Origin: Roseibium aggregatum
GTDB taxonomy: Bacteria > Pseudomonadota > Alphaproteobacteria > Rhizobiales > Stappiaceae
Reading direction: 5' to 3'
Assembly: GCF_017309185.1 (NCBI RefSeq)
Contig: NZ_JAEKJZ010000003.1
Location: forward strand, 62,001 to 126,000
Length of the DNA stretch: 64,000 nt
Shown one piece after another: positions 1 to 64,000 of the stretch; the stretch's first letter is position 1, and each line of letters begins with the position of its first letter. Under the pieces are notes generated by a model that ran no database searches, was not told the DNA's origin, and worked only from the letters and a program-made list of their open reading frames with translations. Both the position numbers and the translations under genes were made by a program.

Positions 1-1
1 G

Positions 2-691
2 AAGGAAGTCCGCAAGGCGCTGAATCACGCGATCAACAAGCAGGCGATCCTGGATGCCGTCTTCCAGGGCTCCGGCCAGGCCGCGAAGAACCCGATCCCG
101 CCGACCATGTGGTCCTACAACGACGCGATCGAGGATGACGACTATAATCCAGAACTGGCGAAGGAAATGCTGGCAGCCGCCGGTGTCTCCGACCTGTCCA
201 TGAAGGTCTGGGCGATGCCGGTTCAGCGTCCGTACAACCCGAATGCCCGCCGCATGGCGGAAGTCATTCAGGCGGATTTCGCCAAGGTTGGTGTCAACGT
301 CGAGATCGTGTCTTACGAGTGGGGCGAGTATCTCTCCCGTTCGAAGGCTGAGGACCGCGACGGCGCCGTTCTGCTCGGCTGGACCGGCGACAACGGCGAC
401 CCGGACAACTTCCTGGCCGTTCTGCTCGGCTGTGATGCCGTCGGCGGGTCAAACCGTGCGCAGTGGTGCAACGACGAGTTCGACGCTCTCGTTCAAAAGG
501 CCAAGACTGTCACCGACAAGGCGGAGCGCACGAAGCTCTACGAAGAGGCGCAGGTCGTCTTCAAGGAAGAAGCGCCCTGGGCGACCATCGCGCATTCCGT
601 CGTCTTCATGCCGATGTCTTCCAAGGTCACCGGCTACGTCATGGATCCGCTCGGCGGTCACTGGTTCGACGGCGTGGATATCGCGGAGTAA
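2..691 (+). CDS. ABC transporter substrate-binding protein, family 5 (peptide/nickel type), C-terminal part
   Basis: The gene enters the window from the left, so only the last 229 residues or so are visible, in the frame that begins at base 2. The visible part starts KEVRKALNHAINKQAI, which matches the family-5 (DppA/OppA) segment near the middle of these proteins, and ends HWFDGVDIAE. Family members are periplasmic lipid- or signal-peptide-bearing receptors that bind dipeptides, oligopeptides, opines or nickel; the ligand cannot be read from this fragment. It is the first visible gene of an operon with two permeases and two ATPases downstream. A strong terminator-like hairpin separates it from the permease gene. 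The family call is secure, the substrate is unknown. Confidence 0.9.
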   Translation, partial: KEVRKALNHAINKQAILDAVFQGSGQAAKNPIPPTMWSYNDAIEDDDYNPELAKEMLAAAGVSDLSMKVWAMPVQRPYNPNARRMAEVIQADFAKVGVNVEIVSYEWGEYLSRSKAEDRDGAVLLGWTGDNGDPDNFLAVLLGCDAVGGSNRAQWCNDEFDALVQKAKTVTDKAERTKLYEEAQVVFKEEAPWATIAHSVVFMPMSSKVTGYVMDPLGGHWFDGVDIAE

Positions 692-707
692 ACGCCGCTC
701 AAATCCC

Positions 708-746
708 GGAAGGCGCTGGCAGAAATGCCGGCGCCTTCCAGTTTTT
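708..746 (+). terminator. Terminator-like hairpin between binding-protein and permease genes
   Basis: Arm GGAAGGCGC at 708-716 pairs perfectly with GCGCCTTCC at 731-739. The inner bases GGC (718-720) and GCC (727-729) extend the stem. It is followed by AGTTTTTT. This is a classic intrinsic terminator shape 17 bases after the binding-protein stop codon and 65 bases before dppB. Because the permease genes lie in the same direction with no gene in between, it more likely gives partial termination or protects the 3' end of the binding-protein mRNA. Confidence 0.8.
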
Positions 747-810
747 TGGCCGGCGGACATTCTTCTTTTGAAAGACGGTTGCCGCCGGTCCTTCGTATCT
801 GGATCCTGAC

Positions 811-1818
811 ATGCTTCGCTTTCTTCTAGGCCGCCTGGGCCTGTTGATCCCGACATTCTTCGGCGTCACGCTGGTCGCCTTCTCCTTCATCCGGCTGCTG
901 CCGGGCGATCCGCTCGATCTTCTGGCCGGCGAACGCGGCGTCACGCCCGAGCGCAAGGCGGAACTGATGGCCCAAATGGGTTTCGACAGGCCGCTCTGGC
1001 AACAGTATCTCGACTATGTCGCCGGCGTTTTTCAGGGCGATCTCGGAACGTCATTTGTGTCGAAAAAACCGGTGCTCGACGAGTTCCTGACGCTCTTTCC
1101 CGCGACCGCGGAACTGGCGCTGTGCGCGATTATTCTTGCCGTCTGTCTCGGTATTCCCGCCGGCATTTTCGCCGCGGTCAAACGCGGCTCCTTCGCCGAT
1201 CAGGCAATCATGGGAACGGCGCTCGTCGGCTATTCCATGCCAATCTTCTGGTGGGGCCTGCTCCTGATCATTCTCTTTTCCGGCATCCTGCAATGGACGC
1301 CGGTCTCGGGCCGTATTTCGCTGCTCTATTTCTTCCCGCAGGTTACCGGGTTCATGCTGATCGACAGTCTCCTGTCCGGCGAAAAGGGCGCGTTTCTATC
1401 CGCTGTCCAGCATCTGATCCTGCCGTCGATCGTGCTGGCGACCATCCCGCTTGCCGTGATTGCCCGTCAGACCCGTTCGGCCATGCTTGAGGTGCTCGGC
1501 GAGGACTATGTCCGCACGGCCCGGGCGAAGGGCCTGCCGCCGCGCCGGGTCATCGGCCTTCACGCCTTGCGCAACGCGCTGATCCCGGTGGTGACGACCA
1601 TCGGCCTGCAGGTCGGCGTGCTGCTTGCCGGGGCGATCCTGACGGAGACCATCTTTTCCTGGCCGGGGATCGGCAAGTGGCTGGTCGACAGCATTTCGCG
1701 CCGGGACTACTTCGTCGTTCAGGGGGGGCTCCTCATGATCGCGGCGATCATCATGCTGGTGAATCTGGTCGTGGACGTGCTCTACGGTCTGATCAACCCG
1801 CGCATCCGCCACAACTGA
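811..1818 (+). CDS. dppB: ABC transporter permease, DppB type
   Basis: 335 residues, normal for DppB/OppB permeases. The N-terminus MLRFLLGRLGLLIPTFFGVT is the usual first membrane helix of this family, followed by PGDP and a periplasmic segment. The binding-protein-dependent transport domain covers the rest. The EAA loop that contacts the ATPases is visible around residues 229-250 (EDYVRTARAKGLPPRRVI). It should form the membrane channel with the DppC-type protein that follows 15 bases later. The operon order, binding protein, two permeases and two ATPases, is typical of peptide importers. Substrate is not determined by sequence inspection. Confidence 0.93.
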   Translation: MLRFLLGRLGLLIPTFFGVTLVAFSFIRLLPGDPLDLLAGERGVTPERKAELMAQMGFDRPLWQQYLDYVAGVFQGDLGTSFVSKKPVLDEFLTLFPATAELALCAIILAVCLGIPAGIFAAVKRGSFADQAIMGTALVGYSMPIFWWGLLLIILFSGILQWTPVSGRISLLYFFPQVTGFMLIDSLLSGEKGAFLSAVQHLILPSIVLATIPLAVIARQTRSAMLEVLGEDYVRTARAKGLPPRRVIGLHALRNALIPVVTTIGLQVGVLLAGAILTETIFSWPGIGKWLVDSISRRDYFVVQGGLLMIAAIIMLVNLVVDVLYGLINPRIRHN

Positions 1819-1833
1819 GCCGGGGACCGGAAA

Positions 1834-2763
1834 ATGACAAACACCTCTCCGGCCGCCAAGGCCGACACGGCGAAACTGGAAGCGGAAAGCCGCAACGCCA
1901 CAAAGGCGCAACTGGCCGAGTTCTGGTATTATTTTTCGCAAAACAAGGGCGCTGTCATCGGACTGGTGGTGTTCGCGCTGCTGGTTCTGATGGCGGTGTT
2001 CGCGCCGCTGATAGCGCCCCATGATCCGGACGTTCAGTACCGCGACAGCTTTCTGGTGCCGCCGGTCTGGGAAGAGGGCGGCAAGGCGGCCTTTCTGCTG
2101 GGTACGGATGCGGTCGGCAGGGACATTCTCTCCCGTCTCATCTACGGCGCGCGCTTTTCCCTGTTCATCGGGGTTGTCGTCGTCACCATCGCGCTTGTGG
2201 GCGGCATCGTCATCGGTCTCGTCGCCGGCTACATGCGCGGCGCGGTCGACACGCTCATCATGCGCGTCATGGACATTGTCCTTGCGTTTCCTTCGCTGCT
2301 CCTCGCTCTGGTGCTGGTCGCCATTCTGGGGCCGGGTCTGATCAACGCGATGATCGCCATCGCCATCGTCCTCCAGCCGCATTTCGTGCGGCTGACCCGC
2401 GCCGCCGTTCTGGCCGAGCGCAGCCGGGACTACGTGGTCGCGGCCAAGGTCGCCGGTGCCGGTCATCTACGGCTGATGTTCAAGACCATCCTGCCCAACT
2501 GCCTGGCGCCGCTGATCGTTCAGGCGACGCTGTCCTTTTCCAACGCCATCCTGGATGCGGCGGCCCTCGGGTTTCTCGGCATGGGCGCGCAACCGCCGAC
2601 GCCGGAATGGGGCACGATGCTGGCGGAAGCGCGCGAGTTCATCCTGCGCGCCTGGTGGGTGGTAACCTTCCCGGGACTTGCCATCCTGATCACCGTGCTT
2701 GCCATCAATCTTGTTGGCGACGGCTTGCGCGATGCGCTCGATCCGAAGCTGAAGAGGAGCTGA
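1834..2763 (+). CDS. dppC: ABC transporter permease, DppC type
   Basis: 309 residues. It has a hydrophilic N-terminal tail of about 40 residues, then a membrane helix and the OppC_N-like segment ending in APHDPDVQYRD, typical of the DppC/OppC subfamily. The phrase LLGTDAVGRDILSRLIYGAR is the diagnostic start of the transport domain. The EAA loop is RDYVVAAKVAGAGHLRLMFK. It pairs with the DppB-type subunit upstream. The next gene starts 4 bases after the stop codon, so the two are probably translated in a coupled way. Confidence 0.93.
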   Translation: MTNTSPAAKADTAKLEAESRNATKAQLAEFWYYFSQNKGAVIGLVVFALLVLMAVFAPLIAPHDPDVQYRDSFLVPPVWEEGGKAAFLLGTDAVGRDILSRLIYGARFSLFIGVVVVTIALVGGIVIGLVAGYMRGAVDTLIMRVMDIVLAFPSLLLALVLVAILGPGLINAMIAIAIVLQPHFVRLTRAAVLAERSRDYVVAAKVAGAGHLRLMFKTILPNCLAPLIVQATLSFSNAILDAAALGFLGMGAQPPTPEWGTMLAEAREFILRAWWVVTFPGLAILITVLAINLVGDGLRDALDPKLKRS

Positions 2764-2767
2764 TGCC

Positions 2768-3604
2768 ATGCCGCTTCTTGAAATCAGAAACCTGAAGGTC
2801 GAGTTCGACACCGCGAAAGGCCCGTTCAAGGCGCTCGACGGCGTGGATTACTCGGTCGATTCCGGTGAGGTGCTGGCGATCGTCGGGGAATCCGGCTCCG
2901 GCAAGTCCGTCGCCATGCTGGCGATGATGGGACTTCTGCCGGACAGCGCGACGATTACCGCCGACAAGATGGCGTTCGAGGGGCTGGACCTGAGAACGCT
3001 TTCGGCCACAGCGCGGCGCAAGGTGATCGGCAAGGAGATCTCGATGATCTTTCAGGAGCCGATCGCAAGCCTCAATCCCTGCTTCACTGTCGGCTTCCAG
3101 TTGGGCGAGTCCTTGAAGACCCACATGGGCCTCAAAGGCGGCAAGGCGAAAGATCGCGTGATCGAGCTTCTGACGGCGGTCGGTATTCCCGACCCGGAGG
3201 GCCGGCTCAATGCGTTTCCGCACCAGATGTCCGGCGGCCAGTGCCAGCGCGTGATGATCGCCATGGCAATTGCCTGTTCGCCAAAGCTCTTGATCGCCGA
3301 CGAACCGACCACCGCACTGGACGTCACGATCCAGAAGCAGATCCTGGACCTTCTGGTTCAACTGCAGCAGGACAGCGGCATGGGCCTCATCATGATCACC
3401 CACGACATGGGGGTGGTGGCGGAGACCGCTGATCGGGTAATCGTCCAATATCAGGGCCGCAAGATGGAGGAGGCCGACGTGTTGTCGCTCTTCGAGAATC
3501 CACAGAACGCGTATACGAAAGCGCTGCTCTCGGCGCTGCCGGAAAATGCAACGGGCGACCGTCTACCGACGGTGAGCGACTTTGCCGAAGCGGGAGGATT
3601 TTGA
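2768..3604 (+). CDS. dppD: ABC transporter ATP-binding protein, DppD type
   Basis: 278 residues. Walker A is GESGSGKS (about residues 38-45), the signature is MSGGQCQRVMIAMA, Walker B is LLIADEPTTALD, and the switch histidine lies in MITHDMG. It energises peptide import on the cytoplasmic face together with the DppF-type subunit. DppD/OppD proteins are usually about 320-340 residues; this one stops after the core at FAEAGGF and lacks most of the C-terminal oligopeptide/dipeptide extension. Its stop codon overlaps the long frame of the next gene. Family call is firm. Confidence 0.92.
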   Translation: MPLLEIRNLKVEFDTAKGPFKALDGVDYSVDSGEVLAIVGESGSGKSVAMLAMMGLLPDSATITADKMAFEGLDLRTLSATARRKVIGKEISMIFQEPIASLNPCFTVGFQLGESLKTHMGLKGGKAKDRVIELLTAVGIPDPEGRLNAFPHQMSGGQCQRVMIAMAIACSPKLLIADEPTTALDVTIQKQILDLLVQLQQDSGMGLIMITHDMGVVAETADRVIVQYQGRKMEEADVLSLFENPQNAYTKALLSALPENATGDRLPTVSDFAEAGGF

Positions 3605-3606
3605 CC

Positions 3607-4437
3607 ATGTCGGACGATGTGATCCTGAAGGTCCGGGACGTCTACCGCACCTATGACATCAGCGGCGGTCTGTTCCGCAAGGCTTCGCAACTGACGGCCG
3701 TCAAGGGTGTCAGTCTCGATGTGGAGCGCGGCACGACGCTGGCGGTTGTCGGCGAAAGCGGCTGCGGCAAGTCGACCCTTGCCCGCATGCTCTCCATGAT
3801 CGACGCGCAGTCGTCCGGCTCCATCGAGATCGACGGCCTGCCGATCGACATTTCCAGGACTGGTATTTCGAAGGAAATGCGCCAGAAGGTGCAGATCGTC
3901 TTCCAGAACCCCTACGGTTCACTGAACCCGCGCCAGAAGATCGGCCACGTGCTGGAAGAGCCGCTGTTGCTCAACACGGACATGTCGGCGGCCGAGCGCC
4001 GGGACCTGGCCTTGCAGATGCTGGAAAAGGTCGGCCTGCAGCCGGAGCATTACGGCCGCTATCCGCACATGTTTTCCGGTGGCCAGCGCCAGCGCATCGC
4101 CATCGCGCGCGCCATCATGATGAAGCCGAAGCTCCTTGTGCTCGACGAACCGGTCTCCGCGCTCGATCTCTCGGTACAGGCGCAGATCCTCAATCTCCTG
4201 GCCGATCTTCAGGAGGAGATGAACCTGACTTATGTGTTCATTTCCCACGATCTTTCGGTGGTGCGTTACATCGCCGACAAGGTGATGGTGATGTATTTCG
4301 GTGAAGTGGTGGAATACGGCACGCGGGACGAGGTCTTCGAAAACCCGCAGCACGACTATACCAAGACCCTGTTCGCGGCGACACCCAAAGCGGATGTGGA
4401 GAGCATTCGCAAGCGCCTGGCCGCCAAGGCGGCCTGA
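3607..4437 (+). CDS. dppF: ABC transporter ATP-binding protein, DppF type
   Basis: The frame is open from a TTG at 3601, but ATG 3607 is preferred because GGAGG at 3594-3598 lies 8 bases before it. This gives 276 residues. Walker A GESGCGKST, signature FSGGQRQRIAIARA, Walker B LLVLDEPVSALDLS and ISHDLSVV are all intact. DPYGSLNPR-like text (FQNPYGSLNPRQKI) after the Q-loop is characteristic of DppF/OppF. It completes the peptide importer as the second ATPase. Like its partner it is short for the family, ending soon after the catalytic core. Confidence 0.92.
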   Translation: MSDDVILKVRDVYRTYDISGGLFRKASQLTAVKGVSLDVERGTTLAVVGESGCGKSTLARMLSMIDAQSSGSIEIDGLPIDISRTGISKEMRQKVQIVFQNPYGSLNPRQKIGHVLEEPLLLNTDMSAAERRDLALQMLEKVGLQPEHYGRYPHMFSGGQRQRIAIARAIMMKPKLLVLDEPVSALDLSVQAQILNLLADLQEEMNLTYVFISHDLSVVRYIADKVMVMYFGEVVEYGTRDEVFENPQHDYTKTLFAATPKADVESIRKRLAAKAA

Positions 4438-4480
4438 CGAGTCTTACGGCCGGATCTGGATCGGCAGGGTTCCGTTTCCG

Positions 4481-5578
4481 TCAGGCAACGGCCTCGTTTT
4501 GATTGGAAGCAGCCAGATTGGCCGAAGTCTCCCGCAAGTTCTGCGCCGAGATTTCATAGTGCTGGCTGGCTGCAAGATGAAGCGACCTGTGAAGGCCGCC
4601 GATATCGACACTGCTTCCGTCACTGAAGGTCACGGTCACGTCACTGCCTATCGAGGCCCCCGCCAGAGTGATTGAATCCTCGGAGCCTGCAAAGGACAGG
4701 ACGGTGCCTTGGCTTTCATGCGAGACCGTGAAATCTTCTGCGGACAAGCCGTCTCCAATTCTGATTTCAAGATCGCCGGAGGAGTTGACAGTGTCTGCTC
4801 CATCGCCTTTTTCGAAATAGACAACGGAGTCGGTGTTGACGCTGATTGTGTCGTTACCCGCGCCAGCATGAATCGTATTGCCGGAATTTCCCTGGATAAT
4901 GTCGTCTCCGGCTCCTGCGTAAATTGTGTTGCCGGAATTGACACTGATGATGTCGTCACCGCCACCGGCTTTGATAACATTGTCCGAATTGGCTCGAATG
5001 GTGTCATTACCGCCGCCGGTGTTGATGGTGTTGCCGGCGTTGGCCTGGACGACATCGTCGCCAGAGCCAGCCGTTATGACATTGCCCGCGTTCACGCTGA
5101 TGACATTGTTGCCACCACCGGCGTTGATGACGTTGTCCGCATTGGCGTTGATTACGTCGCTACCGTCGCCGGTTGTAATTGTGTTCCCTGCGTTTGCAAA
5201 AATGGCGTTGTCGCCTTCGCCTGCATCGATTGTGTTCTCCGCGTTGACTGAAATGACGTCATGGTTCTCTCCAGTGACAATGACGTTGTTCGCGTTTGCG
5301 GTTATGATCGAGCCGATTAAATTGTCGATGGCGTTTTTTTGAGACCCGGAGTTATCGGACCGCTCCAGCGCCAGGCTTTGACGGAATTCCTCTATCAACC
5401 GATCCACTTTGTTTTTCTCGGCGACAGCTTTGTCCAGATCGTCGTTTACAGCAGGCTGAGGTTTTTCTTCCGGTTCCTCCGATTGTCTTTCTTGTTGCCT
5501 TGCGGTTGTCGGCGTCGTAGATGCCGTCGACTGAAAGAAATGGGATCTGGATTGATAGTTCAAGCTGCCGATTGTCAT
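4481..5578 (-). CDS. RTX-like protein with nine 17-residue beta-roll repeats
   Basis: 365 residues from ATG 5578, which has GGAGG six bases upstream; an in-frame TTG at 5581 is too close to it. Residues 1-97 are polar with a Pro/Glu/Gln-rich stretch and a likely helical segment (DLDKAVAEKNKVDRLIEEFR). Residues 98-250 are nine tandem 17-residue units of pattern N-[TV]-I-x-[AT]-G-x-G-[DN]-[DN]-x-I-x-[AV]-N-[AS]-[GD]. After them YFEKGDGADTV and a beta-rich tail resemble the haemolysin-type calcium-binding-related domain. No signal peptide is seen, which fits type I secretion; no type I ABC exporter lies nearby, though a TolC-like gene sits at 40 kb. Calcium binding and secretion are inferred; function is unknown. 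Confidence 0.75.
   Translation of the reverse strand: MTIGSLNYQSRSHFFQSTASTTPTTARQQERQSEEPEEKPQPAVNDDLDKAVAEKNKVDRLIEEFRQSLALERSDNSGSQKNAIDNLIGSIITANANNVIVTGENHDVISVNAENTIDAGEGDNAIFANAGNTITTGDGSDVINANADNVINAGGGNNVISVNAGNVITAGSGDDVVQANAGNTINTGGGNDTIRANSDNVIKAGGGDDIISVNSGNTIYAGAGDDIIQGNSGNTIHAGAGNDTISVNTDSVVYFEKGDGADTVNSSGDLEIRIGDGLSAEDFTVSHESQGTVLSFAGSEDSITLAGASIGSDVTVTFSDGSSVDIGGLHRSLHLAASQHYEISAQNLRETSANLAASNQNEAVA
4829..5287 (-). repeat. Nine tandem 51-bp coding repeats
   Basis: Nine in-frame units of 51 bases encode the 17-residue repeats of the RTX-like protein. Each unit begins with an Asn codon and contains the G-x-G-[DN]-[DN] turn. Units 2-9 are close to the consensus; the first (TGENHD in the turn) is degenerate. 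Codons vary between units, so the array looks old rather than freshly duplicated. Confidence 0.85.
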
Positions 5579-5932
5579 CAATCACCTCCGCCTCGCGCGT
5601 TCAGATTGCAGAGAAATGAATGGATGTTCTCGTTTTGATTGTGTGTAGGTAATTTTAACAATCAGTAAATTTTCCTGAACTTCAGGGACTGCGCTGAAGC
5701 TGGTTTGAGTCCCGGTCCACTTCGAAGGAAGCGTCAAGTCCGCAGCCTGTTTTCAGGTAATCGTTTATGAGATGTTTCTCGGCTTGTGCCGTTTGAGTAT
5801 TGTTTGCGCGACGCTCGTTCGTCTCATTGAGGCGCGAGGTCGCTCTCCCGTTCCTATGGATTCCATTTCTCGATTGAAGGAAAAATTCATTTTCGAGGTT
5901 GCTTTATTCGATTATTCGAGTATTCTCGAATT
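5579..5932. other. Divergent promoter region between RTX-like gene and arsR
   Basis: 354 bases without a credible gene. The RTX-like gene reads left from here and arsR reads right. The stretch is visibly richer in A+T than the flanking genes, with several T-rich runs (for example near 5650-5680). The only long open frame, 5772-5954, has no ribosome-binding site and no recognisable product. The right end holds the arsR-proximal inverted repeat. Confidence 0.6.
5914..5931 (+). promoter_or_regulatory. Inverted repeat, probable ArsR operator
   Basis: ATTCGAG at 5914-5920 and CTCGAAT at 5925-5931 form a perfect 7-base inverted repeat around TATT. It abuts the arsR ATG at 5933. ArsR-family repressors bind inverted repeats over their own promoters, so this is the best candidate operator for the arsenic operon. 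No Shine-Dalgarno sequence fits between it and the ATG, so the transcript may be leaderless or the site may overlap the translation start region. Confidence 0.6.
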
Positions 5933-6286
5933 ATGGAAAAAGAAGACGCCTTGAACGCATTGGCAGCCTTGGGTCAGGAAACACGCCTCGACGTCTTTCG
6001 CCTTTTGGTGAAAGCGGGAAAAGAAGGCATGGCCGCAGGTGCTATTTCAGATGCGCTCAAAGTTCGTCCGAATACCCTATCGACCCACCTGGGCGCCCTG
6101 TCCCGCTCCGGCCTTGTGCACGCGGAGCGGGACGGGCGCTCGATTCATTACACCGCGGATCTCGGCACCATGCAGGTCCTGGTGACTTACCTTCTGCAGG
6201 ATTGCTGCGGCGGAAATCCCGACCTCTGCGCACCGATCCTCAAAATGGCCAGTGCGGCTACCTGCGACAGTTCCGAAGCCTGTTGA
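5933..6286 (+). CDS. arsR: ArsR-family arsenite-responsive repressor
   Basis: 117 residues with a winged-helix fold: ALAALGQETRLDVFRLLVKAG is the ArsR helix 1-2 pattern, and NTLSTHLGALSRSGLVHAERDGRSIHY covers the recognition helix and wing. The usual ELCVCDL arsenite site of the E. coli type is missing. Instead there are Cys91 and Cys92 (DCCGG) with Cys99, 111 and 117 near the C-terminus, like the C-terminal Cys triad known from Acidithiobacillus ArsR. This points to As(III)/Sb(III) sensing by a C-terminal site. It heads arsR-arsC-acr3 and should be released from the adjacent inverted repeat when arsenite binds. Confidence 0.92.
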   Translation: MEKEDALNALAALGQETRLDVFRLLVKAGKEGMAAGAISDALKVRPNTLSTHLGALSRSGLVHAERDGRSIHYTADLGTMQVLVTYLLQDCCGGNPDLCAPILKMASAATCDSSEAC

Positions 6287-6305
6287 ATTCCCGGCAAGGT
6301 GGTAA

Positions 6306-6731
6306 ATGACAATGCGATATGTGCTTTTCGTGTGCACAGCGAATTCCGCCCGCTCGGTCTTGGGCGAAGCTCTGTTACGCCACCTGGGGCAGGGTGGGTT
6401 TGAGACCTACTCTGCAGGCTCGACCCCACGGGGAACCGTTAATCCCTATGCGATTGATTGCCTGGAGCGCCACGGACTTCCTGCAACCGGTTTTCGATCA
6501 AAGAGTTGGGAAGAATTCTCCGGACCGTCTGCACCGGTAATGGATCACATCGTGACGGTCTGCGACAACGCCGCAGGCGAAGCCTGCCCGGTTTGGCCGG
6601 GACATCCGTCGGTTCTTCACTGGAGCATCCCCGATCCGGCCGCTGTTTCAGGAACGGAAAGTGAGATTCGAGCCGCATTCGATAACGCCTACGACCTTCT
6701 TGAAAACAGAATTGTGAAAGAGTTGATATGA
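6306..6731 (+). CDS. arsC: Arsenate reductase, low-molecular-weight phosphatase fold
   Basis: 141 residues. The P-loop CTANSARS (Cys10 to Arg16) is the CX5R catalytic motif of the LMW protein tyrosine phosphatase fold, with the general acid Asp110 in [10 protein letters not shown]. Cys86 and Cys94 ([11 protein letters not shown]) match the redox relay pair of thioredoxin/glutaredoxin-linked ArsC enzymes, so reduction of arsenate to arsenite is likelier than phosphotyrosine hydrolysis. AAGGTGG upstream supports the ATG at 6306. Its last codons overlap the start of acr3 (ATGA), so arsenite is made where its exporter is translated. Confidence 0.92.
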
Positions 6732-7777
6732 GTAAAGAAGCATCCTCGCCCATGGGACTCTTCGAGCGCTATCTGTCGCTTTGGGTCGGTCTTTGCATTG
6801 CCGCCGGCGTCGGTCTCGGTGTGACCTTTCCCGGTATCTTCGAGGCGATCGCCTTGATCGAGTATGCCAGCGTCAACCTCGTAGTCGCGGTGCTGATCTG
6901 GGTGATGATCTACCCGATGATGGTCAACGTCGATTTTGCGTCTTTGAAAGACGTAGGCAAAAAGCCGAAAGGCCTTTGCATCACGGTTGTCGTCAACTGG
7001 CTGATCAAGCCTTTCACGATGGCCGCTCTCGGTATCCTCTTCTTCGAGTATCTATTCGCGGGTCTCGTAGATCCCCAGACGGCGAAAGAGTATATCGCGG
7101 GAATGATCCTTTTGGGGGTCGCGCCTTGCACGGCCATGGTGTTCGTCTGGAGCCAGCTCGTGCGGGGAGACGCGAACTACACGCTCGTTCAGGTTTCGAT
7201 CAACGACATTATCATGGTGTTCGCCTTCGCACCGATCGCGGCGCTGCTCCTTGGGGTGACGGATATTGTCGTGCCGTGGGAAACGCTGCTCCTTTCCGTG
7301 ATCCTTTACGTCATCATTCCCCTGACCGCCGGATATTTCACCCGGAAAGCACTTGACGGAAAAGACAACGAAGAGCGCATCGCGGAGTTTACGGGGAAGG
7401 TTAAGCCATTTTCGGTTATCGGCCTTCTGGCGACGGTCGTTTTGCTGTTCGGTTTTCAGGCGCAGACCATTCTCGACAAACCGATGGTCATCTTGCTGAT
7501 TGCCATACCGCTTCTCATCCAGAGCTATGGCATATTCTTCGTTGCCTATGCTTGGGCCTATCTGTGGCGAGTGCCTTTCAACACAGCTGCCCCGGCAGCT
7601 CTCATCGGAACGTCGAACTTCTTCGAGCTCGCGGTCGCAGTCGCCATCAGCCTGTTCGGACTGAACTCCGGAGCCGCGCTCGCAACGGTTGTCGGGGTTC
7701 TGGTCGAGGTTCCCGTAATGTTGTCGCTGGTTGCTCTAGCCAATAGGACGCGCTCTTATTTTCCAGCCGTTGCGTAA
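6728..7777 (+). CDS. acr3: Arsenite efflux transporter, ACR3 family
   Basis: 349 residues, about ten hydrophobic segments, normal for ACR3. The conserved motif [15 protein letters not shown] contains the membrane cysteine needed for arsenite transport in characterised ACR3 proteins, and [17 protein letters not shown] carries the conserved glutamate of a late helix. It expels arsenite produced by the upstream reductase, driven by the proton gradient. Start ATG 6728 overlaps the arsC stop. A hairpin 30 bases after the stop ends the operon. Confidence 0.95.
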
Positions 7778-7807
7778 AGCCCGATACGGGGAGAGCCGAC
7801 GCGAACA

Positions 7808-7847
7808 AAGGCCTGCCTTGCAAATATGCCAGGCAGGCCTTCGCTTT
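7808..7847 (+). terminator. Intrinsic terminator of the arsenic operon
   Basis: Perfect 11-base stem: AAGGCCTGCCT (7808-7818) and AGGCAGGCCTT (7831-7841), with a 12-base loop, followed by CGCTTTT. It lies 30 bases after the acr3 stop. Confidence 0.75.
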
Positions 7848-8023
7848 TAGAGTGCTGAAGTCCTGGCCTCCGCATTAGTTCATTCCGGTCAAGAGTTTGG
7901 CGACCCGACAAATAAATGTTCATGTGCGGTTCAGACAGTCTATCGTAGAGGCGTCCTTTCAGAAGTTGATTCTGGCACTTTGTGGATTTTCGATTTGAAT
8001 TGGTCTCTACGAGCGAGTTATCG

Positions 8024-8962
8024 ATGAAACGTTTTTCAGTTTTTCTCCTGCTGGCGACTATCCTGTTGCCGATTTCCCTGGCTCATGCGTCTCCTGACGT
8101 GGACTTCCCTCAGAACGGGCAATCCTATGGCGGCAAGGTCCGCAGCGGCCCCGGCATGCAATACGGTCAGACCGGTAGCCTTCGCGAAGGCGACCGTATT
8201 TTGATCCTGTCGGGAACCGGGGTCATGATGAATGGCTACGAATGGTTCCAGGTCCGCTACCGCAACGGCCGGACCGGTTATCACTGGGGCGGACTTTTCT
8301 GTTCCGAACGTCCCTATCCCGGGATCTACCAGGTCTGCGCGCCGCGTTCGCGGGTCAGCAATCCGCCGCCGCAGCAGCCTGCCTATCAGCCGCCCGCACC
8401 CGCCGGTGTAAACGGCCAGAACGCGGGTATCGTCCGGCATTCGGGTGGCAGCTTCGTCAATGTCGGCAATCGGCAGTGGCATGAGCAGGACGCCTACGGC
8501 AACGTCACGTTCCGCTTTCAGGAATTCGGCCGGGACGAGTGGTCCGTTTATCTGCACGATTCTTCACGCAACGTGATGCTGCAACTGGATCTGCACCGGC
8601 GCATGATCACTTACGCGCAGGGCACTGGTCCCCGCTCGGATCTCTATCAGATCACCGAAGCCTTTCCGGCGGGTGGCCAGCAGCCCGCAACGGGTGGGCA
8701 TTATCCCCAGCCGGCCGGCCAAAACGCGCTGACCGTCAAATACACCTGCACCGAAGGTATCCCGCTGGTCGTGAACTACGTGAATACCGGCAACGGTCAC
8801 CTGACATTTTCGATGGATGGTGCCCCTTTCCAAAGGCTGGAGCAGGTCGTATCGGGGTCGGGAGCCCGTTATTCGGATGGTCCCTACACCATCCACAGCA
8901 AGGGCTCGCAGGTCTTCATTACGGCTCCCTGGGGAAGCGATACCTGTTTCGAGAGACGGTAA
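8024..8962 (+). CDS. Secreted SH3-domain protein with C-terminal MliC (lysozyme inhibitor-like) domain
   Basis: 312 residues from ATG 8024; the longer frame starting at GTG 7982 would put a charged tail before the signal peptide MKRFSVFLLLATILLPISLAHA. Three parts follow. A bacterial SH3 domain (GGKVRSGPGMQYGQTGSLREGD ... GYHWGG). A Pro/Gln linker and a middle region (GGSFVNVGNRQWHEQD ...) not recognised. A C-terminal MliC-like domain starting YTCTEG, with paired cysteines and ending DTCFERR. MliC proteins block c-type lysozyme in the envelope. There is no lipobox cysteine, so it is probably periplasmic or released. Confidence 0.8.
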   Translation: MKRFSVFLLLATILLPISLAHASPDVDFPQNGQSYGGKVRSGPGMQYGQTGSLREGDRILILSGTGVMMNGYEWFQVRYRNGRTGYHWGGLFCSERPYPGIYQVCAPRSRVSNPPPQQPAYQPPAPAGVNGQNAGIVRHSGGSFVNVGNRQWHEQDAYGNVTFRFQEFGRDEWSVYLHDSSRNVMLQLDLHRRMITYAQGTGPRSDLYQITEAFPAGGQQPATGGHYPQPAGQNALTVKYTCTEGIPLVVNYVNTGNGHLTFSMDGAPFQRLEQVVSGSGARYSDGPYTIHSKGSQVFITAPWGSDTCFERR

Positions 8963-8970
8963 CGGACCGG

Positions 8971-9001
8971 CCCGGCGGCGTTTCTGAGCGCCGCCGGGTT
9001 T
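8971..9001 (+). terminator. Hairpin after the SH3-MliC gene
   Basis: CCCGGCGGCG (8971-8980) pairs perfectly with CGCCGCCGGG (8989-8998) around an 8-base loop, followed by TTT. It begins 9 bases after the stop codon. The T tract is short. Confidence 0.65.
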
Positions 9002-9138
9002 GCGCCAACTGACCTCCGCCGACTTGCCTCGTTTGCGCTCAATAGCGTGCCGAAACTGCAGATCTGCACCTTGAGCGTGTGTTCTGGGTTTGCTATGCAA
9101 TCTTGATTGCTTGTTCTGGATTGTACGAGGTGTTCCCG

Positions 9139-9567
9139 GTGAAAGCCCGAGTTCTGTTTTTTTGTTTCGCCGTTTTTCTTATGCCCTCCCAGGTGAGTTC
9201 CGAGCCGTTTGAGTTTTCCGGCCGGACATTTGTCTTCTATGGTGGAGGACACGGTATTCAGACCGAATACTATGCGCGCGGCGGCCGTGCTTACCTTTGG
9301 TATCCGGGCAACTCCCGTAGCGTGCGGGGACAGTGGAAATACAGTTCCGGCGGAAGCCATGTCTGCTTCCGTTATCCCGCCAATATCTACGATCCCGTGA
9401 AAAACAAGCAGCTTGGGGACTGGAACTGCAAGTCGAAGACAAAATTGCAAAGGATGGCAAAGGCGGCGTGCAAAGGCGACCCGTTCCGGCTGTCGAGCGG
9501 AAAGGTTCCTTACATGCTGAAGCGCGGCCGGGGGCAACTTGGGCAGATCAAGGAAAAATGTTCCTGA
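9139..9567 (+). CDS. Small secreted cysteine-containing protein, unknown function
   Basis: 142 residues from GTG 9139, chosen because GAGG lies about 8 bases upstream and the residues that follow (MKARVLFFCFAVFLMPSQVSSE) form a signal peptide; the longer frame from 9079 adds 20 residues with no support. The mature part has Gly/Tyr-rich strands (FVFYGGGHGIQTEYYARGG) and GQWKYSSGGSHVCFRYP, where a Trp and Cys pattern resembles the DUF995 type of alphaproteobacterial secreted proteins. Cysteines at VCF, NCK, ACK and the last KCS could form disulfides. The resemblance is weak and no function is claimed. It sits between two other small secreted proteins. Confidence 0.65.
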   Translation: MKARVLFFCFAVFLMPSQVSSEPFEFSGRTFVFYGGGHGIQTEYYARGGRAYLWYPGNSRSVRGQWKYSSGGSHVCFRYPANIYDPVKNKQLGDWNCKSKTKLQRMAKAACKGDPFRLSSGKVPYMLKRGRGQLGQIKEKCS

Positions 9568-9668
9568 GATGGGGTTTGGCTTTACGATTCGATGTGATTG
9601 CTGCGATTGAACCCTTGCCTCGACCGTGAGGACACAAAAAGCTGCACGTGCTACTGCAGAAAACGCCA

Positions 9669-10130
9669 ATGAAAACGAAAATGCTGATGGTCCGTTTCCT
9701 GCTAGTACTGGGTTTAGCAGCTGGCATGTTTTCGTTTTCAGTGTCCGAAACTCTTGCTGCAAGCTGCTCGGAACGCACTCCAAGCGAGCATATAGAAGAC
9801 ACCGATGTAATCTTTCTAGGCATAGCGGGTGCAGAAGCGGGAGGATCACGAGACGATAAAAAGCGTATTGTCCGGTTCGAAGTATTGCGGAGCTTCAAAG
9901 GCGCGAAAGGTCGAACCATCGATATTGAATATATGAATGACCACGGCGGAAACACAGGCTGGGGGTTCGCTCCTGGAAAACCCGTCTTTGTGTTTGCTGC
10001 CAATCCACGTCGCGCGCTCAATAAGGATCCGACTGCACCTTTGGTTTATTTCTGTTCCATGGCTCCGTTTCATGGCAGAAAAAAACTTCACAATGAATAC
10101 TGGAAAATTCTTTGGGCGTTGAAGAACTGA
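9669..10130 (+). CDS. Small secreted protein, NTR/TIMP-like fold suspected
   Basis: 153 residues from ATG 9669, whose product begins with a signal peptide ending SVSETLAA; the GTG at 9648 is less likely. The mature N-terminus is SCSERTPSEHIEDTDVIFLGIA, followed by IVRFEVLRSFKG, then GFAPGKPVFVFAANP and YFCSM. This order (Cys at the mature N-terminus, D-x-V-F-x-G, F-x-V-x-x-x-x-K-G, then F-x-x-G-K-x-x-x-V-x-A and a late Cys) is the pattern of bacterial netrin-like/TIMP-like domains. Base composition is noticeably less GC-rich than in neighbours. No partner gene suggests the target. Confidence 0.65.
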   Translation: MKTKMLMVRFLLVLGLAAGMFSFSVSETLAASCSERTPSEHIEDTDVIFLGIAGAEAGGSRDDKKRIVRFEVLRSFKGAKGRTIDIEYMNDHGGNTGWGFAPGKPVFVFAANPRRALNKDPTAPLVYFCSMAPFHGRKKLHNEYWKILWALKN

Positions 10131-10237
10131 AGTTCTGCAGCGATGTGGTCGTATCAGCGGAGGGGGCGAGCTACCGTCCGCTGACCGGAGTTGAAGTGAT
10201 CGCCGTTTTGAAAATGACGGAATAGGCTTCCTGGAGT

Positions 10238-12682
<2,445 letters not shown>

Positions 12683-13088
12683 CTTCGGATTTGACTTTCG
12701 GTTTTCGAACTCTCGGGCGGAAGACGATAATCGCGCTTAATCGGGCGGAAAAGAGACCGGAGACCGCCGTCCACCGGCAATTGCACGCTGGCCGAACAGG
12801 AGAGAGAGGAGAGAATGGAGGAGCATGGCGTAAGGTCAGACGCGTTCCAGATAAATGCGAATGGTAAAAGTTTCAAACTTGCGCATAATTAGTTTGAATT
12901 TTACGGTTTTTCGAACGATGGGTAAAAGAAATCATTTTCTGCGTACTTGAAAGGCCGCTATTCTCGAACCGTATAGTGGTGTTTTCTGGCATGGATCGTT
13001 GGTAGTCAAACCAGTTTGACATGATTGGCAGCCGCTTGAAGGGCGTTCGAGCCAAATGCATGGTCCGGTTTGTTAGGGAGAAAAGATA
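12683..13088. other. Divergent upstream region of tex and tetR
   Basis: 406 bases with no credible gene. The right half (about 12880-12960) is AT-rich and T-tract-rich, as expected for promoters. It contains the perfect palindrome at 13005-13020. A frame running left across this region (12873-13460) is antisense to tetR and has no recognisable product. Confidence 0.6.
13005..13020 (+). promoter_or_regulatory. Perfect palindrome, probable TetR-family operator
   Basis: GTCAAAC (13005-13011) and GTTTGAC (13014-13020) form a perfect 7+2+7 inverted repeat, 68 bases before the tetR start codon. Length and symmetry fit a TetR-family dimer site, so autoregulation is likely. Confidence 0.65.
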
Positions 13089-13736
13089 ATGCCAAGGGGA
13101 CGTCCCAGAAAAGTGGACACGCAGGATGCGCTCCAGGCGATCATGGTCGCGTTCTGGCAGAACGGGTATTCCGGAACGTCCATGAACGATCTGGCGTCCG
13201 CATCCGGCATGGCAAAACCCGGCCTTTATGCGGCTTTCGGAGACAAGGAAGCGCTGTTTGAAAAGGCGCTGCTGCATTATTTCGAAAACTACGGCGGCCC
13301 GGTCTTCGCGCAGTTGCAGGCAGCACAGAAGCACGTGGTCGAGGACTTTCGGGATTTTCTCGGCGCGGTCGCCGCGCTTTCCTCTGACAGGTCCCTTCCG
13401 GCCGGCTGTTTCCTGATCAATTCTCTGGTCGACTGCACCTACGGCTCGGAACGCCATCACGAACTGGTCATGGGCCTGAAGGACTCGAAGTTCACCGCCA
13501 TCAGGGAGCGTGTGCTGAAAGCGGTCGACGCTGGAGAAATGTCCGCCCGCACGGATATCGATCGCGCGGCGGTCTTTCTGGACGGACAGTTCTGCGCCAT
13601 AGCCATGCTGGGGAGAGGGGGCAGTTCCCTTGCGGACCTGAAGACTTTCATAGAAACGGGCCTGCGCACCTTGCCCGTTACCGGGGATGGCGGCGTCTTC
13701 GACGAAGACCTTGCCGTGCCTACCTTACGACAGTGA
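13089..13736 (+). CDS. TetR/AcrR-family transcriptional regulator
   Basis: 215 residues. Start ATG 13089 follows GGGAGAAAAGATA. The N-terminus MPRGRPRKVDTQDALQAIM and the segment GYSGTSMNDLASASGMAKPGLYAAFGDKEAL are the helix-turn-helix of the TetR family. The C-terminal ligand domain (residues about 80-195) includes GCFLINSLVDCTYGSERHHE, close to the TetR class in which GC-[FL]-[LI] follows the dimer helices. Ligand unknown. Its 3' end overlaps the convergent helicase gene by 17 bases. Target genes are not evident besides its own promoter. Confidence 0.92.
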   Translation: MPRGRPRKVDTQDALQAIMVAFWQNGYSGTSMNDLASASGMAKPGLYAAFGDKEALFEKALLHYFENYGGPVFAQLQAAQKHVVEDFRDFLGAVAALSSDRSLPAGCFLINSLVDCTYGSERHHELVMGLKDSKFTAIRERVLKAVDAGEMSARTDIDRAAVFLDGQFCAIAMLGRGGSSLADLKTFIETGLRTLPVTGDGGVFDEDLAVPTLRQ

Positions 13737-14841
13737 TCCGCTCCGCTGCGCGGGTGACCGCCGTATAAAGCCAGCGGCTCTTGTGCTCGCGGAAGGCCCA
13801 GCTCTCGTCGAACAGCACCACGTCGTCCCACTGCGAGCCTTGCGCCTTGTGCACGGTCAGCGCGTAGCCGTAATCGAACTCGTCCGCCCGGCGGCGGATG
13901 GCGTAGGGAATGCCTTCCGCTCCGTCCTCGAACATGGCGGGCAGGACCTTCACCTTCACGGCGGTCTTGCCGATGTCGTCCTCGGAGATGACATCGAAAC
14001 GCAACGTGTTGCCGCGTGGCGGCCGGAGCCGCTTTACGGTCCACAAGCCGCCGTTCAACAGACCCTTGGTCTTGTCGTTGCGCAGGCAGACGAGTTTGTC
14101 GCCGACGGCAGGCATCGGCGTGGTGAATTCCTTGAGCTCCCGGATCCGGGAATTGTAAAGCCGCCTTGTCTTGTTGGTGCCCACCAGGACCTGATCGCTT
14201 GCCAGGATCTGATCCTTGTCGATCTCGCGCCGGTGGATCACCCGGCTTTCGCCGAACGCGCCATACTCCAGTTCGCCGCCGTCGCGGATTGTCATCGACA
14301 TGCGCACGATCGGATTGTCCTGCGCCTGCCGGTGAACCTCCGTCAGCATGATGTCCGGTTCGGCTTCCGTGAAATAACCGCCGCCTTTCACGGGCGGTAA
14401 CTGGGCCGGGTCGCCGAGCACCAGAACCGGCGTGCCGAAGGACAGGAGATCCTTGCCGAGGTCCTCGTCCACCATGGAGCATTCGTCGATCACGATGAGG
14501 CGGGCGGTCGCCGCCGCGCTGTCGCGCTTGATGGCGAACTGCGGACCGGCGTCTTCCTCGTCGTCGTCGGTCTCGTCCTCCTCCTTTGCGGCGCGCGGGC
14601 GGTAGATCAGCGAGTGGATCGTGCCGGCGTCGGCGCAGCCCTTCTGGCGCAGGACGTGGGCCGCCTTGCCGGTGAAGGCGCCGAAACAGACGTCGCCGTC
14701 GATCCCTTCCGCCAGATGACGGGCAAGCGTGGTCTTGCCGGTTCCGGCAAAGCCGAACAGCCGGAACACCTGCCGGTCGCCCCGCTTCAGCCAGGCGGCC
14801 GCCTCCTTCAAGGCTTCGTCTTGTTGGGGGGACCAGGCCAC
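13720..14841 (-). CDS. ATP-dependent helicase/ATPase, RecD/Dda-like superfamily 1
   Basis: 373 residues. Walker A FGFAGTGKTTLARHLAEG, motif Ia FTGKAAHVLRQKG, Walker B ARLIVIDECSMVDE, motif III VLGDPAQLPPV, and motif IV to VI in the C-terminal UvrD_C_2-like end (GYALTVHKAQGSQWDDVVLF, YTAVTRAAERITVV). This layout matches the short AAA_30/RecD-like helicases related to phage Dda rather than full RecD. An acidic insert (KEEDETDDDEEDAG) sits before motif II. Likely a 5'-3' DNA helicase for repair or replication; the exact role is unknown. It overlaps the end of tetR tail to tail. Confidence 0.9.
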   Translation of the reverse strand: MAWSPQQDEALKEAAAWLKRGDRQVFRLFGFAGTGKTTLARHLAEGIDGDVCFGAFTGKAAHVLRQKGCADAGTIHSLIYRPRAAKEEDETDDDEEDAGPQFAIKRDSAAATARLIVIDECSMVDEDLGKDLLSFGTPVLVLGDPAQLPPVKGGGYFTEAEPDIMLTEVHRQAQDNPIVRMSMTIRDGGELEYGAFGESRVIHRREIDKDQILASDQVLVGTNKTRRLYNSRIRELKEFTTPMPAVGDKLVCLRNDKTKGLLNGGLWTVKRLRPPRGNTLRFDVISEDDIGKTAVKVKVLPAMFEDGAEGIPYAIRRRADEFDYGYALTVHKAQGSQWDDVVLFDESWAFREHKSRWLYTAVTRAAERITVVR

Positions 14842-14961
14842 CGGCGCACTCCGAGAAATGAAGACCCGGTTGCATACCCTGATTTGGGCGATTCGACCAA
14901 GGGTGGATTTGGGAGGCCTTCGGGCATCTGGCGAAATTTGAACTTGTCGTCCCGGTTTGGC

Positions 14962-14988
14962 GCGGAGGCGTCAAGTCCGGGCCTCCGC
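14962..14988. terminator. Intergenic hairpin downstream of the DAO-type oxidase gene
   Basis: GCGGAGGC (14962-14969) pairs with GCCTCCGC (14981-14988) around 11 bases. Outside it, GTCGTC at 14946 and GACGAC at 14998-15003 form outer inverted ends. There is no T tract. It lies between the stop of the oxidase gene and the start of the helicase gene, both on the minus strand, and may be a weak terminator or a REP-like element. Confidence 0.4.
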
Positions 14989-15055
14989 CTGCGCGGCGAC
15001 GACAGTTGATCGGTTTTTCAAGCGGAAACTCTCGTCAGAGAATATGGAAAACCCA

Positions 15056-16390
15056 TCACCCCAAGACCGAGAACGAACTCTCCTTCGTCAGTTCCCGTTT
15101 CCTGGAAAAGGCGCCGGTGTTGAGCGTGTGGTCGACGTGGCGAAGCGGGAATTGCAGCGGTGTGTTGTCATGGTCGTTGCCGGCCTCGCAGTAGTCGATC
15201 AGGTCGCTCATCAGGCGGCCGGCGACCAGCGCGTTCTTGAACTGGTTGCCGCTGGTGCCGATGGCGAGATAATAACCGTCGACATCGCTGCGGTCGTAGA
15301 TCGGCAGCCAGTCGTCGGTCGCGTCGTAAAGATCGGCGACGCCGACCGGGTGCTGCGAGACGCCGAGGTCCGGCAGGCGCTGGGAATAGCGGTAGGCATA
15401 GGTCAGCGCCCGGTCGGTCAGGTCCCGGGAGAAGTCGTCCGGATCGTTTTCGATATGGGGATCGCAGGCCGGGTTCTGGCTGCCGATCATGAGCTGTCCG
15501 CCGCTGCCCGGCTTGATGTAGCAGCCGATGTCGTTGTCGGAGACGATCAGGCCTTCGCGTGAATAGCCGAACGTTTCCGGCGGCCTGATCTGGACGACTT
15601 CCTGGCGCAGCGGCCTGTGGCCGATCCTCACGCCGGGATCACCGTCCAGCAGGGCGTTCACCCTGCCGGAATGCGGCCCGCCGACGTTGATGATGATGTC
15701 CGCGGAAAGCCGGTCGCCGTTTTCGCAGACCACGCCGGCAACGCTGCCGTCTTCGACGGGAATGCGCACGACGCGGGTGTTGAAGCGGAACGCGGCGCCC
15801 GCGCGTGCCGCCGCATCCTTGAGATTGCGGGCCGCGATTTGCGGATCGTCCACGTAGCCGCCTTGAGGAAAGAAGACCGCGCCTTGGATCGCGCCGCCGG
15901 TCGGTGTGCCGAACGCGTCGTCGTCCATGGTCCTGGGGGGCGCGAAGCAGTCCAGATTGTAGCCGGGCAGGTGCCGCTCGATGTCTTCGGCGGTCCAGTG
16001 TTCATGGGGTATGCCGAGCGCTTCGGCGTGTTTGAGAACCTGCGCCTGATAGTTGTCGGCCACCGTTTTCATGACCATGGTTCCGGTTTCGATGAACCGG
16101 GCCAGCCCGTCCCCGCTGTCCGCGCCCAGGGTTTCGCGCCAGTTTTTCCACTCGTGATAGCCTTCATAGGCGAGCGCGGTTCCGTCCAGCGTCGAGTAGT
16201 AGGTTCTGATGACGGCGGCGGAACTGGAGGTCGATCCGTAGCCGGCTGCGGGCAGGGCATCGACATTGAGCGTCCTTTTGCCCTTGCGTGCCAGATGAAG
16301 CGCGATGGCGCAGCCGATCACCCCGGCGCCGATGACGATAACGTCGTAACGAGTCGTTGAGTTGTCTGATCCGGAGGCGGTTGCTGGCAT
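15056..16390 (-). CDS. FAD-dependent oxidoreductase, DAO/sarcosine-oxidase-beta type
   Basis: 444 residues. The dinucleotide-binding motif VIVIGAGVIGCAIALHLARKGK lies near the N-terminus. STSSSAAVIRTYYSTLDG follows, and the C-terminal GYYLAIGTSGNQFKNALVAGRLMSDLI is the DAO-family FAD-contact region. Relatives oxidise sarcosine, dimethylglycine or D-amino acids with oxygen or a quinone as acceptor. The GcvT-like extension found in dimethylglycine dehydrogenases is absent, so it resembles a stand-alone beta-type subunit. No alpha, gamma or delta sarcosine oxidase subunits are next to it. Substrate is inferred to be a secondary or tertiary amine. Confidence 0.88.
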   Translation of the reverse strand: MPATASGSDNSTTRYDVIVIGAGVIGCAIALHLARKGKRTLNVDALPAAGYGSTSSSAAVIRTYYSTLDGTALAYEGYHEWKNWRETLGADSGDGLARFIETGTMVMKTVADNYQAQVLKHAEALGIPHEHWTAEDIERHLPGYNLDCFAPPRTMDDDAFGTPTGGAIQGAVFFPQGGYVDDPQIAARNLKDAAARAGAAFRFNTRVVRIPVEDGSVAGVVCENGDRLSADIIINVGGPHSGRVNALLDGDPGVRIGHRPLRQEVVQIRPPETFGYSREGLIVSDNDIGCYIKPGSGGQLMIGSQNPACDPHIENDPDDFSRDLTDRALTYAYRYSQRLPDLGVSQHPVGVADLYDATDDWLPIYDRSDVDGYYLAIGTSGNQFKNALVAGRLMSDLIDYCEAGNDHDNTPLQFPLRHVDHTLNTGAFSRKRELTKESSFSVLG

Positions 16391-16675
16391 GGTCGCTTTT
16401 CCTGATTGATTTTCTGTCAGTCGAGAGGAGCCGCTGCGCGATGTCCAGTGGGCAATGCGCCATTAGGTGTTCAGATTCGGTCAGCGAGGCAAATGGGAAA
16501 ATGCGCTGATTGTGAGATAATTCATCAAATAGTGAATTTTCTAAACAATATGCTGATTATATGAAAGTCTGCGTATTCTGTTCTCGAGTCTCAAATTGAA
16601 ATCAACTCAGGCTCCGGTCAGTCTGGACTCCGTTCCCGGGGGCAATGTCGTCTTTTCAAATAGTTGGAGAATAGT
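16391..16675. promoter_or_regulatory. Divergent promoter region with inverted repeat
   Basis: 285 bases between the oxidase gene (left) and the desaturase gene (right). The middle is AT-rich. AATTCA (16519-16524) and TGAATT (16533-16538) form a perfect 6-base inverted repeat with an 8-base spacer, a candidate regulator site. The protein that would bind it is unknown. Confidence 0.5.
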
Positions 16676-17611
16676 GTGCCACGCGCATTTTTACGCGAAT
16701 GGCCGACCGTGGCTTTAATCACAGTCTCGGCGGCGCTCTGGATGTTGCTGATCGGTTTTTATCAAACGCTTGGAGGATGGATCGTCTGTCCGCTGGCCGC
16801 CGTCTTGGCGACCTTGCAGTCCTCCCTGCAACATGAGGTGCTGCATGGGCATCCGACCCGGAACCCCTCGGTCAACGAGGCGCTGGTCTATTTTCCGCTG
16901 GCCGTGTTTTTTCCGTTCCGAAGAGTCAAGACCCTTCATCTGCGCCACCACAACAACGACCGGCTTACCGACCCTTACGACGATCCGGAGAGTTTCTATC
17001 TAGCCTGGCGGGACTGGACCCGGCTGCCGGCCTTTCTCAAGGTGTTGTTGACGCTCAACAACACGCTGGCCGGCCGGCTCCTGATCGGTCCGGCACTTTC
17101 GATCGTCGGTTTCTACGGGTCGGAAATCAGGCTGCTCCGCAAGGGCGCCAAGGGTGTCAGGGGCGCCTGGCTGCATCATCTGGCTGGCCTTGTTCCCGTG
17201 CTTGCCTATGCCTGGCTGGTTGGCGGCATGCCGCTCTGGCTGTATGTTTCATGTGTTGCCTATCCCGCCACGAGCTTGCTGATGGTACGTACGTTCGCCG
17301 AACACCGGGCCCACGAAAACGCCGAGGCGCGTTCGATCATCGTCGAGTATTGTCCGGTGTTTTCTCTCCTCTTCCTGAACAACAATCTTCACGTGGTGCA
17401 TCACGCGCATCCGCGAACGCCCTGGTACGAGCTTCCGGCGCTTTACCGGTCGGCGAAGGAAGATTGGCAGCGGCGCAACGACGGTTACGTGTTCGCCAAT
17501 TACCTTGAGCTGGCGAAAAGCTTTCTGTTCAAGCCGAAGGAACCCGTTCCGCACCCGCTCATGCGATGCGAGGACGACGTTCAGGGAAAGGCCGCAGAGG
17601 CGGTGTCTTGA
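16676..17611 (+). CDS. Membrane fatty acid desaturase
   Basis: 311 residues from GTG 16676, which has GGAG 6-7 bases upstream; the frame is open from TTG 16664. Three histidine clusters of the di-iron desaturases are present: HEVLHGHP, HLRHHNND and HVVHHAHP, set among hydrophobic helices (VALITVSAALWMLLIGFYQTL, VGGMPLWLYVSCVAYPATSL). It should introduce a double bond into a lipid acyl chain or a related alkyl substrate in the inner membrane. Its stop codon overlaps the probable TTG start of the next gene, so the two products may act together. The regiospecificity cannot be told from sequence. Confidence 0.92.
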   Translation: MPRAFLREWPTVALITVSAALWMLLIGFYQTLGGWIVCPLAAVLATLQSSLQHEVLHGHPTRNPSVNEALVYFPLAVFFPFRRVKTLHLRHHNNDRLTDPYDDPESFYLAWRDWTRLPAFLKVLLTLNNTLAGRLLIGPALSIVGFYGSEIRLLRKGAKGVRGAWLHHLAGLVPVLAYAWLVGGMPLWLYVSCVAYPATSLLMVRTFAEHRAHENAEARSIIVEYCPVFSLLFLNNNLHVVHHAHPRTPWYELPALYRSAKEDWQRRNDGYVFANYLELAKSFLFKPKEPVPHPLMRCEDDVQGKAAEAVS

Positions 17612-18435
17612 GCGCGCGCGACTGTCTTGAGGTACGCCTGCCGATGTATGACTGGCCGGAGGTTCGTCCGGCGACGGCGAAGCTTGAAAAGGCGCTCGGC
17701 AAGGCGTTGGCCGGTCGACTCGGCCTGGCGCCGGAAAGGCTGAAACCCTGGCCGGTCGGCATGGACCTTGGCGAAGCCTGGACCCGGTCGGACCTGTTGT
17801 TGACGCAGACCTGCGGGTATCCGCTGACCCATGGGCTCAGGGGCAAGGTCCGGCTTGTCGGTGCGCCGCATTACTCGGCGCCGGACTGCGAGGGCGTCAG
17901 TTACCGAAGCCGGATCGTCGTCCGCAAGGACAGTCGTTTCAGAAACCTTGAAGACTTGCGCGGGAGCCGGGCCGTGTTCAACAGCCTCGACAGCCAGTCG
18001 GGCATGAATGCCTTTCGTCATGCAATCGCGCCGTTCGCAGGCGGCAAACCGTTTTTCGGGCGTGTGATGGCAACGGGAAGCCATCGGGCTTCCGCAAGCG
18101 CGGTCGTCGCGGGAGATGCCGATGTGGCCTGCATCGATTGCGTGTGCTGGCAGCTTATTTGTAACGAGGTCCCGGGCCTCGCGGATCATCTCGATGCGAT
18201 TGCCGCAACGGCAGCCGTGCCGGGGCTGCCGTTGATCACGTCCCTGCGGTTTTCCGTGGCGGACGAGGCAGCGATTGCGGAAACGGTCGAAGAGGTGTTT
18301 TCCGCGCCAGAGACGCGGAAAAGCCGCGAGCGCCTTGGCATTCGCGGCTTTTCCAGACTGTTTTTCGAAGACTATGCGGCAATTCCCGCCATGGAAGACG
18401 AAGCCGTGTCCCAAGGCTATCCGGACCTTTTATAG
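17608..18435 (+). CDS. PhnD-like phosphate/phosphonate-binding family protein without signal peptide
   Basis: 275 residues from TTG 17608, which overlaps the desaturase stop as TTGA and has AGAGG upstream; the frame also runs back to ATG 17566. The fold follows PhnD-like proteins: LPMYDWPEVRPAT at the start, DLLLTQTCGYPLTHGL, then YRSRIVVRKDSRFRNLEDLRGSRAVFN, SQSGMNAFRH and DADVACIDCVCWQL. Those are the two-lobed periplasmic-binding motifs of this family. No signal peptide or lipobox is seen at either start, so it may act in the cytoplasm. No phosphonate transporter genes adjoin it. What it binds is unknown; coupling to a desaturase is unusual. Confidence 0.78.
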   Translation: MSARDCLEVRLPMYDWPEVRPATAKLEKALGKALAGRLGLAPERLKPWPVGMDLGEAWTRSDLLLTQTCGYPLTHGLRGKVRLVGAPHYSAPDCEGVSYRSRIVVRKDSRFRNLEDLRGSRAVFNSLDSQSGMNAFRHAIAPFAGGKPFFGRVMATGSHRASASAVVAGDADVACIDCVCWQLICNEVPGLADHLDAIAATAAVPGLPLITSLRFSVADEAAIAETVEEVFSAPETRKSRERLGIRGFSRLFFEDYAAIPAMEDEAVSQGYPDLL

Positions 18436-18451
18436 GTCCGGTGAACTGCCC

Positions 18452-18586
18452 TTAGCGAAAGGTGCGGGAGATCTTCGTCGTTTCACGCAGGCGCAGGGCC
18501 TGGTTCATACGGGCCAGTTCCGCAGCGGTGTGTCCGGAAACAACACCCATGAGGTTCGTGCGCAAGGCTTGTGCAAGATAGGTCAT
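18452..18586 (-). CDS. Possible 44-residue hypothetical protein
   Basis: A short frame from ATG 18586 that encodes MTYLAQALRTNLMGVVSGHT and ends ETTKISRTFR. It has GC-rich third positions typical of local genes, a GGGA about 8 bases upstream, and lies convergent to the PhnD-like gene and divergent from the LysR gene. The sequence is basic and helical-looking. I do not recognise it; it could be chance. The frame extends upstream to 18667 but the extra residues look random. Confidence 0.35.
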   Translation of the reverse strand: MTYLAQALRTNLMGVVSGHTAAELARMNQALRLRETTKISRTFR

Positions 18587-18744
18587 AGCGATCCCGATCC
18601 TGAATGTCTGGTTGGTCCTTGTGGTCCGCTGCTCTAAAAACGGGCCATCTGCTGCATATATGTGCATAACTTGTCATTCAATCAATCGAATAGTATTCAT
18701 CTCATCGTTCAAAAAAATTGAATTGAATTTTTGTGGAGGCAAAC

Positions 18745-19650
18745 TTGGAAAAGCTGCCCGGTGCGGGGACACATCTCATCGATATGGAGCTTTACCGCAC
18801 CTTTCTGGTGATTGCGGAAACGTCCAGTTTTACAAAGGCTTCAGAGCTGATCGGCCGAACGCCTTCGGCGGTTTCGATGCAGATCAAGAAGCTTGAATCA
18901 ATTCTGGGTGTCGCGGTTTTTGCAAGGGAGGGCCGCACCGTTCGCCTGACCCCGGAAGGCGAGGCTCTGATGGGATATGCGCGGCGCATCCTGATGCTGA
19001 ACGAGGAAGCGGTGTCGCTGTTTCTGTCGCCCGAGGTGGAGGGGGAGGTGCGGTTCGGCGCGCCGTCCGATTTCGGCACCCGCTTTTTGCCTAATATCCT
19101 GTCCCGCTTCGCGCGCTCCCATCCGGGCGTGAATGTGGACGTTCATCTGGACGGCAGTCCGAGACTGGGAGAGTTGGTCACTAAGGGCGAGCTGGATCTG
19201 GTGCTTTATACGGCCCGTCCCGGCACGGCCCTCGCGCAGGCCGGGCAAATCGTCTTTACCGAGCCGCTGGTCTGGGTTGGACTGGAAGGGGGCATTGCCT
19301 ACGAGCGCGACCCCTTGCCGCTCGCGGTTTCGACACCGGGCTGCCCCTGGCGCCGGGCCGCGCGCGTCGCGCTGGACGATGCGCAAAAGCCCTACCGGAT
19401 TTCCTACACGAGCTTTCACAGCGCAGGCCAGGAAGCGGCGCTGCTCGCCGACCTCGCGGTCGCACCGTTTCCGGCAAGCGTCGCCGGGCCGCCGCTTCAG
19501 GTGCTCGACGAGCGCCACGGCCTGCCGACAATCGGCGATTACCACATCATCATGGCGGAGGGGCCGCGCGCGGGCCGCGCCACCCACGCCTTCGCCGAGC
19601 ATGTCGAGGAGAGCTTCAAGGAGCTCAGTCTTGCCCCGAATGCGGCGTGA
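18745..19650 (+). CDS. LysR-family transcriptional regulator
   Basis: 301 residues if TTG 18745 is used; it lies 5 bases after GGAGG (18735-18739). GTG 18733 and ATG 18784 are alternatives, and ATG 18784 gives the usual LysR N-terminus MELYRTFLVIAETSSFTKAS. The HTH is TKASELIGRTPSAVSMQIKKLE, with the linker helix after it and RLTPEGEALMGYARRIL. The effector domain covers about residues 95-290. LysR proteins usually control divergent genes, which here would be the small frame to its left or the desaturase pair. Effector unknown. Confidence 0.92.
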   Translation: MEKLPGAGTHLIDMELYRTFLVIAETSSFTKASELIGRTPSAVSMQIKKLESILGVAVFAREGRTVRLTPEGEALMGYARRILMLNEEAVSLFLSPEVEGEVRFGAPSDFGTRFLPNILSRFARSHPGVNVDVHLDGSPRLGELVTKGELDLVLYTARPGTALAQAGQIVFTEPLVWVGLEGGIAYERDPLPLAVSTPGCPWRRAARVALDDAQKPYRISYTSFHSAGQEAALLADLAVAPFPASVAGPPLQVLDERHGLPTIGDYHIIMAEGPRAGRATHAFAEHVEESFKELSLAPNAA

Positions 19651-19843
19651 ACGGTTTGTTGCCGCGATTTCGTTTCCGGAGTGTCACGCGCCGGCAGATC
19701 AATGCTGCGGGCACCGGTACACCTGCGAGGGCTTCAGGACAAGATGGAAGTGTTTCATTTTAAGACATTCGTTAACGATGTTCTTTTTCAATCAGTGTAC
19801 TTCCGGGTGAAATCGGCGGAAAGACTGGCGTAAAAGTTAACGA

Positions 19844-19879
19844 ACAGTTAGGATTCACGGTAAAGAAAGTCCTAACTGT
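19844..19879 (+). promoter_or_regulatory. 10-bp hairpin in the leader of the small secreted protein
   Basis: ACAGTTAGGA (19844-19853) pairs perfectly with TCCTAACTGT (19870-19879), loop 16 bases. The 3' arm ends one base before GAGATG, the likely ribosome-binding region of ATG 19890. It has no T tract, so a role in mRNA stability or translation, or a dyad operator, is likelier than termination. Confidence 0.55.
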
Positions 19880-19889
19880 GAGATGCGTC

Positions 19890-20195
19890 ATGACAATTCT
19901 TCGCGAAACGCTTCTGGCGGCCGGTCTGGTCGCAGTGCTTGGAACCGCCGCTCATGCGGAAAGCGGAACGATCCGCATCGTGCATGAGGAACCCTATGGC
20001 GCGATCGTCACCAAGGAAGCCGGCGTGCTCGTCTTCCGCGGCCTGCCGCCGACCCGCAAGGTCATCGTCAATCCGGACGGCAAGACCCCGCTGGAACTGA
20101 AGCAGACCGAAGTCAACGAGACCAACGTGGTGCTGTTCTCCAGCCAGGCCGACTACGCACGGAACCTGGGCGCGAAGATTATCCGGCTCAAGTAA
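19890..20195 (+). CDS. Small secreted protein, unknown function
   Basis: 101 residues from ATG 19890. The N-terminus MTILRETLLAAGLVAVLGTAAHA is a signal peptide with an AHA cleavage site. The mature 78 residues (ESGTIRIVHEEPYGAIVTKE ... KIIRLK) look like a small beta-rich domain with no cysteines. An in-frame GTG at 19878 lies inside the hairpin's 3' arm and is less likely. I do not recognise the family. It is transcribed alone, between LysR and the dimethylglycine-dehydrogenase-like gene. Confidence 0.7.
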   Translation: MTILRETLLAAGLVAVLGTAAHAESGTIRIVHEEPYGAIVTKEAGVLVFRGLPPTRKVIVNPDGKTPLELKQTEVNETNVVLFSSQADYARNLGAKIIRLK

Positions 20196-20242
20196 ACTGG
20201 CGACACCGCGACATTTTTGCGGTGCAATCCTACACGCCATTA

Positions 20243-20393
20243 GTCATTGCAGGGCTTGACCCTGCAATCCATGCCGTTTCCTGTCCTCAGATTGAAAGAC
20301 CGGGTCCTGTGGCTGATCCGGCCGGGCCAATATTGGCGTCCTTCAGGTCCGAAATGGAACGGCATGGATGCCATGGTCGAGCCATGGCATGAC
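20243..20393. repeat. Head-to-head pair of 36-base palindromic units
   Basis: Unit 1 (20243-20278) and the reverse complement of unit 2 (20358-20393) are both 36 bases, both begin GTCAT and both end ATCCATGCCGTT. Between these ends each has a perfect 7-base stem around a 5-base loop: TGCAGGG/CCCTGCA in unit 1 and GCCATGG/CCATGGC in unit 2. The stems differ by paired compensatory changes. This is a REP/BIME-like intergenic element in the gap before the dimethylglycine-dehydrogenase-like gene's 3' end. Confidence 0.75.
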
Positions 20394-20424
20394 GAGAAGA
20401 GATGTTGTGCGGGGACCTGCGCCT

Positions 20425-22860
20425 TCACATCCGCATGCGCTCCGCCTTCGGGTCGAACGGCGGCTCGGAGAGGATCGTGGCCTTGCGGCGGTCGCCGAGG
20501 ATTTCGACTTCGAAGGCACCGGCGCTCGTCTCGCCGGCAAACGCCGCCGGAATGTACCCCTGGGCAAGTGATTTGCCGACGAAATGGGCGTAGCCGCCGG
20601 AGGTGATCCAGCCGATCACCTTGCCCTCGTGCCAGACCGGTTCGTCGCCCATGACATCGGCGTCCGCGGCATCGACCGCGAAGCTGACCCTGAGCCGTTT
20701 CGGACCTTCGTCGAATTCCTTTGTTGCGGCTGCCTTGCCGATGAAATCGTCCTTCGACAGTTTCACGAAGCGGCCGAGGTCGGCTTCAAAGGGACCGTAG
20801 ACCGGGCGGAACTCGCGGAACCAGGTGCCGAAGTTCTTTTCAAGGCGCATGGAGAGCAGGGCGCGCATGCCGAAGTTGACGATGCCGAACTCTGCCCCGG
20901 CCTCCATCAGGGCTTCGTAGACCTGGCGCTCGTATTCCGGCGTCATCCAGATCTCGTAGCCGAGGTCGCCGGTGTAAGAGATGCGATTGACCTTGCAGGG
21001 CGCGTTTGCGACGTCCATCTCGCGGAAGTCCATGAAGCGGAAGGCCGCGTTGGAGACATCCTCGCCGGTGACCTTCGCCAGCACGTCGCGGGCCTTCGGG
21101 CCGGCGATGGACAGGCCGACCCAGCCCAGGTTCAGGGCCCGGATCGTGACGGAACCGTCCACCGGCAGATGCTTTTCGAACCAGCGCATGTGATAGACTT
21201 CGGCCTGGGACGAACCGAACATGTAGAATTTCTCGTCTGACGCGCGCGCTATGGTGAAGTCGCCGATCAGCTTGCCGTTGTCGTTGAGCATCGGCGTCAG
21301 GATGATCCGGCCTATCTTCGGCATGGTGTTGGTCATCAGGCGGTCGAGGTAGGATTCCGCACCCGGGCCGACGATTTCGTATTTGGCGAAGTTCGCGATT
21401 TCCGTGATGCCGACGCTTTCGCGCACCGCCCGGCATTCCGCGCCGATGTGCTCGAAGTCGTTGGAGCGGCGGTAGGAGACGATGTCCTTCGCCTCGACGC
21501 CTTCAGGCGCGAACCAGAGCGGTGTTTCCAGGCCCCAACTGTCGCCCATGACGGCGCCTTGCGCCAGCATGCGGTCGTAGAGCGGTGTCGTCTGGTGCGG
21601 CCTTGCTGCGGGCAGTTCCTCGTTCGGAAAGCGGATGCGGAAGCGGCGGCGGTAGTTCTCCTGCACCTTCTTGTTGGTGTATGAGAGCGTCGCCCAGTCG
21701 CCGTAGCGGGCCACGTCCATGCCCCAGATGTCGTAACCCGGGTCGCCGTTGACCATCCAGTTGGCCAGCGTCAGACCAACGCCGCCGCCCTGGCTGAAGC
21801 CGGCCATGACGGCGCAGGCGACCCAGTAGTTCCTGAGCCCCCGGACCGGTCCGACAAGCGGATTGCCGTCGGGGGCGAAGGTGAAGGGGCCGTTGATGAT
21901 CTGCTTGATGCCGGCGTTCTGCAGTGCCGGGAAGTGCTCGAAACCGACCTCCAGTTCCGGCGCGATCCGGTCGATGTCGGGGGCGAGCAGTTCGTGGCCG
22001 AAGTCCCAGGGTGTCTGGCGCGGGCTCCAGGGACGGCAGTTCTGCTCGTAGGTGCCGAGCAGGATGCCCTTGCCTTCCTGGCGGGTGTAGATCTCGCCGC
22101 CGAAATCGAGAACGCCGATCAGTTCCTTGCCGGTCTCCCTGTTGTGTGTGGTGACCTCTTCCATCTCCTCGGTCAGGAGGTACATGTGTTCCATGGCGAG
22201 CAAAGGCAGTTCTAGCCCGACCATGCGGCCGCATTCACGGGCCCAGAGACCGCCGGCGTTGACCACGTGCTCGGCATGGATCGTGCCCTTGTTGGTGATG
22301 ACATCCCAGGTGCCGTCCGGTGTCTGGACCAGCTCCTCGACCTTGGTGTGCCGGTAAACCGTGGCGCCGTTGACGCGGGCGGCCTTGGCGTAGGCATGGG
22401 TGGTGCCGGAAGGGTCGAGATGACCTTCGACGGGATCCCACAGCGCGCCGATGAAGTGCTTCTCCTCCAAGAGCGGGAACATCTTCTTGGCCTCGGAGAC
22501 GGAGATCAGCTCCAGGTCCATGCCGAGATAGCGGCCCTTGGCCTGGGCGAGGCGCAGGAAATCCATGCGTTCGGGCGTGTCGGCCAGCATGACGCCACCG
22601 GTCAGATGCAGCGAGCAGGACTGGCCGGAGATCTCTTCCAGTTCCTTGTAAAGCTCCACCGTATAGGTCTGAAGCTGGGCGACGTTGGGGTCGCCGTTGA
22701 GCGTGTGGAAGCCGCCGGCGGCATGCCAGGACGAGCCGGAGGTCAGTTCGTCGCGTTCCACCAGCACCACATCCTTCCAGCCGAGCTTGGTCAGGTGATA
22801 AAGCACGCTGCAGCCGACGACGCCGCCACCGATGACAACAACCTGGGTATGGGTCTTCAT
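20425..22860 (-). CDS. Dimethylglycine/sarcosine dehydrogenase-like flavoprotein (DAO-FAO-GcvT)
   Basis: 811 residues. The N-terminal DAO domain has VVVIGGGVVGCSVLYHLTKLGW, and SGSSWHAAGGFHTLNGDPN contains the His that carries covalent FAD in dimethylglycine dehydrogenase. A central FAO_M-like segment follows (about 380-430). The C-terminal half (about 430-800) is GcvT-like: FAKYEIVGPGAESYLDRL, ALNLGWVGLSIAGPKARDVL, and ends with the GcvT beta-barrel (SGGYAHFVGKSLAQGYIP). Such enzymes oxidatively demethylate N-methyl amines and pass formaldehyde to tetrahydrofolate. It lies 70 bases downstream of the MttB homologue on the same strand, so both probably work in betaine or methylamine demethylation. 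Confidence 0.93.
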   Translation of the reverse strand: MKTHTQVVVIGGGVVGCSVLYHLTKLGWKDVVLVERDELTSGSSWHAAGGFHTLNGDPNVAQLQTYTVELYKELEEISGQSCSLHLTGGVMLADTPERMDFLRLAQAKGRYLGMDLELISVSEAKKMFPLLEEKHFIGALWDPVEGHLDPSGTTHAYAKAARVNGATVYRHTKVEELVQTPDGTWDVITNKGTIHAEHVVNAGGLWARECGRMVGLELPLLAMEHMYLLTEEMEEVTTHNRETGKELIGVLDFGGEIYTRQEGKGILLGTYEQNCRPWSPRQTPWDFGHELLAPDIDRIAPELEVGFEHFPALQNAGIKQIINGPFTFAPDGNPLVGPVRGLRNYWVACAVMAGFSQGGGVGLTLANWMVNGDPGYDIWGMDVARYGDWATLSYTNKKVQENYRRRFRIRFPNEELPAARPHQTTPLYDRMLAQGAVMGDSWGLETPLWFAPEGVEAKDIVSYRRSNDFEHIGAECRAVRESVGITEIANFAKYEIVGPGAESYLDRLMTNTMPKIGRIILTPMLNDNGKLIGDFTIARASDEKFYMFGSSQAEVYHMRWFEKHLPVDGSVTIRALNLGWVGLSIAGPKARDVLAKVTGEDVSNAAFRFMDFREMDVANAPCKVNRISYTGDLGYEIWMTPEYERQVYEALMEAGAEFGIVNFGMRALLSMRLEKNFGTWFREFRPVYGPFEADLGRFVKLSKDDFIGKAAATKEFDEGPKRLRVSFAVDAADADVMGDEPVWHEGKVIGWITSGGYAHFVGKSLAQGYIPAAFAGETSAGAFEVEILGDRRKATILSEPPFDPKAERMRM

Positions 22861-22929
22861 GAATTTCGCTCCGGAGAGACCCGCTCCTTGATGACGGGTT
22901 CAAAGTTCAAAGTGACTGTGAGTTCACGA

Positions 22930-24507
22930 TCAGAAATCGGTCGGCGCACCGCCTTCGGCCTTGCGTTTCTCGACGAAGGCCGTGAGTTCCTCGTCGATCG
23001 CCGGGTCGAGGGCAGGCTGCTCGTAGGCTTCAAGCGCCATCTTGTAGAGCCTGTTCGCCTTGTCATGGGCGGTCGGGCTGCCGGCTTCCGCCCAGGTCTC
23101 GTAATTGCGCCAGTCGGAGACAATCGGCGCGTAGAAAGCGTCCTTGTACCGGGCCTGGGTGTGCTCCGTGCCGAAGAAATGTCCCGCCGGTCCGACCTCG
23201 CGGATCGCCTCCACCGCAAGTGCCTCTTCCGAGACGTCGAGCGGGGTCAGATATTCGGCGATCTTCTGCAAGAGGTCGATGTCGGTGATGAATTTCTCGA
23301 ACCCGGCGCTCAGGCCGCCTTCCAGCCAGCCCGCCGCGTGCTTTATGAGATTGCCGCCGCCCTTGAGCGCCCCCCAATGCGACAGGGTCGTTTCCAGGGC
23401 TGCCTGATAGTCCACGGTGTTTGCGGCGCAGACGCCGGAGGAGCGGTAGGGCAAGTCATTGCGGCGCGCGAGCTGTCCGCCGACAATGGCCGCCTTCATG
23501 TATTCCGGCGTGCCGAAGGCCGGCGCGCCGGATTTCATGTCAACGTTCGAGGTGAAACCACCATAGACGACCGGCGCGCCCGGTCGCACGATCTGGGCGA
23601 AGGCGATCCCGGCGAGCGCCTCGGCGTTCTGCAGAGTCAGCGCGCCGGCGATGGTGACCGGAGCCATCGCGCCGGCGAGCGTGAAGGGCGTGACGATGGA
23701 GACCTGTCCCGCCCTGGCCATTTCGATGAGACCCTGCAGCATGGGGGTGTCGAGGCGCAGCGGGGACGACGTGTTGATGACGGAGGCAACGCACGGGGTG
23801 TTGTTGAACTCATCCGGGCTGAGGCCATGGACGATCCGGGTGATCTCCAGCCCGTCGAGATTGCGTTCCTTGCCCAGCGAATAGATGTGATAGACCTTGT
23901 CGGTCAGGCGTGCCTGGTCGGCAACGCAGTCGAGGTGGCGGACGGACGCATGGAGGTCCACCGGTTCGACCGGATAGCCCATGGTGCAATGTATGATGTT
24001 GAAGAACTGGGCGAGCTTCAGGAAGTTCCGGTAATCCTCCTGGTTGCCCGGTCTGCGGCCCTTGTCCCGGTCCACGGCGTTGGGAGCGCTGGCCACACAG
24101 GAAAAGGCGACCGCGTTGCCGCCGATCTGAAGGTCGTGCGCGCGGTTGCGCGCGCGAATGGTGAATTCGCCAGGAGCCCTGGCGACAAGTTCCTCCACCA
24201 GCGCGCGGTCCATGCGCACGCGGTCTCCGCCCGGATTCACATCCGCTCCGGCATCCTTCAGAAGTGCCTTTGCCTCCTCGTGCAGGAAGTCGATGCCGAT
24301 TTCCTCAAGAACGCGCATGGAGGCATCGTGGATCGCTTCGAGCTCGTCGGCGGACACGGCTTCCAGAGGCGGAAAAAGGTTTCTGGGCTGCTTGAACGGT
24401 TTTTGCGGAAAAGGGTCGGGACCGGCCTTGTCGCCGCCCCTGCGCCGCCGGCCGCGGCGTGTTGGAGGCAGGGCGCTCAGATTTGCCGTGTCGATGTCAG
24501 CCGTCAT
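22930..24507 (-). CDS. MttB-family (trimethylamine/betaine) methyltransferase, non-pyrrolysine
   Basis: 525 residues. After a basic N-terminal tail (RRGRRRRGGDK) the TIM-barrel MttB domain runs from about residue 40 to the end. No in-frame amber codon interrupts the gene, so it belongs to the non-pyrrolysine branch, whose studied members (MtgB, MtpB, MtcB) demethylate quaternary amines such as glycine betaine, proline betaine or carnitine onto a corrinoid protein. Recognisable segments include HCTMGYPVEPVDLHASVRH, GGNLIKHAAGWLEGGL and HFFGTEHTQARYKDAFYAP. The dimethylglycine-dehydrogenase-like gene follows 70 bases later. No corrinoid protein or activase lies in the window. Exact substrate unknown. 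Confidence 0.9.
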   Translation of the reverse strand: MTADIDTANLSALPPTRRGRRRRGGDKAGPDPFPQKPFKQPRNLFPPLEAVSADELEAIHDASMRVLEEIGIDFLHEEAKALLKDAGADVNPGGDRVRMDRALVEELVARAPGEFTIRARNRAHDLQIGGNAVAFSCVASAPNAVDRDKGRRPGNQEDYRNFLKLAQFFNIIHCTMGYPVEPVDLHASVRHLDCVADQARLTDKVYHIYSLGKERNLDGLEITRIVHGLSPDEFNNTPCVASVINTSSPLRLDTPMLQGLIEMARAGQVSIVTPFTLAGAMAPVTIAGALTLQNAEALAGIAFAQIVRPGAPVVYGGFTSNVDMKSGAPAFGTPEYMKAAIVGGQLARRNDLPYRSSGVCAANTVDYQAALETTLSHWGALKGGGNLIKHAAGWLEGGLSAGFEKFITDIDLLQKIAEYLTPLDVSEEALAVEAIREVGPAGHFFGTEHTQARYKDAFYAPIVSDWRNYETWAEAGSPTAHDKANRLYKMALEAYEQPALDPAIDEELTAFVEKRKAEGGAPTDF

Positions 24508-24724
24508 GGTTTCCGCCGTTGTTGGTCGTCAGGGCGCCGGGACGTGCCATGCGCTCAGGTTTCGCCGGTTCGAACGAAACTAGCGGAGGCAGGGTCTTTT
24601 GCGGGCAGTCTGGGAACGACGGTGAGTGCTTCAACTCCGACATCGGGCCGTGCCGGCTGGCCCATGCTGTCTCTGTCGGCAAACTAGAGCTTGACGTCCG
24701 CCGTCTTCGAAGCGATCAGGACCG

Positions 24725-25666
24725 ATGAACCTGTCGAAAGGATTTTCCGTGAGCGCGCGGCTTTCAGATTCGGATTTGCTGACTTTTCTGAAGACCCTGC
24801 TTCCGGTGACGGACTGGCAGGCGGCGCGCCTGAGACCGTTGCCGGTCAGCTACACCAGCCGCTTCTGGCGCCTGGACACGCCGGACCGCCTCTACATGGT
24901 CAAGGAGTTCTTTCCCGGCGCGGAAAACAACCTGCTCTATCCGACCCTGCCGTATCAGGAAGCCGATGCGCTCAGCGGGCTGGCGAAGCACGCTCTTGCT
25001 CCGGAGCTTGAGGCCTTCGCGGAAAGTCCCGCCGGAACGCCGGTCCTGATCTATGGCTATGCGCCGCCGGTCTCCGATGAAATCGACGTGGGCGAGGCCG
25101 CGGAGCTGATCGGGCGGCTGGCGTCCCTTTCCGGACCGGTGCCGGGTCATCACGAGGTTCCGGCCGGCTTTCACGAGGTCCTTGACCAGGGGGATGCCAT
25201 GTTGGCGGCCATTCCCGACAGCCGCAAGGCGGTCAACCTGAAGCGGCTGCGCCCGGAGAGCGGTTCGGTGCAGCGATGTCCGGTCGAACGCTTGCTGATC
25301 CACCGCAGCTTCTGTCTCGGCACCATTCTGGCGACGGGCGAGGGCGCGCGCCTGATCGACTGGCAATTCGCCGGCCTCGGCGATCCCGTCGAGGATATCG
25401 TCTGCTTCGTTTCGCCCGGCCTTGCCACGCTCTACGGCGTTCATCCTCTGGTCGCCCATGCGGAAGACTTGTTCCTGAAGCACTATCCGGACCGGGGTAC
25501 GGTGAGCCGCTTTCTTGAAGAACGGAGTGCCTATCACTGGCGGTTCGCAGCCTATTGCCTGCTGCGCAACGAGACGCTGATGCTCGAAAACGCTCCCGCC
25601 GCGCGGGCCTACGGCCGCGCGCTGGAGGAAGAAGTGGATCTTCTGCTCCGGCTCCGCGGCAGGTAG
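24725..25666 (+). CDS. APH/choline-kinase-fold protein with degenerate catalytic motif
   Basis: 313 residues from ATG 24725; GTG 24749 has the better ribosome-binding site (AAAGGA, 6-base spacing) and would remove 8 residues. The fold is that of aminoglycoside/choline phosphotransferases: YTSRFWRLDTPDRLYMVKEFF supplies the nucleotide lysine region, and ARLIDWQFAGLGDPVEDIVCF is the metal-binding DxD-equivalent segment. The catalytic loop reads HRSFCLGTIL where active enzymes have HxDxxxxN, so both the catalytic Asp and the metal Asn are replaced. It is probably inactive as a kinase or uses different chemistry. It is followed 56 bases later by an ABC ATPase gene on the same strand. Confidence 0.75.
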   Translation: MNLSKGFSVSARLSDSDLLTFLKTLLPVTDWQAARLRPLPVSYTSRFWRLDTPDRLYMVKEFFPGAENNLLYPTLPYQEADALSGLAKHALAPELEAFAESPAGTPVLIYGYAPPVSDEIDVGEAAELIGRLASLSGPVPGHHEVPAGFHEVLDQGDAMLAAIPDSRKAVNLKRLRPESGSVQRCPVERLLIHRSFCLGTILATGEGARLIDWQFAGLGDPVEDIVCFVSPGLATLYGVHPLVAHAEDLFLKHYPDRGTVSRFLEERSAYHWRFAAYCLLRNETLMLENAPAARAYGRALEEEVDLLLRLRGR

Positions 25667-25722
25667 GCTTGCCTGCGCCGGCGCTGACATCGATCTGTCA
25701 CACGAGCGCGATAACGGGAAGC

Positions 25723-26772
25723 ATGTCTATCGATCTGATTTCCGTTACAAAATCCTTCGGCTCCCACAAGGCGCTCAACGGCGTTTCCCTGTCCATCGAA
25801 GAGGGCACCTTTTTTGTCGTTCTGGGTCCTTCGGGATGCGGCAAGTCGACCTTGCTGCGCGCGATCGCGGGCCTCGAGCCGATCGATGCCGGCGAAATTT
25901 CGCTCGACGGTGAGCGTGTCGCGGCCGACAGGTTTCATCTGCCTCCGGAGGACCGGCAGGTGGGAGTGGTGTTTCAGTCCTACGCGCTCTGGCCGCACAT
26001 GAGTGTCGGCAGCAATGTCGCCTTTCCGCTTGAAACGGCGGGTGAAAAGCGCGGCACGGTCTCTGCCCGCGTCGCGGAGTGTCTGGAGACCGTGGCGTTG
26101 ACACCGTTCAAGAACCGGAAACCCGCCGAACTCTCCGGCGGCCAGCGGCAGCGGGTGGCGCTCGCGCGCTGCCTCGCCCAGGGCGCCGGCACGGTGCTGA
26201 TGGACGAGCCGCTCGCCAATCTCGATCCGCATCTGCGCAACGCCATGGAAGAGGAACTGGCGGCCTTTCACAAGGCCAGCGGTGCGACCACGCTGTTCAT
26301 CACCCACGACCAGCGGGAGGCAATGGCGCTGGCCGACAGGGTCGCGGTGATGTGGGACGGCGAGATCCTGCAGGCCGACGACCCGGACACGCTTTACCGC
26401 AGACCCGCCTCGAAGCGCGTCGCGGGTTTCATCGGCCGAAGCACGCTTGTTCCGGCGACGGTCGAAGCGGCGGACGGTCCACGGGCGCAGGTCTCCTTCG
26501 CGGGGCTTTCCATTGACGTCGAATGCCGTCCCGGAACCGCTCCCGGCGAGGCGACGCTGCTCATCCGTCCGGAACACGTCGTGCTGGCGACGGGCACGGA
26601 AGGGTTCGGCGCGACGGTCGAGCGGACGATTTACCGGGGCGGGCACTGGGAGGTTTTCGTCACCGTCGACGGATCCGGGCAGTCCCTGCTGATGACCCTG
26701 AACCGCAAGGCGATGCCCGGCGACCGGCTGCGCCTCGATATCCTGCGCGGATGGGTTTTGCCGGGAGAGTGA
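25723..26772 (+). CDS. ABC transporter ATP-binding protein, Fe(III)/polyamine/2-aminoethylphosphonate type
   Basis: 349 residues from ATG 25723, with GGGAAG just upstream; the frame is open further left but those residues are non-homologous. Walker A GPSGCGKST, signature LSGGQRQRVALARC, Walker B TVLMDEPLANLDPHLR and ITHDQREAMALADR are intact, and residues about 240-349 form the TOBE domain. The subfamily (FbpC/PotA/PhnT) serves single-chain or paired permeases for iron, polyamines or aminoethylphosphonate. The permease and binding-protein genes to the right lie on the opposite strand, so this ATPase is transcribed with the APH-fold gene and converges on its partners. Confidence 0.9.
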   Translation: MSIDLISVTKSFGSHKALNGVSLSIEEGTFFVVLGPSGCGKSTLLRAIAGLEPIDAGEISLDGERVAADRFHLPPEDRQVGVVFQSYALWPHMSVGSNVAFPLETAGEKRGTVSARVAECLETVALTPFKNRKPAELSGGQRQRVALARCLAQGAGTVLMDEPLANLDPHLRNAMEEELAAFHKASGATTLFITHDQREAMALADRVAVMWDGEILQADDPDTLYRRPASKRVAGFIGRSTLVPATVEAADGPRAQVSFAGLSIDVECRPGTAPGEATLLIRPEHVVLATGTEGFGATVERTIYRGGHWEVFVTVDGSGQSLLMTLNRKAMPGDRLRLDILRGWVLPGE

Positions 26773-26948
26773 AGTCTGTCGTTGGAAGGGCGAGGCCGCT
26801 GTTTTCATGCGGACAAGCACCCTCCTTCATTGGAGGCATTTGCATAACGTTGGCGACAAGGGGGCTTTCCATGCCTCCCGGCTCTCGCGCCGCTCGGCCG
26901 GGATAACCGGAGTGAGGTGGAAGGCTCCCCAGGTTCAAGCCAAAAACC

Positions 26949-28649
26949 TCAATCCTTCCAGGGTATCGTGCCTGCGGGAACGCGTCCCGCCAGCATGTTC
27001 ATCCCCAGCATGATCACCACCGTCGCCAGCACGACCACGGCGGACATGGCCGCGGCGAGCGTGGTGTAGCCACCGTCCTCGTAGTTGAAGATGGTGGTGC
27101 CGATGGTCTCGTTGCCGGTGGACCATAGCAGCGCGGAGACGGTGATCTCGTTATAGGCGGTCAGAAAGACCAGGATCGCCCCGGAGGCGGCCGAGGGGGC
27201 GGCGAGCGGAGCGAAGATCCTGTTCATGCGGCGGAAGAAGCCGGCGCCCGAAACCCGTGCGGCATCTTCCAGCGACCCGTCCATCTGCAGGAAGGCGGCC
27301 GCGACCGGTTTCAGGCCGACGGCGAGAAACACCGAGGCATAGGCGATCAGGATGATCCAGAGCGTGCCGTAAAGCGAAACATTCACGACGGGCAGCGGCC
27401 GGATGAAGGCCAGGATGAAGGCGATCGACATGACAAGGCCGGGAACCGCGAAGGCGACTTCCGACTGGGTCAGGGCGAGACCCGCGAGGCGCCTTTTGCC
27501 GGCGTGCCTGTGGGTCAGGAAATAGCCAAGGTAAAGGCTGACCACGGCAATGATCGCCGCCGCGATGCCAGCGATCACCGTCGAATTCGCAAAGGCTCTC
27601 AAGGTGACAGTCTGGCGCCACAGCACTTCCTGGAAGTTTTCGAACGTCAGCGTGGCCAGGGAGAGCGGCAGGCCGTAGGTCCTGACCAGGGCAGTGGCGA
27701 GCAGAGAGGCGGCCGGCAGCACCAGAACGAAACCGACGAAAATCCAGACGGCGGCTTCGACCAGGGGACGCTTGGCGCCGAGAGAAATCGCCAGTGGGTC
27801 CTGGGGCAGCCCGATGAGGCTGTTGCGCATGCGCCGCTGCAACAGGCTCTGGACCAGGATCGCGGCGAAGGCGACCAGCGCCAGGATGACGGAAATCACC
27901 GCGACGTTCGGCAGGACATCCGGACCGAAGCTGGCCAGCCTGCGCCAGACCAGAACGGGGAGTGTGGTGTAGCGCGCGGGAATGCCGAGCAGGGCGTTGA
28001 TGCCGAAATTGCCGAGGGCCGCCACGAAGGCCAGGGCGAAGCCGGCAAGAAGCGCGGGAGCCAGCAGCGGCAGGGTGATCCGCCGGAGCATCAGCGCGGC
28101 GCGCGCGCCCGAGATTCGCGCGGCATCGGACAGCTCCCTTGGAAAGGAGCGCAGGGAAGCGCGGACCAGCAGGAACACCAGCGGGCTGTGCTGAAGGGTT
28201 AGGAGCAGGACAAGGCCCTCGCGCGAATACAGCGGGTGGGTCGAGCCGATCTCCGGTGCCAATCCCAGCCAGCGCAGCACCGGGCTGGCGGGACCGAGCG
28301 CCTGGATCCAGGCAATCGCGGTGACATGGGGCGGGATCATCATCGGCAGGAGGATGAGGAAAACGAGCAGTCCCTTGGCGCGAATGTCCGTCAGGCCGAC
28401 GAGCAGGGCCAGCGCCGTGCCGAGCACCGTTGCCACGAGCGCGGACAGGAAGCTGCTTTCGATGGAGTGCCAGAGAGCGCGCTGAACGGACCGGCTTTGA
28501 AACGCCTCCAGGAGCGGGCCGAAATCGAGCCCGGCATCGCTCGTCAGGCCTGTCTTGAACAGGAGCATGAGCGGCAGGCCGCAGATCAGCGTGGCGCCGA
28601 GTACGAGCGCGAGGAGGGTGGTTTTTTCGGAGGTTAATGCTGATCGCAC
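26949..28649 (-). CDS. ABC transporter permease, fused double-domain (FbpB/PhnU-like)
   Basis: 566 residues from GTG 28649. Two complete transport domains are joined in one chain: the first EAA loop is FPRELSDAARISGARAALML, the second is MDGSLEDAARVSGAGFFRRM. About twelve membrane segments are visible. Fused permeases of this length occur in Fe(III) importers and in the putative 2-aminoethylphosphonate importers. The gene lies downstream of the binding-protein gene, separated by a terminator and a REP-like pair. No Shine-Dalgarno sequence is obvious before the GTG, so the start is less certain than the family. Confidence 0.92.
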   Translation of the reverse strand: MRSALTSEKTTLLALVLGATLICGLPLMLLFKTGLTSDAGLDFGPLLEAFQSRSVQRALWHSIESSFLSALVATVLGTALALLVGLTDIRAKGLLVFLILLPMMIPPHVTAIAWIQALGPASPVLRWLGLAPEIGSTHPLYSREGLVLLLTLQHSPLVFLLVRASLRSFPRELSDAARISGARAALMLRRITLPLLAPALLAGFALAFVAALGNFGINALLGIPARYTTLPVLVWRRLASFGPDVLPNVAVISVILALVAFAAILVQSLLQRRMRNSLIGLPQDPLAISLGAKRPLVEAAVWIFVGFVLVLPAASLLATALVRTYGLPLSLATLTFENFQEVLWRQTVTLRAFANSTVIAGIAAAIIAVVSLYLGYFLTHRHAGKRRLAGLALTQSEVAFAVPGLVMSIAFILAFIRPLPVVNVSLYGTLWIILIAYASVFLAVGLKPVAAAFLQMDGSLEDAARVSGAGFFRRMNRIFAPLAAPSAASGAILVFLTAYNEITVSALLWSTGNETIGTTIFNYEDGGYTTLAAAMSAVVVLATVVIMLGMNMLAGRVPAGTIPWKD

Positions 28650-28673
28650 TGGTATTCGCTGTCAGTCGAAAAC

Positions 28674-28837
28674 GTCACTCCGGACAATCGCGGCGCTCGC
28701 TGCGTGACGATCCGGACACCGGTCATCAGCATGAGCGAAGCGAATACTCCAGCCTTTTGGGACTGGCCGCGCCAGTGCGCGAAATATGTCTGGAGTCCGG
28801 ATCGGCGTTCGACTGCGTCTCACTTGTCCGGAATGAC
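28674..28837. repeat. Head-to-head pair of REP-like palindromic units
   Basis: Unit 1 from 28674 begins GTCACTCCGGACAA and has GATCCGGAC near its other end. Unit 2, read on the minus strand from 28837, begins GTCATTCCGGACAA and also reaches GATCCGGAC after about 43 bases. Both have CCGGA/TCCGG ends that can pair. The pair fills the gap between the binding-protein terminator and the permease start, and shares its outer GTCA with the pairs at 20243 and 49468. Confidence 0.65.
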
Positions 28838-28873
28838 CAAAAAAGAAGGCAGCGCGGAGAATGTCCGCGCTGC
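28838..28873 (-). terminator. Intrinsic terminator after the binding-protein gene
   Basis: GCAGCGCGGA (28849-28858) and TCCGCGCTGC (28864-28873) form a perfect 10-base stem around 5 bases. On the minus strand it is followed by CTTCTTTTTT. It lies 18 bases past the stop codon of the binding-protein gene and before the permease gene. Confidence 0.85.
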
Positions 28874-28890
28874 TTTTCGTCTAAATGGCC

Positions 28891-29871
28891 TTAGCCGCCG
28901 AAGATCTCGGTGAACTTGATCTTGTTGGCCTGATCCTGGTCCAGGGCCTGGGACGGATCGAAGTCCATCAGCTTGATCTGGTCGCGGGCCGGGAAGCCTT
29001 CGGGAGCCTCAACGGCCGGGTGGGCCGGCAGGTAGCCCTGGGACGCGGCCAGCTTCTGGCCTTCCTCGGAGATCAGGAAGTCGACGAAAGCCTTCGCGGC
29101 GTCCGGGTTCTGCGCGGTGGACAGGATGGCGACCGGCTCGGTGACAGCGGAAACGCCTTCTTCCGGGAAGACGAACTCAACCGGAGCGCCTTCCAGCTTG
29201 TTGCGGATCGGCAGGAAGTCGACGACGAAACCGTAGAGTTTCTCGCCGCCGGCAACTGCCTTGTAGGTGCCGCCGTTGCCGCCTTGCGGGTTGGCACCCT
29301 GCTCGGCGAGACCTTCATAGAAAGCCCAGCCAAGACCCGGATTGGAGGTCAGGGCAGCCATGTGAATGGTCGCTGCGCCGGAGGTCAGCGGCGACGGCAT
29401 TGCGATCTTGTCCTTGGCTTCCGCTTTCAGCAGGTCCTTGTAGGACGCCGGCTTCATCGGCGCGCTGGTGTTGTAGACGATGCCGGTGGTGATCAGCTTG
29501 GTGGAGAAGTAGGTCTTGTCATCGTCCATGATGGCCGGATCGTAGGCGGAGACGTCCGCGCCTTCGTGAGCCATCAGGCGGCCTTCCTTCTTCAGGCCTT
29601 CCATGGTGACCATATCGGCAATCAGCAGAACGTCAGGCTTCGGTGCGCCGGCTTCGAATTCAGCGCGCAGTTTCGCCATCATCTTGGTGGTGCCGTCGCG
29701 AACCCACTCGACTTCGACACCCGGGTGCTTGGCGGTGAAGGCATCCACGGTCGCCTGGGCGTCCGCGTTCGGCTGGGAGGTGTAGAGAACGAGCTTGCCT
29801 GTTACGTCGTCGGCATGCGCGGGGGCATAGGTCGCGGCCAGGAGACCGGCGGCGATCAGAAGCTTTTTCAT
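28891..29871 (-). CDS. ABC transporter substrate-binding protein, FbpA/PhnS-like
   Basis: 326 residues from ATG 29871, preceded by AAGGAT and followed by a signal peptide (MKKLLIAAGLLAATYAPAHA). The longer frame from 29931 is rejected. DVTGKLVLYTSQPNADAQAT and WVRDGTTKMMAKLRAEFEAG are typical of the family that binds Fe(III), thiamine, polyamines or 2-aminoethylphosphonate. The run of tyrosines expected of FbpA-type iron ligands near the C-terminus is not evident, which makes iron less certain. A PHO-box-like sequence upstream (29938-29955) argues for a phosphorus compound. Best reading: receptor of the split importer at 25.7-28.6 kb. Confidence 0.85.
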   Translation of the reverse strand: MKKLLIAAGLLAATYAPAHADDVTGKLVLYTSQPNADAQATVDAFTAKHPGVEVEWVRDGTTKMMAKLRAEFEAGAPKPDVLLIADMVTMEGLKKEGRLMAHEGADVSAYDPAIMDDDKTYFSTKLITTGIVYNTSAPMKPASYKDLLKAEAKDKIAMPSPLTSGAATIHMAALTSNPGLGWAFYEGLAEQGANPQGGNGGTYKAVAGGEKLYGFVVDFLPIRNKLEGAPVEFVFPEEGVSAVTEPVAILSTAQNPDAAKAFVDFLISEEGQKLAASQGYLPAHPAVEAPEGFPARDQIKLMDFDPSQALDQDQANKIKFTEIFGG

Positions 29872-29882
29872 AAGACAGATCC

Positions 29883-29900
29883 TTATGGGTTGAACCATAA
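29883..29900 (-). promoter_or_regulatory. Inverted repeat over the ribosome-binding region of the binding-protein gene
   Basis: TTATGG (29883-29888) and CCATAA (29895-29900) form a perfect 6-base inverted repeat around a 6-base spacer. On the minus strand its end merges with the AAGGAT ribosome-binding site of the gene starting at 29871. It could be an operator or a hairpin affecting translation. Confidence 0.45.
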
Positions 29901-29937
29901 AATGACGTTGCGAATGATCGTCGCCTATCATCTGAGT

Positions 29938-29955
29938 GTGACAGTTTTATTCGAG
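29938..29955 (-). promoter_or_regulatory. PHO-box-like direct repeat (weak)
   Basis: Read on the minus strand: CTCGAAT, AAAA, CTGTCAC. The second half matches the PhoB consensus heptamer exactly, the spacer is the A/T-rich 4 bases expected, and the first half matches 4 of 7. It lies about 67 bases upstream of the binding-protein start, a spacing similar to that at phoA. Confidence 0.4.
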
Positions 29956-30080
29956 ATCTGCGTAATTCTGCCTATTGGTGATCTGGCTAAATGGTTTGAG
30001 GGTCGTTTTCGGAAACCGCCGTGCACGGAGCGCGGCCGCGCGGTCTTGTGACGAAGCACGCGCGTCCGGCTCAAGCGCAT

Positions 30081-31001
30081 TCATGAGTAGCCGAGACAGG
30101 TGCCTTCTGAAACCAGATCCAGACCGTGCGTCTTGTCTTCCAGGGCGGCGGGCAGTCCGGCGACCGGTTCCAGGTAAAGCGCAAAGGTGGAGTGATGGAG
30201 CGGCAGGACCTTGCGGGGCTTGAGAGCCTCGACGAAATCGGCGACGTGATGCGCGCTCATGCTGATCTGCCCTAACGCTCCGGTGGTGCCAACCCCTCCC
30301 ATATGCGGGATAAAGATGTCCGGGGTGCCCAATGGCCTAACGGCGTCCAGAACCCTCGGCGTGGGGAATGTGTCGCCCGTCCAGTAGACCGTCTTTGTCC
30401 AGTTCCCGTTGCGAAACGTCAGCCAGTAGCCGTTGCCGGGACCGAGCAGGCGCGCGATTTCCGGGTCTTCCGAATGATCCGCCGGAATCGCCTTGAGTGA
30501 AATTTCCACTTCACCCTTGTTCAGAACGAAACTCCGGCCCCAGTCGGCCTGTCGGACGTTCGTGAAGCCTTTCGCCGAGAGTCTGGCGGTGTCATGAGCA
30601 GGAACGAAGAAGGGCATGTCCTTCGGGATCGACTGTTCCGCCTTCTGGTCGAAATGATCTTCGTGCATATGGGAAAGAACCACGTAATCCACCCGGCCAA
30701 GGTCAACTCCCGGAAAAGGTGTCAGGCGTTCGTGAAAAACGACGTTCGGTCCCTTGGAAAGGTCGAACATCTCATTCGGATCGCCCATGCGAAAGGCTTC
30801 CTTGCCGTCTCCGAATGCCGGGTCGGTCAGCAAGGTGAGGCCGCCGAAAGCGATCAGCATGGTCGCTCCGCCGAGCCAGGTGATTTCGAGACGGGTTTCA
30901 TTTTCGGGAGCGTTGCCCCGGCTGCTGGACGTTGCGCTCAGGAGCGCTGGTGCCGCAAGTGCCGTCGCCCCGGCAGATTTCAGGAAATTGCGCCGTTTCA
31001 T
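30081..31001 (-). CDS. Tat-exported metallo-beta-lactamase-fold hydrolase, UlaG/RomA-like
   Basis: 306 residues. The N-terminus MKRRNFLKSAGATALAAPALL is a twin-arginine signal (RRNFLK). The metal site follows the UlaG-like pattern: WLGGATMLI, LLTDPAF, and VLSHMHEDHFD (HxHxDH), with AIPADHSED and VYWTGDT as later ligands and HHSTFALY near the end. It should be a periplasmic metal-dependent hydrolase; RomA/NAPE-PLD-like and L-ascorbate lactonase members share this signature, so the substrate is open. It is divergent from a LysR gene with a 103-base gap, which suggests that regulator controls it. Confidence 0.9.
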   Translation of the reverse strand: MKRRNFLKSAGATALAAPALLSATSSSRGNAPENETRLEITWLGGATMLIAFGGLTLLTDPAFGDGKEAFRMGDPNEMFDLSKGPNVVFHERLTPFPGVDLGRVDYVVLSHMHEDHFDQKAEQSIPKDMPFFVPAHDTARLSAKGFTNVRQADWGRSFVLNKGEVEISLKAIPADHSEDPEIARLLGPGNGYWLTFRNGNWTKTVYWTGDTFPTPRVLDAVRPLGTPDIFIPHMGGVGTTGALGQISMSAHHVADFVEALKPRKVLPLHHSTFALYLEPVAGLPAALEDKTHGLDLVSEGTCLGYS

Positions 31002-31104
31002 TCAGATTGCCTCTTCAACCGTTTTGTCTTTGGCTGAGGTAGATCGTTCGAATTGTTCGCGGTAGTCAGGTAAACATGCACACTCTGACTGGGAAATTCG
31101 TTCA

Positions 31105-31944
31105 ATGACGGCGCTCTCACACCTGGAAACCTTCATCGAGGTCGCGGCGTCCGGCAGTTTCGCGGGGGCCTCCCGTCATCTCGGTCTGCCCAGGTCCACG
31201 GTTACGGCGCGGATAAAGTCCCTTGAGGAGGAATTGGGCGTCGCGTTGTTTCAGCGCACCACCCGGCAAGTGCGCTTGACGCCGGAAGGAGAGAGTTACC
31301 TTTCGAAGGTCCAGCCAGCGATGGTGGAACTCAAGGAAGCGGGGGAGCAGTTGAAGTCGGCGCTGGCACCCCAGGGTCTGGTGCGCTTGTCCGTTCCGGT
31401 TGACCTGCCGCTCGACAAGATGGCGGACGCAATGACGTCGTTTAACGCTCGCTATCCGGATGTCCGGATCGAGGTGCACATCAGCGACCGGCCGGTCGAC
31501 CTGACCGGCGAGCGCTTCGATTTCGCTCTTCGTGGCAACCGTGCCGCTTCCGAAAACGTGGTTGTCCGCAAGATCGCTTCCAGTCCGCTTCTACCCGTCG
31601 CCCGTCCGGAGCTGTTGGCGGGAGCCTCGTTTGATGCGCTTCTGGCGGAAGGCCGCGTCCTCGACCCTGCCGGCGCCATGGGGGAAACGGAGTGCAGCGG
31701 GTCTACCGCCGTATTCCGCACCCGGAACCTCCAATTGGTTCGCGCGCTGGTTCTGACAGGGAGTGTCGCCGCGGTCCTGCCGAGGTCCATGTGCGAAGAC
31801 CTTCTGGAGACCGGCGAGCTTGTGGAGACAGGTTATCCAGCTCCTTTGCCGGACCTGTCACTCTATGCCGTGCTTCCCTCCAGGCGGTTCGTTCCCAAAC
31901 GCGTGCGGCTGCTGGTCGATCATCTTGCAAAGGTTTTCCGCTGA
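31105..31944 (+). CDS. LysR-family transcriptional regulator
   Basis: 279 residues, a little short for the family. The HTH reads FAGASRHLGLPRSTVTARIKSLEEELG, then ALFQRTTRQVRLTPEGESYL. The effector domain resembles the AaeR/DsdC-like branch with RFDFALRGN. It is divergent from the metallo-beta-lactamase-fold gene, the usual LysR arrangement. The intergenic stretch contains TTCGAA-centred repeats near 31050, a possible binding region. Effector unknown. Confidence 0.9.
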   Translation: MTALSHLETFIEVAASGSFAGASRHLGLPRSTVTARIKSLEEELGVALFQRTTRQVRLTPEGESYLSKVQPAMVELKEAGEQLKSALAPQGLVRLSVPVDLPLDKMADAMTSFNARYPDVRIEVHISDRPVDLTGERFDFALRGNRAASENVVVRKIASSPLLPVARPELLAGASFDALLAEGRVLDPAGAMGETECSGSTAVFRTRNLQLVRALVLTGSVAAVLPRSMCEDLLETGELVETGYPAPLPDLSLYAVLPSRRFVPKRVRLLVDHLAKVFR

Positions 31945-32048
31945 GCGCCTGTTTCCCGTTTCCGGTTACGGGCAGGCCATTGCCGTTGTTCGGCGGCTCG
32001 GCTATCACCGGGACACGTAGTTCAATCGATTGTAGAAAGGCGCTGTTC

Positions 32049-33473
32049 ATGAGCTCTAAAGACACGGTCGCGGAAATCGGCCTGATCGGTCTCGGCACGA
32101 TGGGAGGCAATCTGGCGCTCAACATCGCCGAAAACGGATTCCGGATCGCGGTTTTCAACCGCACGTCCGAAAAGACCGACCAGTTCATGGCCAAGGCCGG
32201 GGATCTTGCGGACAGGCTGGTGCCGACTAAAACGCTTGAAGACTTCGTGGCCTCGCTTCAGCCGCCGCGCGCGGTGATCCTGATGGTGCCGGCCGGAGAG
32301 GCCGTCGACGCGCAGATTGCTGCCTTGCGTCCACTGCTCGGTGACGAAGATCTGATCATCGACGCCGGTAACGCGAATTATCACGACACCAACCGCCGGG
32401 CGGAAGAGGCGGCAGAAAAAGGTCCGCGCTTCATGGGAATCGGCGTGTCGGGCGGCGAGGAAGGCGCCCGTTTCGGTCCGTCGATCATGGGCGGAGGAGC
32501 AAGAGACGCCTGGAACCGGGTCGGGCATATCCTCGAGGCCATTTCCGCGAAATACGAGGACGTCCCCTGTGCGGCCTATCTGGGCGAGGCCGGGGCCGGC
32601 CACCTCGTCAAGACCGTTCACAACGGCATCGAATATGCCGACATGCAGATGATCGCGGAAGTCTACGGCGTCATGCGCGACGGTTTCGGCATGACCGCGA
32701 ACGAGATTGGCGATGTTTTCGAGACCTGGAACGGCGGTATCCTGCAGTCCTACCTGATCGAAATCTCTTCCAAGGTTGCAAAAACGGCCGATCCGGAAAC
32801 GGGCAAGCCGATGCTGGACATCATCCTGGACCGGGCGGGGCAGAAGGGCACCGGCCGCTGGACCGCCATCGAGGCGCTCATGCTCGGAACGCCGGCGAGT
32901 GCGATCGAGGCGGCCGTCGCCGTGCGCAACATGTCGGCGCGGCTCGATGACCGGAAGGCGGGCGAGGCCGCGTTCGGCCCAGCACCTCAAAGCATGGAGC
33001 GAGCGGCGGGGAGCATCAACGCCCTGGAGGCGGCACTGGTCGCCGGCAAGATCGTTTGCTACGCGCAGGGTTTCGGTCTGATCCTGGAGGCGGCGAAGCA
33101 ATATGGCTGGGCTATGCCGCTGCCGGAGATCGCGAAGATCTGGCGCAACGGCTGCATCATCCGTTCCGCCATGCTGAACGACATGTCGTCGGCCCTTGCG
33201 GACGATGCAAGCCGGAATCTGATGCTGGCTCCGTTCTTCCGCGACAAGCTGAAGGAAACGGAGGCGAGCCTGCGCCGCATGGTGGCCGAGGCCGCTCTCC
33301 ACGGTCTGCCGGTTCCGGCGCTTTCGGCCGCACTTTCCTATTTCGACATCATGCGTACGGGGCGTTCCACCGCCAACATGCTTCAGGGCCAGCGCGACTT
33401 TTTCGGTGCGCACGGGTTCGAGCGCACCGACAGAGACGGCGGCGGCTTCCACGGCCCCTGGGCGATGGGGTGA
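32049..33473 (+). CDS. gnd: 6-phosphogluconate dehydrogenase (decarboxylating)
   Basis: 474 residues from ATG 32049, with AAAGG 8 bases upstream; the frame is open further left, through part of the lysR gene, but only from here does it match. The Rossmann motif is IGLIGLGTMGGNLALNIAENG, followed by FNRT, which favours NADP. The substrate loop GIGVSGGEEGARFGPSIMGGG and the catalytic helix GAGHLVKTVHNGIEYADMQM with Lys and Asn are intact. It oxidises 6-phosphogluconate to ribulose 5-phosphate in the oxidative pentose phosphate pathway. No zwf or pgl gene adjoins it. A GC-rich hairpin lies just downstream. Confidence 0.97.
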   Translation: MSSKDTVAEIGLIGLGTMGGNLALNIAENGFRIAVFNRTSEKTDQFMAKAGDLADRLVPTKTLEDFVASLQPPRAVILMVPAGEAVDAQIAALRPLLGDEDLIIDAGNANYHDTNRRAEEAAEKGPRFMGIGVSGGEEGARFGPSIMGGGARDAWNRVGHILEAISAKYEDVPCAAYLGEAGAGHLVKTVHNGIEYADMQMIAEVYGVMRDGFGMTANEIGDVFETWNGGILQSYLIEISSKVAKTADPETGKPMLDIILDRAGQKGTGRWTAIEALMLGTPASAIEAAVAVRNMSARLDDRKAGEAAFGPAPQSMERAAGSINALEAALVAGKIVCYAQGFGLILEAAKQYGWAMPLPEIAKIWRNGCIIRSAMLNDMSSALADDASRNLMLAPFFRDKLKETEASLRRMVAEAALHGLPVPALSAALSYFDIMRTGRSTANMLQGQRDFFGAHGFERTDRDGGGFHGPWAMG

Positions 33474-33499
33474 GGGCAAGCCGCTTCAAGACGGAAGGG

Positions 33500-33516
33500 C
33501 CCCGCGGAGCGCGGGG
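33500..33516. terminator. Hairpin between convergent gnd and thioredoxin genes
   Basis: CCCCGCG (33500-33506), GAG, CGCGGGG (33510-33516): a perfect 7-base stem with a 3-base loop, flanked by GGAAG and CTTCC that can lengthen it. It sits between the two stop codons and could end transcription from both sides, although there is no T tract. Confidence 0.55.
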
Positions 33517-33524
33517 ACTTCCGG

Positions 33525-33950
33525 TCAGGTCCCGGCCTGTAGCCCCGTGTCGAGCAACGCCTTGATCTGGGCCTCGCCGGTTCCGGCAACGATCCGGCCG
33601 AGTTCTTTATCGCCTTTCAGAACCAGCAGTGTGGACCGGCGCGGGATTTTCCGCGATGTCGTGACCGCGTGGCCGCGGTAATCGTCCCAGTCGACCCGGA
33701 CAAACACGATGGCGTCGTTATAGGCCGGGTTTGACGAGCGCAATGCGTTGATCACCCGTTCCTGGCGGGCGCAGGTGCCGCACCAGCTGGCGGCGTAGTC
33801 GACGAAGACTGTCTTGCCGGCCGCAAGCTGTTCTTCGATCAGTCCGGGCGTGTAGGCAAGTGTGTCGCTGGCCTGGCCGGGCGCGGGCAAGAGCGTTGCC
33901 ATCAGGCCGGCGAAAACGGTCGAGACGAGGAAATTGCGACGGTTCATCAT
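33525..33950 (-). CDS. Exported thioredoxin-fold protein, Tat-type signal
   Basis: 141 residues from ATG 33950 (a second ATG at 33947 has the better spacing to AAAGGA). The N-terminus MMNRRNFLVSTVFAGLMATLL holds a twin-arginine-like motif (RRNFLV). The thioredoxin domain has VDYAASWCGTCARQE, with the CxxC site WCGTC, and a cis-Pro region at KIPRRSTLLVLKG. It follows ccdA by 20 bases on the same strand, so it most likely receives electrons from that membrane protein and reduces disulfides in the periplasm, for example in cytochrome c maturation or metal handling. Confidence 0.9.
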   Translation of the reverse strand: MMNRRNFLVSTVFAGLMATLLPAPGQASDTLAYTPGLIEEQLAAGKTVFVDYAASWCGTCARQERVINALRSSNPAYNDAIVFVRVDWDDYRGHAVTTSRKIPRRSTLLVLKGDKELGRIVAGTGEAQIKALLDTGLQAGT

Positions 33951-33970
33951 GTATCCTTTCCGGTTGTAGG

Positions 33971-34687
33971 TCAGAAGCGCACGGAGAGATCCTGCAGCCA
34001 GACCGGCAACACGCCGATGGCCCAGGCGTCGATCATGTGATGGACGTTGAAAAGCAGCAGGAGGCCGACCGTCAGGAAAATGCCTCCCATGACGGGTTTG
34101 GACTTTTCGGCCAGTCCCTTGAGACTGTCGGCCCGGCGGCGGAGGGTTTCGCGAGCGCCCAGTCCGAGACCCACGATCAAGGTGGACACTCCGAGGGCGA
34201 AGAAGCACATGATCAGTGCGGCCCAGAGAAGGTTCTGCCCCTGGGAGGCAAGGGCGATCGCGCCGCCGAGCGTCGGGCCGATGCAGGGCGACCAGACAAC
34301 CCCGAGCAGTGCGCCGCCCAGAAACTGGCCGCGCAGACCGCTCATGTCGGTAGCCTGCATTTTCTGTCCCGCGGATCCGGAAAGTCCGGCGGCGGCCAGT
34401 TCGAACCTGTGCGCAAAAGCCGGGACGAGCAGAACAAGGCCGAAGGCGATCATCAGAACGGCGCCGATCTTCGACATGACCTCCTCGGTCAGGCCGATGG
34501 CATAGCCGAGTGTCGCGACAAGCATGCCGACCACGACAAAGGAGACGCTCATCCCCGCGGCCAGGGCCACCGGCGCGCGGCGGTCCGCGCTGAGGGCGGA
34601 GGCGAGCACGATCGGAAGGACCGGTAGAACGCAGGGATTGATGAGCGTCAACAGCCCGGCAAGATAGGCAAGCGGCAATTCAAGCAT
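33971..34687 (-). CDS. ccdA: CcdA-type membrane thiol-disulfide transporter
   Basis: 238 residues, about six membrane helices, as expected for CcdA rather than full DsbD. The two redox cysteines sit in LINPCVLPVLP (first helix) and VVWSPCIGPTLGG (fourth helix). It carries reducing power from cytoplasmic thioredoxin to periplasmic partners. The exported thioredoxin-fold gene 20 bases downstream is the obvious partner. Start ATG 34687 gives the standard CcdA N-terminus. Confidence 0.93.
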   Translation of the reverse strand: MLELPLAYLAGLLTLINPCVLPVLPIVLASALSADRRAPVALAAGMSVSFVVVGMLVATLGYAIGLTEEVMSKIGAVLMIAFGLVLLVPAFAHRFELAAAGLSGSAGQKMQATDMSGLRGQFLGGALLGVVWSPCIGPTLGGAIALASQGQNLLWAALIMCFFALGVSTLIVGLGLGARETLRRRADSLKGLAEKSKPVMGGIFLTVGLLLLFNVHHMIDAWAIGVLPVWLQDLSVRF

Positions 34688-34839
34688 GTGATCGGTGCGG
34701 CCTCTGGCTGGCTTTGTCGTGATGCAGATGCCCGGCTGCCGCCAGGCGGTTCATGCACCTAGATAGGCCGGCCTGTCACCGCTGTCCGCTAACGCTTCAT
34801 CACAACTGCGTTGGCTGTTTTCCGACCGCCGGGCACTGG

Positions 34840-35658
34840 CTACTGCGCGAGACCCAGGGCTGCCATGTTGGCGATCGACGCGGGCAGGCCGGAATGGTCG
34901 CGCAGCTCGACGATCAGGCGCGGGGCGCTCTCGAGTTTCGCAAGGGCTCCGAACACCGCGTGCCAGTTGATGGTGCCTTCGCCGAGTGTCCAGTGGCGAT
35001 CGGCATAGCCGTCGGCGTCCTGCAGGTGGATGTGGCGTAGGCGGTTGCCGGCGGCCTTGACGTAGTAGTCGACCGGAGGTGCGCCCGTCGAACCGTGGGC
35101 ATAATGGGCATGGCCGGTGTCGATGGAGATCTTGACCGCCTCGGAACCGAAGCTTTCCGCCAGTTCGATGCGGGCGTAAGGGTCCTTGTCCTCGATGTTC
35201 TCGATAACCAGTTCGCAACCGATCTCCCCGGCGCGTTTGACCGCGTCCTGCATGGTCAGATGGCAGAGCTCGATCTTCTTCGCGCGGGCGTTTTCATAGT
35301 TGTCGAGATTGTTGTGGTCCCAGGTCGAATAGGGGCTGTGCACGACCATGTGGGTTCCGCCAAGCGCTTCGCAAACCTCAAGCCCTTGCAAGAGCCGCTT
35401 TCTGACGACCTCCCGGACATCGACATCCATGCTGTCGACGGAAAAGCCGAAGAAGGGGCCATGAATTCCGACCCGGCCTTCGTGTCCGTCCAGCAGCGTC
35501 CTTGCCCGGTCCACGAGAGGCTGCCAGTCGCCGTTCAGAACCTCGCCCGGCCAGAAATCCTGCAGTTCGAGATCCCGCGGCTTGTCGAGCATCAGCTTGC
35601 GGTGGGTTTCGAGCGTGTTGACGTTGAGCGCGGCGCCAAGAATGGGAAGGTCTGTCAT
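34840..35658 (-). CDS. Sugar phosphate isomerase/epimerase-like TIM-barrel protein
   Basis: 272 residues from ATG 35658; the frame open to 35769 adds unrelated residues. It belongs to the xylose-isomerase-like/AP-endonuclease-2 TIM barrels: HGPFFGF, MVVHSPYSTW, LVIENIEDKDP, ISIDTGHAHYAHG, RHIHLQDADGYADRH and LIVELRD supply the Glu, His and Asp metal ligands on successive strands. Members isomerise sugars or inositols or cut abasic DNA; the form here is the metabolic type. It is downstream of a VOC gene in the same direction. Substrate unknown. Confidence 0.88.
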   Translation of the reverse strand: MTDLPILGAALNVNTLETHRKLMLDKPRDLELQDFWPGEVLNGDWQPLVDRARTLLDGHEGRVGIHGPFFGFSVDSMDVDVREVVRKRLLQGLEVCEALGGTHMVVHSPYSTWDHNNLDNYENARAKKIELCHLTMQDAVKRAGEIGCELVIENIEDKDPYARIELAESFGSEAVKISIDTGHAHYAHGSTGAPPVDYYVKAAGNRLRHIHLQDADGYADRHWTLGEGTINWHAVFGALAKLESAPRLIVELRDHSGLPASIANMAALGLAQ

Positions 35659-35814
35659 GAAACACCTATGGTCAGAACGGAAAGGCTGTCCGCCTGATAC
35701 GGTGTTGTTCTTGACACTATTGCGACGTGGGGCAGGCGCTCCGACGATATCCACGTTTGCGGTGGCCACAGCCGGAAACGCGGACGCGATTACGGCGCGG
35801 GGAGAAGGAGCCGC

Positions 35815-36228
35815 TCAGGCCGCGAAAACGCCCGTTTCGTCGGCGAACCCCTTGATTTCGATCGGATTGCCAGACGGATCCCTGAAAAACATCGTGCTTT
35901 GTTCGCCCGGTTCTCCCTCGAACCGGACAGTCGGGGCGATCACGAACGCAAGACCGGCATCGGTGAGCCTGGCGGCAAGCGCCTTCCAGGCGGGCATGTC
36001 GAGGACGGCGCCCAGGTGCGGCATGGGTACCATATGGTCTCCGACCTTGCCCGTGTTCGTCGTCTTGAACGGTTCGCCGAGGTGGAGCGAGATCTGATGA
36101 CCGAAGAAATTGAAATCCACCCAGGTTTCCGTGCTCCTGCCTTCCTGGCACCCAAGGAGCCCGCCATAGAATGCGCGTGCCTCGTTCAGATCCGTGACGT
36201 GAAAGGCGAGGTGAAAGCAGGGGTGCAT
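35815..36228 (-). CDS. VOC-family (glyoxalase/extradiol dioxygenase fold) protein
   Basis: 137 residues from ATG 36228, which has GGAG 6 bases upstream; ATG 36240 is an alternative. MHPCFHLAFHVTDLNEARAFYGGLLGC begins the first beta-alpha-beta unit, and TMFFRDPSGNPIEIKGF ends the second. Metal-ligand candidates are the early His, His in HQISLHLG, and Glu in PIEIKG, so a metal-dependent lyase or dioxygenase-type activity is possible. It is close to the TIM-barrel gene on the same strand, 156 bases apart. Function not determined. Confidence 0.88.
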   Translation of the reverse strand: MHPCFHLAFHVTDLNEARAFYGGLLGCQEGRSTETWVDFNFFGHQISLHLGEPFKTTNTGKVGDHMVPMPHLGAVLDMPAWKALAARLTDAGLAFVIAPTVRFEGEPGEQSTMFFRDPSGNPIEIKGFADETGVFAA

Positions 36229-36851
36229 GCGTGGCTCCATGTCCTTGATCGGGAAGACAGGCTTCGGAAGAGTATAAGGGCTTTGTATCAAGCGTTACCG
36301 CTCGTGACACTCGGTTTGTATCAATTGCTCTTTGAAAAGCCGACAGGAGAACGGGCGGGTGAGGCAGTCGGCACACCTTCTTCCGGCAACGGGCAATCGC
36401 GTCTGCCGGTTTCGCAAGGCGCCGCTTCGGAGAATCAAATTCGTAAATAAAGTTCGGCAGGTGACGATAACCCGCACGAAAATGTCGTATGCAGGCATAT
36501 CAAGGAAATAAACGGCATGAATGCTACCTAGGTGCATGCTAGACGGTTGTGCTAACGGCTGCATAATGCAATGGTATTGCCGTTAATCCCACTGCCGGTT
36601 TGAAATACCGGTCATGACCTTTTCCCTTGCAGGCCGGGTCATGAAATTGGGTTTGGAGCAAGAGTAGCGTAAATGCACCTGGAAAAGGCAAAATTCAAAA
36701 GAAAAAATTTTGTTGTCTGTTCGGGTAAATTTCGCTCATTGCTAACGTTACTTTTCCAACGGATGCGCCGGCGAATGAATACTTTTGAAAAAGCGTCCGC
36801 TCGCTGCGCCCAAGTCACACTCACGCATACAAGCTGCACAGGAGTACCCTC
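36229..36851. other. 623-base intergenic region upstream of the quaternary-amine importer
   Basis: No credible gene. The minus-strand frame at 36295-36564 lacks a ribosome-binding site and a recognisable product. The region becomes AT-rich towards 36660-36760, where the importer promoter is expected. It contains the palindrome ACCTAGGT (36526-36533) flanked by TGC and GCA, and a CCGGT/ACCGG dyad at 36595-36611. Regulation of the importer is not otherwise visible. Confidence 0.5.
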
Positions 36852-37844
36852 ATGAAAAAATTGTTTGTTTCGGTCGCCGCGACCGCTCTGATCGGCATGG
36901 CGTCCAGCGCCATGGCGGAAGACTGCGGTACGATCACAGTTGCGGAAATGAACTGGGCATCCGCCGGAGCGATCGCGCACATCGACAAGATCATTCTGGA
37001 AAACGGCTATGGCTGCACGGTCGAGCTGGTGACAGGCGACACCATGCCTACGTTCACGTCCATGAACGAAAAAGGCGAGCCGGACATGGCGCCCGAGCTG
37101 TGGATCAACGCCATTCGCGAGCCGCTCGACAAGGCTGTCGCGGAAGGCTCGCTGATCATCGGCGGGGAAGTCCTTAACCAGGGCGGTGTCGAAGGCTTCT
37201 GGGTTCCGACCTATATCGCGGAAGCGAACGACATTCACACCATTGCGGACGTCAAGAAGCATCCGGAACTGTTCCCGGGCGCTGAAGACGAAAGCAAGGG
37301 CGCGTTCTTCACCTGCCCGACCGGTTGGAACTGCCGTATCACCACCGGCAATCTGTTCCGTGCCTTCGGTTTCGAAGACGCAGGTTTCGAGCTTGTCGAC
37401 TCCGGGTCCGCGGCCGGCCTCGACGGATCCCTGGCGCGCGCTTACGAGCGGAATGAAGGCTGGCTCGGTTACTATTGGGCGCCGACAGCGATCCTCGGCA
37501 AATACGACATGACCCTGCTCGACTTCGAAGTCGAACACAACAAGGAAGAGTGGGACAAATGCACCTCGATCGAGGACTGCCCGGATCCGAAGCCGAATGC
37601 CTGGTCCAAGTCCGAGGTTTTCACCGTTGTGACCGACGAGTTCTCCGAAAAGGCGGGGCCGACCATGGACTACATCAAGGGCCGGACCTGGGATAACAAC
37701 ACCGTCGGCAAGGTTCTGGCCTGGATGAGCGACAACCAGGCGACCAATGAAGACGGCGCCTACTACTTCCTGGAAAACTACGAGGACGTCTGGACCAAGT
37801 GGGTCTCGCCGGAAGTGGCGGAAAAGGTCAAGGCAGCCCTTTGA
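36852..37844 (+). CDS. proX: Quaternary-amine ABC transporter substrate-binding protein, ProX/OpuAC type
   Basis: 330 residues with signal peptide MKKLFVSVAATALIGMASSAMA. The OpuAC domain has the tryptophan-rich segments that make up the aromatic cage for a trimethylammonium group: VAEMNWASAGAI, APELWINAI, VEGFWVPTYIA and WLGYYWAPTAI. Cys pairs (DCG, GCT, TCPTGWNC, KCTSIEDC) suggest disulfides. The ligand is probably glycine betaine, choline, proline betaine or a related compatible solute. A terminator-like hairpin follows, then the permease and ATPase genes. Confidence 0.92.
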   Translation: MKKLFVSVAATALIGMASSAMAEDCGTITVAEMNWASAGAIAHIDKIILENGYGCTVELVTGDTMPTFTSMNEKGEPDMAPELWINAIREPLDKAVAEGSLIIGGEVLNQGGVEGFWVPTYIAEANDIHTIADVKKHPELFPGAEDESKGAFFTCPTGWNCRITTGNLFRAFGFEDAGFELVDSGSAAGLDGSLARAYERNEGWLGYYWAPTAILGKYDMTLLDFEVEHNKEEWDKCTSIEDCPDPKPNAWSKSEVFTVVTDEFSEKAGPTMDYIKGRTWDNNTVGKVLAWMSDNQATNEDGAYYFLENYEDVWTKWVSPEVAEKVKAAL

Positions 37845-37864
37845 TCCGCTGATGTCAAGAAACG

Positions 37865-37891
37865 GAGCCCGCGTTCAAAACGCGGGCTCTT
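37865..37891 (+). terminator. Terminator-like hairpin after proX
   Basis: GAGCCCGCGTT (37865-37875) pairs perfectly with AACGCGGGCTC (37879-37889) around CAA, then TTC. The U tract is poor, so partial termination or mRNA 3'-end protection is likely. It lies 20 bases after the proX stop and 39 before proW. Confidence 0.7.
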
Positions 37892-37927
37892 CACTATGGG
37901 GCACAAAATACCATCGGGACGAATAAG

Positions 37928-38812
37928 ATGGACTGGATAGAATTTCCCTCGCTTAGTCGGGGCACCTTGAGGGACATACGCGTCACAATTGACGGCGGCT
38001 TTAGAGAATTTACCCGTACCTACGGCGAGATGCTCGAAAGAGCGACCGAGCCGCTGGAAGATTTTCTCGTTTTCCTCGAACACCTTCTGATCGAATCCCC
38101 CTGGCCTATCGTGCTGGTGGTCCTGGTCGGCATCGTGTTTTTGATGAGCCGCAACGTGAAGATCACTGCGGGCTCATTCGTGGCGCTTGTGTTGATCGGT
38201 GTGTTCGGCATGTGGGAGGACACCATGCGCACCATCGCCATGGTGACCGTGTGCACCATGCTCGCGATCTTCCTCGGAATTCCGATCGGCATTCTGATGG
38301 CGCGCTCCGACAAGTTCCAGAGCATCGTCAATCCGGTCCTCGACCTGATGCAGACCATGCCCGCCTTCGTCTATCTCATCCCGGTGGTGATGATCTTCGG
38401 CCTCGGCAAGGTGCCGGGTCTCATCGCCATCGTCATCTATGCAATTCCACCGATGATCCGCCTGACCAACCTCGGCATCAGGCTTGTCGATCCGGATGTT
38501 CTGGAAGCGGCTGACGCCTTCGGGTCCAGCGCCCGCCAGAAACTGGTGAACGTGCAGCTCCCGCTTGCCTTGCCGACGATCATGGCCGGGATCAACCAGA
38601 CCATCATGATGGCGCTGGCCATGGTTGTCGTTGCCGCGCTGATCGGCGTGAAGGGGCTCGGTCAGCCAGTGCTCAACGCGATCGCCAACCAGTATTTCAC
38701 CATGGGCGTGATGAACGGTCTGGCCATCGTCGCCATCGCGATCATCTTCGACCGGGCAACGCAGGCCTACGGCAAGCGTCTCCAGAAGCATTCGGAGGTG
38801 ATCCATGGCTGA
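37928..38812 (+). CDS. proW: Quaternary-amine ABC transporter permease, ProW type
   Basis: 294 residues. A cytoplasmic/periplasmic N-terminal segment of about 55 residues precedes the membrane core. The core contains MQTMPAFVYLIPVVMIFGLGKVPGLIA, the EAA loop DPDVLEAADAFGSSARQKL, and GLGQPVLNAIANQYFTMG, all standard in ProW/OpuAB proteins. It overlaps the ATPase gene by 8 bases. It forms the channel for the ProX-type receptor. Confidence 0.94.
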   Translation: MDWIEFPSLSRGTLRDIRVTIDGGFREFTRTYGEMLERATEPLEDFLVFLEHLLIESPWPIVLVVLVGIVFLMSRNVKITAGSFVALVLIGVFGMWEDTMRTIAMVTVCTMLAIFLGIPIGILMARSDKFQSIVNPVLDLMQTMPAFVYLIPVVMIFGLGKVPGLIAIVIYAIPPMIRLTNLGIRLVDPDVLEAADAFGSSARQKLVNVQLPLALPTIMAGINQTIMMALAMVVVAALIGVKGLGQPVLNAIANQYFTMGVMNGLAIVAIAIIFDRATQAYGKRLQKHSEVIHG

Positions 38813-39836
38813 GGCAACCGGCATCGAAATCAAGAGCCTTTACAAGATCTTCGGGCCGAACGGCGCGGAGATGGTGCAGAAGATCAAGGACGGCATGTCC
38901 AAGGCCGAGCTCAACGAGCAGTTCAACCATGTGCTCGGCCTGAACGACATCAACATCTCCATGCCCGGCGGCAAGATCCAGGTGGTCATGGGGCTCTCTG
39001 GATCCGGCAAATCGACGCTGATCCGGCACATCAACCGGCTGATCGATCCGACGGCGGGGGAGGTGCTCTATGGCGGCGAGGACGTCTGCCAGATGTCGGA
39101 GAAGGAACTGCGCGAATTCCGCCGTCACAAGACGGCGATGGTGTTCCAGAAATTCGCGCTTCTGCCCCACCGCACAGTGATGAAGAACACCGTTTACGGA
39201 CTGGAAATCCAGGGCGTGCCGATGAAGGAAGCCGAAGAGCGGGCGGCCCGCTGGATCGACCGCGTCGGCCTGTCGGGCTTCGAGGACCATTATCCGAACC
39301 AGCTGTCGGGCGGTATGCAGCAGCGCGTGGGCCTTGCCCGGGCGCTGACCAACGACGCCGACATCCTGCTGATGGATGAGGCCTTCTCCGCTCTCGATCC
39401 GCTGATCCGCATGGACATGCAGACGGTGCTGCTGGATCTTCAGGAAGAGCTGCACAAAACCATCGTGTTCATCACCCACGATCTGGACGAGGCGCTCCGG
39501 CTTGGCGACAAGATCGCCATTCTGCGCGACGGGGCGGTGATCCAGCAGGGTACGGGGCAGGACATCGTCCTTAATCCGGCCGATGCCTATATCGCCGACT
39601 TCGTCAAGGAGGTGAACCGGGGTCGCGTCATCCTCGTGGATACGGTGATGGACAGGACGAGGACGCTCGAAGGCGGGTTGACCGTTTCCAGCGGGATCAT
39701 GCTCGAGGAGGCGGCCAAGACCTTTGCGGAGTCCGGCGAAGGGGAACTGAGCGTCGTCAATGGCGACGGAGCGCCTCTGGGTGTCCTGAACATTCAGGAC
39801 GCCATCACGGCCATGGTTACGCCCGCAACGCATTGA
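38805..39836 (+). CDS. proV: Quaternary-amine ABC transporter ATP-binding protein, ProV type
   Basis: 343 residues. The ProV-type N-terminal segment (SLYKIFGPNGAEMVQKIKDG) precedes Walker A GLSGSGKSTLIRHINRLIDP. Signature LSGGMQQRVGLARA, Walker B ILLMDEAFSALDPLIR and FITHDLDEA are intact. Residues about 270-343 resemble a reduced CBS region (ending VLNIQDAITAMV), possibly linked to osmotic or nucleotide control as in OpuA-type importers. A strong terminator follows 20 bases after the stop. Confidence 0.94.
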   Translation: MAEATGIEIKSLYKIFGPNGAEMVQKIKDGMSKAELNEQFNHVLGLNDINISMPGGKIQVVMGLSGSGKSTLIRHINRLIDPTAGEVLYGGEDVCQMSEKELREFRRHKTAMVFQKFALLPHRTVMKNTVYGLEIQGVPMKEAEERAARWIDRVGLSGFEDHYPNQLSGGMQQRVGLARALTNDADILLMDEAFSALDPLIRMDMQTVLLDLQEELHKTIVFITHDLDEALRLGDKIAILRDGAVIQQGTGQDIVLNPADAYIADFVKEVNRGRVILVDTVMDRTRTLEGGLTVSSGIMLEEAAKTFAESGEGELSVVNGDGAPLGVLNIQDAITAMVTPATH

Positions 39837-39857
39837 CCGGTCGGAAACGGCAAAACA

Positions 39858-39885
39858 AAGCCCCGGAGCAATCCGGGGCTTTTTT
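39858..39885 (+). terminator. Intrinsic terminator of the proXWV-type operon
   Basis: AAGCCCCGGA (39858-39867) and TCCGGGGCTT (39872-39881) form a perfect 10-base stem with a GCAA loop, followed by TTTT. Strong rho-independent terminator. Confidence 0.9.
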
Positions 39886-40040
39886 CTGGCAAACCCTCCG
39901 ACGGTCATTCCGGTTCAAGCGATGCCGCTTTGCGGCACGTTGCCTGGAAGGACGTGATGAGGTTCATCAGCAGTCAGTGCCGCGCCGTGGAAATCCGGGC
40001 CGTCTTGCTTTCTCCTCCGCGGGTGCCCCCGGATTGGAAA

Positions 40041-41486
40041 TCAAGGCTTCGCGGTCGAGTAAACAGGACCGCCACCGGCGGTTTCGGCGACATCCAGCAG
40101 CACTTCGTCGTTTTCCGATGGGCCCAGTCTGAGGTCCCAGGTGTTGAACTCCGGAATCAGCCTGGCGAGCGGTGCTGGTCTTTCCTCGATAACGGAAAAG
40201 TGCCGTGGCGCGAGCCTTCCGATATTTGCAAGAAGAAAGAAATCGGCAAGGCGTGCGTCATAGCGGGCATTCACATAATCGACCTTGCTCGAGAGAAGTT
40301 CGCGCTGACCGTCCAGGACGTCCATGAGCGTGCGCTGACCGCTTTCGAATTCGATCTGGAGACCCTTCGCCGCCCGGTCGTTGGCGCCGATCGCACGCTG
40401 TCCGGCCTTGGCGCGCAGGCGGGAGGCGGTGCGTTGCGTCATTGCCCGGATAACGTTTTCGCGGATGACCTGCTGGGTGTCGTCGAGTTGGTATTCCTGC
40501 TGCTGTGCGGTGAACCGGGCCCGCTTGACCGAGGCTATGTTCCGGCCGCCGGTAAACAACGGGGCGGAGACCCGGAGTCCGACGCGGAAATCTTCCTCGT
40601 CCTGATTGTCGAGCGAGTCGCTGAAGCCGGTTTGCCATTCGCTCTCAAGCGAAACGCTGGGCAGCATGTCGCCAACGGATGCGCGTGCGGCGAACCGGGC
40701 GGCGCGGGCGTCCGCCGTCGCGGCGCGGATCGACGGGTTGTTCTGAAGGGCTATCGTGATGGCTTCCGAAAGTCCGGCCGGTTCGAGCGCCTTCGGGATA
40801 CCCGGCCAGCCGAGCTTGCCGGGTTCTTGTCCGGTCAGCCGTTCATATAGCGCTTCGGAAGCTTCCAGGTCGCCTGCCGCCTGATCGCTGTTGCCTTGAG
40901 CTTCCGCAAGCCGGGCGAGAGCCTGCTCGATATCGGTGCGGGTCGCGTCGCCGGAGCGGAAGCGCTCGCGCGCGGCGGTTACTTCACGGTGAACAACGTT
41001 CGTGTAGGCTCTCAGATGGTTCAGGACGGCACGGTCACGAACGACCCTCAGGTAGGCGTCCGCTGTGTTGTAAAGCAGTGTCTGTTCAGCTCCGATGAGC
41101 TGGCTGCGTCCAGAATTGGCTTCCTCGTGTGCCTGGTTCAAACGGTTTACACCGGCAAATCCCTGGAACAGCGTTTGCGAAAGCGACAGATTGAATTCGT
41201 GTGTGAACGTCCGGTCCCGGCTGGCGCTTCGGTCGTAGCGATAGGCATTGTGGTCCGCGAGATAGGAACCGGTCACGGTCGGAAGAAATTCCGATCTGGC
41301 GGTCCAGATCCCCTGATTGGTCGCCTGATAGCGCGAACGCTCCGCTTTCAGTCCGGGATTGACCGCATATGCGGAAGCCATGGCTTCTTCAAGGGACTGC
41401 GCGGCGAGAGGGGTGCAGCAAAGAGAAAGGCTTGTCAGGGAGATGCCTGACAGCAGAACAGTCAAGAAAGTTCGGAACCCGCACAT
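40041..41486 (-). CDS. TolC-family outer membrane channel protein
   Basis: 481 residues with a signal peptide ending CCTPLAAQS. The mature part repeats the OEP pattern twice: SLEEAMASAYAVNPGLKAERSRYQATNQGI and AGLSEAITIALQNNPSIRAATADARAA, each followed by long Ala/Arg/Gln-rich helices. VSAPLFTGGRN and SGQRTLMDVLDGQRELL are hallmarks of TolC for type I secretion and efflux. No inner-membrane partner adjoins it. It could serve several exporters, including whatever secretes the RTX-like protein at 4.5 kb. That link is inference. Confidence 0.92.
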   Translation of the reverse strand: MCGFRTFLTVLLSGISLTSLSLCCTPLAAQSLEEAMASAYAVNPGLKAERSRYQATNQGIWTARSEFLPTVTGSYLADHNAYRYDRSASRDRTFTHEFNLSLSQTLFQGFAGVNRLNQAHEEANSGRSQLIGAEQTLLYNTADAYLRVVRDRAVLNHLRAYTNVVHREVTAARERFRSGDATRTDIEQALARLAEAQGNSDQAAGDLEASEALYERLTGQEPGKLGWPGIPKALEPAGLSEAITIALQNNPSIRAATADARAARFAARASVGDMLPSVSLESEWQTGFSDSLDNQDEEDFRVGLRVSAPLFTGGRNIASVKRARFTAQQQEYQLDDTQQVIRENVIRAMTQRTASRLRAKAGQRAIGANDRAAKGLQIEFESGQRTLMDVLDGQRELLSSKVDYVNARYDARLADFFLLANIGRLAPRHFSVIEERPAPLARLIPEFNTWDLRLGPSENDEVLLDVAETAGGGPVYSTAKP

Positions 41487-42286
41487 CAGACCAACCCGGG
41501 CAATGAAAGGCGCAATTCGCGCGCAAAATTTGTCATGAGACCGAAATTAGAATTTCATGGTTAATCAAATGTAATTTTGGTTACGTTTCGAATTAATTTT
41601 ATGTGGAACACTTGGAAGGTATTTCCAAATGGACGGCTCGCGAAAATTGCATCTGTAATTTTTCTGAATATCCTTGTTTTTCATTGTCAATATTTACGAG
41701 TTCTTCCTCCGTATTGGGGTGATAGTTTAGTTTGTTCTATAGAATTAATTGTATCTTGGTTTGGTGCGTTCAAGTTTTTATCAAGTAAAAAATTTGATAC
41801 GTTGGGGCATTTTGATCTTGATGCATGGCCGGTTTGAGCGAAACCTGCATCCAATCCTTGGGTGATGCGAAACGCCGTTTTGAGAATCGGTCCGGCCTCT
41901 CTTCGGTGTCCGGATCCGCCGTTGCCGTTTCAGGAGGGCGCAATAGCCTCTGGCAGATAATTGTTACAAAAAAGTCTAATCAAATAAGCTCTCAGGCTGT
42001 TTCTGCGGAAGGTTTCATAGAGCCTGCCTGTGGGTTTCTGTCGTTCGACGCTCTGTGCTTCTTTCCAAATTTATAAATTAAATCAGATTTTTATGATTGT
42101 GCGGGAGGGCGGCTTCCGCTTCAATCTACCGAATGAGGATGAATTAATAAAATTGTATTGATAATATTATCAATGAGGAATTGATTTACTTTCATTAAGG
42201 CGCAGGGTACCCACGGGCGAGGCTTTTCCGTGGGAGCGCGGAAAGAGGGTCGGCGGCACCGGCCTGAAAAACGGGTGCTTATCGGA
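41487..42286. other. AT-rich 800-base intergenic island
   Basis: The stretch between the TolC-family and GntR genes, especially 41560-41840 and 42060-42200, is strikingly AT-rich by eye in a GC-rich genome. It contains one possible small membrane-protein frame and no other convincing gene. The right end holds the GntR promoter. Such islands often mark transferred DNA or relics of it, but no integrase, IS or tRNA is seen. Confidence 0.6.
41601..41837 (+). CDS. Possible small AT-rich membrane protein
   Basis: 78 residues from ATG 41601 (TTG 41577 is also in frame). Two hydrophobic stretches, IASVIFLNILVFHCQYL and LVCSIELIVSWFGAFKFL, could span the membrane. Codon use is AT-rich and unlike all neighbours. 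There is no visible ribosome-binding site and no family I recognise. It may be a transferred gene, a relic, or a chance frame in AT-rich DNA. Confidence 0.3.
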   Translation: MWNTWKVFPNGRLAKIASVIFLNILVFHCQYLRVLPPYWGDSLVCSIELIVSWFGAFKFLSSKKFDTLGHFDLDAWPV

Positions 42287-42958
42287 ATGAGTTTGAAAGC
42301 CAAACCTACGCGTGTCGAAAACGCCTACGAGCGGCTGAAGCGCGAAATCATGTGCGGGGAGTTGCCGGCAGGATATCAGGCGCCGGAACCTGTCGTCGCG
42401 GAGCGGCTCGCCATGAGCCGGACGCCTGTTCGGGAGGCTTTGATCCGTCTCGAGGCAGAGAAGCTGGTCACCCTCATTCCACGGCGCGGTGCGAAGGTCT
42501 TGCCCATCTGCAGACAGGACCTTTGCGATGTTTGCGATGTCCTTGCCGTTCTGGAGGCGCTTGCCGCGGAAAATGCCGCTCGCGGGGAGCGGGGCGAAGG
42601 GCTCTTGCGCGATTCGGAAGATGTCGTCGAAGAACTCGGGACCGGCGTGCCGGGAGACCGGCTGGAAAACCGGGCCGAGCGCGAAGACCGGTTTTTCCGC
42701 GCGATTGCCAGGGCCGGCGGCAATCCCAGGCTGGAGGCAGAGATCGGCAGACTGCTCGATCAGATCTTTCGCGCCAGTCTCGTTCTGTTGCACTCAAGCC
42801 CCGTCTCCGCTTCGGCCTTCCAGGGGCATCGGAATCTGGTCGAAGCCATCAGGGAGGGGCGGGTGGAGGCGGCCGGCGCTGCTGCGCGATCCCTGCGTGC
42901 CGGTGTTCTGGACAGGTTGCTCGAGGCGCTGGACGAAAGCGGCCTGACCGAGGTCTGA
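42287..42958 (+). CDS. GntR-family transcriptional regulator, FadR/VanR-type (FCD)
   Basis: 223 residues from ATG 42287. The winged helix reads NAYERLKREIMCGELPAGYQ, then AERLAMSRTPVREALIRLEAEKLVTLIPRRGAKV, the classical GntR signature. The C-terminal all-helical FCD domain covers about residues 85-210, with EDRFFRAIARAGGNPRLEAEI and FQGHRNLVEAIREG. FCD regulators bind organic acids or sugar acids, often with a metal ion. It lies left of the LacI gene, convergent with it. Targets unknown. Confidence 0.9.
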   Translation: MSLKAKPTRVENAYERLKREIMCGELPAGYQAPEPVVAERLAMSRTPVREALIRLEAEKLVTLIPRRGAKVLPICRQDLCDVCDVLAVLEALAAENAARGERGEGLLRDSEDVVEELGTGVPGDRLENRAEREDRFFRAIARAGGNPRLEAEIGRLLDQIFRASLVLLHSSPVSASAFQGHRNLVEAIREGRVEAAGAAARSLRAGVLDRLLEALDESGLTEV

Positions 42959-43068
42959 TGCCACCCGCCACGCAATGGCCTCACCTGATGTCGCGTTCCG
43001 GTTCGCCGGCAAGGCGCGTTGGGCGGGACGGCTCGCGGCTTGCCGTTAAGGTTGAAATCAGACGTCAG

Positions 43069-44106
43069 TTACCGGGCGGGAGCGGGGCCCGTCGACTGGC
43101 CGACGATCAGCTCAGCGTCGAGATGCAGGCATTCCGGCTTGCTCGAAGGATCGGCGATTATTTTCAGTAGCAATTCCGCCGCCTTTTGCCCCGCGTAGCG
43201 GACGGAAGAGCGTGTACAGGTGAAGATCGGCACCGCGCCGCTGTTCGGCAGGAAGGACAGGGCGTCGTCATGGGTAACGATCGACACGTCCGTTCCCGGT
43301 CTCAGGCCGCGCTGCCCCACTGCGCGGGCAACGCCGATCGCCGAGATCATGGAAGACACCAGAAAGGCGGTCGGCGGGTTGTCGCTCTCCAGCAGTTCAA
43401 GGGCGCTGTCGCAGCCATAGGGTTCCGTCATGTCGGCTCTGCGCATCAGGGCCGGATCGGGCGTGAGGCCCCTGGTCGCCAGCGCGTCCTCGAACCCGCG
43501 CCTGCGCCGGGCTGCGAAATCCATGTGTTCCAGTCCGTTCAGCAAGGCAATCCGGGTGTGGCCCAGGTCCAGGAGCAGGTCGGTTGCCCGCTGGAAGGCG
43601 CTGCGGTTGTTCATGTCGATCCAGGATGTCGTTTCTTCCGCGCCCGGAATACGGCCGTGGACGACAAACGGCAGATTGAGTTCCTTCAACAGAAGGTGCC
43701 GGGTTTCCTTGACGGCCGGGCCGTGGATGATCACGCCGTCCGCCTTTTTCCGCCGGGCGATCTCCCGGTAGGCGCCTTCCTCCTGGGCATCCTCGACGAC
43801 GGTTATGATCATGTCGTAGCCATGTTCGGAATAGGTCTCTCCGGCGCCGGCGATGAATTCCAGAAAGATCGGGTTCATCATTTCGTGGATCGAGCGGGGG
43901 ATGACGTGGCCGATCGCCATGGCGCGGCCCGTCGCAAGCCGTCTTGCCTGGCTGTTGGGCGCATAACCCAGCTTGTCGGCCATTTCGGCGACGCGCTTGC
44001 GGGTTTCGGCGCTGACCTCCGGATAGCCGTTCAAGGCACGGCTGACGGTTGTCTGCGACAAATTGAGCTGTTGCGACAGCTCCTTCAAATTGATGCTCTT
44101 GCTCAT
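43069..44106 (-). CDS. aglR: LacI-family repressor, probable regulator of the agl genes
   Basis: 345 residues from ATG 44106, the LacI-type N-terminus MSKSINLKELSQQLNLSQTT; the frame is open to 44211 but the extra residues are not LacI-like. The HTH with hinge continues VSRALNGYPEVSAETRKRVAE and ends YAPNSQARRLATGR. The sugar-binding domain follows (IGHVIPRSIHEMMNPIFLEF ... FLVSSMISAIGVARAVGQRG). It is divergent from the alpha-glucoside importer genes, matching aglR-aglEFGAK loci of rhizobia. A perfect palindrome lies 14 bases upstream of its start. Confidence 0.88.
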   Translation of the reverse strand: MSKSINLKELSQQLNLSQTTVSRALNGYPEVSAETRKRVAEMADKLGYAPNSQARRLATGRAMAIGHVIPRSIHEMMNPIFLEFIAGAGETYSEHGYDMIITVVEDAQEEGAYREIARRKKADGVIIHGPAVKETRHLLLKELNLPFVVHGRIPGAEETTSWIDMNNRSAFQRATDLLLDLGHTRIALLNGLEHMDFAARRRRGFEDALATRGLTPDPALMRRADMTEPYGCDSALELLESDNPPTAFLVSSMISAIGVARAVGQRGLRPGTDVSIVTHDDALSFLPNSGAVPIFTCTRSSVRYAGQKAAELLLKIIADPSSKPECLHLDAELIVGQSTGPAPAR

Positions 44107-44119
44107 TCCTTGCCCAAAA

Positions 44120-44132
44120 CGCTTTGAAAGCG
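44120..44132 (-). promoter_or_regulatory. LacI-type operator palindrome
   Basis: CGCTTTGAAAGCG is a perfect palindrome around one central base, the typical length and CG-rich end pattern of LacI-family sites. It lies just upstream of the repressor gene. A second, looser dyad, AAGCGG (44230-44235) with CCGCTT (44245-44250), lies nearer the importer promoter. Confidence 0.6.
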
Positions 44133-44358
44133 ATCCTCCCGACAGGCTTTGCTGGATTGACAACATTAGTTTCGGAGCTGGACGCTTGACAAGATCGGGG
44201 TGTGCCGACATGGTGAGCTCCGAAATCCAAAGCGGTTTGAGCGTCCGCTTCCGGGGGTTTTATCCGCCTTGATCAACGGTCGGGTATTGCTGCCGGACGG
44301 CGAGATGTGTCACTTTAAATGAAGTGTCCCGGGACAGGGGCAATCTGGGAGGAGCGAC

Positions 44359-45726
44359 ATGAAATCACGTTTGATGGCTTGCACGGCCGGCTTGATGCTG
44401 GGTCTTGCCCTCGGCACGGGCGGCGTGGCTGCGCAGAACCTCACATTCGAACCGGGAACGGGCGAGTTCAACTGGGACAGCTACAACGCCTGGAAGGAAA
44501 GCGCGCCCGATCTGAGCGGCGAGACCGTCACCATCGCGGGGCCGTGGCTGCAGCCGGAAGACGGCTTTTTCCGGAACGTTCTGGCGTATTTCTCCGCGGC
44601 AACCGGCGCGGAGGTGGTCTACACCGGATCAGACTCCTTCGAGCAGCAGATCGTGATCGACGCCGAAGCAGGCGCTGCTCCCAACATTGCCGTCTTTCCG
44701 CAGCCGGGCCTTGCCTCGGACATGGCCTCGCGCGGTCTGCTGACGCCGCTGCCGGAGGGCATGGGAGCATGGGTTGCCGACAACTACGGCGCCGGCGAAA
44801 GCTGGGTCGACCTCGGCACCTACAAGGATGCCGACGGCAAGGACCAGCTCTTCGGTTTCTTCTACAACGTCAACCTCAAGAGCCTCGTCTGGTACATCCC
44901 GGAGAATTTCGAGGATGCCGGGTATGAAGTGCCCTCCACCATGGAAGAGCTGAAGGCGCTGACGGAACAGATTGTCGCCGACGGCGAGACCCCCTGGTGC
45001 ATCGGTCTGGGGTCCGGATCGGCAACCGGCTGGCCCGCGACCGACTGGGTCGAGGATCTGATGCTGCGCACCCAGCCGGCCGACGTCTACGACAAGTGGG
45101 TGTCCAACGAAATCCCGTTCGACGACGAGCGAGTGGTCGCGGCGATCGAGGAATTCGGCTGGTTCGCGCGTGACGACGCGAAAGTGTCGGGCGGGGCCGG
45201 GGCCGTCGCCTCGACGGACTTCCGCGACAGCCCGAAAGGCCTGTTCTCCGTGCCGCAGCAATGCTACCTGCACCGTCAGGCCTCCTTCGTGCCGGCCTTT
45301 TTCCCGGAAGGCGTCGAATTCGGAACGGATGTCGATTTCTTCTATTTCCCGGCCTATGCGGAAAAGGGGCTCGGCAACCCGGTTCTGGGAGGCGGCACGC
45401 TGATGGCGATCACCAAGGCGTCCGACGCGACGTTCGAGCTGATGAAATTCTTCCAGCTACCGATTGCCCACGAGGTGATGATGGCGCAGACCGGCTTCCT
45501 GACGCCGCTCAAGACCGCCAACCCCGCCACCTACAAGGACGACACGCTGCGCGGCCAGGGAGAAATCCTCGTCAATGCAAGCACGTTCCGTTTCGACGGC
45601 TCCGACCTGATGCCGGGCGCCGTGGGGGCGGGCAGCTTCTGGACAGGCATGGTCGATTATGTCGGGGGCAAGGACGCTCATGAAGTGGCCACCGCCATTC
45701 AGAAGAGCTGGGACGCCAACAAGTAA
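44359..45726 (+). CDS. aglE: Alpha-glucoside ABC transporter substrate-binding protein
   Basis: 455 residues; GGGAGGAGCGAC precedes ATG 44359. Signal peptide MKSRLMACTAGLMLGLALGTGGVAAQ. The mature protein belongs to the extracellular solute-binding family 1 and resembles AglE of Sinorhizobium: SGETVTIAGPWLQPEDGFFRNVLAYF, FFYNVNLKSLVWYIPENF, SGSATGWPATDWVEDL and GGGTLMAITKASDATFELMK. Expected ligands are sucrose, maltose, trehalose and other alpha-glucosides. A hairpin follows, then the permease genes. Confidence 0.92.
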   Translation: MKSRLMACTAGLMLGLALGTGGVAAQNLTFEPGTGEFNWDSYNAWKESAPDLSGETVTIAGPWLQPEDGFFRNVLAYFSAATGAEVVYTGSDSFEQQIVIDAEAGAAPNIAVFPQPGLASDMASRGLLTPLPEGMGAWVADNYGAGESWVDLGTYKDADGKDQLFGFFYNVNLKSLVWYIPENFEDAGYEVPSTMEELKALTEQIVADGETPWCIGLGSGSATGWPATDWVEDLMLRTQPADVYDKWVSNEIPFDDERVVAAIEEFGWFARDDAKVSGGAGAVASTDFRDSPKGLFSVPQQCYLHRQASFVPAFFPEGVEFGTDVDFFYFPAYAEKGLGNPVLGGGTLMAITKASDATFELMKFFQLPIAHEVMMAQTGFLTPLKTANPATYKDDTLRGQGEILVNASTFRFDGSDLMPGAVGAGSFWTGMVDYVGGKDAHEVATAIQKSWDANK

Positions 45727-45733
45727 TCAAAAG

Positions 45734-45765
45734 AAGGCCGGTTTCCTTCGGAGGCCGGCCTTTTT
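45734..45765 (+). terminator. Terminator-like hairpin after aglE
   Basis: AAGGCCGG (45734-45741) pairs with CCGGCCTT (45755-45762), and TCC/GGA around TTCG extend the stem inward. TTT follows. It lies 8 bases past the aglE stop and before aglF. Confidence 0.75.
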
Positions 45766-45874
45766 CATTTTCCCGGCGGCAGCCGACGCGTAGGATAGCC
45801 TCCAGCTGCAGGCTCCCGGACCGGCGGAAGCTTTGCCCAAAAACGCATTAAAACGACTTGGGGACGGAACGGCC

Positions 45875-47116
45875 ATGTTAACGGACAACCCGGCACTCCT
45901 GGGCCTCGTGACGATTGTCGTGGGCGTGGGCGTTTGCCTCGGGTATTTCTTCCTGTCCAATCTTGTTCTCGATACGGTGATCTTCCCGGCGAGGGGGCCG
46001 AACGCGGGGCGCAACATCAACCGCGCCAACATGGTCCGGCCGTGGCTGTTTCTGTTTCCGGCGGTGTTTTTCCTGGCGCTTTACCTCGCCTACCCGGTCT
46101 TCGAAACCCTGCGGTTGTCTCTGACCGACCGTGACCTCGGCGGTGCCTTCGTCGGCCTTGAAAACTACCGGAAGATGGTCGATGAGGCCAAGTTCTGGGA
46201 AGCGGTGCGCAACAACATGCTCTGGTTGATTGTCGTACCGGGCGCCTCGACCGCCTTCGGGCTTCTCGTTGCCCAGCTGACCGACCGGATCGGTTGGGGC
46301 AATCTCGCCAAGTCGCTGATCTTCATGCCGATGGCGATTTCTTTCGTTGGCGCATCGGTGATCTTCAAGCTGATCTACGATGCGCGGCCGGCGGACCTGA
46401 GCCAGATCGGTGTCTTGAACGCGGTCTGGATGAAATTCGATGGCGGTCCAGGGTCGGTGTTCACTCTGCAGATCGTGCCGACGCTGCTGCTTGCCGGTTT
46501 CGTGGCGCTCCTTGGTTATATCATCTGGACTTTCATCCGGGATCTCACGGCGGGCGGGCGGAACCGTTCGGTCTTGCTGCTTCCGCTCCAGCTCGCGGTT
46601 GCCGCCGGCGGTCTCTGGCTGATCTGGCTGGCGCTGGGCTCCATCGTGAACGTCTGGATCGCGGATCTGCCCTTCGGCGAGCCGCAGACCTGGCTGACGC
46701 TTCCGTTCTGGAACAACTTCTTCCTGATGGTCGTTCTGATCTGGATCCAGACCGGGTTCGCCATGGTGATCCTGTCGGCGGCCTTGCGCGGCATTCCGGA
46801 GGAAACGATTGAGGCGGCGATCGTCGACGGCGCCAATCCGTTCCAGATCTTCTTCAAGATCAAGGTTCCGCAGATCATGGGCACCATCGTTGTGGTCTGG
46901 ACCACGATCACGCTGGTCGTGCTGAAGATCTTCGATATCGTCTTCGCCATGACGAACGGCCAGTGGGAAACCCAGGTTCTGGCCAACTACATGTACGACA
47001 AGCTGTTCGTCACGAGGGATTGGGGCGTGGGGTCCGCGAGCGCCATCGTCATCATGCTGCTAGTGACACCGATCCTGGTCTGGAACGTCTACAACGCCCG
47101 CAAGGAGATGCGCTGA
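45875..47116 (+). CDS. aglF: Alpha-glucoside ABC transporter permease AglF
   Basis: 413 residues from ATG 45875; the frame is open to TTG 45833, but that codon sits only 2 bases after a GGAAG. AglF-type permeases are unusually long because of an insertion between the helices: a first membrane segment (ALLGLVTIVVGVGVCLGYFFL), MALT-like core after WLFLFPAVFFLALYLAYPV, and an extra pair of helices around LLPLQLAVAAGGLWLIWLALG. The EAA loop is ETIEAAIVDGANPFQIFFKI. It overlaps the aglG start by one base (TGATG). Confidence 0.92.
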   Translation: MLTDNPALLGLVTIVVGVGVCLGYFFLSNLVLDTVIFPARGPNAGRNINRANMVRPWLFLFPAVFFLALYLAYPVFETLRLSLTDRDLGGAFVGLENYRKMVDEAKFWEAVRNNMLWLIVVPGASTAFGLLVAQLTDRIGWGNLAKSLIFMPMAISFVGASVIFKLIYDARPADLSQIGVLNAVWMKFDGGPGSVFTLQIVPTLLLAGFVALLGYIIWTFIRDLTAGGRNRSVLLLPLQLAVAAGGLWLIWLALGSIVNVWIADLPFGEPQTWLTLPFWNNFFLMVVLIWIQTGFAMVILSAALRGIPEETIEAAIVDGANPFQIFFKIKVPQIMGTIVVVWTTITLVVLKIFDIVFAMTNGQWETQVLANYMYDKLFVTRDWGVGSASAIVIMLLVTPILVWNVYNARKEMR

Positions 47117-48264
47117 TGAACAGGGTCGCGGGCAAGAAGTCCAGTCTGACCTGGGCCGTTCACATCTCCGTCGCGGTGCTTGTTGCGCTGTGGCTGTTCC
47201 CGACAGTAGGCCTGTTCGTGTCGTCATTCCGCACGGCCGACCAGATCTCCAATTCGGGCTGGTGGGCATCGCTGTTTGCGGCCGAGCAGACCGAGGTCTA
47301 CCGGACGAGCGACCCGGACGATACCCGGCAGGCGGACGGAGACATGTACTCGGTCTCCGGCAATATTTTCGGAGGCGCACCGCTGGACATCGGGGCCTGG
47401 GGCGTGTCCTCGCGCAATGTTTCCGCCTTCCAGCCGGGCGAAACCGCCGACATGGGCGACGGCGAAAGCCTGACGCTTGCACCCGACGGCAGCTATGTCT
47501 GGAAAGGCAACGACAAGCAGCTCTCTGGCCGTGGCCAGCGGATCTTCGTCGTCGCCCTGGTGCCGCCGGAATTCAACCTGGACAACTACCGCACGATCCT
47601 GTTTTCCGGGACCGGCCAGGACAATATGGCCAAGGCGTTCTTCAACACGCTGACCGTCACCATTCCAGCGACGATCATCCCGATCGTGGTTGCCGCCTTC
47701 GCTGCCTATGCTCTGGCGTGGATGGACTTCCCGGGACGCGCGCTGCTGATTGCGGCTGTCGTCGGCCTGCTCGTGGTACCGCTGCAGCTTGCGCTGATCC
47801 CGCTTCTGAAGCTTCACCTGGCGATCGGCATCGGCAAGGGCTACATGGGCGTCTGGCTGGCGCATACCGCCTTCGGCATGCCGCTCGCGATCTACCTTTT
47901 GCGCAACTACATGGTCGGTCTGCCCAGGGACATTATCGAAAACGCCAAGGTCGACGGCGCGACCGATTTCCAGATCTTCACGAAGATCATCATTCCGCTG
48001 AGTTTTCCCGCGCTTGCGTCCTTCGCGATCTTCCAGTTCCTGTGGACATGGAACGATCTCCTGGTGGCCAAGGTGTTCCTGATCGACTCGTCCGGTTCCA
48101 CCACGGTGATGACCAACCAGATCGTGGAACTCCTGGGCACGCGCGGCGGCAACTGGGAAATCCTTGCGACCGCTGCTTTCGTTTCCATCGCCGTTCCGCT
48201 GGCGGTGTTCTTCGCCATGCAGCGCTATCTGGTCCGCGGACTTCTCGCGGGATCGGTCAAATAA
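47116..48264 (+). CDS. aglG: Alpha-glucoside ABC transporter permease AglG
   Basis: 382 residues. The start ATG shares its A with the aglF stop. Between helix 1 (AVHISVAVLVALWLFPTVGLFVSSFRTADQI) and the core there is a large periplasmic insertion of roughly 120 residues (residues about 45-150), typical of AglG. The EAA loop is RDIIENAKVDGATDFQIFTKI. It pairs with AglF in the membrane. The ATPase gene follows after 45 bases; the alpha-glucosidase gene found between these genes in rhizobial agl operons is absent. Confidence 0.92.
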   Translation: MNRVAGKKSSLTWAVHISVAVLVALWLFPTVGLFVSSFRTADQISNSGWWASLFAAEQTEVYRTSDPDDTRQADGDMYSVSGNIFGGAPLDIGAWGVSSRNVSAFQPGETADMGDGESLTLAPDGSYVWKGNDKQLSGRGQRIFVVALVPPEFNLDNYRTILFSGTGQDNMAKAFFNTLTVTIPATIIPIVVAAFAAYALAWMDFPGRALLIAAVVGLLVVPLQLALIPLLKLHLAIGIGKGYMGVWLAHTAFGMPLAIYLLRNYMVGLPRDIIENAKVDGATDFQIFTKIIIPLSFPALASFAIFQFLWTWNDLLVAKVFLIDSSGSTTVMTNQIVELLGTRGGNWEILATAAFVSIAVPLAVFFAMQRYLVRGLLAGSVK

Positions 48265-48309
48265 CATGAACAAGAACGACAAATACGACAACTGGGGGGA
48301 AGGTGCAGC

Positions 48310-49401
48310 ATGGCTTCGTTGTCCCTGAAAAACGTCAGCAAGTCCTACGGCGCCATCGAAGTTCTCAGGAACATCGACCTGGATATCGAGCAAGGCGAGC
48401 TGATCGTCTTCGTCGGTCCCTCCGGCTGCGGCAAGTCGACACTTTTGCGCATGATCGCCGGACTTGAAAAGATCACCGGCGGTACGCTGGAAATTGACGG
48501 CATGGTCGTCAACGACGTCCCGCCGGCGCAGCGCGGCATCGCGATGGTGTTCCAGTCCTATGCGCTCTATCCGCACATGACGGTCTACGACAACATGGCG
48601 TTCGCGTTGAAACTCGCCGGGAAATCCAGCGCCGAAATCGACAAGGCCGTGCAAAGTGCAGCCGAAACGCTGCAGCTCTCGCATTTGCTCGATCGCCTGC
48701 CGAAGGCCCTTTCCGGTGGCCAGCGCCAGCGCGTCGCCATCGGCCGTGCCATCGTGCGCGATCCGAAGGTGTTTCTCTTCGACGAGCCGCTGTCCAATCT
48801 GGACGCGGCTCTGCGTGTCGCGACTCGAATCGAGATCGCGCAGCTCAAGGAAAGCATGCCGGAAAGCACGATGGTCTACGTCACTCACGATCAGGTCGAG
48901 GCAATGACGCTGGCCTCCCGGATCGTCGTGCTGCATGGCGGCGACATCGAGCAATTCGGCGCGCCGCTGGACCTTTACGAACGTCCGGCCAATACGTTCG
49001 TCGCCCAGTTCATCGGCTCGCCGGCCATGAATCTTCTGGAGGCGACCGTTACGGCGACAGGGCAGGAGACTTCCCTGCAAATGGCCGACGGCGGCCATGC
49101 GACCGTGCCCATCGCCTCCACCGACGGCGACATGGGAGCCCGTGTGAAGCTGGGCGTGCGTCCGGAAGACCTGACGGTCACGGAGGGAGAAGACTATCTG
49201 GTTGCCGCCGACGTGGAGATCGTCGAGGCGCTGGGCGAAACGACGGTGCTTTATTTCAAGGCGCAGAACGGCGACCCGTCGCTGATCGCCAAGCTGCCCG
49301 GCATCCACCGGATCGCCAAGGGAACAACGGTCCGCCTGACTGCGGTGTCTGAAAAGCTGCACCTGTTTGACGGGGAGGGGCGATCGTTCCTGTACCGGTA
49401 G
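48310..49401 (+). CDS. aglK: Alpha-glucoside ABC transporter ATP-binding protein AglK
   Basis: 363 residues, with GGGGGAAGG upstream. Walker A GPSGCGKSTLLRMIAGLE, signature LSGGQRQRVAIGRA, Walker B VFLFDEPLSNLDAALR and THDQVEAMTLASR define the MalK/UgpC group. The C-terminal TOBE/OB-fold part (residues about 240-363) carries regulatory strands. It closes the aglEFGK operon. As a MalK-type ATPase it might also serve other sugar importers lacking one. Confidence 0.93.
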   Translation: MASLSLKNVSKSYGAIEVLRNIDLDIEQGELIVFVGPSGCGKSTLLRMIAGLEKITGGTLEIDGMVVNDVPPAQRGIAMVFQSYALYPHMTVYDNMAFALKLAGKSSAEIDKAVQSAAETLQLSHLLDRLPKALSGGQRQRVAIGRAIVRDPKVFLFDEPLSNLDAALRVATRIEIAQLKESMPESTMVYVTHDQVEAMTLASRIVVLHGGDIEQFGAPLDLYERPANTFVAQFIGSPAMNLLEATVTATGQETSLQMADGGHATVPIASTDGDMGARVKLGVRPEDLTVTEGEDYLVAADVEIVEALGETTVLYFKAQNGDPSLIAKLPGIHRIAKGTTVRLTAVSEKLHLFDGEGRSFLYR

Positions 49402-49467
49402 GGTTTCCGTGCGCCTGGTTTGCACCGGTGAGGAAATCTAACAGCCAGTTGAAACAGACCCCAATTT

Positions 49468-49614
49468 GTCACCCCGGACGGAGCAAAGCGGAGATCCGGG
49501 GGCCACTCGCCGATCAGGACATTTTAAAATCTGCCGGATTTCGGGAGGTGTCAGCCAATCGCTCTCTCTGGAAACGAGTGGGCCCCGGGTCGCGCTGCGC
49601 TTGCCCGGGGTGAC
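49468..49614. repeat. Head-to-head pair of REP-like palindromic units
   Basis: Unit 1 from 49468 begins GTCACCCCGGAC and continues to GATCCGGGGGCCACTCG. Unit 2, read on the minus strand from 49614, begins GTCACCCCGGGC and continues to CCCGGGGCCCACTCG. Each can fold on itself, and the two face each other across about 65 bases. The pair fills the gap between convergent aglK and the His-rich gene, where it may also end transcription. Confidence 0.65.
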
Positions 49615-49668
49615 ACCGGAGGAGAACCGACTTTTCGACGCTTGCCGGGGCTTCCCCTCAGCCACTTC

Positions 49669-50262
49669 TCAGTGCTGATGTCCGGCGTGGCTGTGCCGGG
49701 TGGCATTGGCGGCTTCCACCTGGACATGCATCTCGATATGGCCGAAGTCGAATTCGATCTCGATCTCGAATTCCTCGCCTTTCTTGAAGGGCTGTTTCAG
49801 ACCGTTGAGACGCAGGGCAAGTCCGTTCGGGGCGAGGACCAGTTCCTTGCCGGCCTTGACCGGCACGGAAGGCAGGGCGACGAATTCGGTCTCGCCGTCC
49901 TTCAACTGAAAGCCGACCAGTTCGACGCTTTCGGCAATGTCAGCCTCCCCGCCGGTGATCTTCACGTCCTTGTCCGATTTGTTCTGGATCTCGACAAAAA
50001 GCAGGGCCGATTTGCCGGACGTTGCCTGAATCCAGGCGTGCACCGTCCGGACACCGTCGACGGATGCTTCGTGATGGGAATGGTCGTCTTCGCCGTTCTC
50101 GTGGTCATGATCGTCGTGATCTTCAGCGTGGTCGTCGTGATGCTCGTGCTCTTTGTGGGTTTCTTCATGAGCGCTTTCATCGTGATCGTGCTTTTGCAAG
50201 GCCAGGACGGGTTGGCAGAGAAGAAACAGGACGGAAAAAACGGCTGCAAACAAACGGATCAT
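49669..50262 (-). CDS. Exported His-rich protein with PCuAC-like domain
   Basis: 197 residues. Signal peptide MIRLFAAVFSVLFLLCQPVLA, then about 45 residues very rich in His, Asp and Glu (for example HDDHAEDHDDHDHENG), then a domain from VHAWIQATSGKSALLFVEIQNKSDKDVKI to FGHIEMHVQVE that follows the PCu(A)C copper chaperone fold. The usual copper ligands are missing: the expected His/Met pair after the VEL strand reads VELVGFQL, and the HLM-like motif reads LALRLNGL. Metal binding is therefore probably in the His-rich arm and the C-terminal RHSHAGHQH. It is the last gene of a four-gene ABC operon. Zinc is a better guess than copper. Confidence 0.78.
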   Translation of the reverse strand: MIRLFAAVFSVLFLLCQPVLALQKHDHDESAHEETHKEHEHHDDHAEDHDDHDHENGEDDHSHHEASVDGVRTVHAWIQATSGKSALLFVEIQNKSDKDVKITGGEADIAESVELVGFQLKDGETEFVALPSVPVKAGKELVLAPNGLALRLNGLKQPFKKGEEFEIEIEFDFGHIEMHVQVEAANATRHSHAGHQH

Positions 50263-50284
50263 CGAATTGCCCTTGCTTGAGTTG

Positions 50285-51541
50285 TTAGGCTCGCAAATCA
50301 GTAATGATATTACGTGACATTGCCATGAAGGCTGGCAGCAGAGCGAGCAGAACCGTCAGGCTGACAAAGGCCGCGATCAGGTGGAATTCGGGCCAGCTCA
50401 GGCTTGCCGTTACCAGAATGTCGGTCCGGGCGGTCACGACCGAGGAGATGATGCCGACAGCGACCCAGCCGACGGCCAGTCCGGCGAGAGAGCCGACGAG
50501 GATCAGGGTTGCCGCATAGGCCCAGACCACGGCAAAGACAAAGCGGGCGGGTGCGCCGAGCGCGCGAAGCAGCGCCAGACGCCGGGCGAACAGGCGGGAG
50601 AGCACGATCAGTCCGGTCAGAACCCCGGCCGTAACCAGAACCTGTGTGAGCACCGCCATGACCGACATGATCTGGCGGACGTCTCCCATCAGGGAATGGA
50701 GCTGCGCGAGGACGGCCCCGGGGAAAAACGCCATGGTATCGTCCCGGGTGAATTCCGAGCGCAAGGCGTAATTCGCCCAGAGTTCTTCCGCATGAACGAG
50801 GATGGCCGGGGTGCCGGGGAAAAAATCGGGGTCGAAGGGCGGCCCAAGCTGGCCGGAGCGTTCCGGGGCGTGACCGTTGACGAGGCCGTGCACCTCCCAG
50901 ACGCTTTCGACGGGGACGAGAATCGCCCGGTCCCACGGGCTGCCGGTGGGGGGCAGCTTGCCGACGATCTCGAGTTCGTGTCCCTCGTGAGCGTCGGCCT
51001 CAGCCGTGTCTCCCACGCCGTGGGCGGGTACGAACCTGTCTCCAAGCGACAGGTCCACGGCGGAACCGGCGATGGCTTCGGTGCTGGTTTCAAACAGACG
51101 CCCACCGGCGAGTCGCCCGGCAAGATGGGTTGCGAAGTCCGAGGTCGTGCCGACGACCGGGGCATCCTTGTAGCTGTCGCCGAAAGCTATGGGGGCGGCG
51201 AGCTTGACCTGGTCGTGATTGTAGAGTTCGTCGAAGACCTCGCCACTCAGCAAGGGAACGTCGCTCGGCTGGAGATAGACGGCGGCGAACATCATGGTGA
51301 TCTCGCTGCCCGGGGCGGCGACAATCAGATCGAATTTTTCCGCCGCGCGGGCGGTTCCTTTCCTGAGCCCGCGTTCCTGGGCGATCAGTCCGACGCCGAT
51401 GCCGACGGAAATCGCGATCAGAAATACAAAGGTGAGATTGGTCCAGCGGTAGCGCCAGAGCAGGGCGCCGACCAGCGCCAGTGGCCGGAACCCCCACAGG
51501 ACGAACACGCCGGCAATACCAGCCGGCAGAAGCAGGAGCAA
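50285..51541 (-). CDS. FtsX/MacB-type ABC transporter permease
   Basis: 418 residues from TTG 51541, but the start is doubtful: the frame continues to 51622 and the upstream residues (PDFLLDRWQDLSPLAQDSIW) look coding. A CTG at 51607 has GGAGG exactly 6 bases upstream and is the likelier start, giving 440 residues. After two N-terminal helices a large periplasmic domain follows (about 60-280) with a His/Glu segment (AEADAHEGHELE), then three helices of the FtsX domain (VLTQVLVTAGVLTGLIVLSRLFARR ...). Type VII-like permeases do not form classical channels. It pairs with the LolD-like ATPase. Confidence 0.85.
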   Translation of the reverse strand: MLLLLPAGIAGVFVLWGFRPLALVGALLWRYRWTNLTFVFLIAISVGIGVGLIAQERGLRKGTARAAEKFDLIVAAPGSEITMMFAAVYLQPSDVPLLSGEVFDELYNHDQVKLAAPIAFGDSYKDAPVVGTTSDFATHLAGRLAGGRLFETSTEAIAGSAVDLSLGDRFVPAHGVGDTAEADAHEGHELEIVGKLPPTGSPWDRAILVPVESVWEVHGLVNGHAPERSGQLGPPFDPDFFPGTPAILVHAEELWANYALRSEFTRDDTMAFFPGAVLAQLHSLMGDVRQIMSVMAVLTQVLVTAGVLTGLIVLSRLFARRLALLRALGAPARFVFAVVWAYAATLILVGSLAGLAVGWVAVGIISSVVTARTDILVTASLSWPEFHLIAAFVSLTVLLALLPAFMAMSRNIITDLRA

Positions 51542-51599
51542 AAGCCAGATGCTGTCCTGGGCCAGGGGCGACAGGTCCTGCCAGCGGTCGAGGAGGAAG

Positions 51600-52280
51600 T
51601 CAGGCAGGGGAAGCCTCCATCGTCAGACGGCCGTCGGTTATGTCCACCACCCGGTCCATGCGTTCAAGAAGATGCAGGTCGTGGCTGACGGCGATGAAAG
51701 TCTTTTTTTCCACGCGGGCCAGATCGGTCAGGTCGGTGATCAGGGCGTCCGCCGTTGCGCGATCCAGGCTGGCGGTCGGTTCGTCGGCCAGGATGACCGC
51801 GGGGTCATGCGCGAGCGCGCGGGCAATCGCGGTGCGCTGGCGCTCGCCACCGGAAAAACTGTCGACGGTGCGCCTTTCGGCCGGAACGCCGAGTTTTTCA
51901 AGAAAGCGCTCAGCCGTCTTTCGGATGGAGCGGCGCTTGCCTGTCTTGTTGAACGCGGTCGCCAGCGTGGCGTTGCCCAATGCACTCAGTTCCTCGAATA
52001 GGAGGAAATCCTGGAAGATCAGTCCAATGTTCTCGCGCCTGAACCGGGCGCGCTCGCCGTCGCCAAGGCGGGCCAGGTCGCAGCCCCCCCAATCGACCGA
52101 ACCGGTCATCTTCGGCTGGAGACCCGCGATGGCATAGAGAAAGGTCGATTTGCCGGCGCCGGAGGGGCCGCGCAGGCCGATGGTCTCGCCAGGGGCCGCG
52201 GCGAAATGCTCGCAGGTCAGGAGCACACGGCCGGAAGGGGCGCTCACGGACAGGGCATTGACACGCAGGGGAAGGCTCAT
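51600..52280 (-). CDS. LolD/MacB-type ABC transporter ATP-binding protein
   Basis: 226 residues, the usual size of LolD-like ATPases. Walker A GPSGAGKSTFLYAIAGLQ, FQDFLLFEELSALGNA after the Q-loop, signature FSGGERQRTAIARA, Walker B VILADEPTASLDRAT and AVSHDLHLLE are intact. It should drive the FtsX-type permease encoded next. The gene starts 10 bases after the end of the DUF3299-like gene and overlaps the likely permease start, so the operon is tightly coupled. Confidence 0.9.
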   Translation of the reverse strand: MSLPLRVNALSVSAPSGRVLLTCEHFAAAPGETIGLRGPSGAGKSTFLYAIAGLQPKMTGSVDWGGCDLARLGDGERARFRRENIGLIFQDFLLFEELSALGNATLATAFNKTGKRRSIRKTAERFLEKLGVPAERRTVDSFSGGERQRTAIARALAHDPAVILADEPTASLDRATADALITDLTDLARVEKKTFIAVSHDLHLLERMDRVVDITDGRLTMEASPA

Positions 52281-52289
52281 GCCGGTCTT

Positions 52290-52727
52290 TCAGGTGCGTT
52301 CATAGACTGAATCGACCAGACGGGCACGGCTCACGAAACCGGTGTCCGGGTCCTTGTAGGTGCCCAGCTCGAGAATGCCTCTGGTGAGGATCTTGCTGTT
52401 GAAGGGAACGACGTCGACGGTCCGCTTGGTATAGATCGCCAGAATGTCACGGGGCCATTCGGCCTCGGTCTCGCAGAACGGACAGACGGCCATCGGGATC
52501 TTGGTCAGCACGAAAAACCGGCTGTCGGCCTTCAGCGGGGGAGCCATATAGCCGTCGACGGTAATCCGGCTGCCTTCCAGTTTTGCCGCGACGTCGGAAA
52601 AGCTGCGGTCCTTGTTGTACAGCGTCCGCAGCTTCAGGGGTTTGTCCGACGCGTTGGCGGAGCCTGGCAGAGCGAGTCCCGCAAGCGGGGCAAGGCCCAG
52701 TCCGAAAACAAGCTGTCTGCGGTCCAT
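52290..52727 (-). CDS. Exported DUF3299-like protein of the metal ABC operon
   Basis: 145 residues from ATG 52727, with GAGGA upstream; the frame open to 52757 is not needed. The N-terminus MDRRQLVFGLGLAPLAGLALPGSANA is an export signal with a twin-arginine-like start. The mature domain (GSRITVDGYMAPPLKADSRFFVLTK, then MAVCPFCETEAEWPRDILAIY) resembles DUF3299, an OB-like periplasmic domain that occurs beside LolD/FtsX-type transporter genes, including the Zrg zinc locus of Vibrio. CPFC is a possible metal or redox site. Together with the His-rich protein it suggests periplasmic metal delivery. Confidence 0.72.
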   Translation of the reverse strand: MDRRQLVFGLGLAPLAGLALPGSANASDKPLKLRTLYNKDRSFSDVAAKLEGSRITVDGYMAPPLKADSRFFVLTKIPMAVCPFCETEAEWPRDILAIYTKRTVDVVPFNSKILTRGILELGTYKDPDTGFVSRARLVDSVYERT

Positions 52728-52791
52728 GGAATCCTCATTATGTTCGCATGTATTCAACTACTATGTATCCGGCAGATATGACATAAAAGAG

Positions 52792-52816
52792 AAAGGCCCG
52801 CACTTGTGCAGGCCTT
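52792..52816 (-). terminator. Terminator of phoA
   Basis: AAGGCC (52793-52798) pairs with GGCCTT (52811-52816); after one mismatch GCA (52800-52802) pairs with TGC (52807-52809). On the minus strand it is followed by TCTCTTTTA. It lies 36 bases beyond the phoA stop and upstream of the DUF3299-like gene. Confidence 0.7.
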
Positions 52817-52851
52817 CCCCGTTCACCTGTCAGTGAGTTCGCTGTAGACGC

Positions 52852-54354
52852 TTACTTCGCGTTTACGGCGTGGTTCATGACGTGGAAGATCACGTTCTGC
52901 TCGATGGTGCCATCAACCAGGTGTGCCCACGGGCCTTTGGCATAGATCGCGACGTCCTCACCGGAATGGGTTTCGGAGGATTTCGGGATCAGGGCCTGCT
53001 GGACGTAGTCCAGGTCGGTCGCGGTTTCCTGGTCCACGTCGGGACGGGAACCGGTGTAGTCGTTGGCGCCTTCTTCCTTCTTCAGAACCGAACCGGTGCC
53101 GTTCAGGTAGCCGATGATGGTGTAAGGCTTGCCGTCGTCGGCGGTCACCAGTTCGTCGGAGTGCTTGATGCCCTTCTTGGCAACGTCATAGCACAGGCCG
53201 AGAATGTTGGAGCCGCGGCCGCAGTAGCCGTTGAAGGCGATTGCGTGTTCGTGGTCGGCGGTGACGATGATGAGCGTGTCTTCGTCGTTGGTCAGCTCGT
53301 CGGCCATTTTAACGGCTTCGGCGAAAGCGACACCGTCCGTCAGGGTGCGGGCAGCGTTGCCGTCGTGGTTGGCGTGGTCGACGCGGCCGGCTTCGATTTC
53401 AAGGTAGTAGCCGTCTTCGTTCTTGGAGAGGAACTCGATGGCGGCCTTGGTCATGTCGGCCAGCGACGGCTCGTCGTCATCGGCGCGGTCGGCTTCGTAT
53501 TCCATGTGGCTGTTGTTGAACAGCGCCAGAACCGGAGCGGAGCCGTCGAACTTGACTTCGTTGAAGCCCGCGGTGTCGGTTGCGAACTGGAAGCCCAGGC
53601 CGGTGGCGCGGTCAACCAGGTTGACATTGTCCTCGCGACGGCCCTTCAGGCCGCCCATTTCCATGTCCTTCGGCAGGAAGTAACGTCCGCCGCCACCCAT
53701 GGCGAGGTCGATCGTGCCGGCTTCCATGGCGTCGATGAGCTGGGTCGCGATATCCTTCTGCGCCGTGCAGCCTTCCGGCACGGCGTCTTCCCAGTTGCGG
53801 TTGGCGGTCTTGGCATAGACAGCCGCCGGGGTCGCGTGGGTAATGCGGGCGGTGGAGACGACGCCGACGGACTTGCCGGCTTCGGTCATCAGTTCGGAGA
53901 ACAGGGCCAGCTCGTTGCCTTCGACGGTGGAGCAGTCGCCATGGATTGCGTCTTCGCCAAGGTTGATCAGGTTGAAGCGCTGCTTCACACCGGTGTTCAT
54001 GGAACCCGCCGTCGGAGCGGAATCCGGGGTCTGGGCGTTGATGTTATAAGTCTTGACCAGTGCGCTGTAGAAGTCCGGGGTCTCGTAAGGCAGAACGTTT
54101 TCCTCGCCCATCATGCCTTTCTGCTGACCGTCGAAAAGGCGCGTGGCATAGTTCGTGCCGACACCGTTGCCATCGGCGACGAGCAGGATCACGTTCTTGG
54201 CGCGGTTGGTGTTCGGCTGGCGGTCGAGAATTGCCTGAATGGCAGCTTCGCCATCCTTGAACCACTGGCTCGAGGCTTGCGGCAGTGTGTCCTGAGCGAA
54301 GGCGGCAGAGCCGGTGAGGGCCAGCGCCAGCGTAGAGCTAACGATCGTTTTCAT
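52852..54354 (-). CDS. phoA: Alkaline phosphatase, PhoA type
   Basis: 500 residues with signal peptide MKTIVSSTLALALTGSAAFA. Asp61 (ILLVADGNGVG) and the nucleophile Ser112 (DSAPTAGSMNTG) fit the family. Zinc ligands appear in GRVDHANHDGN, TADHEHAIAF and SETHSGEDVAIYA. It hydrolyses phosphate monoesters in the periplasm to release phosphate. Cys pairs (DCST, GCTA, YCG, LCY) may form disulfides. A PHO-box-like repeat lies about 53 bases upstream, so induction by PhoB under phosphate starvation is likely. The ugp-type operon stands back to back with it. Confidence 0.95.
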   Translation of the reverse strand: MKTIVSSTLALALTGSAAFAQDTLPQASSQWFKDGEAAIQAILDRQPNTNRAKNVILLVADGNGVGTNYATRLFDGQQKGMMGEENVLPYETPDFYSALVKTYNINAQTPDSAPTAGSMNTGVKQRFNLINLGEDAIHGDCSTVEGNELALFSELMTEAGKSVGVVSTARITHATPAAVYAKTANRNWEDAVPEGCTAQKDIATQLIDAMEAGTIDLAMGGGGRYFLPKDMEMGGLKGRREDNVNLVDRATGLGFQFATDTAGFNEVKFDGSAPVLALFNNSHMEYEADRADDDEPSLADMTKAAIEFLSKNEDGYYLEIEAGRVDHANHDGNAARTLTDGVAFAEAVKMADELTNDEDTLIIVTADHEHAIAFNGYCGRGSNILGLCYDVAKKGIKHSDELVTADDGKPYTIIGYLNGTGSVLKKEEGANDYTGSRPDVDQETATDLDYVQQALIPKSSETHSGEDVAIYAKGPWAHLVDGTIEQNVIFHVMNHAVNAK

Positions 54355-54406
54355 AACATCTCCGAGTGGTAACGGGGAAAACCCGCCCGTTTCTTAGAAA
54401 CGCCAT

Positions 54407-54424
54407 GTGACAGTTGGTTGACAG
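54407..54424 (-). promoter_or_regulatory. PHO box upstream of phoA
   Basis: Read on the minus strand: CTGTCAA, CCAA, CTGTCAC. Two direct heptamers with 11-base periodicity match the PhoB consensus (CTGTCAT N4 CTGTCAC) at 13 of 14 positions. It ends about 53 bases before the phoA start codon. Confidence 0.75.
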
Positions 54425-54668
54425 TTTCCGAAATAACTTCAATATGTAATGTAATAACATGACAAAATGGAGAAGATTTTAGTATTCCCAAATAAAAGCC
54501 AAATAAAATATTTGCCTGTTATTTCTGGCTGCTTTGTATGTGGGAATTTCATTAGCTGGCATAATGATCCGTTCGTATTGTGAGTTTTGCATATGTAATC
54601 GTCGTCTCAATACTAAAGGCGGTTGCTCGCTCACAGGGCGGGCTCAAATTTTCAGCCGATGGTTCGGA

Positions 54669-54686
54669 CTGTCATACGCCTTTCAT
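54669..54686 (+). promoter_or_regulatory. PHO-box-like repeat upstream of the deoR-ugp operon
   Basis: CTGTCAT (54669-54675), ACGC, CTTTCAT (54680-54686): direct heptamers with 11-base periodicity, the first perfect and the second with one change. It overlaps the left TTCATATGAA palindrome, so PhoB and the DeoR-type protein could compete there. Confidence 0.6.
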
Positions 54687-54713
54687 ATGAACGTCTGATA
54701 ATTTTCATATGAA
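54682..54713 (+). promoter_or_regulatory. Twin TTCATATGAA palindromes, probable DeoR-family operators
   Basis: TTCATATGAA occurs at 54682-54691 and 54704-54713; the right copy extends to the perfect 14-base palindrome TTTTCATATGAAAA (54702-54715). The centres are 22 bases apart, two helical turns, so two dimers would bind the same face of the DNA. They lie about 100 bases before the deoR-type gene. Confidence 0.6.
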
Positions 54714-54809
54714 AATGATTGTGTGGCTTTCAAGTCAGGCTCGTCTGGTTGGCCTCTGACTTGAGCACGTTCTATTGGGAGGCCGGCGGAGGCCGGAACT
54801 GACCGCAAA

Positions 54810-55607
54810 ATGTCAGGTCTTTTGCATATGTTTGGTCAGCTGGACATTTCGAAACGGCAGGCCGAAATCACGGATCTCGTGCAAAAAGCGGGCTTCGCCT
54901 CGGTCGAGGAACTCGCCGAGCGTTTCGACGTCACGACCCAGACCATTCGCCGCGACGTCAATGGCTTGTGCGAGCTGGGCATCCTCAGACGAACTCATGG
55001 CGGCGTGGAGCCCCCGGCGCCGGCGTCGAATATCCATTATTCCACGCGCCAGATCCTCAATCTGCCCGAAAAACAGGTGATTGCGAAGCTGGTCGCCGGC
55101 AAGGTCGCCAACAATCAGTCGCTGGCGTTTTCCATCGGCACCACACCGGAAATCGTCATGCAGGCCCTGACGGGCCACGAGAAGCTGGCTGTCTTCACCA
55201 ACAACCTGAATGTTGCTTTCAGCGCCTCCGCGAACCCGACTTTTCAAGTCACAATCGCAGGCGGTCGCCTGCGTCACGGAGACCGGGATGTTCTGGGCTC
55301 GGCGGCACAGTCCTTTTTCTCCAACTACAAGGTCGATATCGGTATTTTTGGTGTTGCCGGCGTCGACGAAGACGGCACCTTGCTCGATTTTCACGAAGAC
55401 GAGGTCGCGGCGCGCCAGTCGATCCTCGCCAATTGCCGCCAATCCTATCTTGTACTCGATCACAGCAAGTTCGGCCGCGGCGCGCATGTGCGCGGTGGCA
55501 TGCTGAGAGATGTCGACGCCATTTTCACCGACCGTCCCGTGCCTGATGCCATTCTGGCCAATCTCGAAAACACCCGCACACGGGTCTATGTCGGGGGTGG
55601 GGGGTGA
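54810..55607 (+). CDS. DeoR/GlpR-family transcriptional repressor
   Basis: 265 residues from ATG 54810 (ATG 54828 is an alternative). The winged helix reads KRQAEITDLVQKAGFASVEELAERFDVTTQTIRRDVNGL, then LRRTHGGVEPP, the diagnostic DeoR signature. The C-terminal sugar-phosphate sensor domain includes SLAFSIGTTPEIVMQAL, GDRDVLGSAAQSFF, DIGIFGVAGVDEDGTLLDF and YLVLDHSKFGRGA. The likely inducer is a phosphorylated sugar or glycerol 3-phosphate. It heads a five-gene importer operon, and its stop overlaps the ATPase start. Confidence 0.92.
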   Translation: MSGLLHMFGQLDISKRQAEITDLVQKAGFASVEELAERFDVTTQTIRRDVNGLCELGILRRTHGGVEPPAPASNIHYSTRQILNLPEKQVIAKLVAGKVANNQSLAFSIGTTPEIVMQALTGHEKLAVFTNNLNVAFSASANPTFQVTIAGGRLRHGDRDVLGSAAQSFFSNYKVDIGIFGVAGVDEDGTLLDFHEDEVAARQSILANCRQSYLVLDHSKFGRGAHVRGGMLRDVDAIFTDRPVPDAILANLENTRTRVYVGGGG

Positions 55608-56677
55608 TGGCGGATGCTTTGTTGGCAAGCGCAGGCAAGCCGATCGAACTGGACGGTGTTTCCCGGGTCTGGGGAGACACGATTGCCGTCGATGCCATGT
55701 CCGTCGGGATTGAGGCGGGATCCTTCACCGCCCTTCTGGGACCTTCGGGCTGCGGAAAGTCCACCACGCTGCGCATGATCGCCGGTCTGGAAAGCGTCAG
55801 TCAGGGCCGTATCCTGATCGGCGGAGAGGACATTACCGAAAGGACACCGTCCAAGCGGGACCTTTCGATGGTGTTTCAGTCCTATGCGCTGTTTCCTCAT
55901 TTGAGTGTTGCCGAAAATATCGTCTTCGGTCTCAAGGTGCGCCGCGTCGCCCGCGCGGAGCGGGAGGAGAGGCTGAAAAGAGTGGCGGATCTTCTCGGTC
56001 TGTCCGGCATGCTGGAGCGCAAACCCGCGCAGCTGTCCGGTGGCCAGCAGCAGCGGGTCGCGCTTGGCCGGGCGATCATCGCGGAAAAACCGATCTGCCT
56101 GATGGACGAGCCGCTGTCCAACCTGGACGCGAAGCTGCGCCACGAAATGCGGGTTGAAATCCGGGCTCTGCAGCGGCAGCTCGGCTTCACCATGGTCTAT
56201 GTGACGCACGATCAGGTGGAGGCCATCACCATGGCGGACAAGGTGGTGCTCCTGAACAACGGCCGTCTGGAACAGGCGGCGAGCCCGCGCGAACTCTACG
56301 AAAGACCGGCAAGCCCTTTCGCCGCGCGTTTTATCGGAACGCCGCCGATGAACCTCTTTCCCGTCAATGCCTTTCGCAAGGTCTGTTCGGCGCCGGACTT
56401 TCAGCTCGGCATCCGGCCGGAAGCCCTGCGTCTGGAGAGGGGTGGGCCCGTGTCCGCCTCGATCCGGTCCGTCGAGTATCTCGGCGCCGACATCCTGGCG
56501 GACTGCGAAGTCGCGGACACGCCGTTCCAGGTCCGGTTGCCGACAAGCGAGCGGATCATTCCCGGACAGTCGATCGAACTCGGTTTCGAGCTCGACGCGC
56601 TTCATGTCTTCGACGCCGATACCGGCCGGCGCCGGGACGATCTTGTCACCGAATTCGGAGCGCGACTGCGCTCCTGA
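55607..56677 (+). CDS. ugpC: ABC transporter ATP-binding protein, UgpC type
   Basis: 356 residues from ATG 55607, which shares its A with the deoR-type stop (TGATG) and follows a G-rich ribosome-binding stretch; GTG 55604 is in frame just before it. Walker A GPSGCGKSTTLRMIAGLE, signature LSGGQQQRVALGRA, Walker B ICLMDEPLSNLDAKLR and THDQVEAITMADK are intact. The C-terminal TOBE part (residues about 240-356) is MalK/UgpC-like. It powers the importer encoded by the next three genes. Confidence 0.9.
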   Translation: MADALLASAGKPIELDGVSRVWGDTIAVDAMSVGIEAGSFTALLGPSGCGKSTTLRMIAGLESVSQGRILIGGEDITERTPSKRDLSMVFQSYALFPHLSVAENIVFGLKVRRVARAEREERLKRVADLLGLSGMLERKPAQLSGGQQQRVALGRAIIAEKPICLMDEPLSNLDAKLRHEMRVEIRALQRQLGFTMVYVTHDQVEAITMADKVVLLNNGRLEQAASPRELYERPASPFAARFIGTPPMNLFPVNAFRKVCSAPDFQLGIRPEALRLERGGPVSASIRSVEYLGADILADCEVADTPFQVRLPTSERIIPGQSIELGFELDALHVFDADTGRRRDDLVTEFGARLRS

Positions 56678-56743
56678 CGAACTGCGCGCGCCGCGCAGAC
56701 CAACCGCAGTAATGCGGACGTTCAAACCTTAGGAAGTAAGCTC

Positions 56744-58027
56744 ATGTTGAAGTCCACTTTCCTGAAAGCCGTTGCTGCGACGGCTCTTTCTTTCAGCACC
56801 TGGGCCTCCGCTCAGGCTGTCGATCTGCAATTCTATTTTCCGGTCGCTGTCGGCGGCAAGGCCGCTGAAACGATCCAGGCCCTGACCGACGAATATGTCG
56901 CCAACCATCCGGACGTCAAAATCGACGCCGTTTACGCCGGTTCCTATCAGGACACGGTCGCCAAGGCGATCACCGCGTCCCGCGGCGGCAACCCGCCGCA
57001 GCTGTCCGTGATCCTGTCGACCGACATGTTCACCCTGATCGATGAAGACCTGATCGAGCCTTTCGACAGCTACCTCTCCACCGAGGAAGACAAGAAATGG
57101 CTCGCCGGCTTCTACCCGGCCTTCATGGAAAACAGCCAGACCGGCGGCAAGACCTACGGCATTCCGTTCCAGCGTTCCACACCGGTTCTCTACTGGAACA
57201 AGGAAGCCTTCGAAAAAGCCGGCCTCGACCCGGATACCGCTCCGGCGACCTGGGACGAGATGGTTGAATTCGGCAAGAAACTGACCGTCAAGGATGACAG
57301 CGGCAACGTCACCCAGTGGGGCGTGCGCATCCCGTCTTCCGGCTTCCCCTACTGGCTGTTCCAGGGCCTGGCCATCGAAAACGGCGCCATCCTGGCCAAT
57401 GCCGAGGGCAACAAGACCAACTTTGACGATCCGAAAGTTGTCGAAGCTCTGCAGTACCTCGTCGACCTGAGCGTCAAGGACAAGGTCATGGCTCCGGGCA
57501 TCATCGAATGGGGCTCCACGCCGAAAGCCTTCTTCGAAGGTCAGACGGCCATGATGTGGACCTCCACCGGCAACCTGACCAACGTGCGCGACAACGCTCC
57601 GTTCAAGTTCGGCGTCGCCATGCTGCCGGAAAAAGCGCAGCGCGGCGCTCCGACCGGCGGCGGCAACTTCTACCTGTTCAAGGGCGCTTCCGCGGAACAG
57701 AACAAGGCGGCCGTCGAATTCGTCCAGTGGATCACCGCTCCGGAACAGTCCGCGAAATGGACCATGGCAACCGGTTACGTCGCACCGCGTCCGGAAACCT
57801 GGGACACTGAAACCATGAAGGCTTATGCCGCGGACTTCCCGGCGGTCCTTGTGGCCCGCGACCAGCTCGAATTCGCCAAGGCCGAGCTGTCCACCTATCA
57901 GAACCAGCGCGTCACCGGCATCTTCAACGATGCCCTGGCCGCCGCCATCACCGGCTCCAAGGATCCGGCAACGGCGCTGAAGGAAGCTCAGGCACAGGCC
58001 GACGGGATCCTGGCCGAGTACCGCTAA
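56744..58027 (+). CDS. ugpB: ABC transporter substrate-binding protein, UgpB-like
   Basis: 427 residues with a signal peptide ending STWASAQAV; AGGAAG precedes ATG 56744. The mature N-terminus LQFYFPVAVGGKAAETIQALTDEY and DAVYAGSYQDTVAKAITA are close to the start of UgpB, the receptor for sn-glycerol 3-phosphate and glycerophosphodiesters. IPFQRSTPVLYWNKEAFEKAGLDP and GGGNFYLFKGASAEQNKAAVEF are also typical. Codon use is unusually uniform and C-rich, as in highly expressed genes. The PHO-box-like site upstream of the operon supports a phosphorylated ligand. Confidence 0.85.
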   Translation: MLKSTFLKAVAATALSFSTWASAQAVDLQFYFPVAVGGKAAETIQALTDEYVANHPDVKIDAVYAGSYQDTVAKAITASRGGNPPQLSVILSTDMFTLIDEDLIEPFDSYLSTEEDKKWLAGFYPAFMENSQTGGKTYGIPFQRSTPVLYWNKEAFEKAGLDPDTAPATWDEMVEFGKKLTVKDDSGNVTQWGVRIPSSGFPYWLFQGLAIENGAILANAEGNKTNFDDPKVVEALQYLVDLSVKDKVMAPGIIEWGSTPKAFFEGQTAMMWTSTGNLTNVRDNAPFKFGVAMLPEKAQRGAPTGGGNFYLFKGASAEQNKAAVEFVQWITAPEQSAKWTMATGYVAPRPETWDTETMKAYAADFPAVLVARDQLEFAKAELSTYQNQRVTGIFNDALAAAITGSKDPATALKEAQAQADGILAEYR

Positions 58028-58039
58028 GGCACATCTTTT

Positions 58040-58077
58040 CCGGGGCGCGGGGTTTCTGCCCGCGCCCCGGTCTGTTT
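58040..58077 (+). terminator. Terminator-like hairpin after ugpB
   Basis: CCGGGGCGCGGG (58040-58051) pairs perfectly over 12 bases with CCCGCGCCCCGG (58059-58070), loop of 7, then TCTGTTTT. It begins 13 bases after the ugpB stop and precedes the permease genes. Confidence 0.85.
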
Positions 58078-58106
58078 TGAAACGTCGAGACTCAGGACTT
58101 AAAATC

Positions 58107-59003
58107 GTGTCCGCAAAGCCGAGCATGACTTCAAGACGTGAATGGATCTATGGCTGGCTGCTTCTGCTGCCCGCGATGGTGCTTCTTTTTGCCTTCACGC
58201 ATGTGCCCGCGATCACGACCTTACTGAACAGTTTCTTCTCGACACCGCGCGGGCGCCGGGCCGCGAAATTCGTCGGCGTCGAAAACTACGACCGCATGCT
58301 GAGCGACCCGGTATTCTGGAAGGTGTTCTGGAACAATGTCTGGTACGCGGTCGGAACGATTCCCGTTTCCATCGCGCTGGCGATCGCAATGGCGCTCTGG
58401 GTCAACGACAGGCTCGCCGGCCGGTCCTTCGTGCGCATGGCCTATTTCACGCCGACCGTTCTGCCGCTGATCGCGGTCGCCAACATCTGGCTGTTTTTCT
58501 ACACGCCCGGCTTCGGCCTGTTCGACCAGATCACCGGGTATCTGTTCGGCTGGCCTTCGAGCAATTACCTCGGAAACACCGACACCGCCCTGGTCGCGGT
58601 GATGGTGGTGACAGTCTGGAAGGAGGCCGGGTTTTTCATGATCTTCTATCTGGCGGCCTTGCAGTCCATTCCGCTTTCGCTCAAGGAAGCTGCGCAGATC
58701 GAGGGAGCCGGCCGCTGGACCGTCTTCTGGCGGATCACGTTCCCGCTGCTGATGCCCACGACGCTTTTCGTCAGCGTCAACGCGGTGATCAATTCCTTCC
58801 GCCTCGTGGACCACATCTTCATCCTGACGGACGGTGGGCCGGACAACGCATCGAAGCTGCTCTTGTTCCTGATTTACGAGGTCGCTTTCCGGCACTGGGA
58901 GACCGCCTATGCGGCAAGCCTGACCGTCGCTCTTCTCGTCATATTGTCGTTGCTGGCGATCGGGCAGTTCTACTTCGTGGACCGCAAGGTGCATTACAAA
59001 TGA
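58107..59003 (+). CDS. ugpA: ABC transporter permease, UgpA type
   Basis: 298 residues from GTG 58107, with AGGA 9 bases upstream; TTG 58077 and ATG 58125 are alternatives. The membrane core starts REWIYGWLLLLPAMVLLFAFTHVPAI and includes PTVLPLIAVANIWLFFYTPGFGLF. The EAA loop is LSLKEAAQIEGAGRWTVFWRI, and VDHIFILTDGGPDNASKLLLF near the end is characteristic of UgpA-like permeases. The stop overlaps the next start (ATGA). Confidence 0.9.
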   Translation: MSAKPSMTSRREWIYGWLLLLPAMVLLFAFTHVPAITTLLNSFFSTPRGRRAAKFVGVENYDRMLSDPVFWKVFWNNVWYAVGTIPVSIALAIAMALWVNDRLAGRSFVRMAYFTPTVLPLIAVANIWLFFYTPGFGLFDQITGYLFGWPSSNYLGNTDTALVAVMVVTVWKEAGFFMIFYLAALQSIPLSLKEAAQIEGAGRWTVFWRITFPLLMPTTLFVSVNAVINSFRLVDHIFILTDGGPDNASKLLLFLIYEVAFRHWETAYAASLTVALLVILSLLAIGQFYFVDRKVHYK

Positions 59004-59821
59004 ACGCGACCTCCTTTTCCTACGACCGGCTCCTGAACACGCTCGGCGCCTGGGTTCTGGCCCTGATGTGGGCGCTGCCGCTGGTCTACGCCGTCTGGAC
59101 CGCCTTTCATCCGGCTGCCTATGAAGCCAATTTCGATCTGTTCGCGCCCCTGACGCTGGAGAATTTCGCTAAGGCCTGGCAAGCGGCGCCCTTCGCCCGC
59201 TACTTTCTGAACACGGTCATCCTGGTGACGATGGTGCTTGCCGGCCAGTTCTTCCTGTGCACGCTGGCGGCCTATTCTTTCGCACGGTTCACGTTTCCCG
59301 GCCGCAACATCCTGTTCGCGCTGGTTCTGCTGCAGCTTCTGGTGATGCCGGACATCCTGATCGTGGAGAACTACAAGACGATGCGTCTCCTGGACCTCGT
59401 CGACACGATCCCGGCGATCGCGCTGCCCTATGTGGCTTCCGGGTTCGGCATCTTTCTGCTGCGCCAGACCTTCATGACCATCCCGCGCGAGCTGGACGAG
59501 GCTGCAAGGATAGAAGGGGCTTCGCCCCTCGGGGTTCTCTGGAAGGTCTATATTCCGCTCGCCAAGCCGACCTATCTCGCCTATGGCCTGATTTCCGTCA
59601 GCCACCATTGGAACAACTTCCTCTGGCCGCTGATCGTGACGAATTCGGTGGAAACCCGTCCGGTCACTGTCGGGCTGAACATCTTTTCGGCCATTGACAG
59701 CGGCGTCGAGTGGTCGGTGATCAACGCGGCGACCCTGATGACCTCAGGTCCGCTGCTGATCGCCTTTCTCCTGTTTCAGCGACAGTTCGTTCAAAGCTTC
59801 ATGCGGGCGGGCATCAAGTGA
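59000..59821 (+). CDS. ugpE: ABC transporter permease, UgpE type
   Basis: 273 residues, with ATG 59000 overlapping the ugpA stop. N-terminal helix LGAWVLALMWALPLVYAVWTAFHP, then LTLENFAKAWQAAPFARYFLNTVIL, and the EAA loop PRELDEAARIEGASPLGVLWKV. SHHWNNFLWPLIVT and RQFVQSFMRAGIK at the end are typical of UgpE/MalG permeases. It completes the five-gene operon. The KDG kinase gene 184 bases downstream is probably separate. Confidence 0.9.
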   Translation: MNATSFSYDRLLNTLGAWVLALMWALPLVYAVWTAFHPAAYEANFDLFAPLTLENFAKAWQAAPFARYFLNTVILVTMVLAGQFFLCTLAAYSFARFTFPGRNILFALVLLQLLVMPDILIVENYKTMRLLDLVDTIPAIALPYVASGFGIFLLRQTFMTIPRELDEAARIEGASPLGVLWKVYIPLAKPTYLAYGLISVSHHWNNFLWPLIVTNSVETRPVTVGLNIFSAIDSGVEWSVINAATLMTSGPLLIAFLLFQRQFVQSFMRAGIK

Positions 59822-59898
59822 AACCTGGCGTTCTCCACATCGACGCCCGGTATGAGTTTCTACCATCTTAACAGCATTGCCCTACCGATATTATAGAC

Positions 59899-59924
59899 CG
59901 TATCCCAAGCCGGTTGGATACGGA
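59899..59924. promoter_or_regulatory. Inverted repeat upstream of the sugar kinase gene
   Basis: CCGTATCC (59899-59906) and GGATACGG (59917-59924) form a perfect 8-base inverted repeat around 10 bases, about 80 bases before the kinase start. With no T tract behind it, it may be an operator, or a weak end to the ugp-type transcript. Confidence 0.45.
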
Positions 59925-60005
59925 CGGTGGCCGTGTTAAACCGATTTAAAATTCCCTTGTCGGCGCTGGAGAGCTTACGAGGGTCGAGTGAACCGGAGGA
60001 TGTTC

Positions 60006-60923
60006 GTGCCGAAAACGTTTCTTGCCGTTGGCGAATGTATGGTCGAGATGGCGCCGACCGGCGAGGGCACCTATAAAATGGGTTTTGCCGGCGATACGCT
60101 CAACACCGCGTGGTATGCCCGCAAATGCCTTCCGGACTCGTGGAGCGTCGGTTACCTGTCGGCGGTCGGACAGGATCAGGTGTCCGGCCGGATGATCGAT
60201 TTCCTGAAGAGTTCGGGGATCGATACCGGCGAGATGCGCACCCTTGGAGACCGGACGGTCGGGCTTTACCTGATCCAGCTTGAGGGCGGCGAGCGCAGTT
60301 TCGCCTATTGGCGCTCCCAGTCGGCGGCCCGTCTTCTGGCGGCGGACCGGGCGCATCTTGAGCAGGCGATGCGCAAGGCCGCTCTGGTCTATTTCAGCGG
60401 TATCTCGCTGGCCATCCTGCCGGAAAGCGACCGCAAGGTCTTCCTGGAGTGCCTGAAGATAGCCCGCAGCGGCGGGACGCAGATCGCCTTCGATCCGAAC
60501 CTGCGCCCGCGCCTTTGGGAAGACGCGGCCACGATGCGGGAGTGCGTTACCGCGGCTGCCGGCCTGTGCGATTTCGTGATGCCCTCCTTCGAAGACGAAT
60601 TCACGCATTTCAAGGATGCGACACCGCAGGAAAGCGCGGAACGTTATCTTCAGGCCGGCGCGGGCATGGTGGTCGTCAAGAACGGATCCGAGGAGGTCGT
60701 CTGGGCATCGGACCGGGACTTCAGGTCGTTTCAGCCCGGCCCGGTGCCGAACGTGGTCGACACCACGGCCGCAGGCGACAGTTTCAATGCGGCGTTTCTG
60801 GCGACGTTTCTGGCAGGCGGCGATGTCGTCGCGAGCGTGGAGGCCGGTGCGGCGCTTGCGGGCCGGGTCATACAGCACCGCGGAGCGCTGGTTCCCTGCC
60901 TTGAGCCGATCGGCCAGGATTGA
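60006..60923 (+). CDS. kdgK: 2-keto-3-deoxygluconate kinase, PfkB family
   Basis: 305 residues from GTG 60006, which has GGAGG (59995-59999) 6 bases upstream; the frame starts at GTG 59988. FLAVGECMVEMAPTGEGTYKMGFAGDTLNTAWY is the KdgK-like N-terminus with the substrate-binding Gly-Asp-Thr-Asn loop. IAFDPNLRPRLWED, and the catalytic loop DTTAAGDSFNAAFLATFLAG with the base Asp, are intact. It should phosphorylate 2-keto-3-deoxygluconate to KDPG for the Entner-Doudoroff route used in hexuronate breakdown. No aldolase or hexuronate genes adjoin it in the window. Confidence 0.9.
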   Translation: MPKTFLAVGECMVEMAPTGEGTYKMGFAGDTLNTAWYARKCLPDSWSVGYLSAVGQDQVSGRMIDFLKSSGIDTGEMRTLGDRTVGLYLIQLEGGERSFAYWRSQSAARLLAADRAHLEQAMRKAALVYFSGISLAILPESDRKVFLECLKIARSGGTQIAFDPNLRPRLWEDAATMRECVTAAAGLCDFVMPSFEDEFTHFKDATPQESAERYLQAGAGMVVVKNGSEEVVWASDRDFRSFQPGPVPNVVDTTAAGDSFNAAFLATFLAGGDVVASVEAGAALAGRVIQHRGALVPCLEPIGQD

Positions 60924-61309
60924 ACACAATCCGGGAAAACCGGAAACACCGAGAAGTTCAGCTTCCGAGCCGATCGGGAAAAGCCAGGTTCAAGGCATGG
61001 CTTCCTGGGCAGCCCGGGCATCTTCCCAAGACGCGAATCGCCGTCCGAATCGCCTGTAACGCCTGCCTTTGGCTCGGCTCGCGGCGCGGAGCCACTGCCC
61101 CCGAGCGTTAAGAGGGGTCTCCGTTGAAAGTCCTGAGCGATTTTCTTGTTATGTTATTGTTATTTTTACGTAGCTCTTCCTCTGAATTGATAATACTGAA
61201 TTATAAAATCAACCTCCGAACCTTGCGAAATTAACCATTCCTTCGCTCGCGAACCGTACGTTAAGGCCGATTTGAAATCGCCTGGGGCAGTTGTTCGTTT
61301 GGAGGGAAA
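60924..61309. other. Intergenic region upstream of the chemoreceptor gene
   Basis: 386 bases without a gene. The left part is GC-rich with short dyads but no clear terminator. About 61140-61210 is strongly AT-rich and probably contains the chemoreceptor promoter. GGAGG lies before ATG 61310. No motility-type sigma element could be assigned with confidence. Confidence 0.5.
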
Positions 61310-63745
61310 ATGTTCGCGGGAATGCGTTTGTCGAAGAAAATTCCGGCGCTTGTGGTCGGGACCGCCGCAGTCGTCGGTATCGGTGTCGCTCTGGAGAGCT
61401 ATTACACTTCTGCTTCCAGCCTCGATGAACTGACAAGGCAACGCCTGATTGCTGCGGCGCACACAGGGGAAGAGCAGTTTCGAACCTATTTCGAGACGAT
61501 CGAAAGCGAACTTATTCTCGTGGCGGAAAACCCGGGAACCGCATCCGCGGTCAAGGACTTTTCGGCGGCCTGGGACAGCATGGAAGCCTCGGGTCCTGGC
61601 GCCATGGAGACCCTGCAGGCTGCGTACATCACGAAAAACCCTCATCCGGTCGGCGAAAAGGATCAGCTCTACAATGCTGACACCGGAACGGACTACGACA
61701 CAGCCCACTCCGTTTATCACAAATGGTTCCACACGCTCCAGAAGGACCACGGTTATTACGACGTGTTCCTGTTCGATACCAAGGGTAACCTGGTTTATTC
61801 GGTGTTCAAGGAAGCGGACTACGCCACGAATTTCCTGACAGGTGGCGGTGAATGGGCGGACAGTGATCTCGGAACGGTTTATCGTGAAGCGCTGGAGATC
61901 AAGGAACACAAGGAGGTCGCCTTCAGCGACTTCGCGCCTTACGGACCGAGCGCGGGAGCGGCGGCGAGCTTCATGGCTCACCCGGTTCTCGACAAGGAAG
62001 GCGAAACTGTCGGTGTGCTGGCGTTCCAGATGCCTGTGGGAACGATCAACGCGTTCATGCGCCGCAATTTCGGTCTGGGGGAAACCGGTGAGATCCTGTT
62101 GGTCGGCGAAGACAGGCTTATGCGCAACGATTCGGAATTTACCAAAGGCGTGGACGATATTCTGGTCACAAAGATCTCAAGCCCGGTTGTCGACAAGGCG
62201 TTCCAGGACGGCACCGCCTTCGGCATAGACACCTTGCACCGGAGCGAGAAGCTGGAATTCGATGCCGTGAAATTCGATTATCGCGGCGTACCGTATGTGC
62301 TTGTTGCGGCCCAGTCCTACGACGCGGCCGTTGCCCCGATCGTCAAGGCACGCAACAACATGTTCGTCGTTGCACTCGGGCTGCTTGTCATTGCCTCTGT
62401 CGCGGCCATTTTCGCTGCGCGCTCGATTACCAGACCGATTGCCAGGCTCGTGGACGCGATGGAGCGTCTTGCCGGTGGCGATACGAAGGTTGAAATCGAT
62501 GGTGTGGGGCGATCCGACGAAATCGGCGACATGAGCAAAGCAGTCCAGGTCTTCAAGGACAATGCGATCGAGCGCCTGAAGCTTGAACAGCAGGCTCAAA
62601 ACGAGCGGGACCGCGAACGTCAGCGGCAGATCTTCCTCGAGGACCTAATCAATAGCTTCAAGTCCACGATTTCGACGCGCCTGGCCACTGTCGCGGATCA
62701 GATGTCCAGCATGCGCAACTCGGCGGAAACCTTGAACACTCTGGCAAGCGATGCCCAGTCGGAAGCGAATTCGGCCGGAAACGCTTCACGGAGCGCTTCG
62801 GAAAACGTGTCGGCGGTTGCCGCCGCGACCGAGGAAATGACGGCCACTGTTCAGGAAATCGCCAATCAGACCGAGGCCACGACGAAAATCGTCAACGAGA
62901 CCGTCGAGGCGGCGGAGGCGACCAACCGCAACGTGGCCACGCTTTCGGAGGCTGCCGATCATATCGGCAGCGTCGTCAATCTGATCCGGGAAATCGCGGC
63001 CCAGACCAACCTCCTGGCCCTGAACGCGACCATCGAGGCCGCCCGGGCGGGCGAGGCCGGGCGCGGCTTCGCGGTCGTCGCGGCGGAGGTCAAGGACCTC
63101 GCCGAGCAGACGTCCAAGGCTACCGACGAAATCTCAGGGCGTATCGGCGGTATTCAGACGTCGGTGCGCGATGCAGCTGGCGCGATCGGGCACATTTTCG
63201 AAAAAGTCTCCGACATCAAGGCTCTGACGAGTTCCGTGGCCGGGGCCATCGAAGAACAGCGTGCCGCCAACGAGGAAATCGCCCGCTCGGCAAAAATGGC
63301 CAGCGACAGCACGGGAGCCGCCGCCGACAACATGAGTTCGGTTTCCGGAGCGGTGCTGCAAACCTCCGACGAAGCCGGATCGGTGAACGCGTCCTCGGAT
63401 CTTGTTTCCGAAGCCAGCGATCGTCTTGCCGAGGAGGTCGAGCGGTTCCTTCAGGATGTGACCAAGGACGTGGAGGACCGCCGCCACGCCGCGCGCAAGG
63501 CCTTTTCGCAGGAAGTGACCGTCAGACTTGAAGACGGCGGGAAGCGGACCGTCGAGTTTATCGACGTGAGCGCCAAAGGCGCGCAGGTCAAGGACATGAA
63601 AGACGTTGCCGTCGGCCATAGCCTGGTCTTCGAGCTCATGGATGGAACGCATCTTTCCGGGAAGGTCGTGCGCATGACGGAAGCCGGCTGCGGCGTTGAA
63701 TTCACGCAGGTCCTGCAAGAGGACCACGCCCTGATCGCCGCCTGA
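61310..63745 (+). CDS. Methyl-accepting chemotaxis protein with C-terminal PilZ domain
   Basis: 811 residues. First membrane helix about residues 11-30 ([20 protein letters not shown]), a large periplasmic Cache-like sensor domain to about 345, second helix [24 protein letters not shown] from about 370 ([20 protein letters not shown]). The signalling hairpin tip, [20 protein letters not shown], begins near residue 563. A PilZ domain occupies about 724-800: RHAAR at 725-729 is the RxxxR motif and DVSAKG at 752-757 is the D/NxSxxG motif, both needed for c-di-GMP binding. So ligand sensing and c-di-GMP level could be integrated in one receptor. No che genes are nearby. Confidence 0.93.
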
Positions 63746-63768
63746 CGGCGAGACGTCACCATTCTGGA

Positions 63769-63794
63769 AAAGGACACCTTCGGGTGTCCTTTTT
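63769..63794 (+). terminator. Intrinsic terminator of the chemoreceptor gene
   Basis: AAAGGACACC (63769-63778), TTCG loop, GGTGTCCTTT (63783-63792), then TT. Perfect 10-base stem with a stable tetraloop, 24 bases after the stop codon. Confidence 0.88.
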
Positions 63795-63929
63795 GTTGCG
63801 GCACATGCGGAAACGGGATCCGCTCGCCGGTGCCGGACACCTTGCAGGAACACCACAATGTGATCCCGTTCCGGATCTTTTCGCGGCAGGATGAGCGTTC
63901 CTGGAAGAACCAGCCGAAAGCGAAGTCTC

Positions 63930-64000
63930 ATGACCGATACAGCCGACCTGACCATGGACGATGTTCTGCAGATCGACATTGTCTCCGATGTTGTCTGCCC
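63930..64000 (+). CDS. DsbA/FrnE-family oxidoreductase, N-terminal fragment
   Basis: Only 23 residues are inside the window: MTDTADLTMDDVLQIDIVSD and then VVCP. The phrase IDIVSDVVCP normally continues into WC and is the start of the DsbA-like thioredoxin fold in FrnE-type cytoplasmic oxidoreductases and 2-hydroxychromene-2-carboxylate isomerases. There is no signal peptide. The gene is cut by the window edge, so the CxxC motif cannot be confirmed. Confidence 0.65.
   Translation, partial: MTDTADLTMDDVLQIDIVSDVVC

What the first reader, a model, noticed from the sequence alone, without database searches (positions are those of the whole stretch)
708..58077. Every importer operon has a terminator-like hairpin directly after the binding-protein gene
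Five independent ABC operons show the same layout: dpp-type (708-746), Fe/AEP-type (28838-28873), proXWV-type (37865-37891), agl (45734-45765), ugp-type (58040-58077). In each, a perfect or near-perfect GC-rich stem begins 8-20 bases after the binding-protein stop codon and lies before the permease gene. Partial termination or 3'-end protection after the receptor gene is known for some operons such as malE-malF. Five of five in one window suggests a general design rule in this lineage for making receptor in excess. Stem sequences differ, so the hairpins are convergent in shape, not copies.
Basis: partly seen in the sequence, partly recalled or inferred. Interest (0 to 1): 0.7.

Follow-up and report, generated by a model that had tools for sequence, protein, structure and literature searches.

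The report
Receptor-gene hairpins in importer operons
In this alphaproteobacterium most genes for nutrient-capturing receptor proteins are followed at once by a strong RNA hairpin that probably lets the cell make more receptor than pump, an arrangement already shown in Clostridia and E. coli but seen here on a genome scale and also in a second, unrelated transporter class.

Summary
In detail: all five hairpins exist, each starting 4-19 nt after a binding-protein stop codon (-19 to -30 kcal/mol). In the window's own genome a hairpin follows 55 of 72 binding-protein-to-translocator junctions with a gap of at least 30 nt (55 of 86 counting every gap), against 41 of 283 other same-strand junctions and 27 of 150 convergent gene ends (odds ratio 19). 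It also follows TRAP receptor genes (15 of 19 DctP-DctQ gaps). It recurs, mostly with other stem sequences, at 106 of 119 dppA-dppB gaps of relatives; dppB-dppC shows 0 of 130, but only 5 of those have room. The stems are not copies of a repeat. About half have a T-rich tail and about a third have almost none, so partial termination and 3'-end protection may both contribute; neither was measured. The principle is published: Wu 2022 for Clostridia, Dar and Sorek 2018 for five E. coli importers. New here are the lineage, the scale and the TRAP extension. 'Every importer operon' holds only inside the window, for the two permease families searched.

The parts
1..691 (+). 3' part of dpp-type binding-protein gene (SBP_bac_5); gene starts about 913 nt before the window
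   Evidence: (PF00496, 2.2e-102)
708..739 (+). hairpin after dppA-like gene, 14 bp, -29.1 kcal/mol, followed by AGTTTTTT
   Evidence: hairpin present in 106 of 119 dppA-dppB gaps of at least 30 nt, this one included
811..1818 (+). dpp-type permease gene, first translocator gene
   Evidence: PF00528
28891..29871 (-). Fe/AEP-type binding-protein gene (SBP_bac_11/1/8/6)
28849..28873 (-). hairpin after the Fe/AEP-type gene, 10 bp, -19.4, followed by CTTCTTTTTT
   Evidence: least often kept of the five, 5 of 12
26949..28649 (-). fused two-domain permease of the Fe/AEP-type system
36852..37844 (+). proX-type binding-protein gene (OpuAC), here first in the operon
   Evidence: PF04069, 8.2e-61
37864..37890 (+). 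hairpin after proX-type gene, 12 bp, -21.5, weak T tract
   Evidence: 12 of 17 related junctions
37928..38812 (+). proW-type permease gene
39857..39882 (+). hairpin with T run at the end of the pro operon, after the ATPase gene (contrast to the internal hairpin)
44395..45726 (+). agl-type binding-protein gene (SBP_bac_1)
45731..45765 (+). hairpin after agl-type gene, G-C core plus A-U/G-U extension into a T run, -24.9
   Evidence: 9 of 14 related junctions
45875..47116 (+). agl-type permease gene
56744..58027 (+). ugp-type binding-protein gene (SBP_bac_8/1)
58040..58070 (+). hairpin after ugp-type gene, 12 bp, -30.0, followed by TCTGTTTT
   Evidence: 16 of 23 related junctions
58125..59003 (+). 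ugp-type permease gene

Best explanation
Each hairpin is a receptor-gene 3' element that sets the receptor to translocator ratio inside one operon. The promoter upstream of the receptor gene makes one transcript. Some polymerases stop at hairpins with a T-rich tail; transcripts that read on are cut and eaten back from the 3' side, and the hairpin, which mostly starts about 7-25 nt after the stop codon, shields the receptor part. Either route leaves more receptor mRNA than permease/ATPase mRNA. Shown here from sequence: position, strength, association with receptor genes of two unrelated transporter classes, rarity after other genes with equal gaps, retention of shape while the sequence changes. 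Inferred: shared transcript, termination, protection and receptor excess.
For: Hairpin (dG <=-15, starting <=40 nt after stop, within the gap): binding protein -> permease/ATPase 55 of 72 (gap >=30) vs 41 of 283 other same-strand junctions, 27 of 150 convergent ends, 3 of 16 translocator -> binding protein, 1 of 40 other -> binding protein. The excess holds at all six thresholds from -10 to -22 and in all four gap-length strata. Binding protein followed on the same strand by no recognised permease or ATPase gene: 11 of 15 (4 of the 15 are followed by another receptor gene and one by an ATPase gene my rule missed). TRAP: DctP -> DctQ 15 of 19 with gap >=30 in this genome; 9 of 14 DctP genes not before a recognised DctQ, next gene ignored; 12 of 20 DctP-DctQ gaps in other families. 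Relatives: dppA-dppB 106 of 119, 93 distinct hairpin sequences; pro 12 of 17, agl 9 of 14, ugp 16 of 23, own genome left out. In 16 distinct Rhizobium-type dpp stems all 12 pairs are kept and 3 of them change on both sides. Hairpin end to next start: median 53 nt, which leaves little room for a separate promoter, so read-through is likely needed (inference). Published: such stem-loops terminate 20.7-96.1% in R. cellulolyticum (passage), and malE is protected in E. coli (passage).
Against: No transcript data for this organism. The Fe/AEP-type hairpin is not consistently kept (5 of 12). 31 of 86 junctions in this genome lack it. Outside the class 6 of 21 dppA-dppB gaps lack it, inside and in named loci 7 of 98. 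Hairpins also follow non-receptor genes, e.g. alkaline phosphatase in the window, and those have T-rich tails about as often (20 of 44 vs 22 of 46 with T>=4, first classes), so the tail is not special to receptors. The relative weight of termination and protection cannot be told from sequence.
Confidence: 0.82

Rival explanations
1. Pure partial intrinsic terminators: the hairpins act only by stopping polymerase, as in the Clostridia study.
For: 27 of 55 have 4 or more T in the 8 nt after the trimmed stem, 20 have 5 or more; T frequency 0.35-0.57 at positions 1-8 after the stem against about 0.1-0.3 at positions 9-16. Four of the five window hairpins have T-rich tails.
Against: 20 of 55 have at most 2 T in 8; only 4 of 15 TRAP-receptor hairpins have 4 or more T in the 8 nt after the untrimmed stem; in the Clostridia study a stem without a U tract did not terminate (passage).
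Confidence: 0.35
2. Pure 3'-end protectors: all polymerases read through; the hairpin only blocks 3'-5' exonucleases after cleavage downstream (malE-malF model).
For: The T-poor third of the hairpins; the method finds malE-malF, hisJ-hisQ and others in E. coli, 11 of 16; five E. coli importers are decay-regulated in favour of the binding protein (passage).
Against: T-enrichment after the stem would be unexplained. No A+T excess between hairpin and next start (0.44 vs 0.44 in other gaps), so no sign of an added AU-rich cleavage site.
Confidence: 0.3
3. Chance or composition: GC-rich intergenic DNA in a 61% GC genome folds anyway.
For: Other same-strand gaps show hairpins in 41 of 283.
Against: Dinucleotide shuffles give 2.3 of 64; all gap-length strata keep the excess, e.g. 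26 of 31 vs 18 of 70 at 60-100 nt.
Confidence: 0.01
4. A dispersed palindromic repeat (REP-like) that happens to settle after receptor genes.
For: In E. coli several hairpins at these junctions share GCCGGATGCGGC-like stems (recognised as REP from recall).
Against: No cross-match at E <=1e-3 among the 55 hairpins, and two weak non-self matches (16 and 20 nt) in 1.26 Mb. The other 4.9 Mb were not examined.
Confidence: 0.02
5. The hairpin is mainly the 3' end of a small regulatory RNA cut from the receptor mRNA.
For: E. coli has annotated sRNAs at receptor 3' ends: SroC at gltI-gltJ and RbsZ at rbsB.
Against: Rfam has no match in the window at its gathering scores. Conserved pairing sequences next to the stems were not looked for.
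Confidence: 0.1

Closest known systems
Internal terminators after binding-protein genes in cellulolytic Clostridia (Wu 2022, PMC9045158; abstract and passages seen)
   Same: Stem-loop just after a first-placed binding-protein gene, long GC-rich stem, weak U tract, wide gap there and tight permease/ATPase spacing; 87.3% of gaps over 50 bp in 5' clusters
   Different: Clostridia; ABC importers; measured by Northern blot and reporter. Here Alphaproteobacteria, sequence only, and TRAP receptors too
malE-malF and other differentially decaying E. coli importer operons (Dar and Sorek 2018, PMC5927463; passages seen)
   Same: Stable hairpin at the 3' boundary of the stabilised gene; in five ABC systems this gene is the binding protein, whatever its position
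   Different: Five importers in E. coli; the abstract says the protective structures are generally coded within coding regions, here they lie in the gap; several E. coli gap hairpins look like REP copies (REP recalled), none of the 55 here match each other
Rhodobacter capsulatus puf intercistronic hairpin
   Same: An alphaproteobacterial intercistronic hairpin tied to segmental mRNA stability (seen as a cited title and passages in PMC6238624; details recalled)
   Different: Photosynthesis operon, not an importer

Membership tests
Internal partial terminators after binding-protein genes (Wu 2022) | stem-loop in the gap between binding-protein and translocator genes | tested here: met
   5 of 5 in the window; 55 of 72 with gap >=30, 55 of 86 in all
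Internal partial terminators after binding-protein genes (Wu 2022) | U-rich tract, lower in U than canonical terminators | tested here: inconclusive
   27 of 55 have T>=4 in 8, 20 of 55 have T<=2; not special to receptors
Internal partial terminators after binding-protein genes (Wu 2022) | measured premature termination with read-through | not testable with these tools
   no transcript data
malE-malF type 3' protective hairpin | stable hairpin directly after the stabilised gene | tested here: met
   median -22.8 kcal/mol, 11 bp among 55; median offset 13.5 nt among 46 with the first gene classes
malE-malF type 3' protective hairpin | longer half-life of the upstream segment | not testable with these tools
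   no decay data
REP / BIME repeat | many similar copies in the genome | tested here: not met
   0 cross-matches among 55 hairpins; two weak non-self matches in 1.26 of 6.12 Mb
Rfam RNA family | match at gathering score | tested here: not met
   0 matches in the window; only the window was scanned

The most novel reading that the evidence does not exclude
A receptor-wide rule: in Alphaproteobacteria any secreted substrate receptor, whether ABC or TRAP, acquires its own unrelated 3' hairpin by repeated independent invention, wherever the gene sits in the operon, so that receptor excess is a selected trait written in RNA rather than in promoters or ribosome sites.
Probability: 0.45. Interest if true: 0.55.

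Novelty: new member of a known kind. Interest (0 to 1): 0.42.

Why it matters
It turns a per-operon observation into a genome-scale, testable rule: a hairpin after a gene hints that its product is a transport receptor made in excess. It could help find receptors among unknown genes, and the many unrelated natural hairpins make a graded set for tuning expression ratios in Alphaproteobacteria. The TRAP result, if it holds in RNA data, says that the selected trait is receptor excess and not something about ABC transporters.

Tried and rejected
Chance and composition, repeats and a known RNA family were tested and rejected as far as the calls reach. A first set of receptor genes based on a signal-peptide rule contained false members; Pfam on 30 doubtful or representative proteins showed 20 receptors and 10 others, and the classes were redone. 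Of 112 genes finally called receptors, 26 were checked directly by Pfam (5, 20); the others rest on BLAST or profile similarity to groups with a checked member. The comparison set still holds missed receptors (for instance the TRAP receptor at C8:76747, among the hairpin genes), which makes the contrast conservative. misread the strand of minus-strand loci and was replaced. Tripartite tricarboxylate receptors: 4 genes, 2 with a hairpin of -15 or better within 40 nt, too few, and 2 of the 4 have no near same-strand gene by my crude search. In one search, 2 of 18 distinct sequences (L166, L294) were chance matches of the search string and were dropped for the recount. The 119 dppA-dppB gaps include the window's own locus, close relatives of one another, and 4 gaps over 700 nt where another gene may lie between (3 of these 4 with the hairpin); 6 of 130 loci had no usable dppA upstream. 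Some agl and ugp loci are the same place. In one search gaps behind unclassified upstream genes had hairpins in 3 of 20 (1 of 4, 1 of 6, 0 of 1, 0 of 5, 1 of 4). E. coli controls were picked by hand: 39 entries typed, 4 dropped as placeholders or under 30 nt, 9 of 35 with a hairpin; E. coli receptors before a non-translocator gene 1 of 3. A search for an alignment-based wider set failed. No paper on such hairpins in alphaproteobacterial importers or after TRAP receptor genes turned up in ten searches of the held open-access library; these asked for several words at once and only four papers were opened, so the absence is weak.
Full report
What was checked. The window lies at C3:62001-126000 of a 6.12 Mb, 15-contig genome. 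By the named relatives of its dpp permease the organism is near Roseibium and Stappia (inference, the genome itself is unnamed). All five hairpins are present, and all five upstream genes are solute-binding proteins by Pfam. Permease hits of the two families searched (PF00528, PF02653) fall in exactly five operons inside the window. Inside the window 5 of 33 other gene ends with a gap of at least 30 nt have a comparable hairpin, 4 of 16 for same-strand pairs with a gap under 350.

Genome-wide test. I fetched 97 stretches around the 133 PF00528 and 58 PF02653 hits, the window covering those inside it, called genes with a home-made hexamer model (1122 genes in 1.26 Mb), and scored for each gene end the best single hairpin within the gap. 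With refined classes a hairpin of -15 kcal/mol or better starting within 40 nt of the stop follows 55 of 72 receptor-to-permease/ATPase junctions with a gap of 30 nt or more (55 of 86 without a gap limit). The figure is 41 of 283 for other same-strand junctions, 27 of 150 for convergent ends, 3 of 16 for translocator-to-receptor and 1 of 40 for other-to-receptor junctions. Permease-permease junctions have a median gap of -1 nt, and only 2 of 146 junctions between permease and ATPase genes of any order have a stem of 8 bp within 30 nt, against 54 of 86 for receptors; this is mostly lack of space, so the gap-matched strata matter: 4 of 6 vs 1 of 70 (30-60 nt), 26 of 31 vs 18 of 70 (60-100), 11 of 15 vs 11 of 56 (100-160), 14 of 20 vs 11 of 87 (160-350). 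Shuffling the receptor gaps gives 2.3 +- 1.6 of 64 where 46 were seen with the first classes; the other same-strand gaps also exceed their shuffles, 44 of 235 against 4.3, so real hairpins occur elsewhere too, only less often.

It tends to follow the receptor, not the position. Receptor genes followed on the same strand by no recognised translocator gene have the hairpin in 11 of 15 cases; 4 of these 15 precede another receptor gene, one precedes an ATPase gene missed by my rule, and one has a 561-nt gap. TRAP transporters are unrelated to ABC importers except for the use of a secreted receptor (established knowledge). The genome has 38 DctP receptor genes. Of 24 that directly precede a DctQ gene, 19 have a gap of 30 nt or more and 15 of these have the hairpin (17 if the offset limit is lifted); of the 14 others 9 have it, the next gene being ignored. 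Among 29 related DctP loci of other families, 20 have a DctQ gap of 30 nt or more and 12 of these have the hairpin; 5 of 7 without a scored DctQ start have it, and 2 have no room. Four tricarboxylate-type receptors are too few to judge, 2 of 4.

Relatives. At 119 dppA-dppB gaps of 30 nt or more, the own locus included, the hairpin is present in 106 (111 at any offset); dppB-dppC has 0 of 130, but only 5 of those gaps reach 30 nt. By kinship labels it is 15 of 21 outside the class and 91 of 98 for the rest. The 106 hits hold 93 distinct hairpin sequences; neighbouring genera share stems, distant ones do not visibly. For the other window operons, with the upstream gene classified by profile and the own genome left out, the counts are pro 12 of 17, agl 9 of 14, ugp 16 of 23, and only 5 of 12 for the Fe/AEP type, the weakest of the five. 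In 16 distinct Rhizobium-type dpp stems (22 loci) all 12 pairs are kept; pairs 8, 10 and 12 change on both sides and pair 9 on one. The 55 hairpins of this genome do not match one another, so they are not a repeat family as far as the 1.26 Mb goes.

E. coli comparison. In regions of MG1655 chosen from recall, 26 receptor-to-translocator junctions were read from the tables; 10 have gaps under 30 nt, and 11 of the other 16 have the hairpin, including malE, hisJ, ugpB, pstS and araF; dppA, xylF, phnD, ytfQ and gltI miss the limits. The hand-picked comparison set has 9 of 35, and receptors before a non-translocator gene 1 of 3.

Mechanism. After trimming outer A-U and G-U pairs, 27 of 55 hairpins have at least 4 T in the next 8 nt and 20 have at most 2. 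Tails behind other genes' hairpins are about as T-rich (20 of 44 against 22 of 46, first classes), so a T tail is not special to receptors. The window shows both sorts: a T run after the dpp, Fe/AEP, agl and ugp stems and a weak one after proX, whereas the end of the same pro operon has a hairpin running into six T (39857-39882). The space from hairpin to next start is short, median 53 nt, so downstream genes probably depend on read-through (inference). This points to partial terminators for the T-rich half and exonuclease barriers for the T-poor third; a single hairpin may do both. No transcript evidence was available.

What is known. Wu 2022 (abstract and passages) describes this for eight cellulolytic Clostridia: 387 importer clusters, stem-loops in 87.3% of gaps over 50 bp behind 5' receptor genes, termination efficiencies 20.7-96.1% in one species. 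Dar and Sorek 2018 (passages) report that in five E. coli ABC systems the stabilised gene is always the substrate-binding subunit, whatever its position. So the principle is established. New here, as far as the ten searches named under Tried and rejected can tell, are the alphaproteobacterial scale and the TRAP extension; the sequence turnover under a kept shape and the contrast with repeat-like hairpins of E. coli are added observations.

Verdict.

Noticed in passing
window 25723-26772 (+) and 26949-28649 (-): The ATPase gene next to the Fe/AEP-type receptor and permease genes, likely their partner, lies on the opposite strand, tail to tail with the permease gene, so this importer may be split over two convergent transcripts.
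   Followed up: partly
window 750-788 (+): The dpp gap holds a second inverted repeat (CCGGCGG ... CCGCCGG, wide loop) behind the main hairpin; the same arms form the main hairpin in Rhizobium relatives. May be chance.
   Followed up: no
window 52852-54354 (-): Alkaline phosphatase gene, also followed by a strong hairpin (-25.8) before a same-strand gene; hairpins may mark other abundant exported proteins.
   Followed up: no
window 17644-18435 (+): Phosphonate-binding-type protein (PF12974 matched from profile position 84) with no PF00528/PF02653 permease beside it and no strong hairpin within 40 nt.
   Followed up: no
window 20425-24507 (-): Adjacent FAD oxidoreductase/GcvT-type and MttB-family methyltransferase genes, suggesting methylated-amine use.
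   Followed up: no
L429 4682-4844; L426 32046-32279 (E. coli): Annotated sRNAs SroC and RbsZ sit at receptor-gene 3' ends, so receptor hairpins may also give rise to small RNAs.
   Followed up: no
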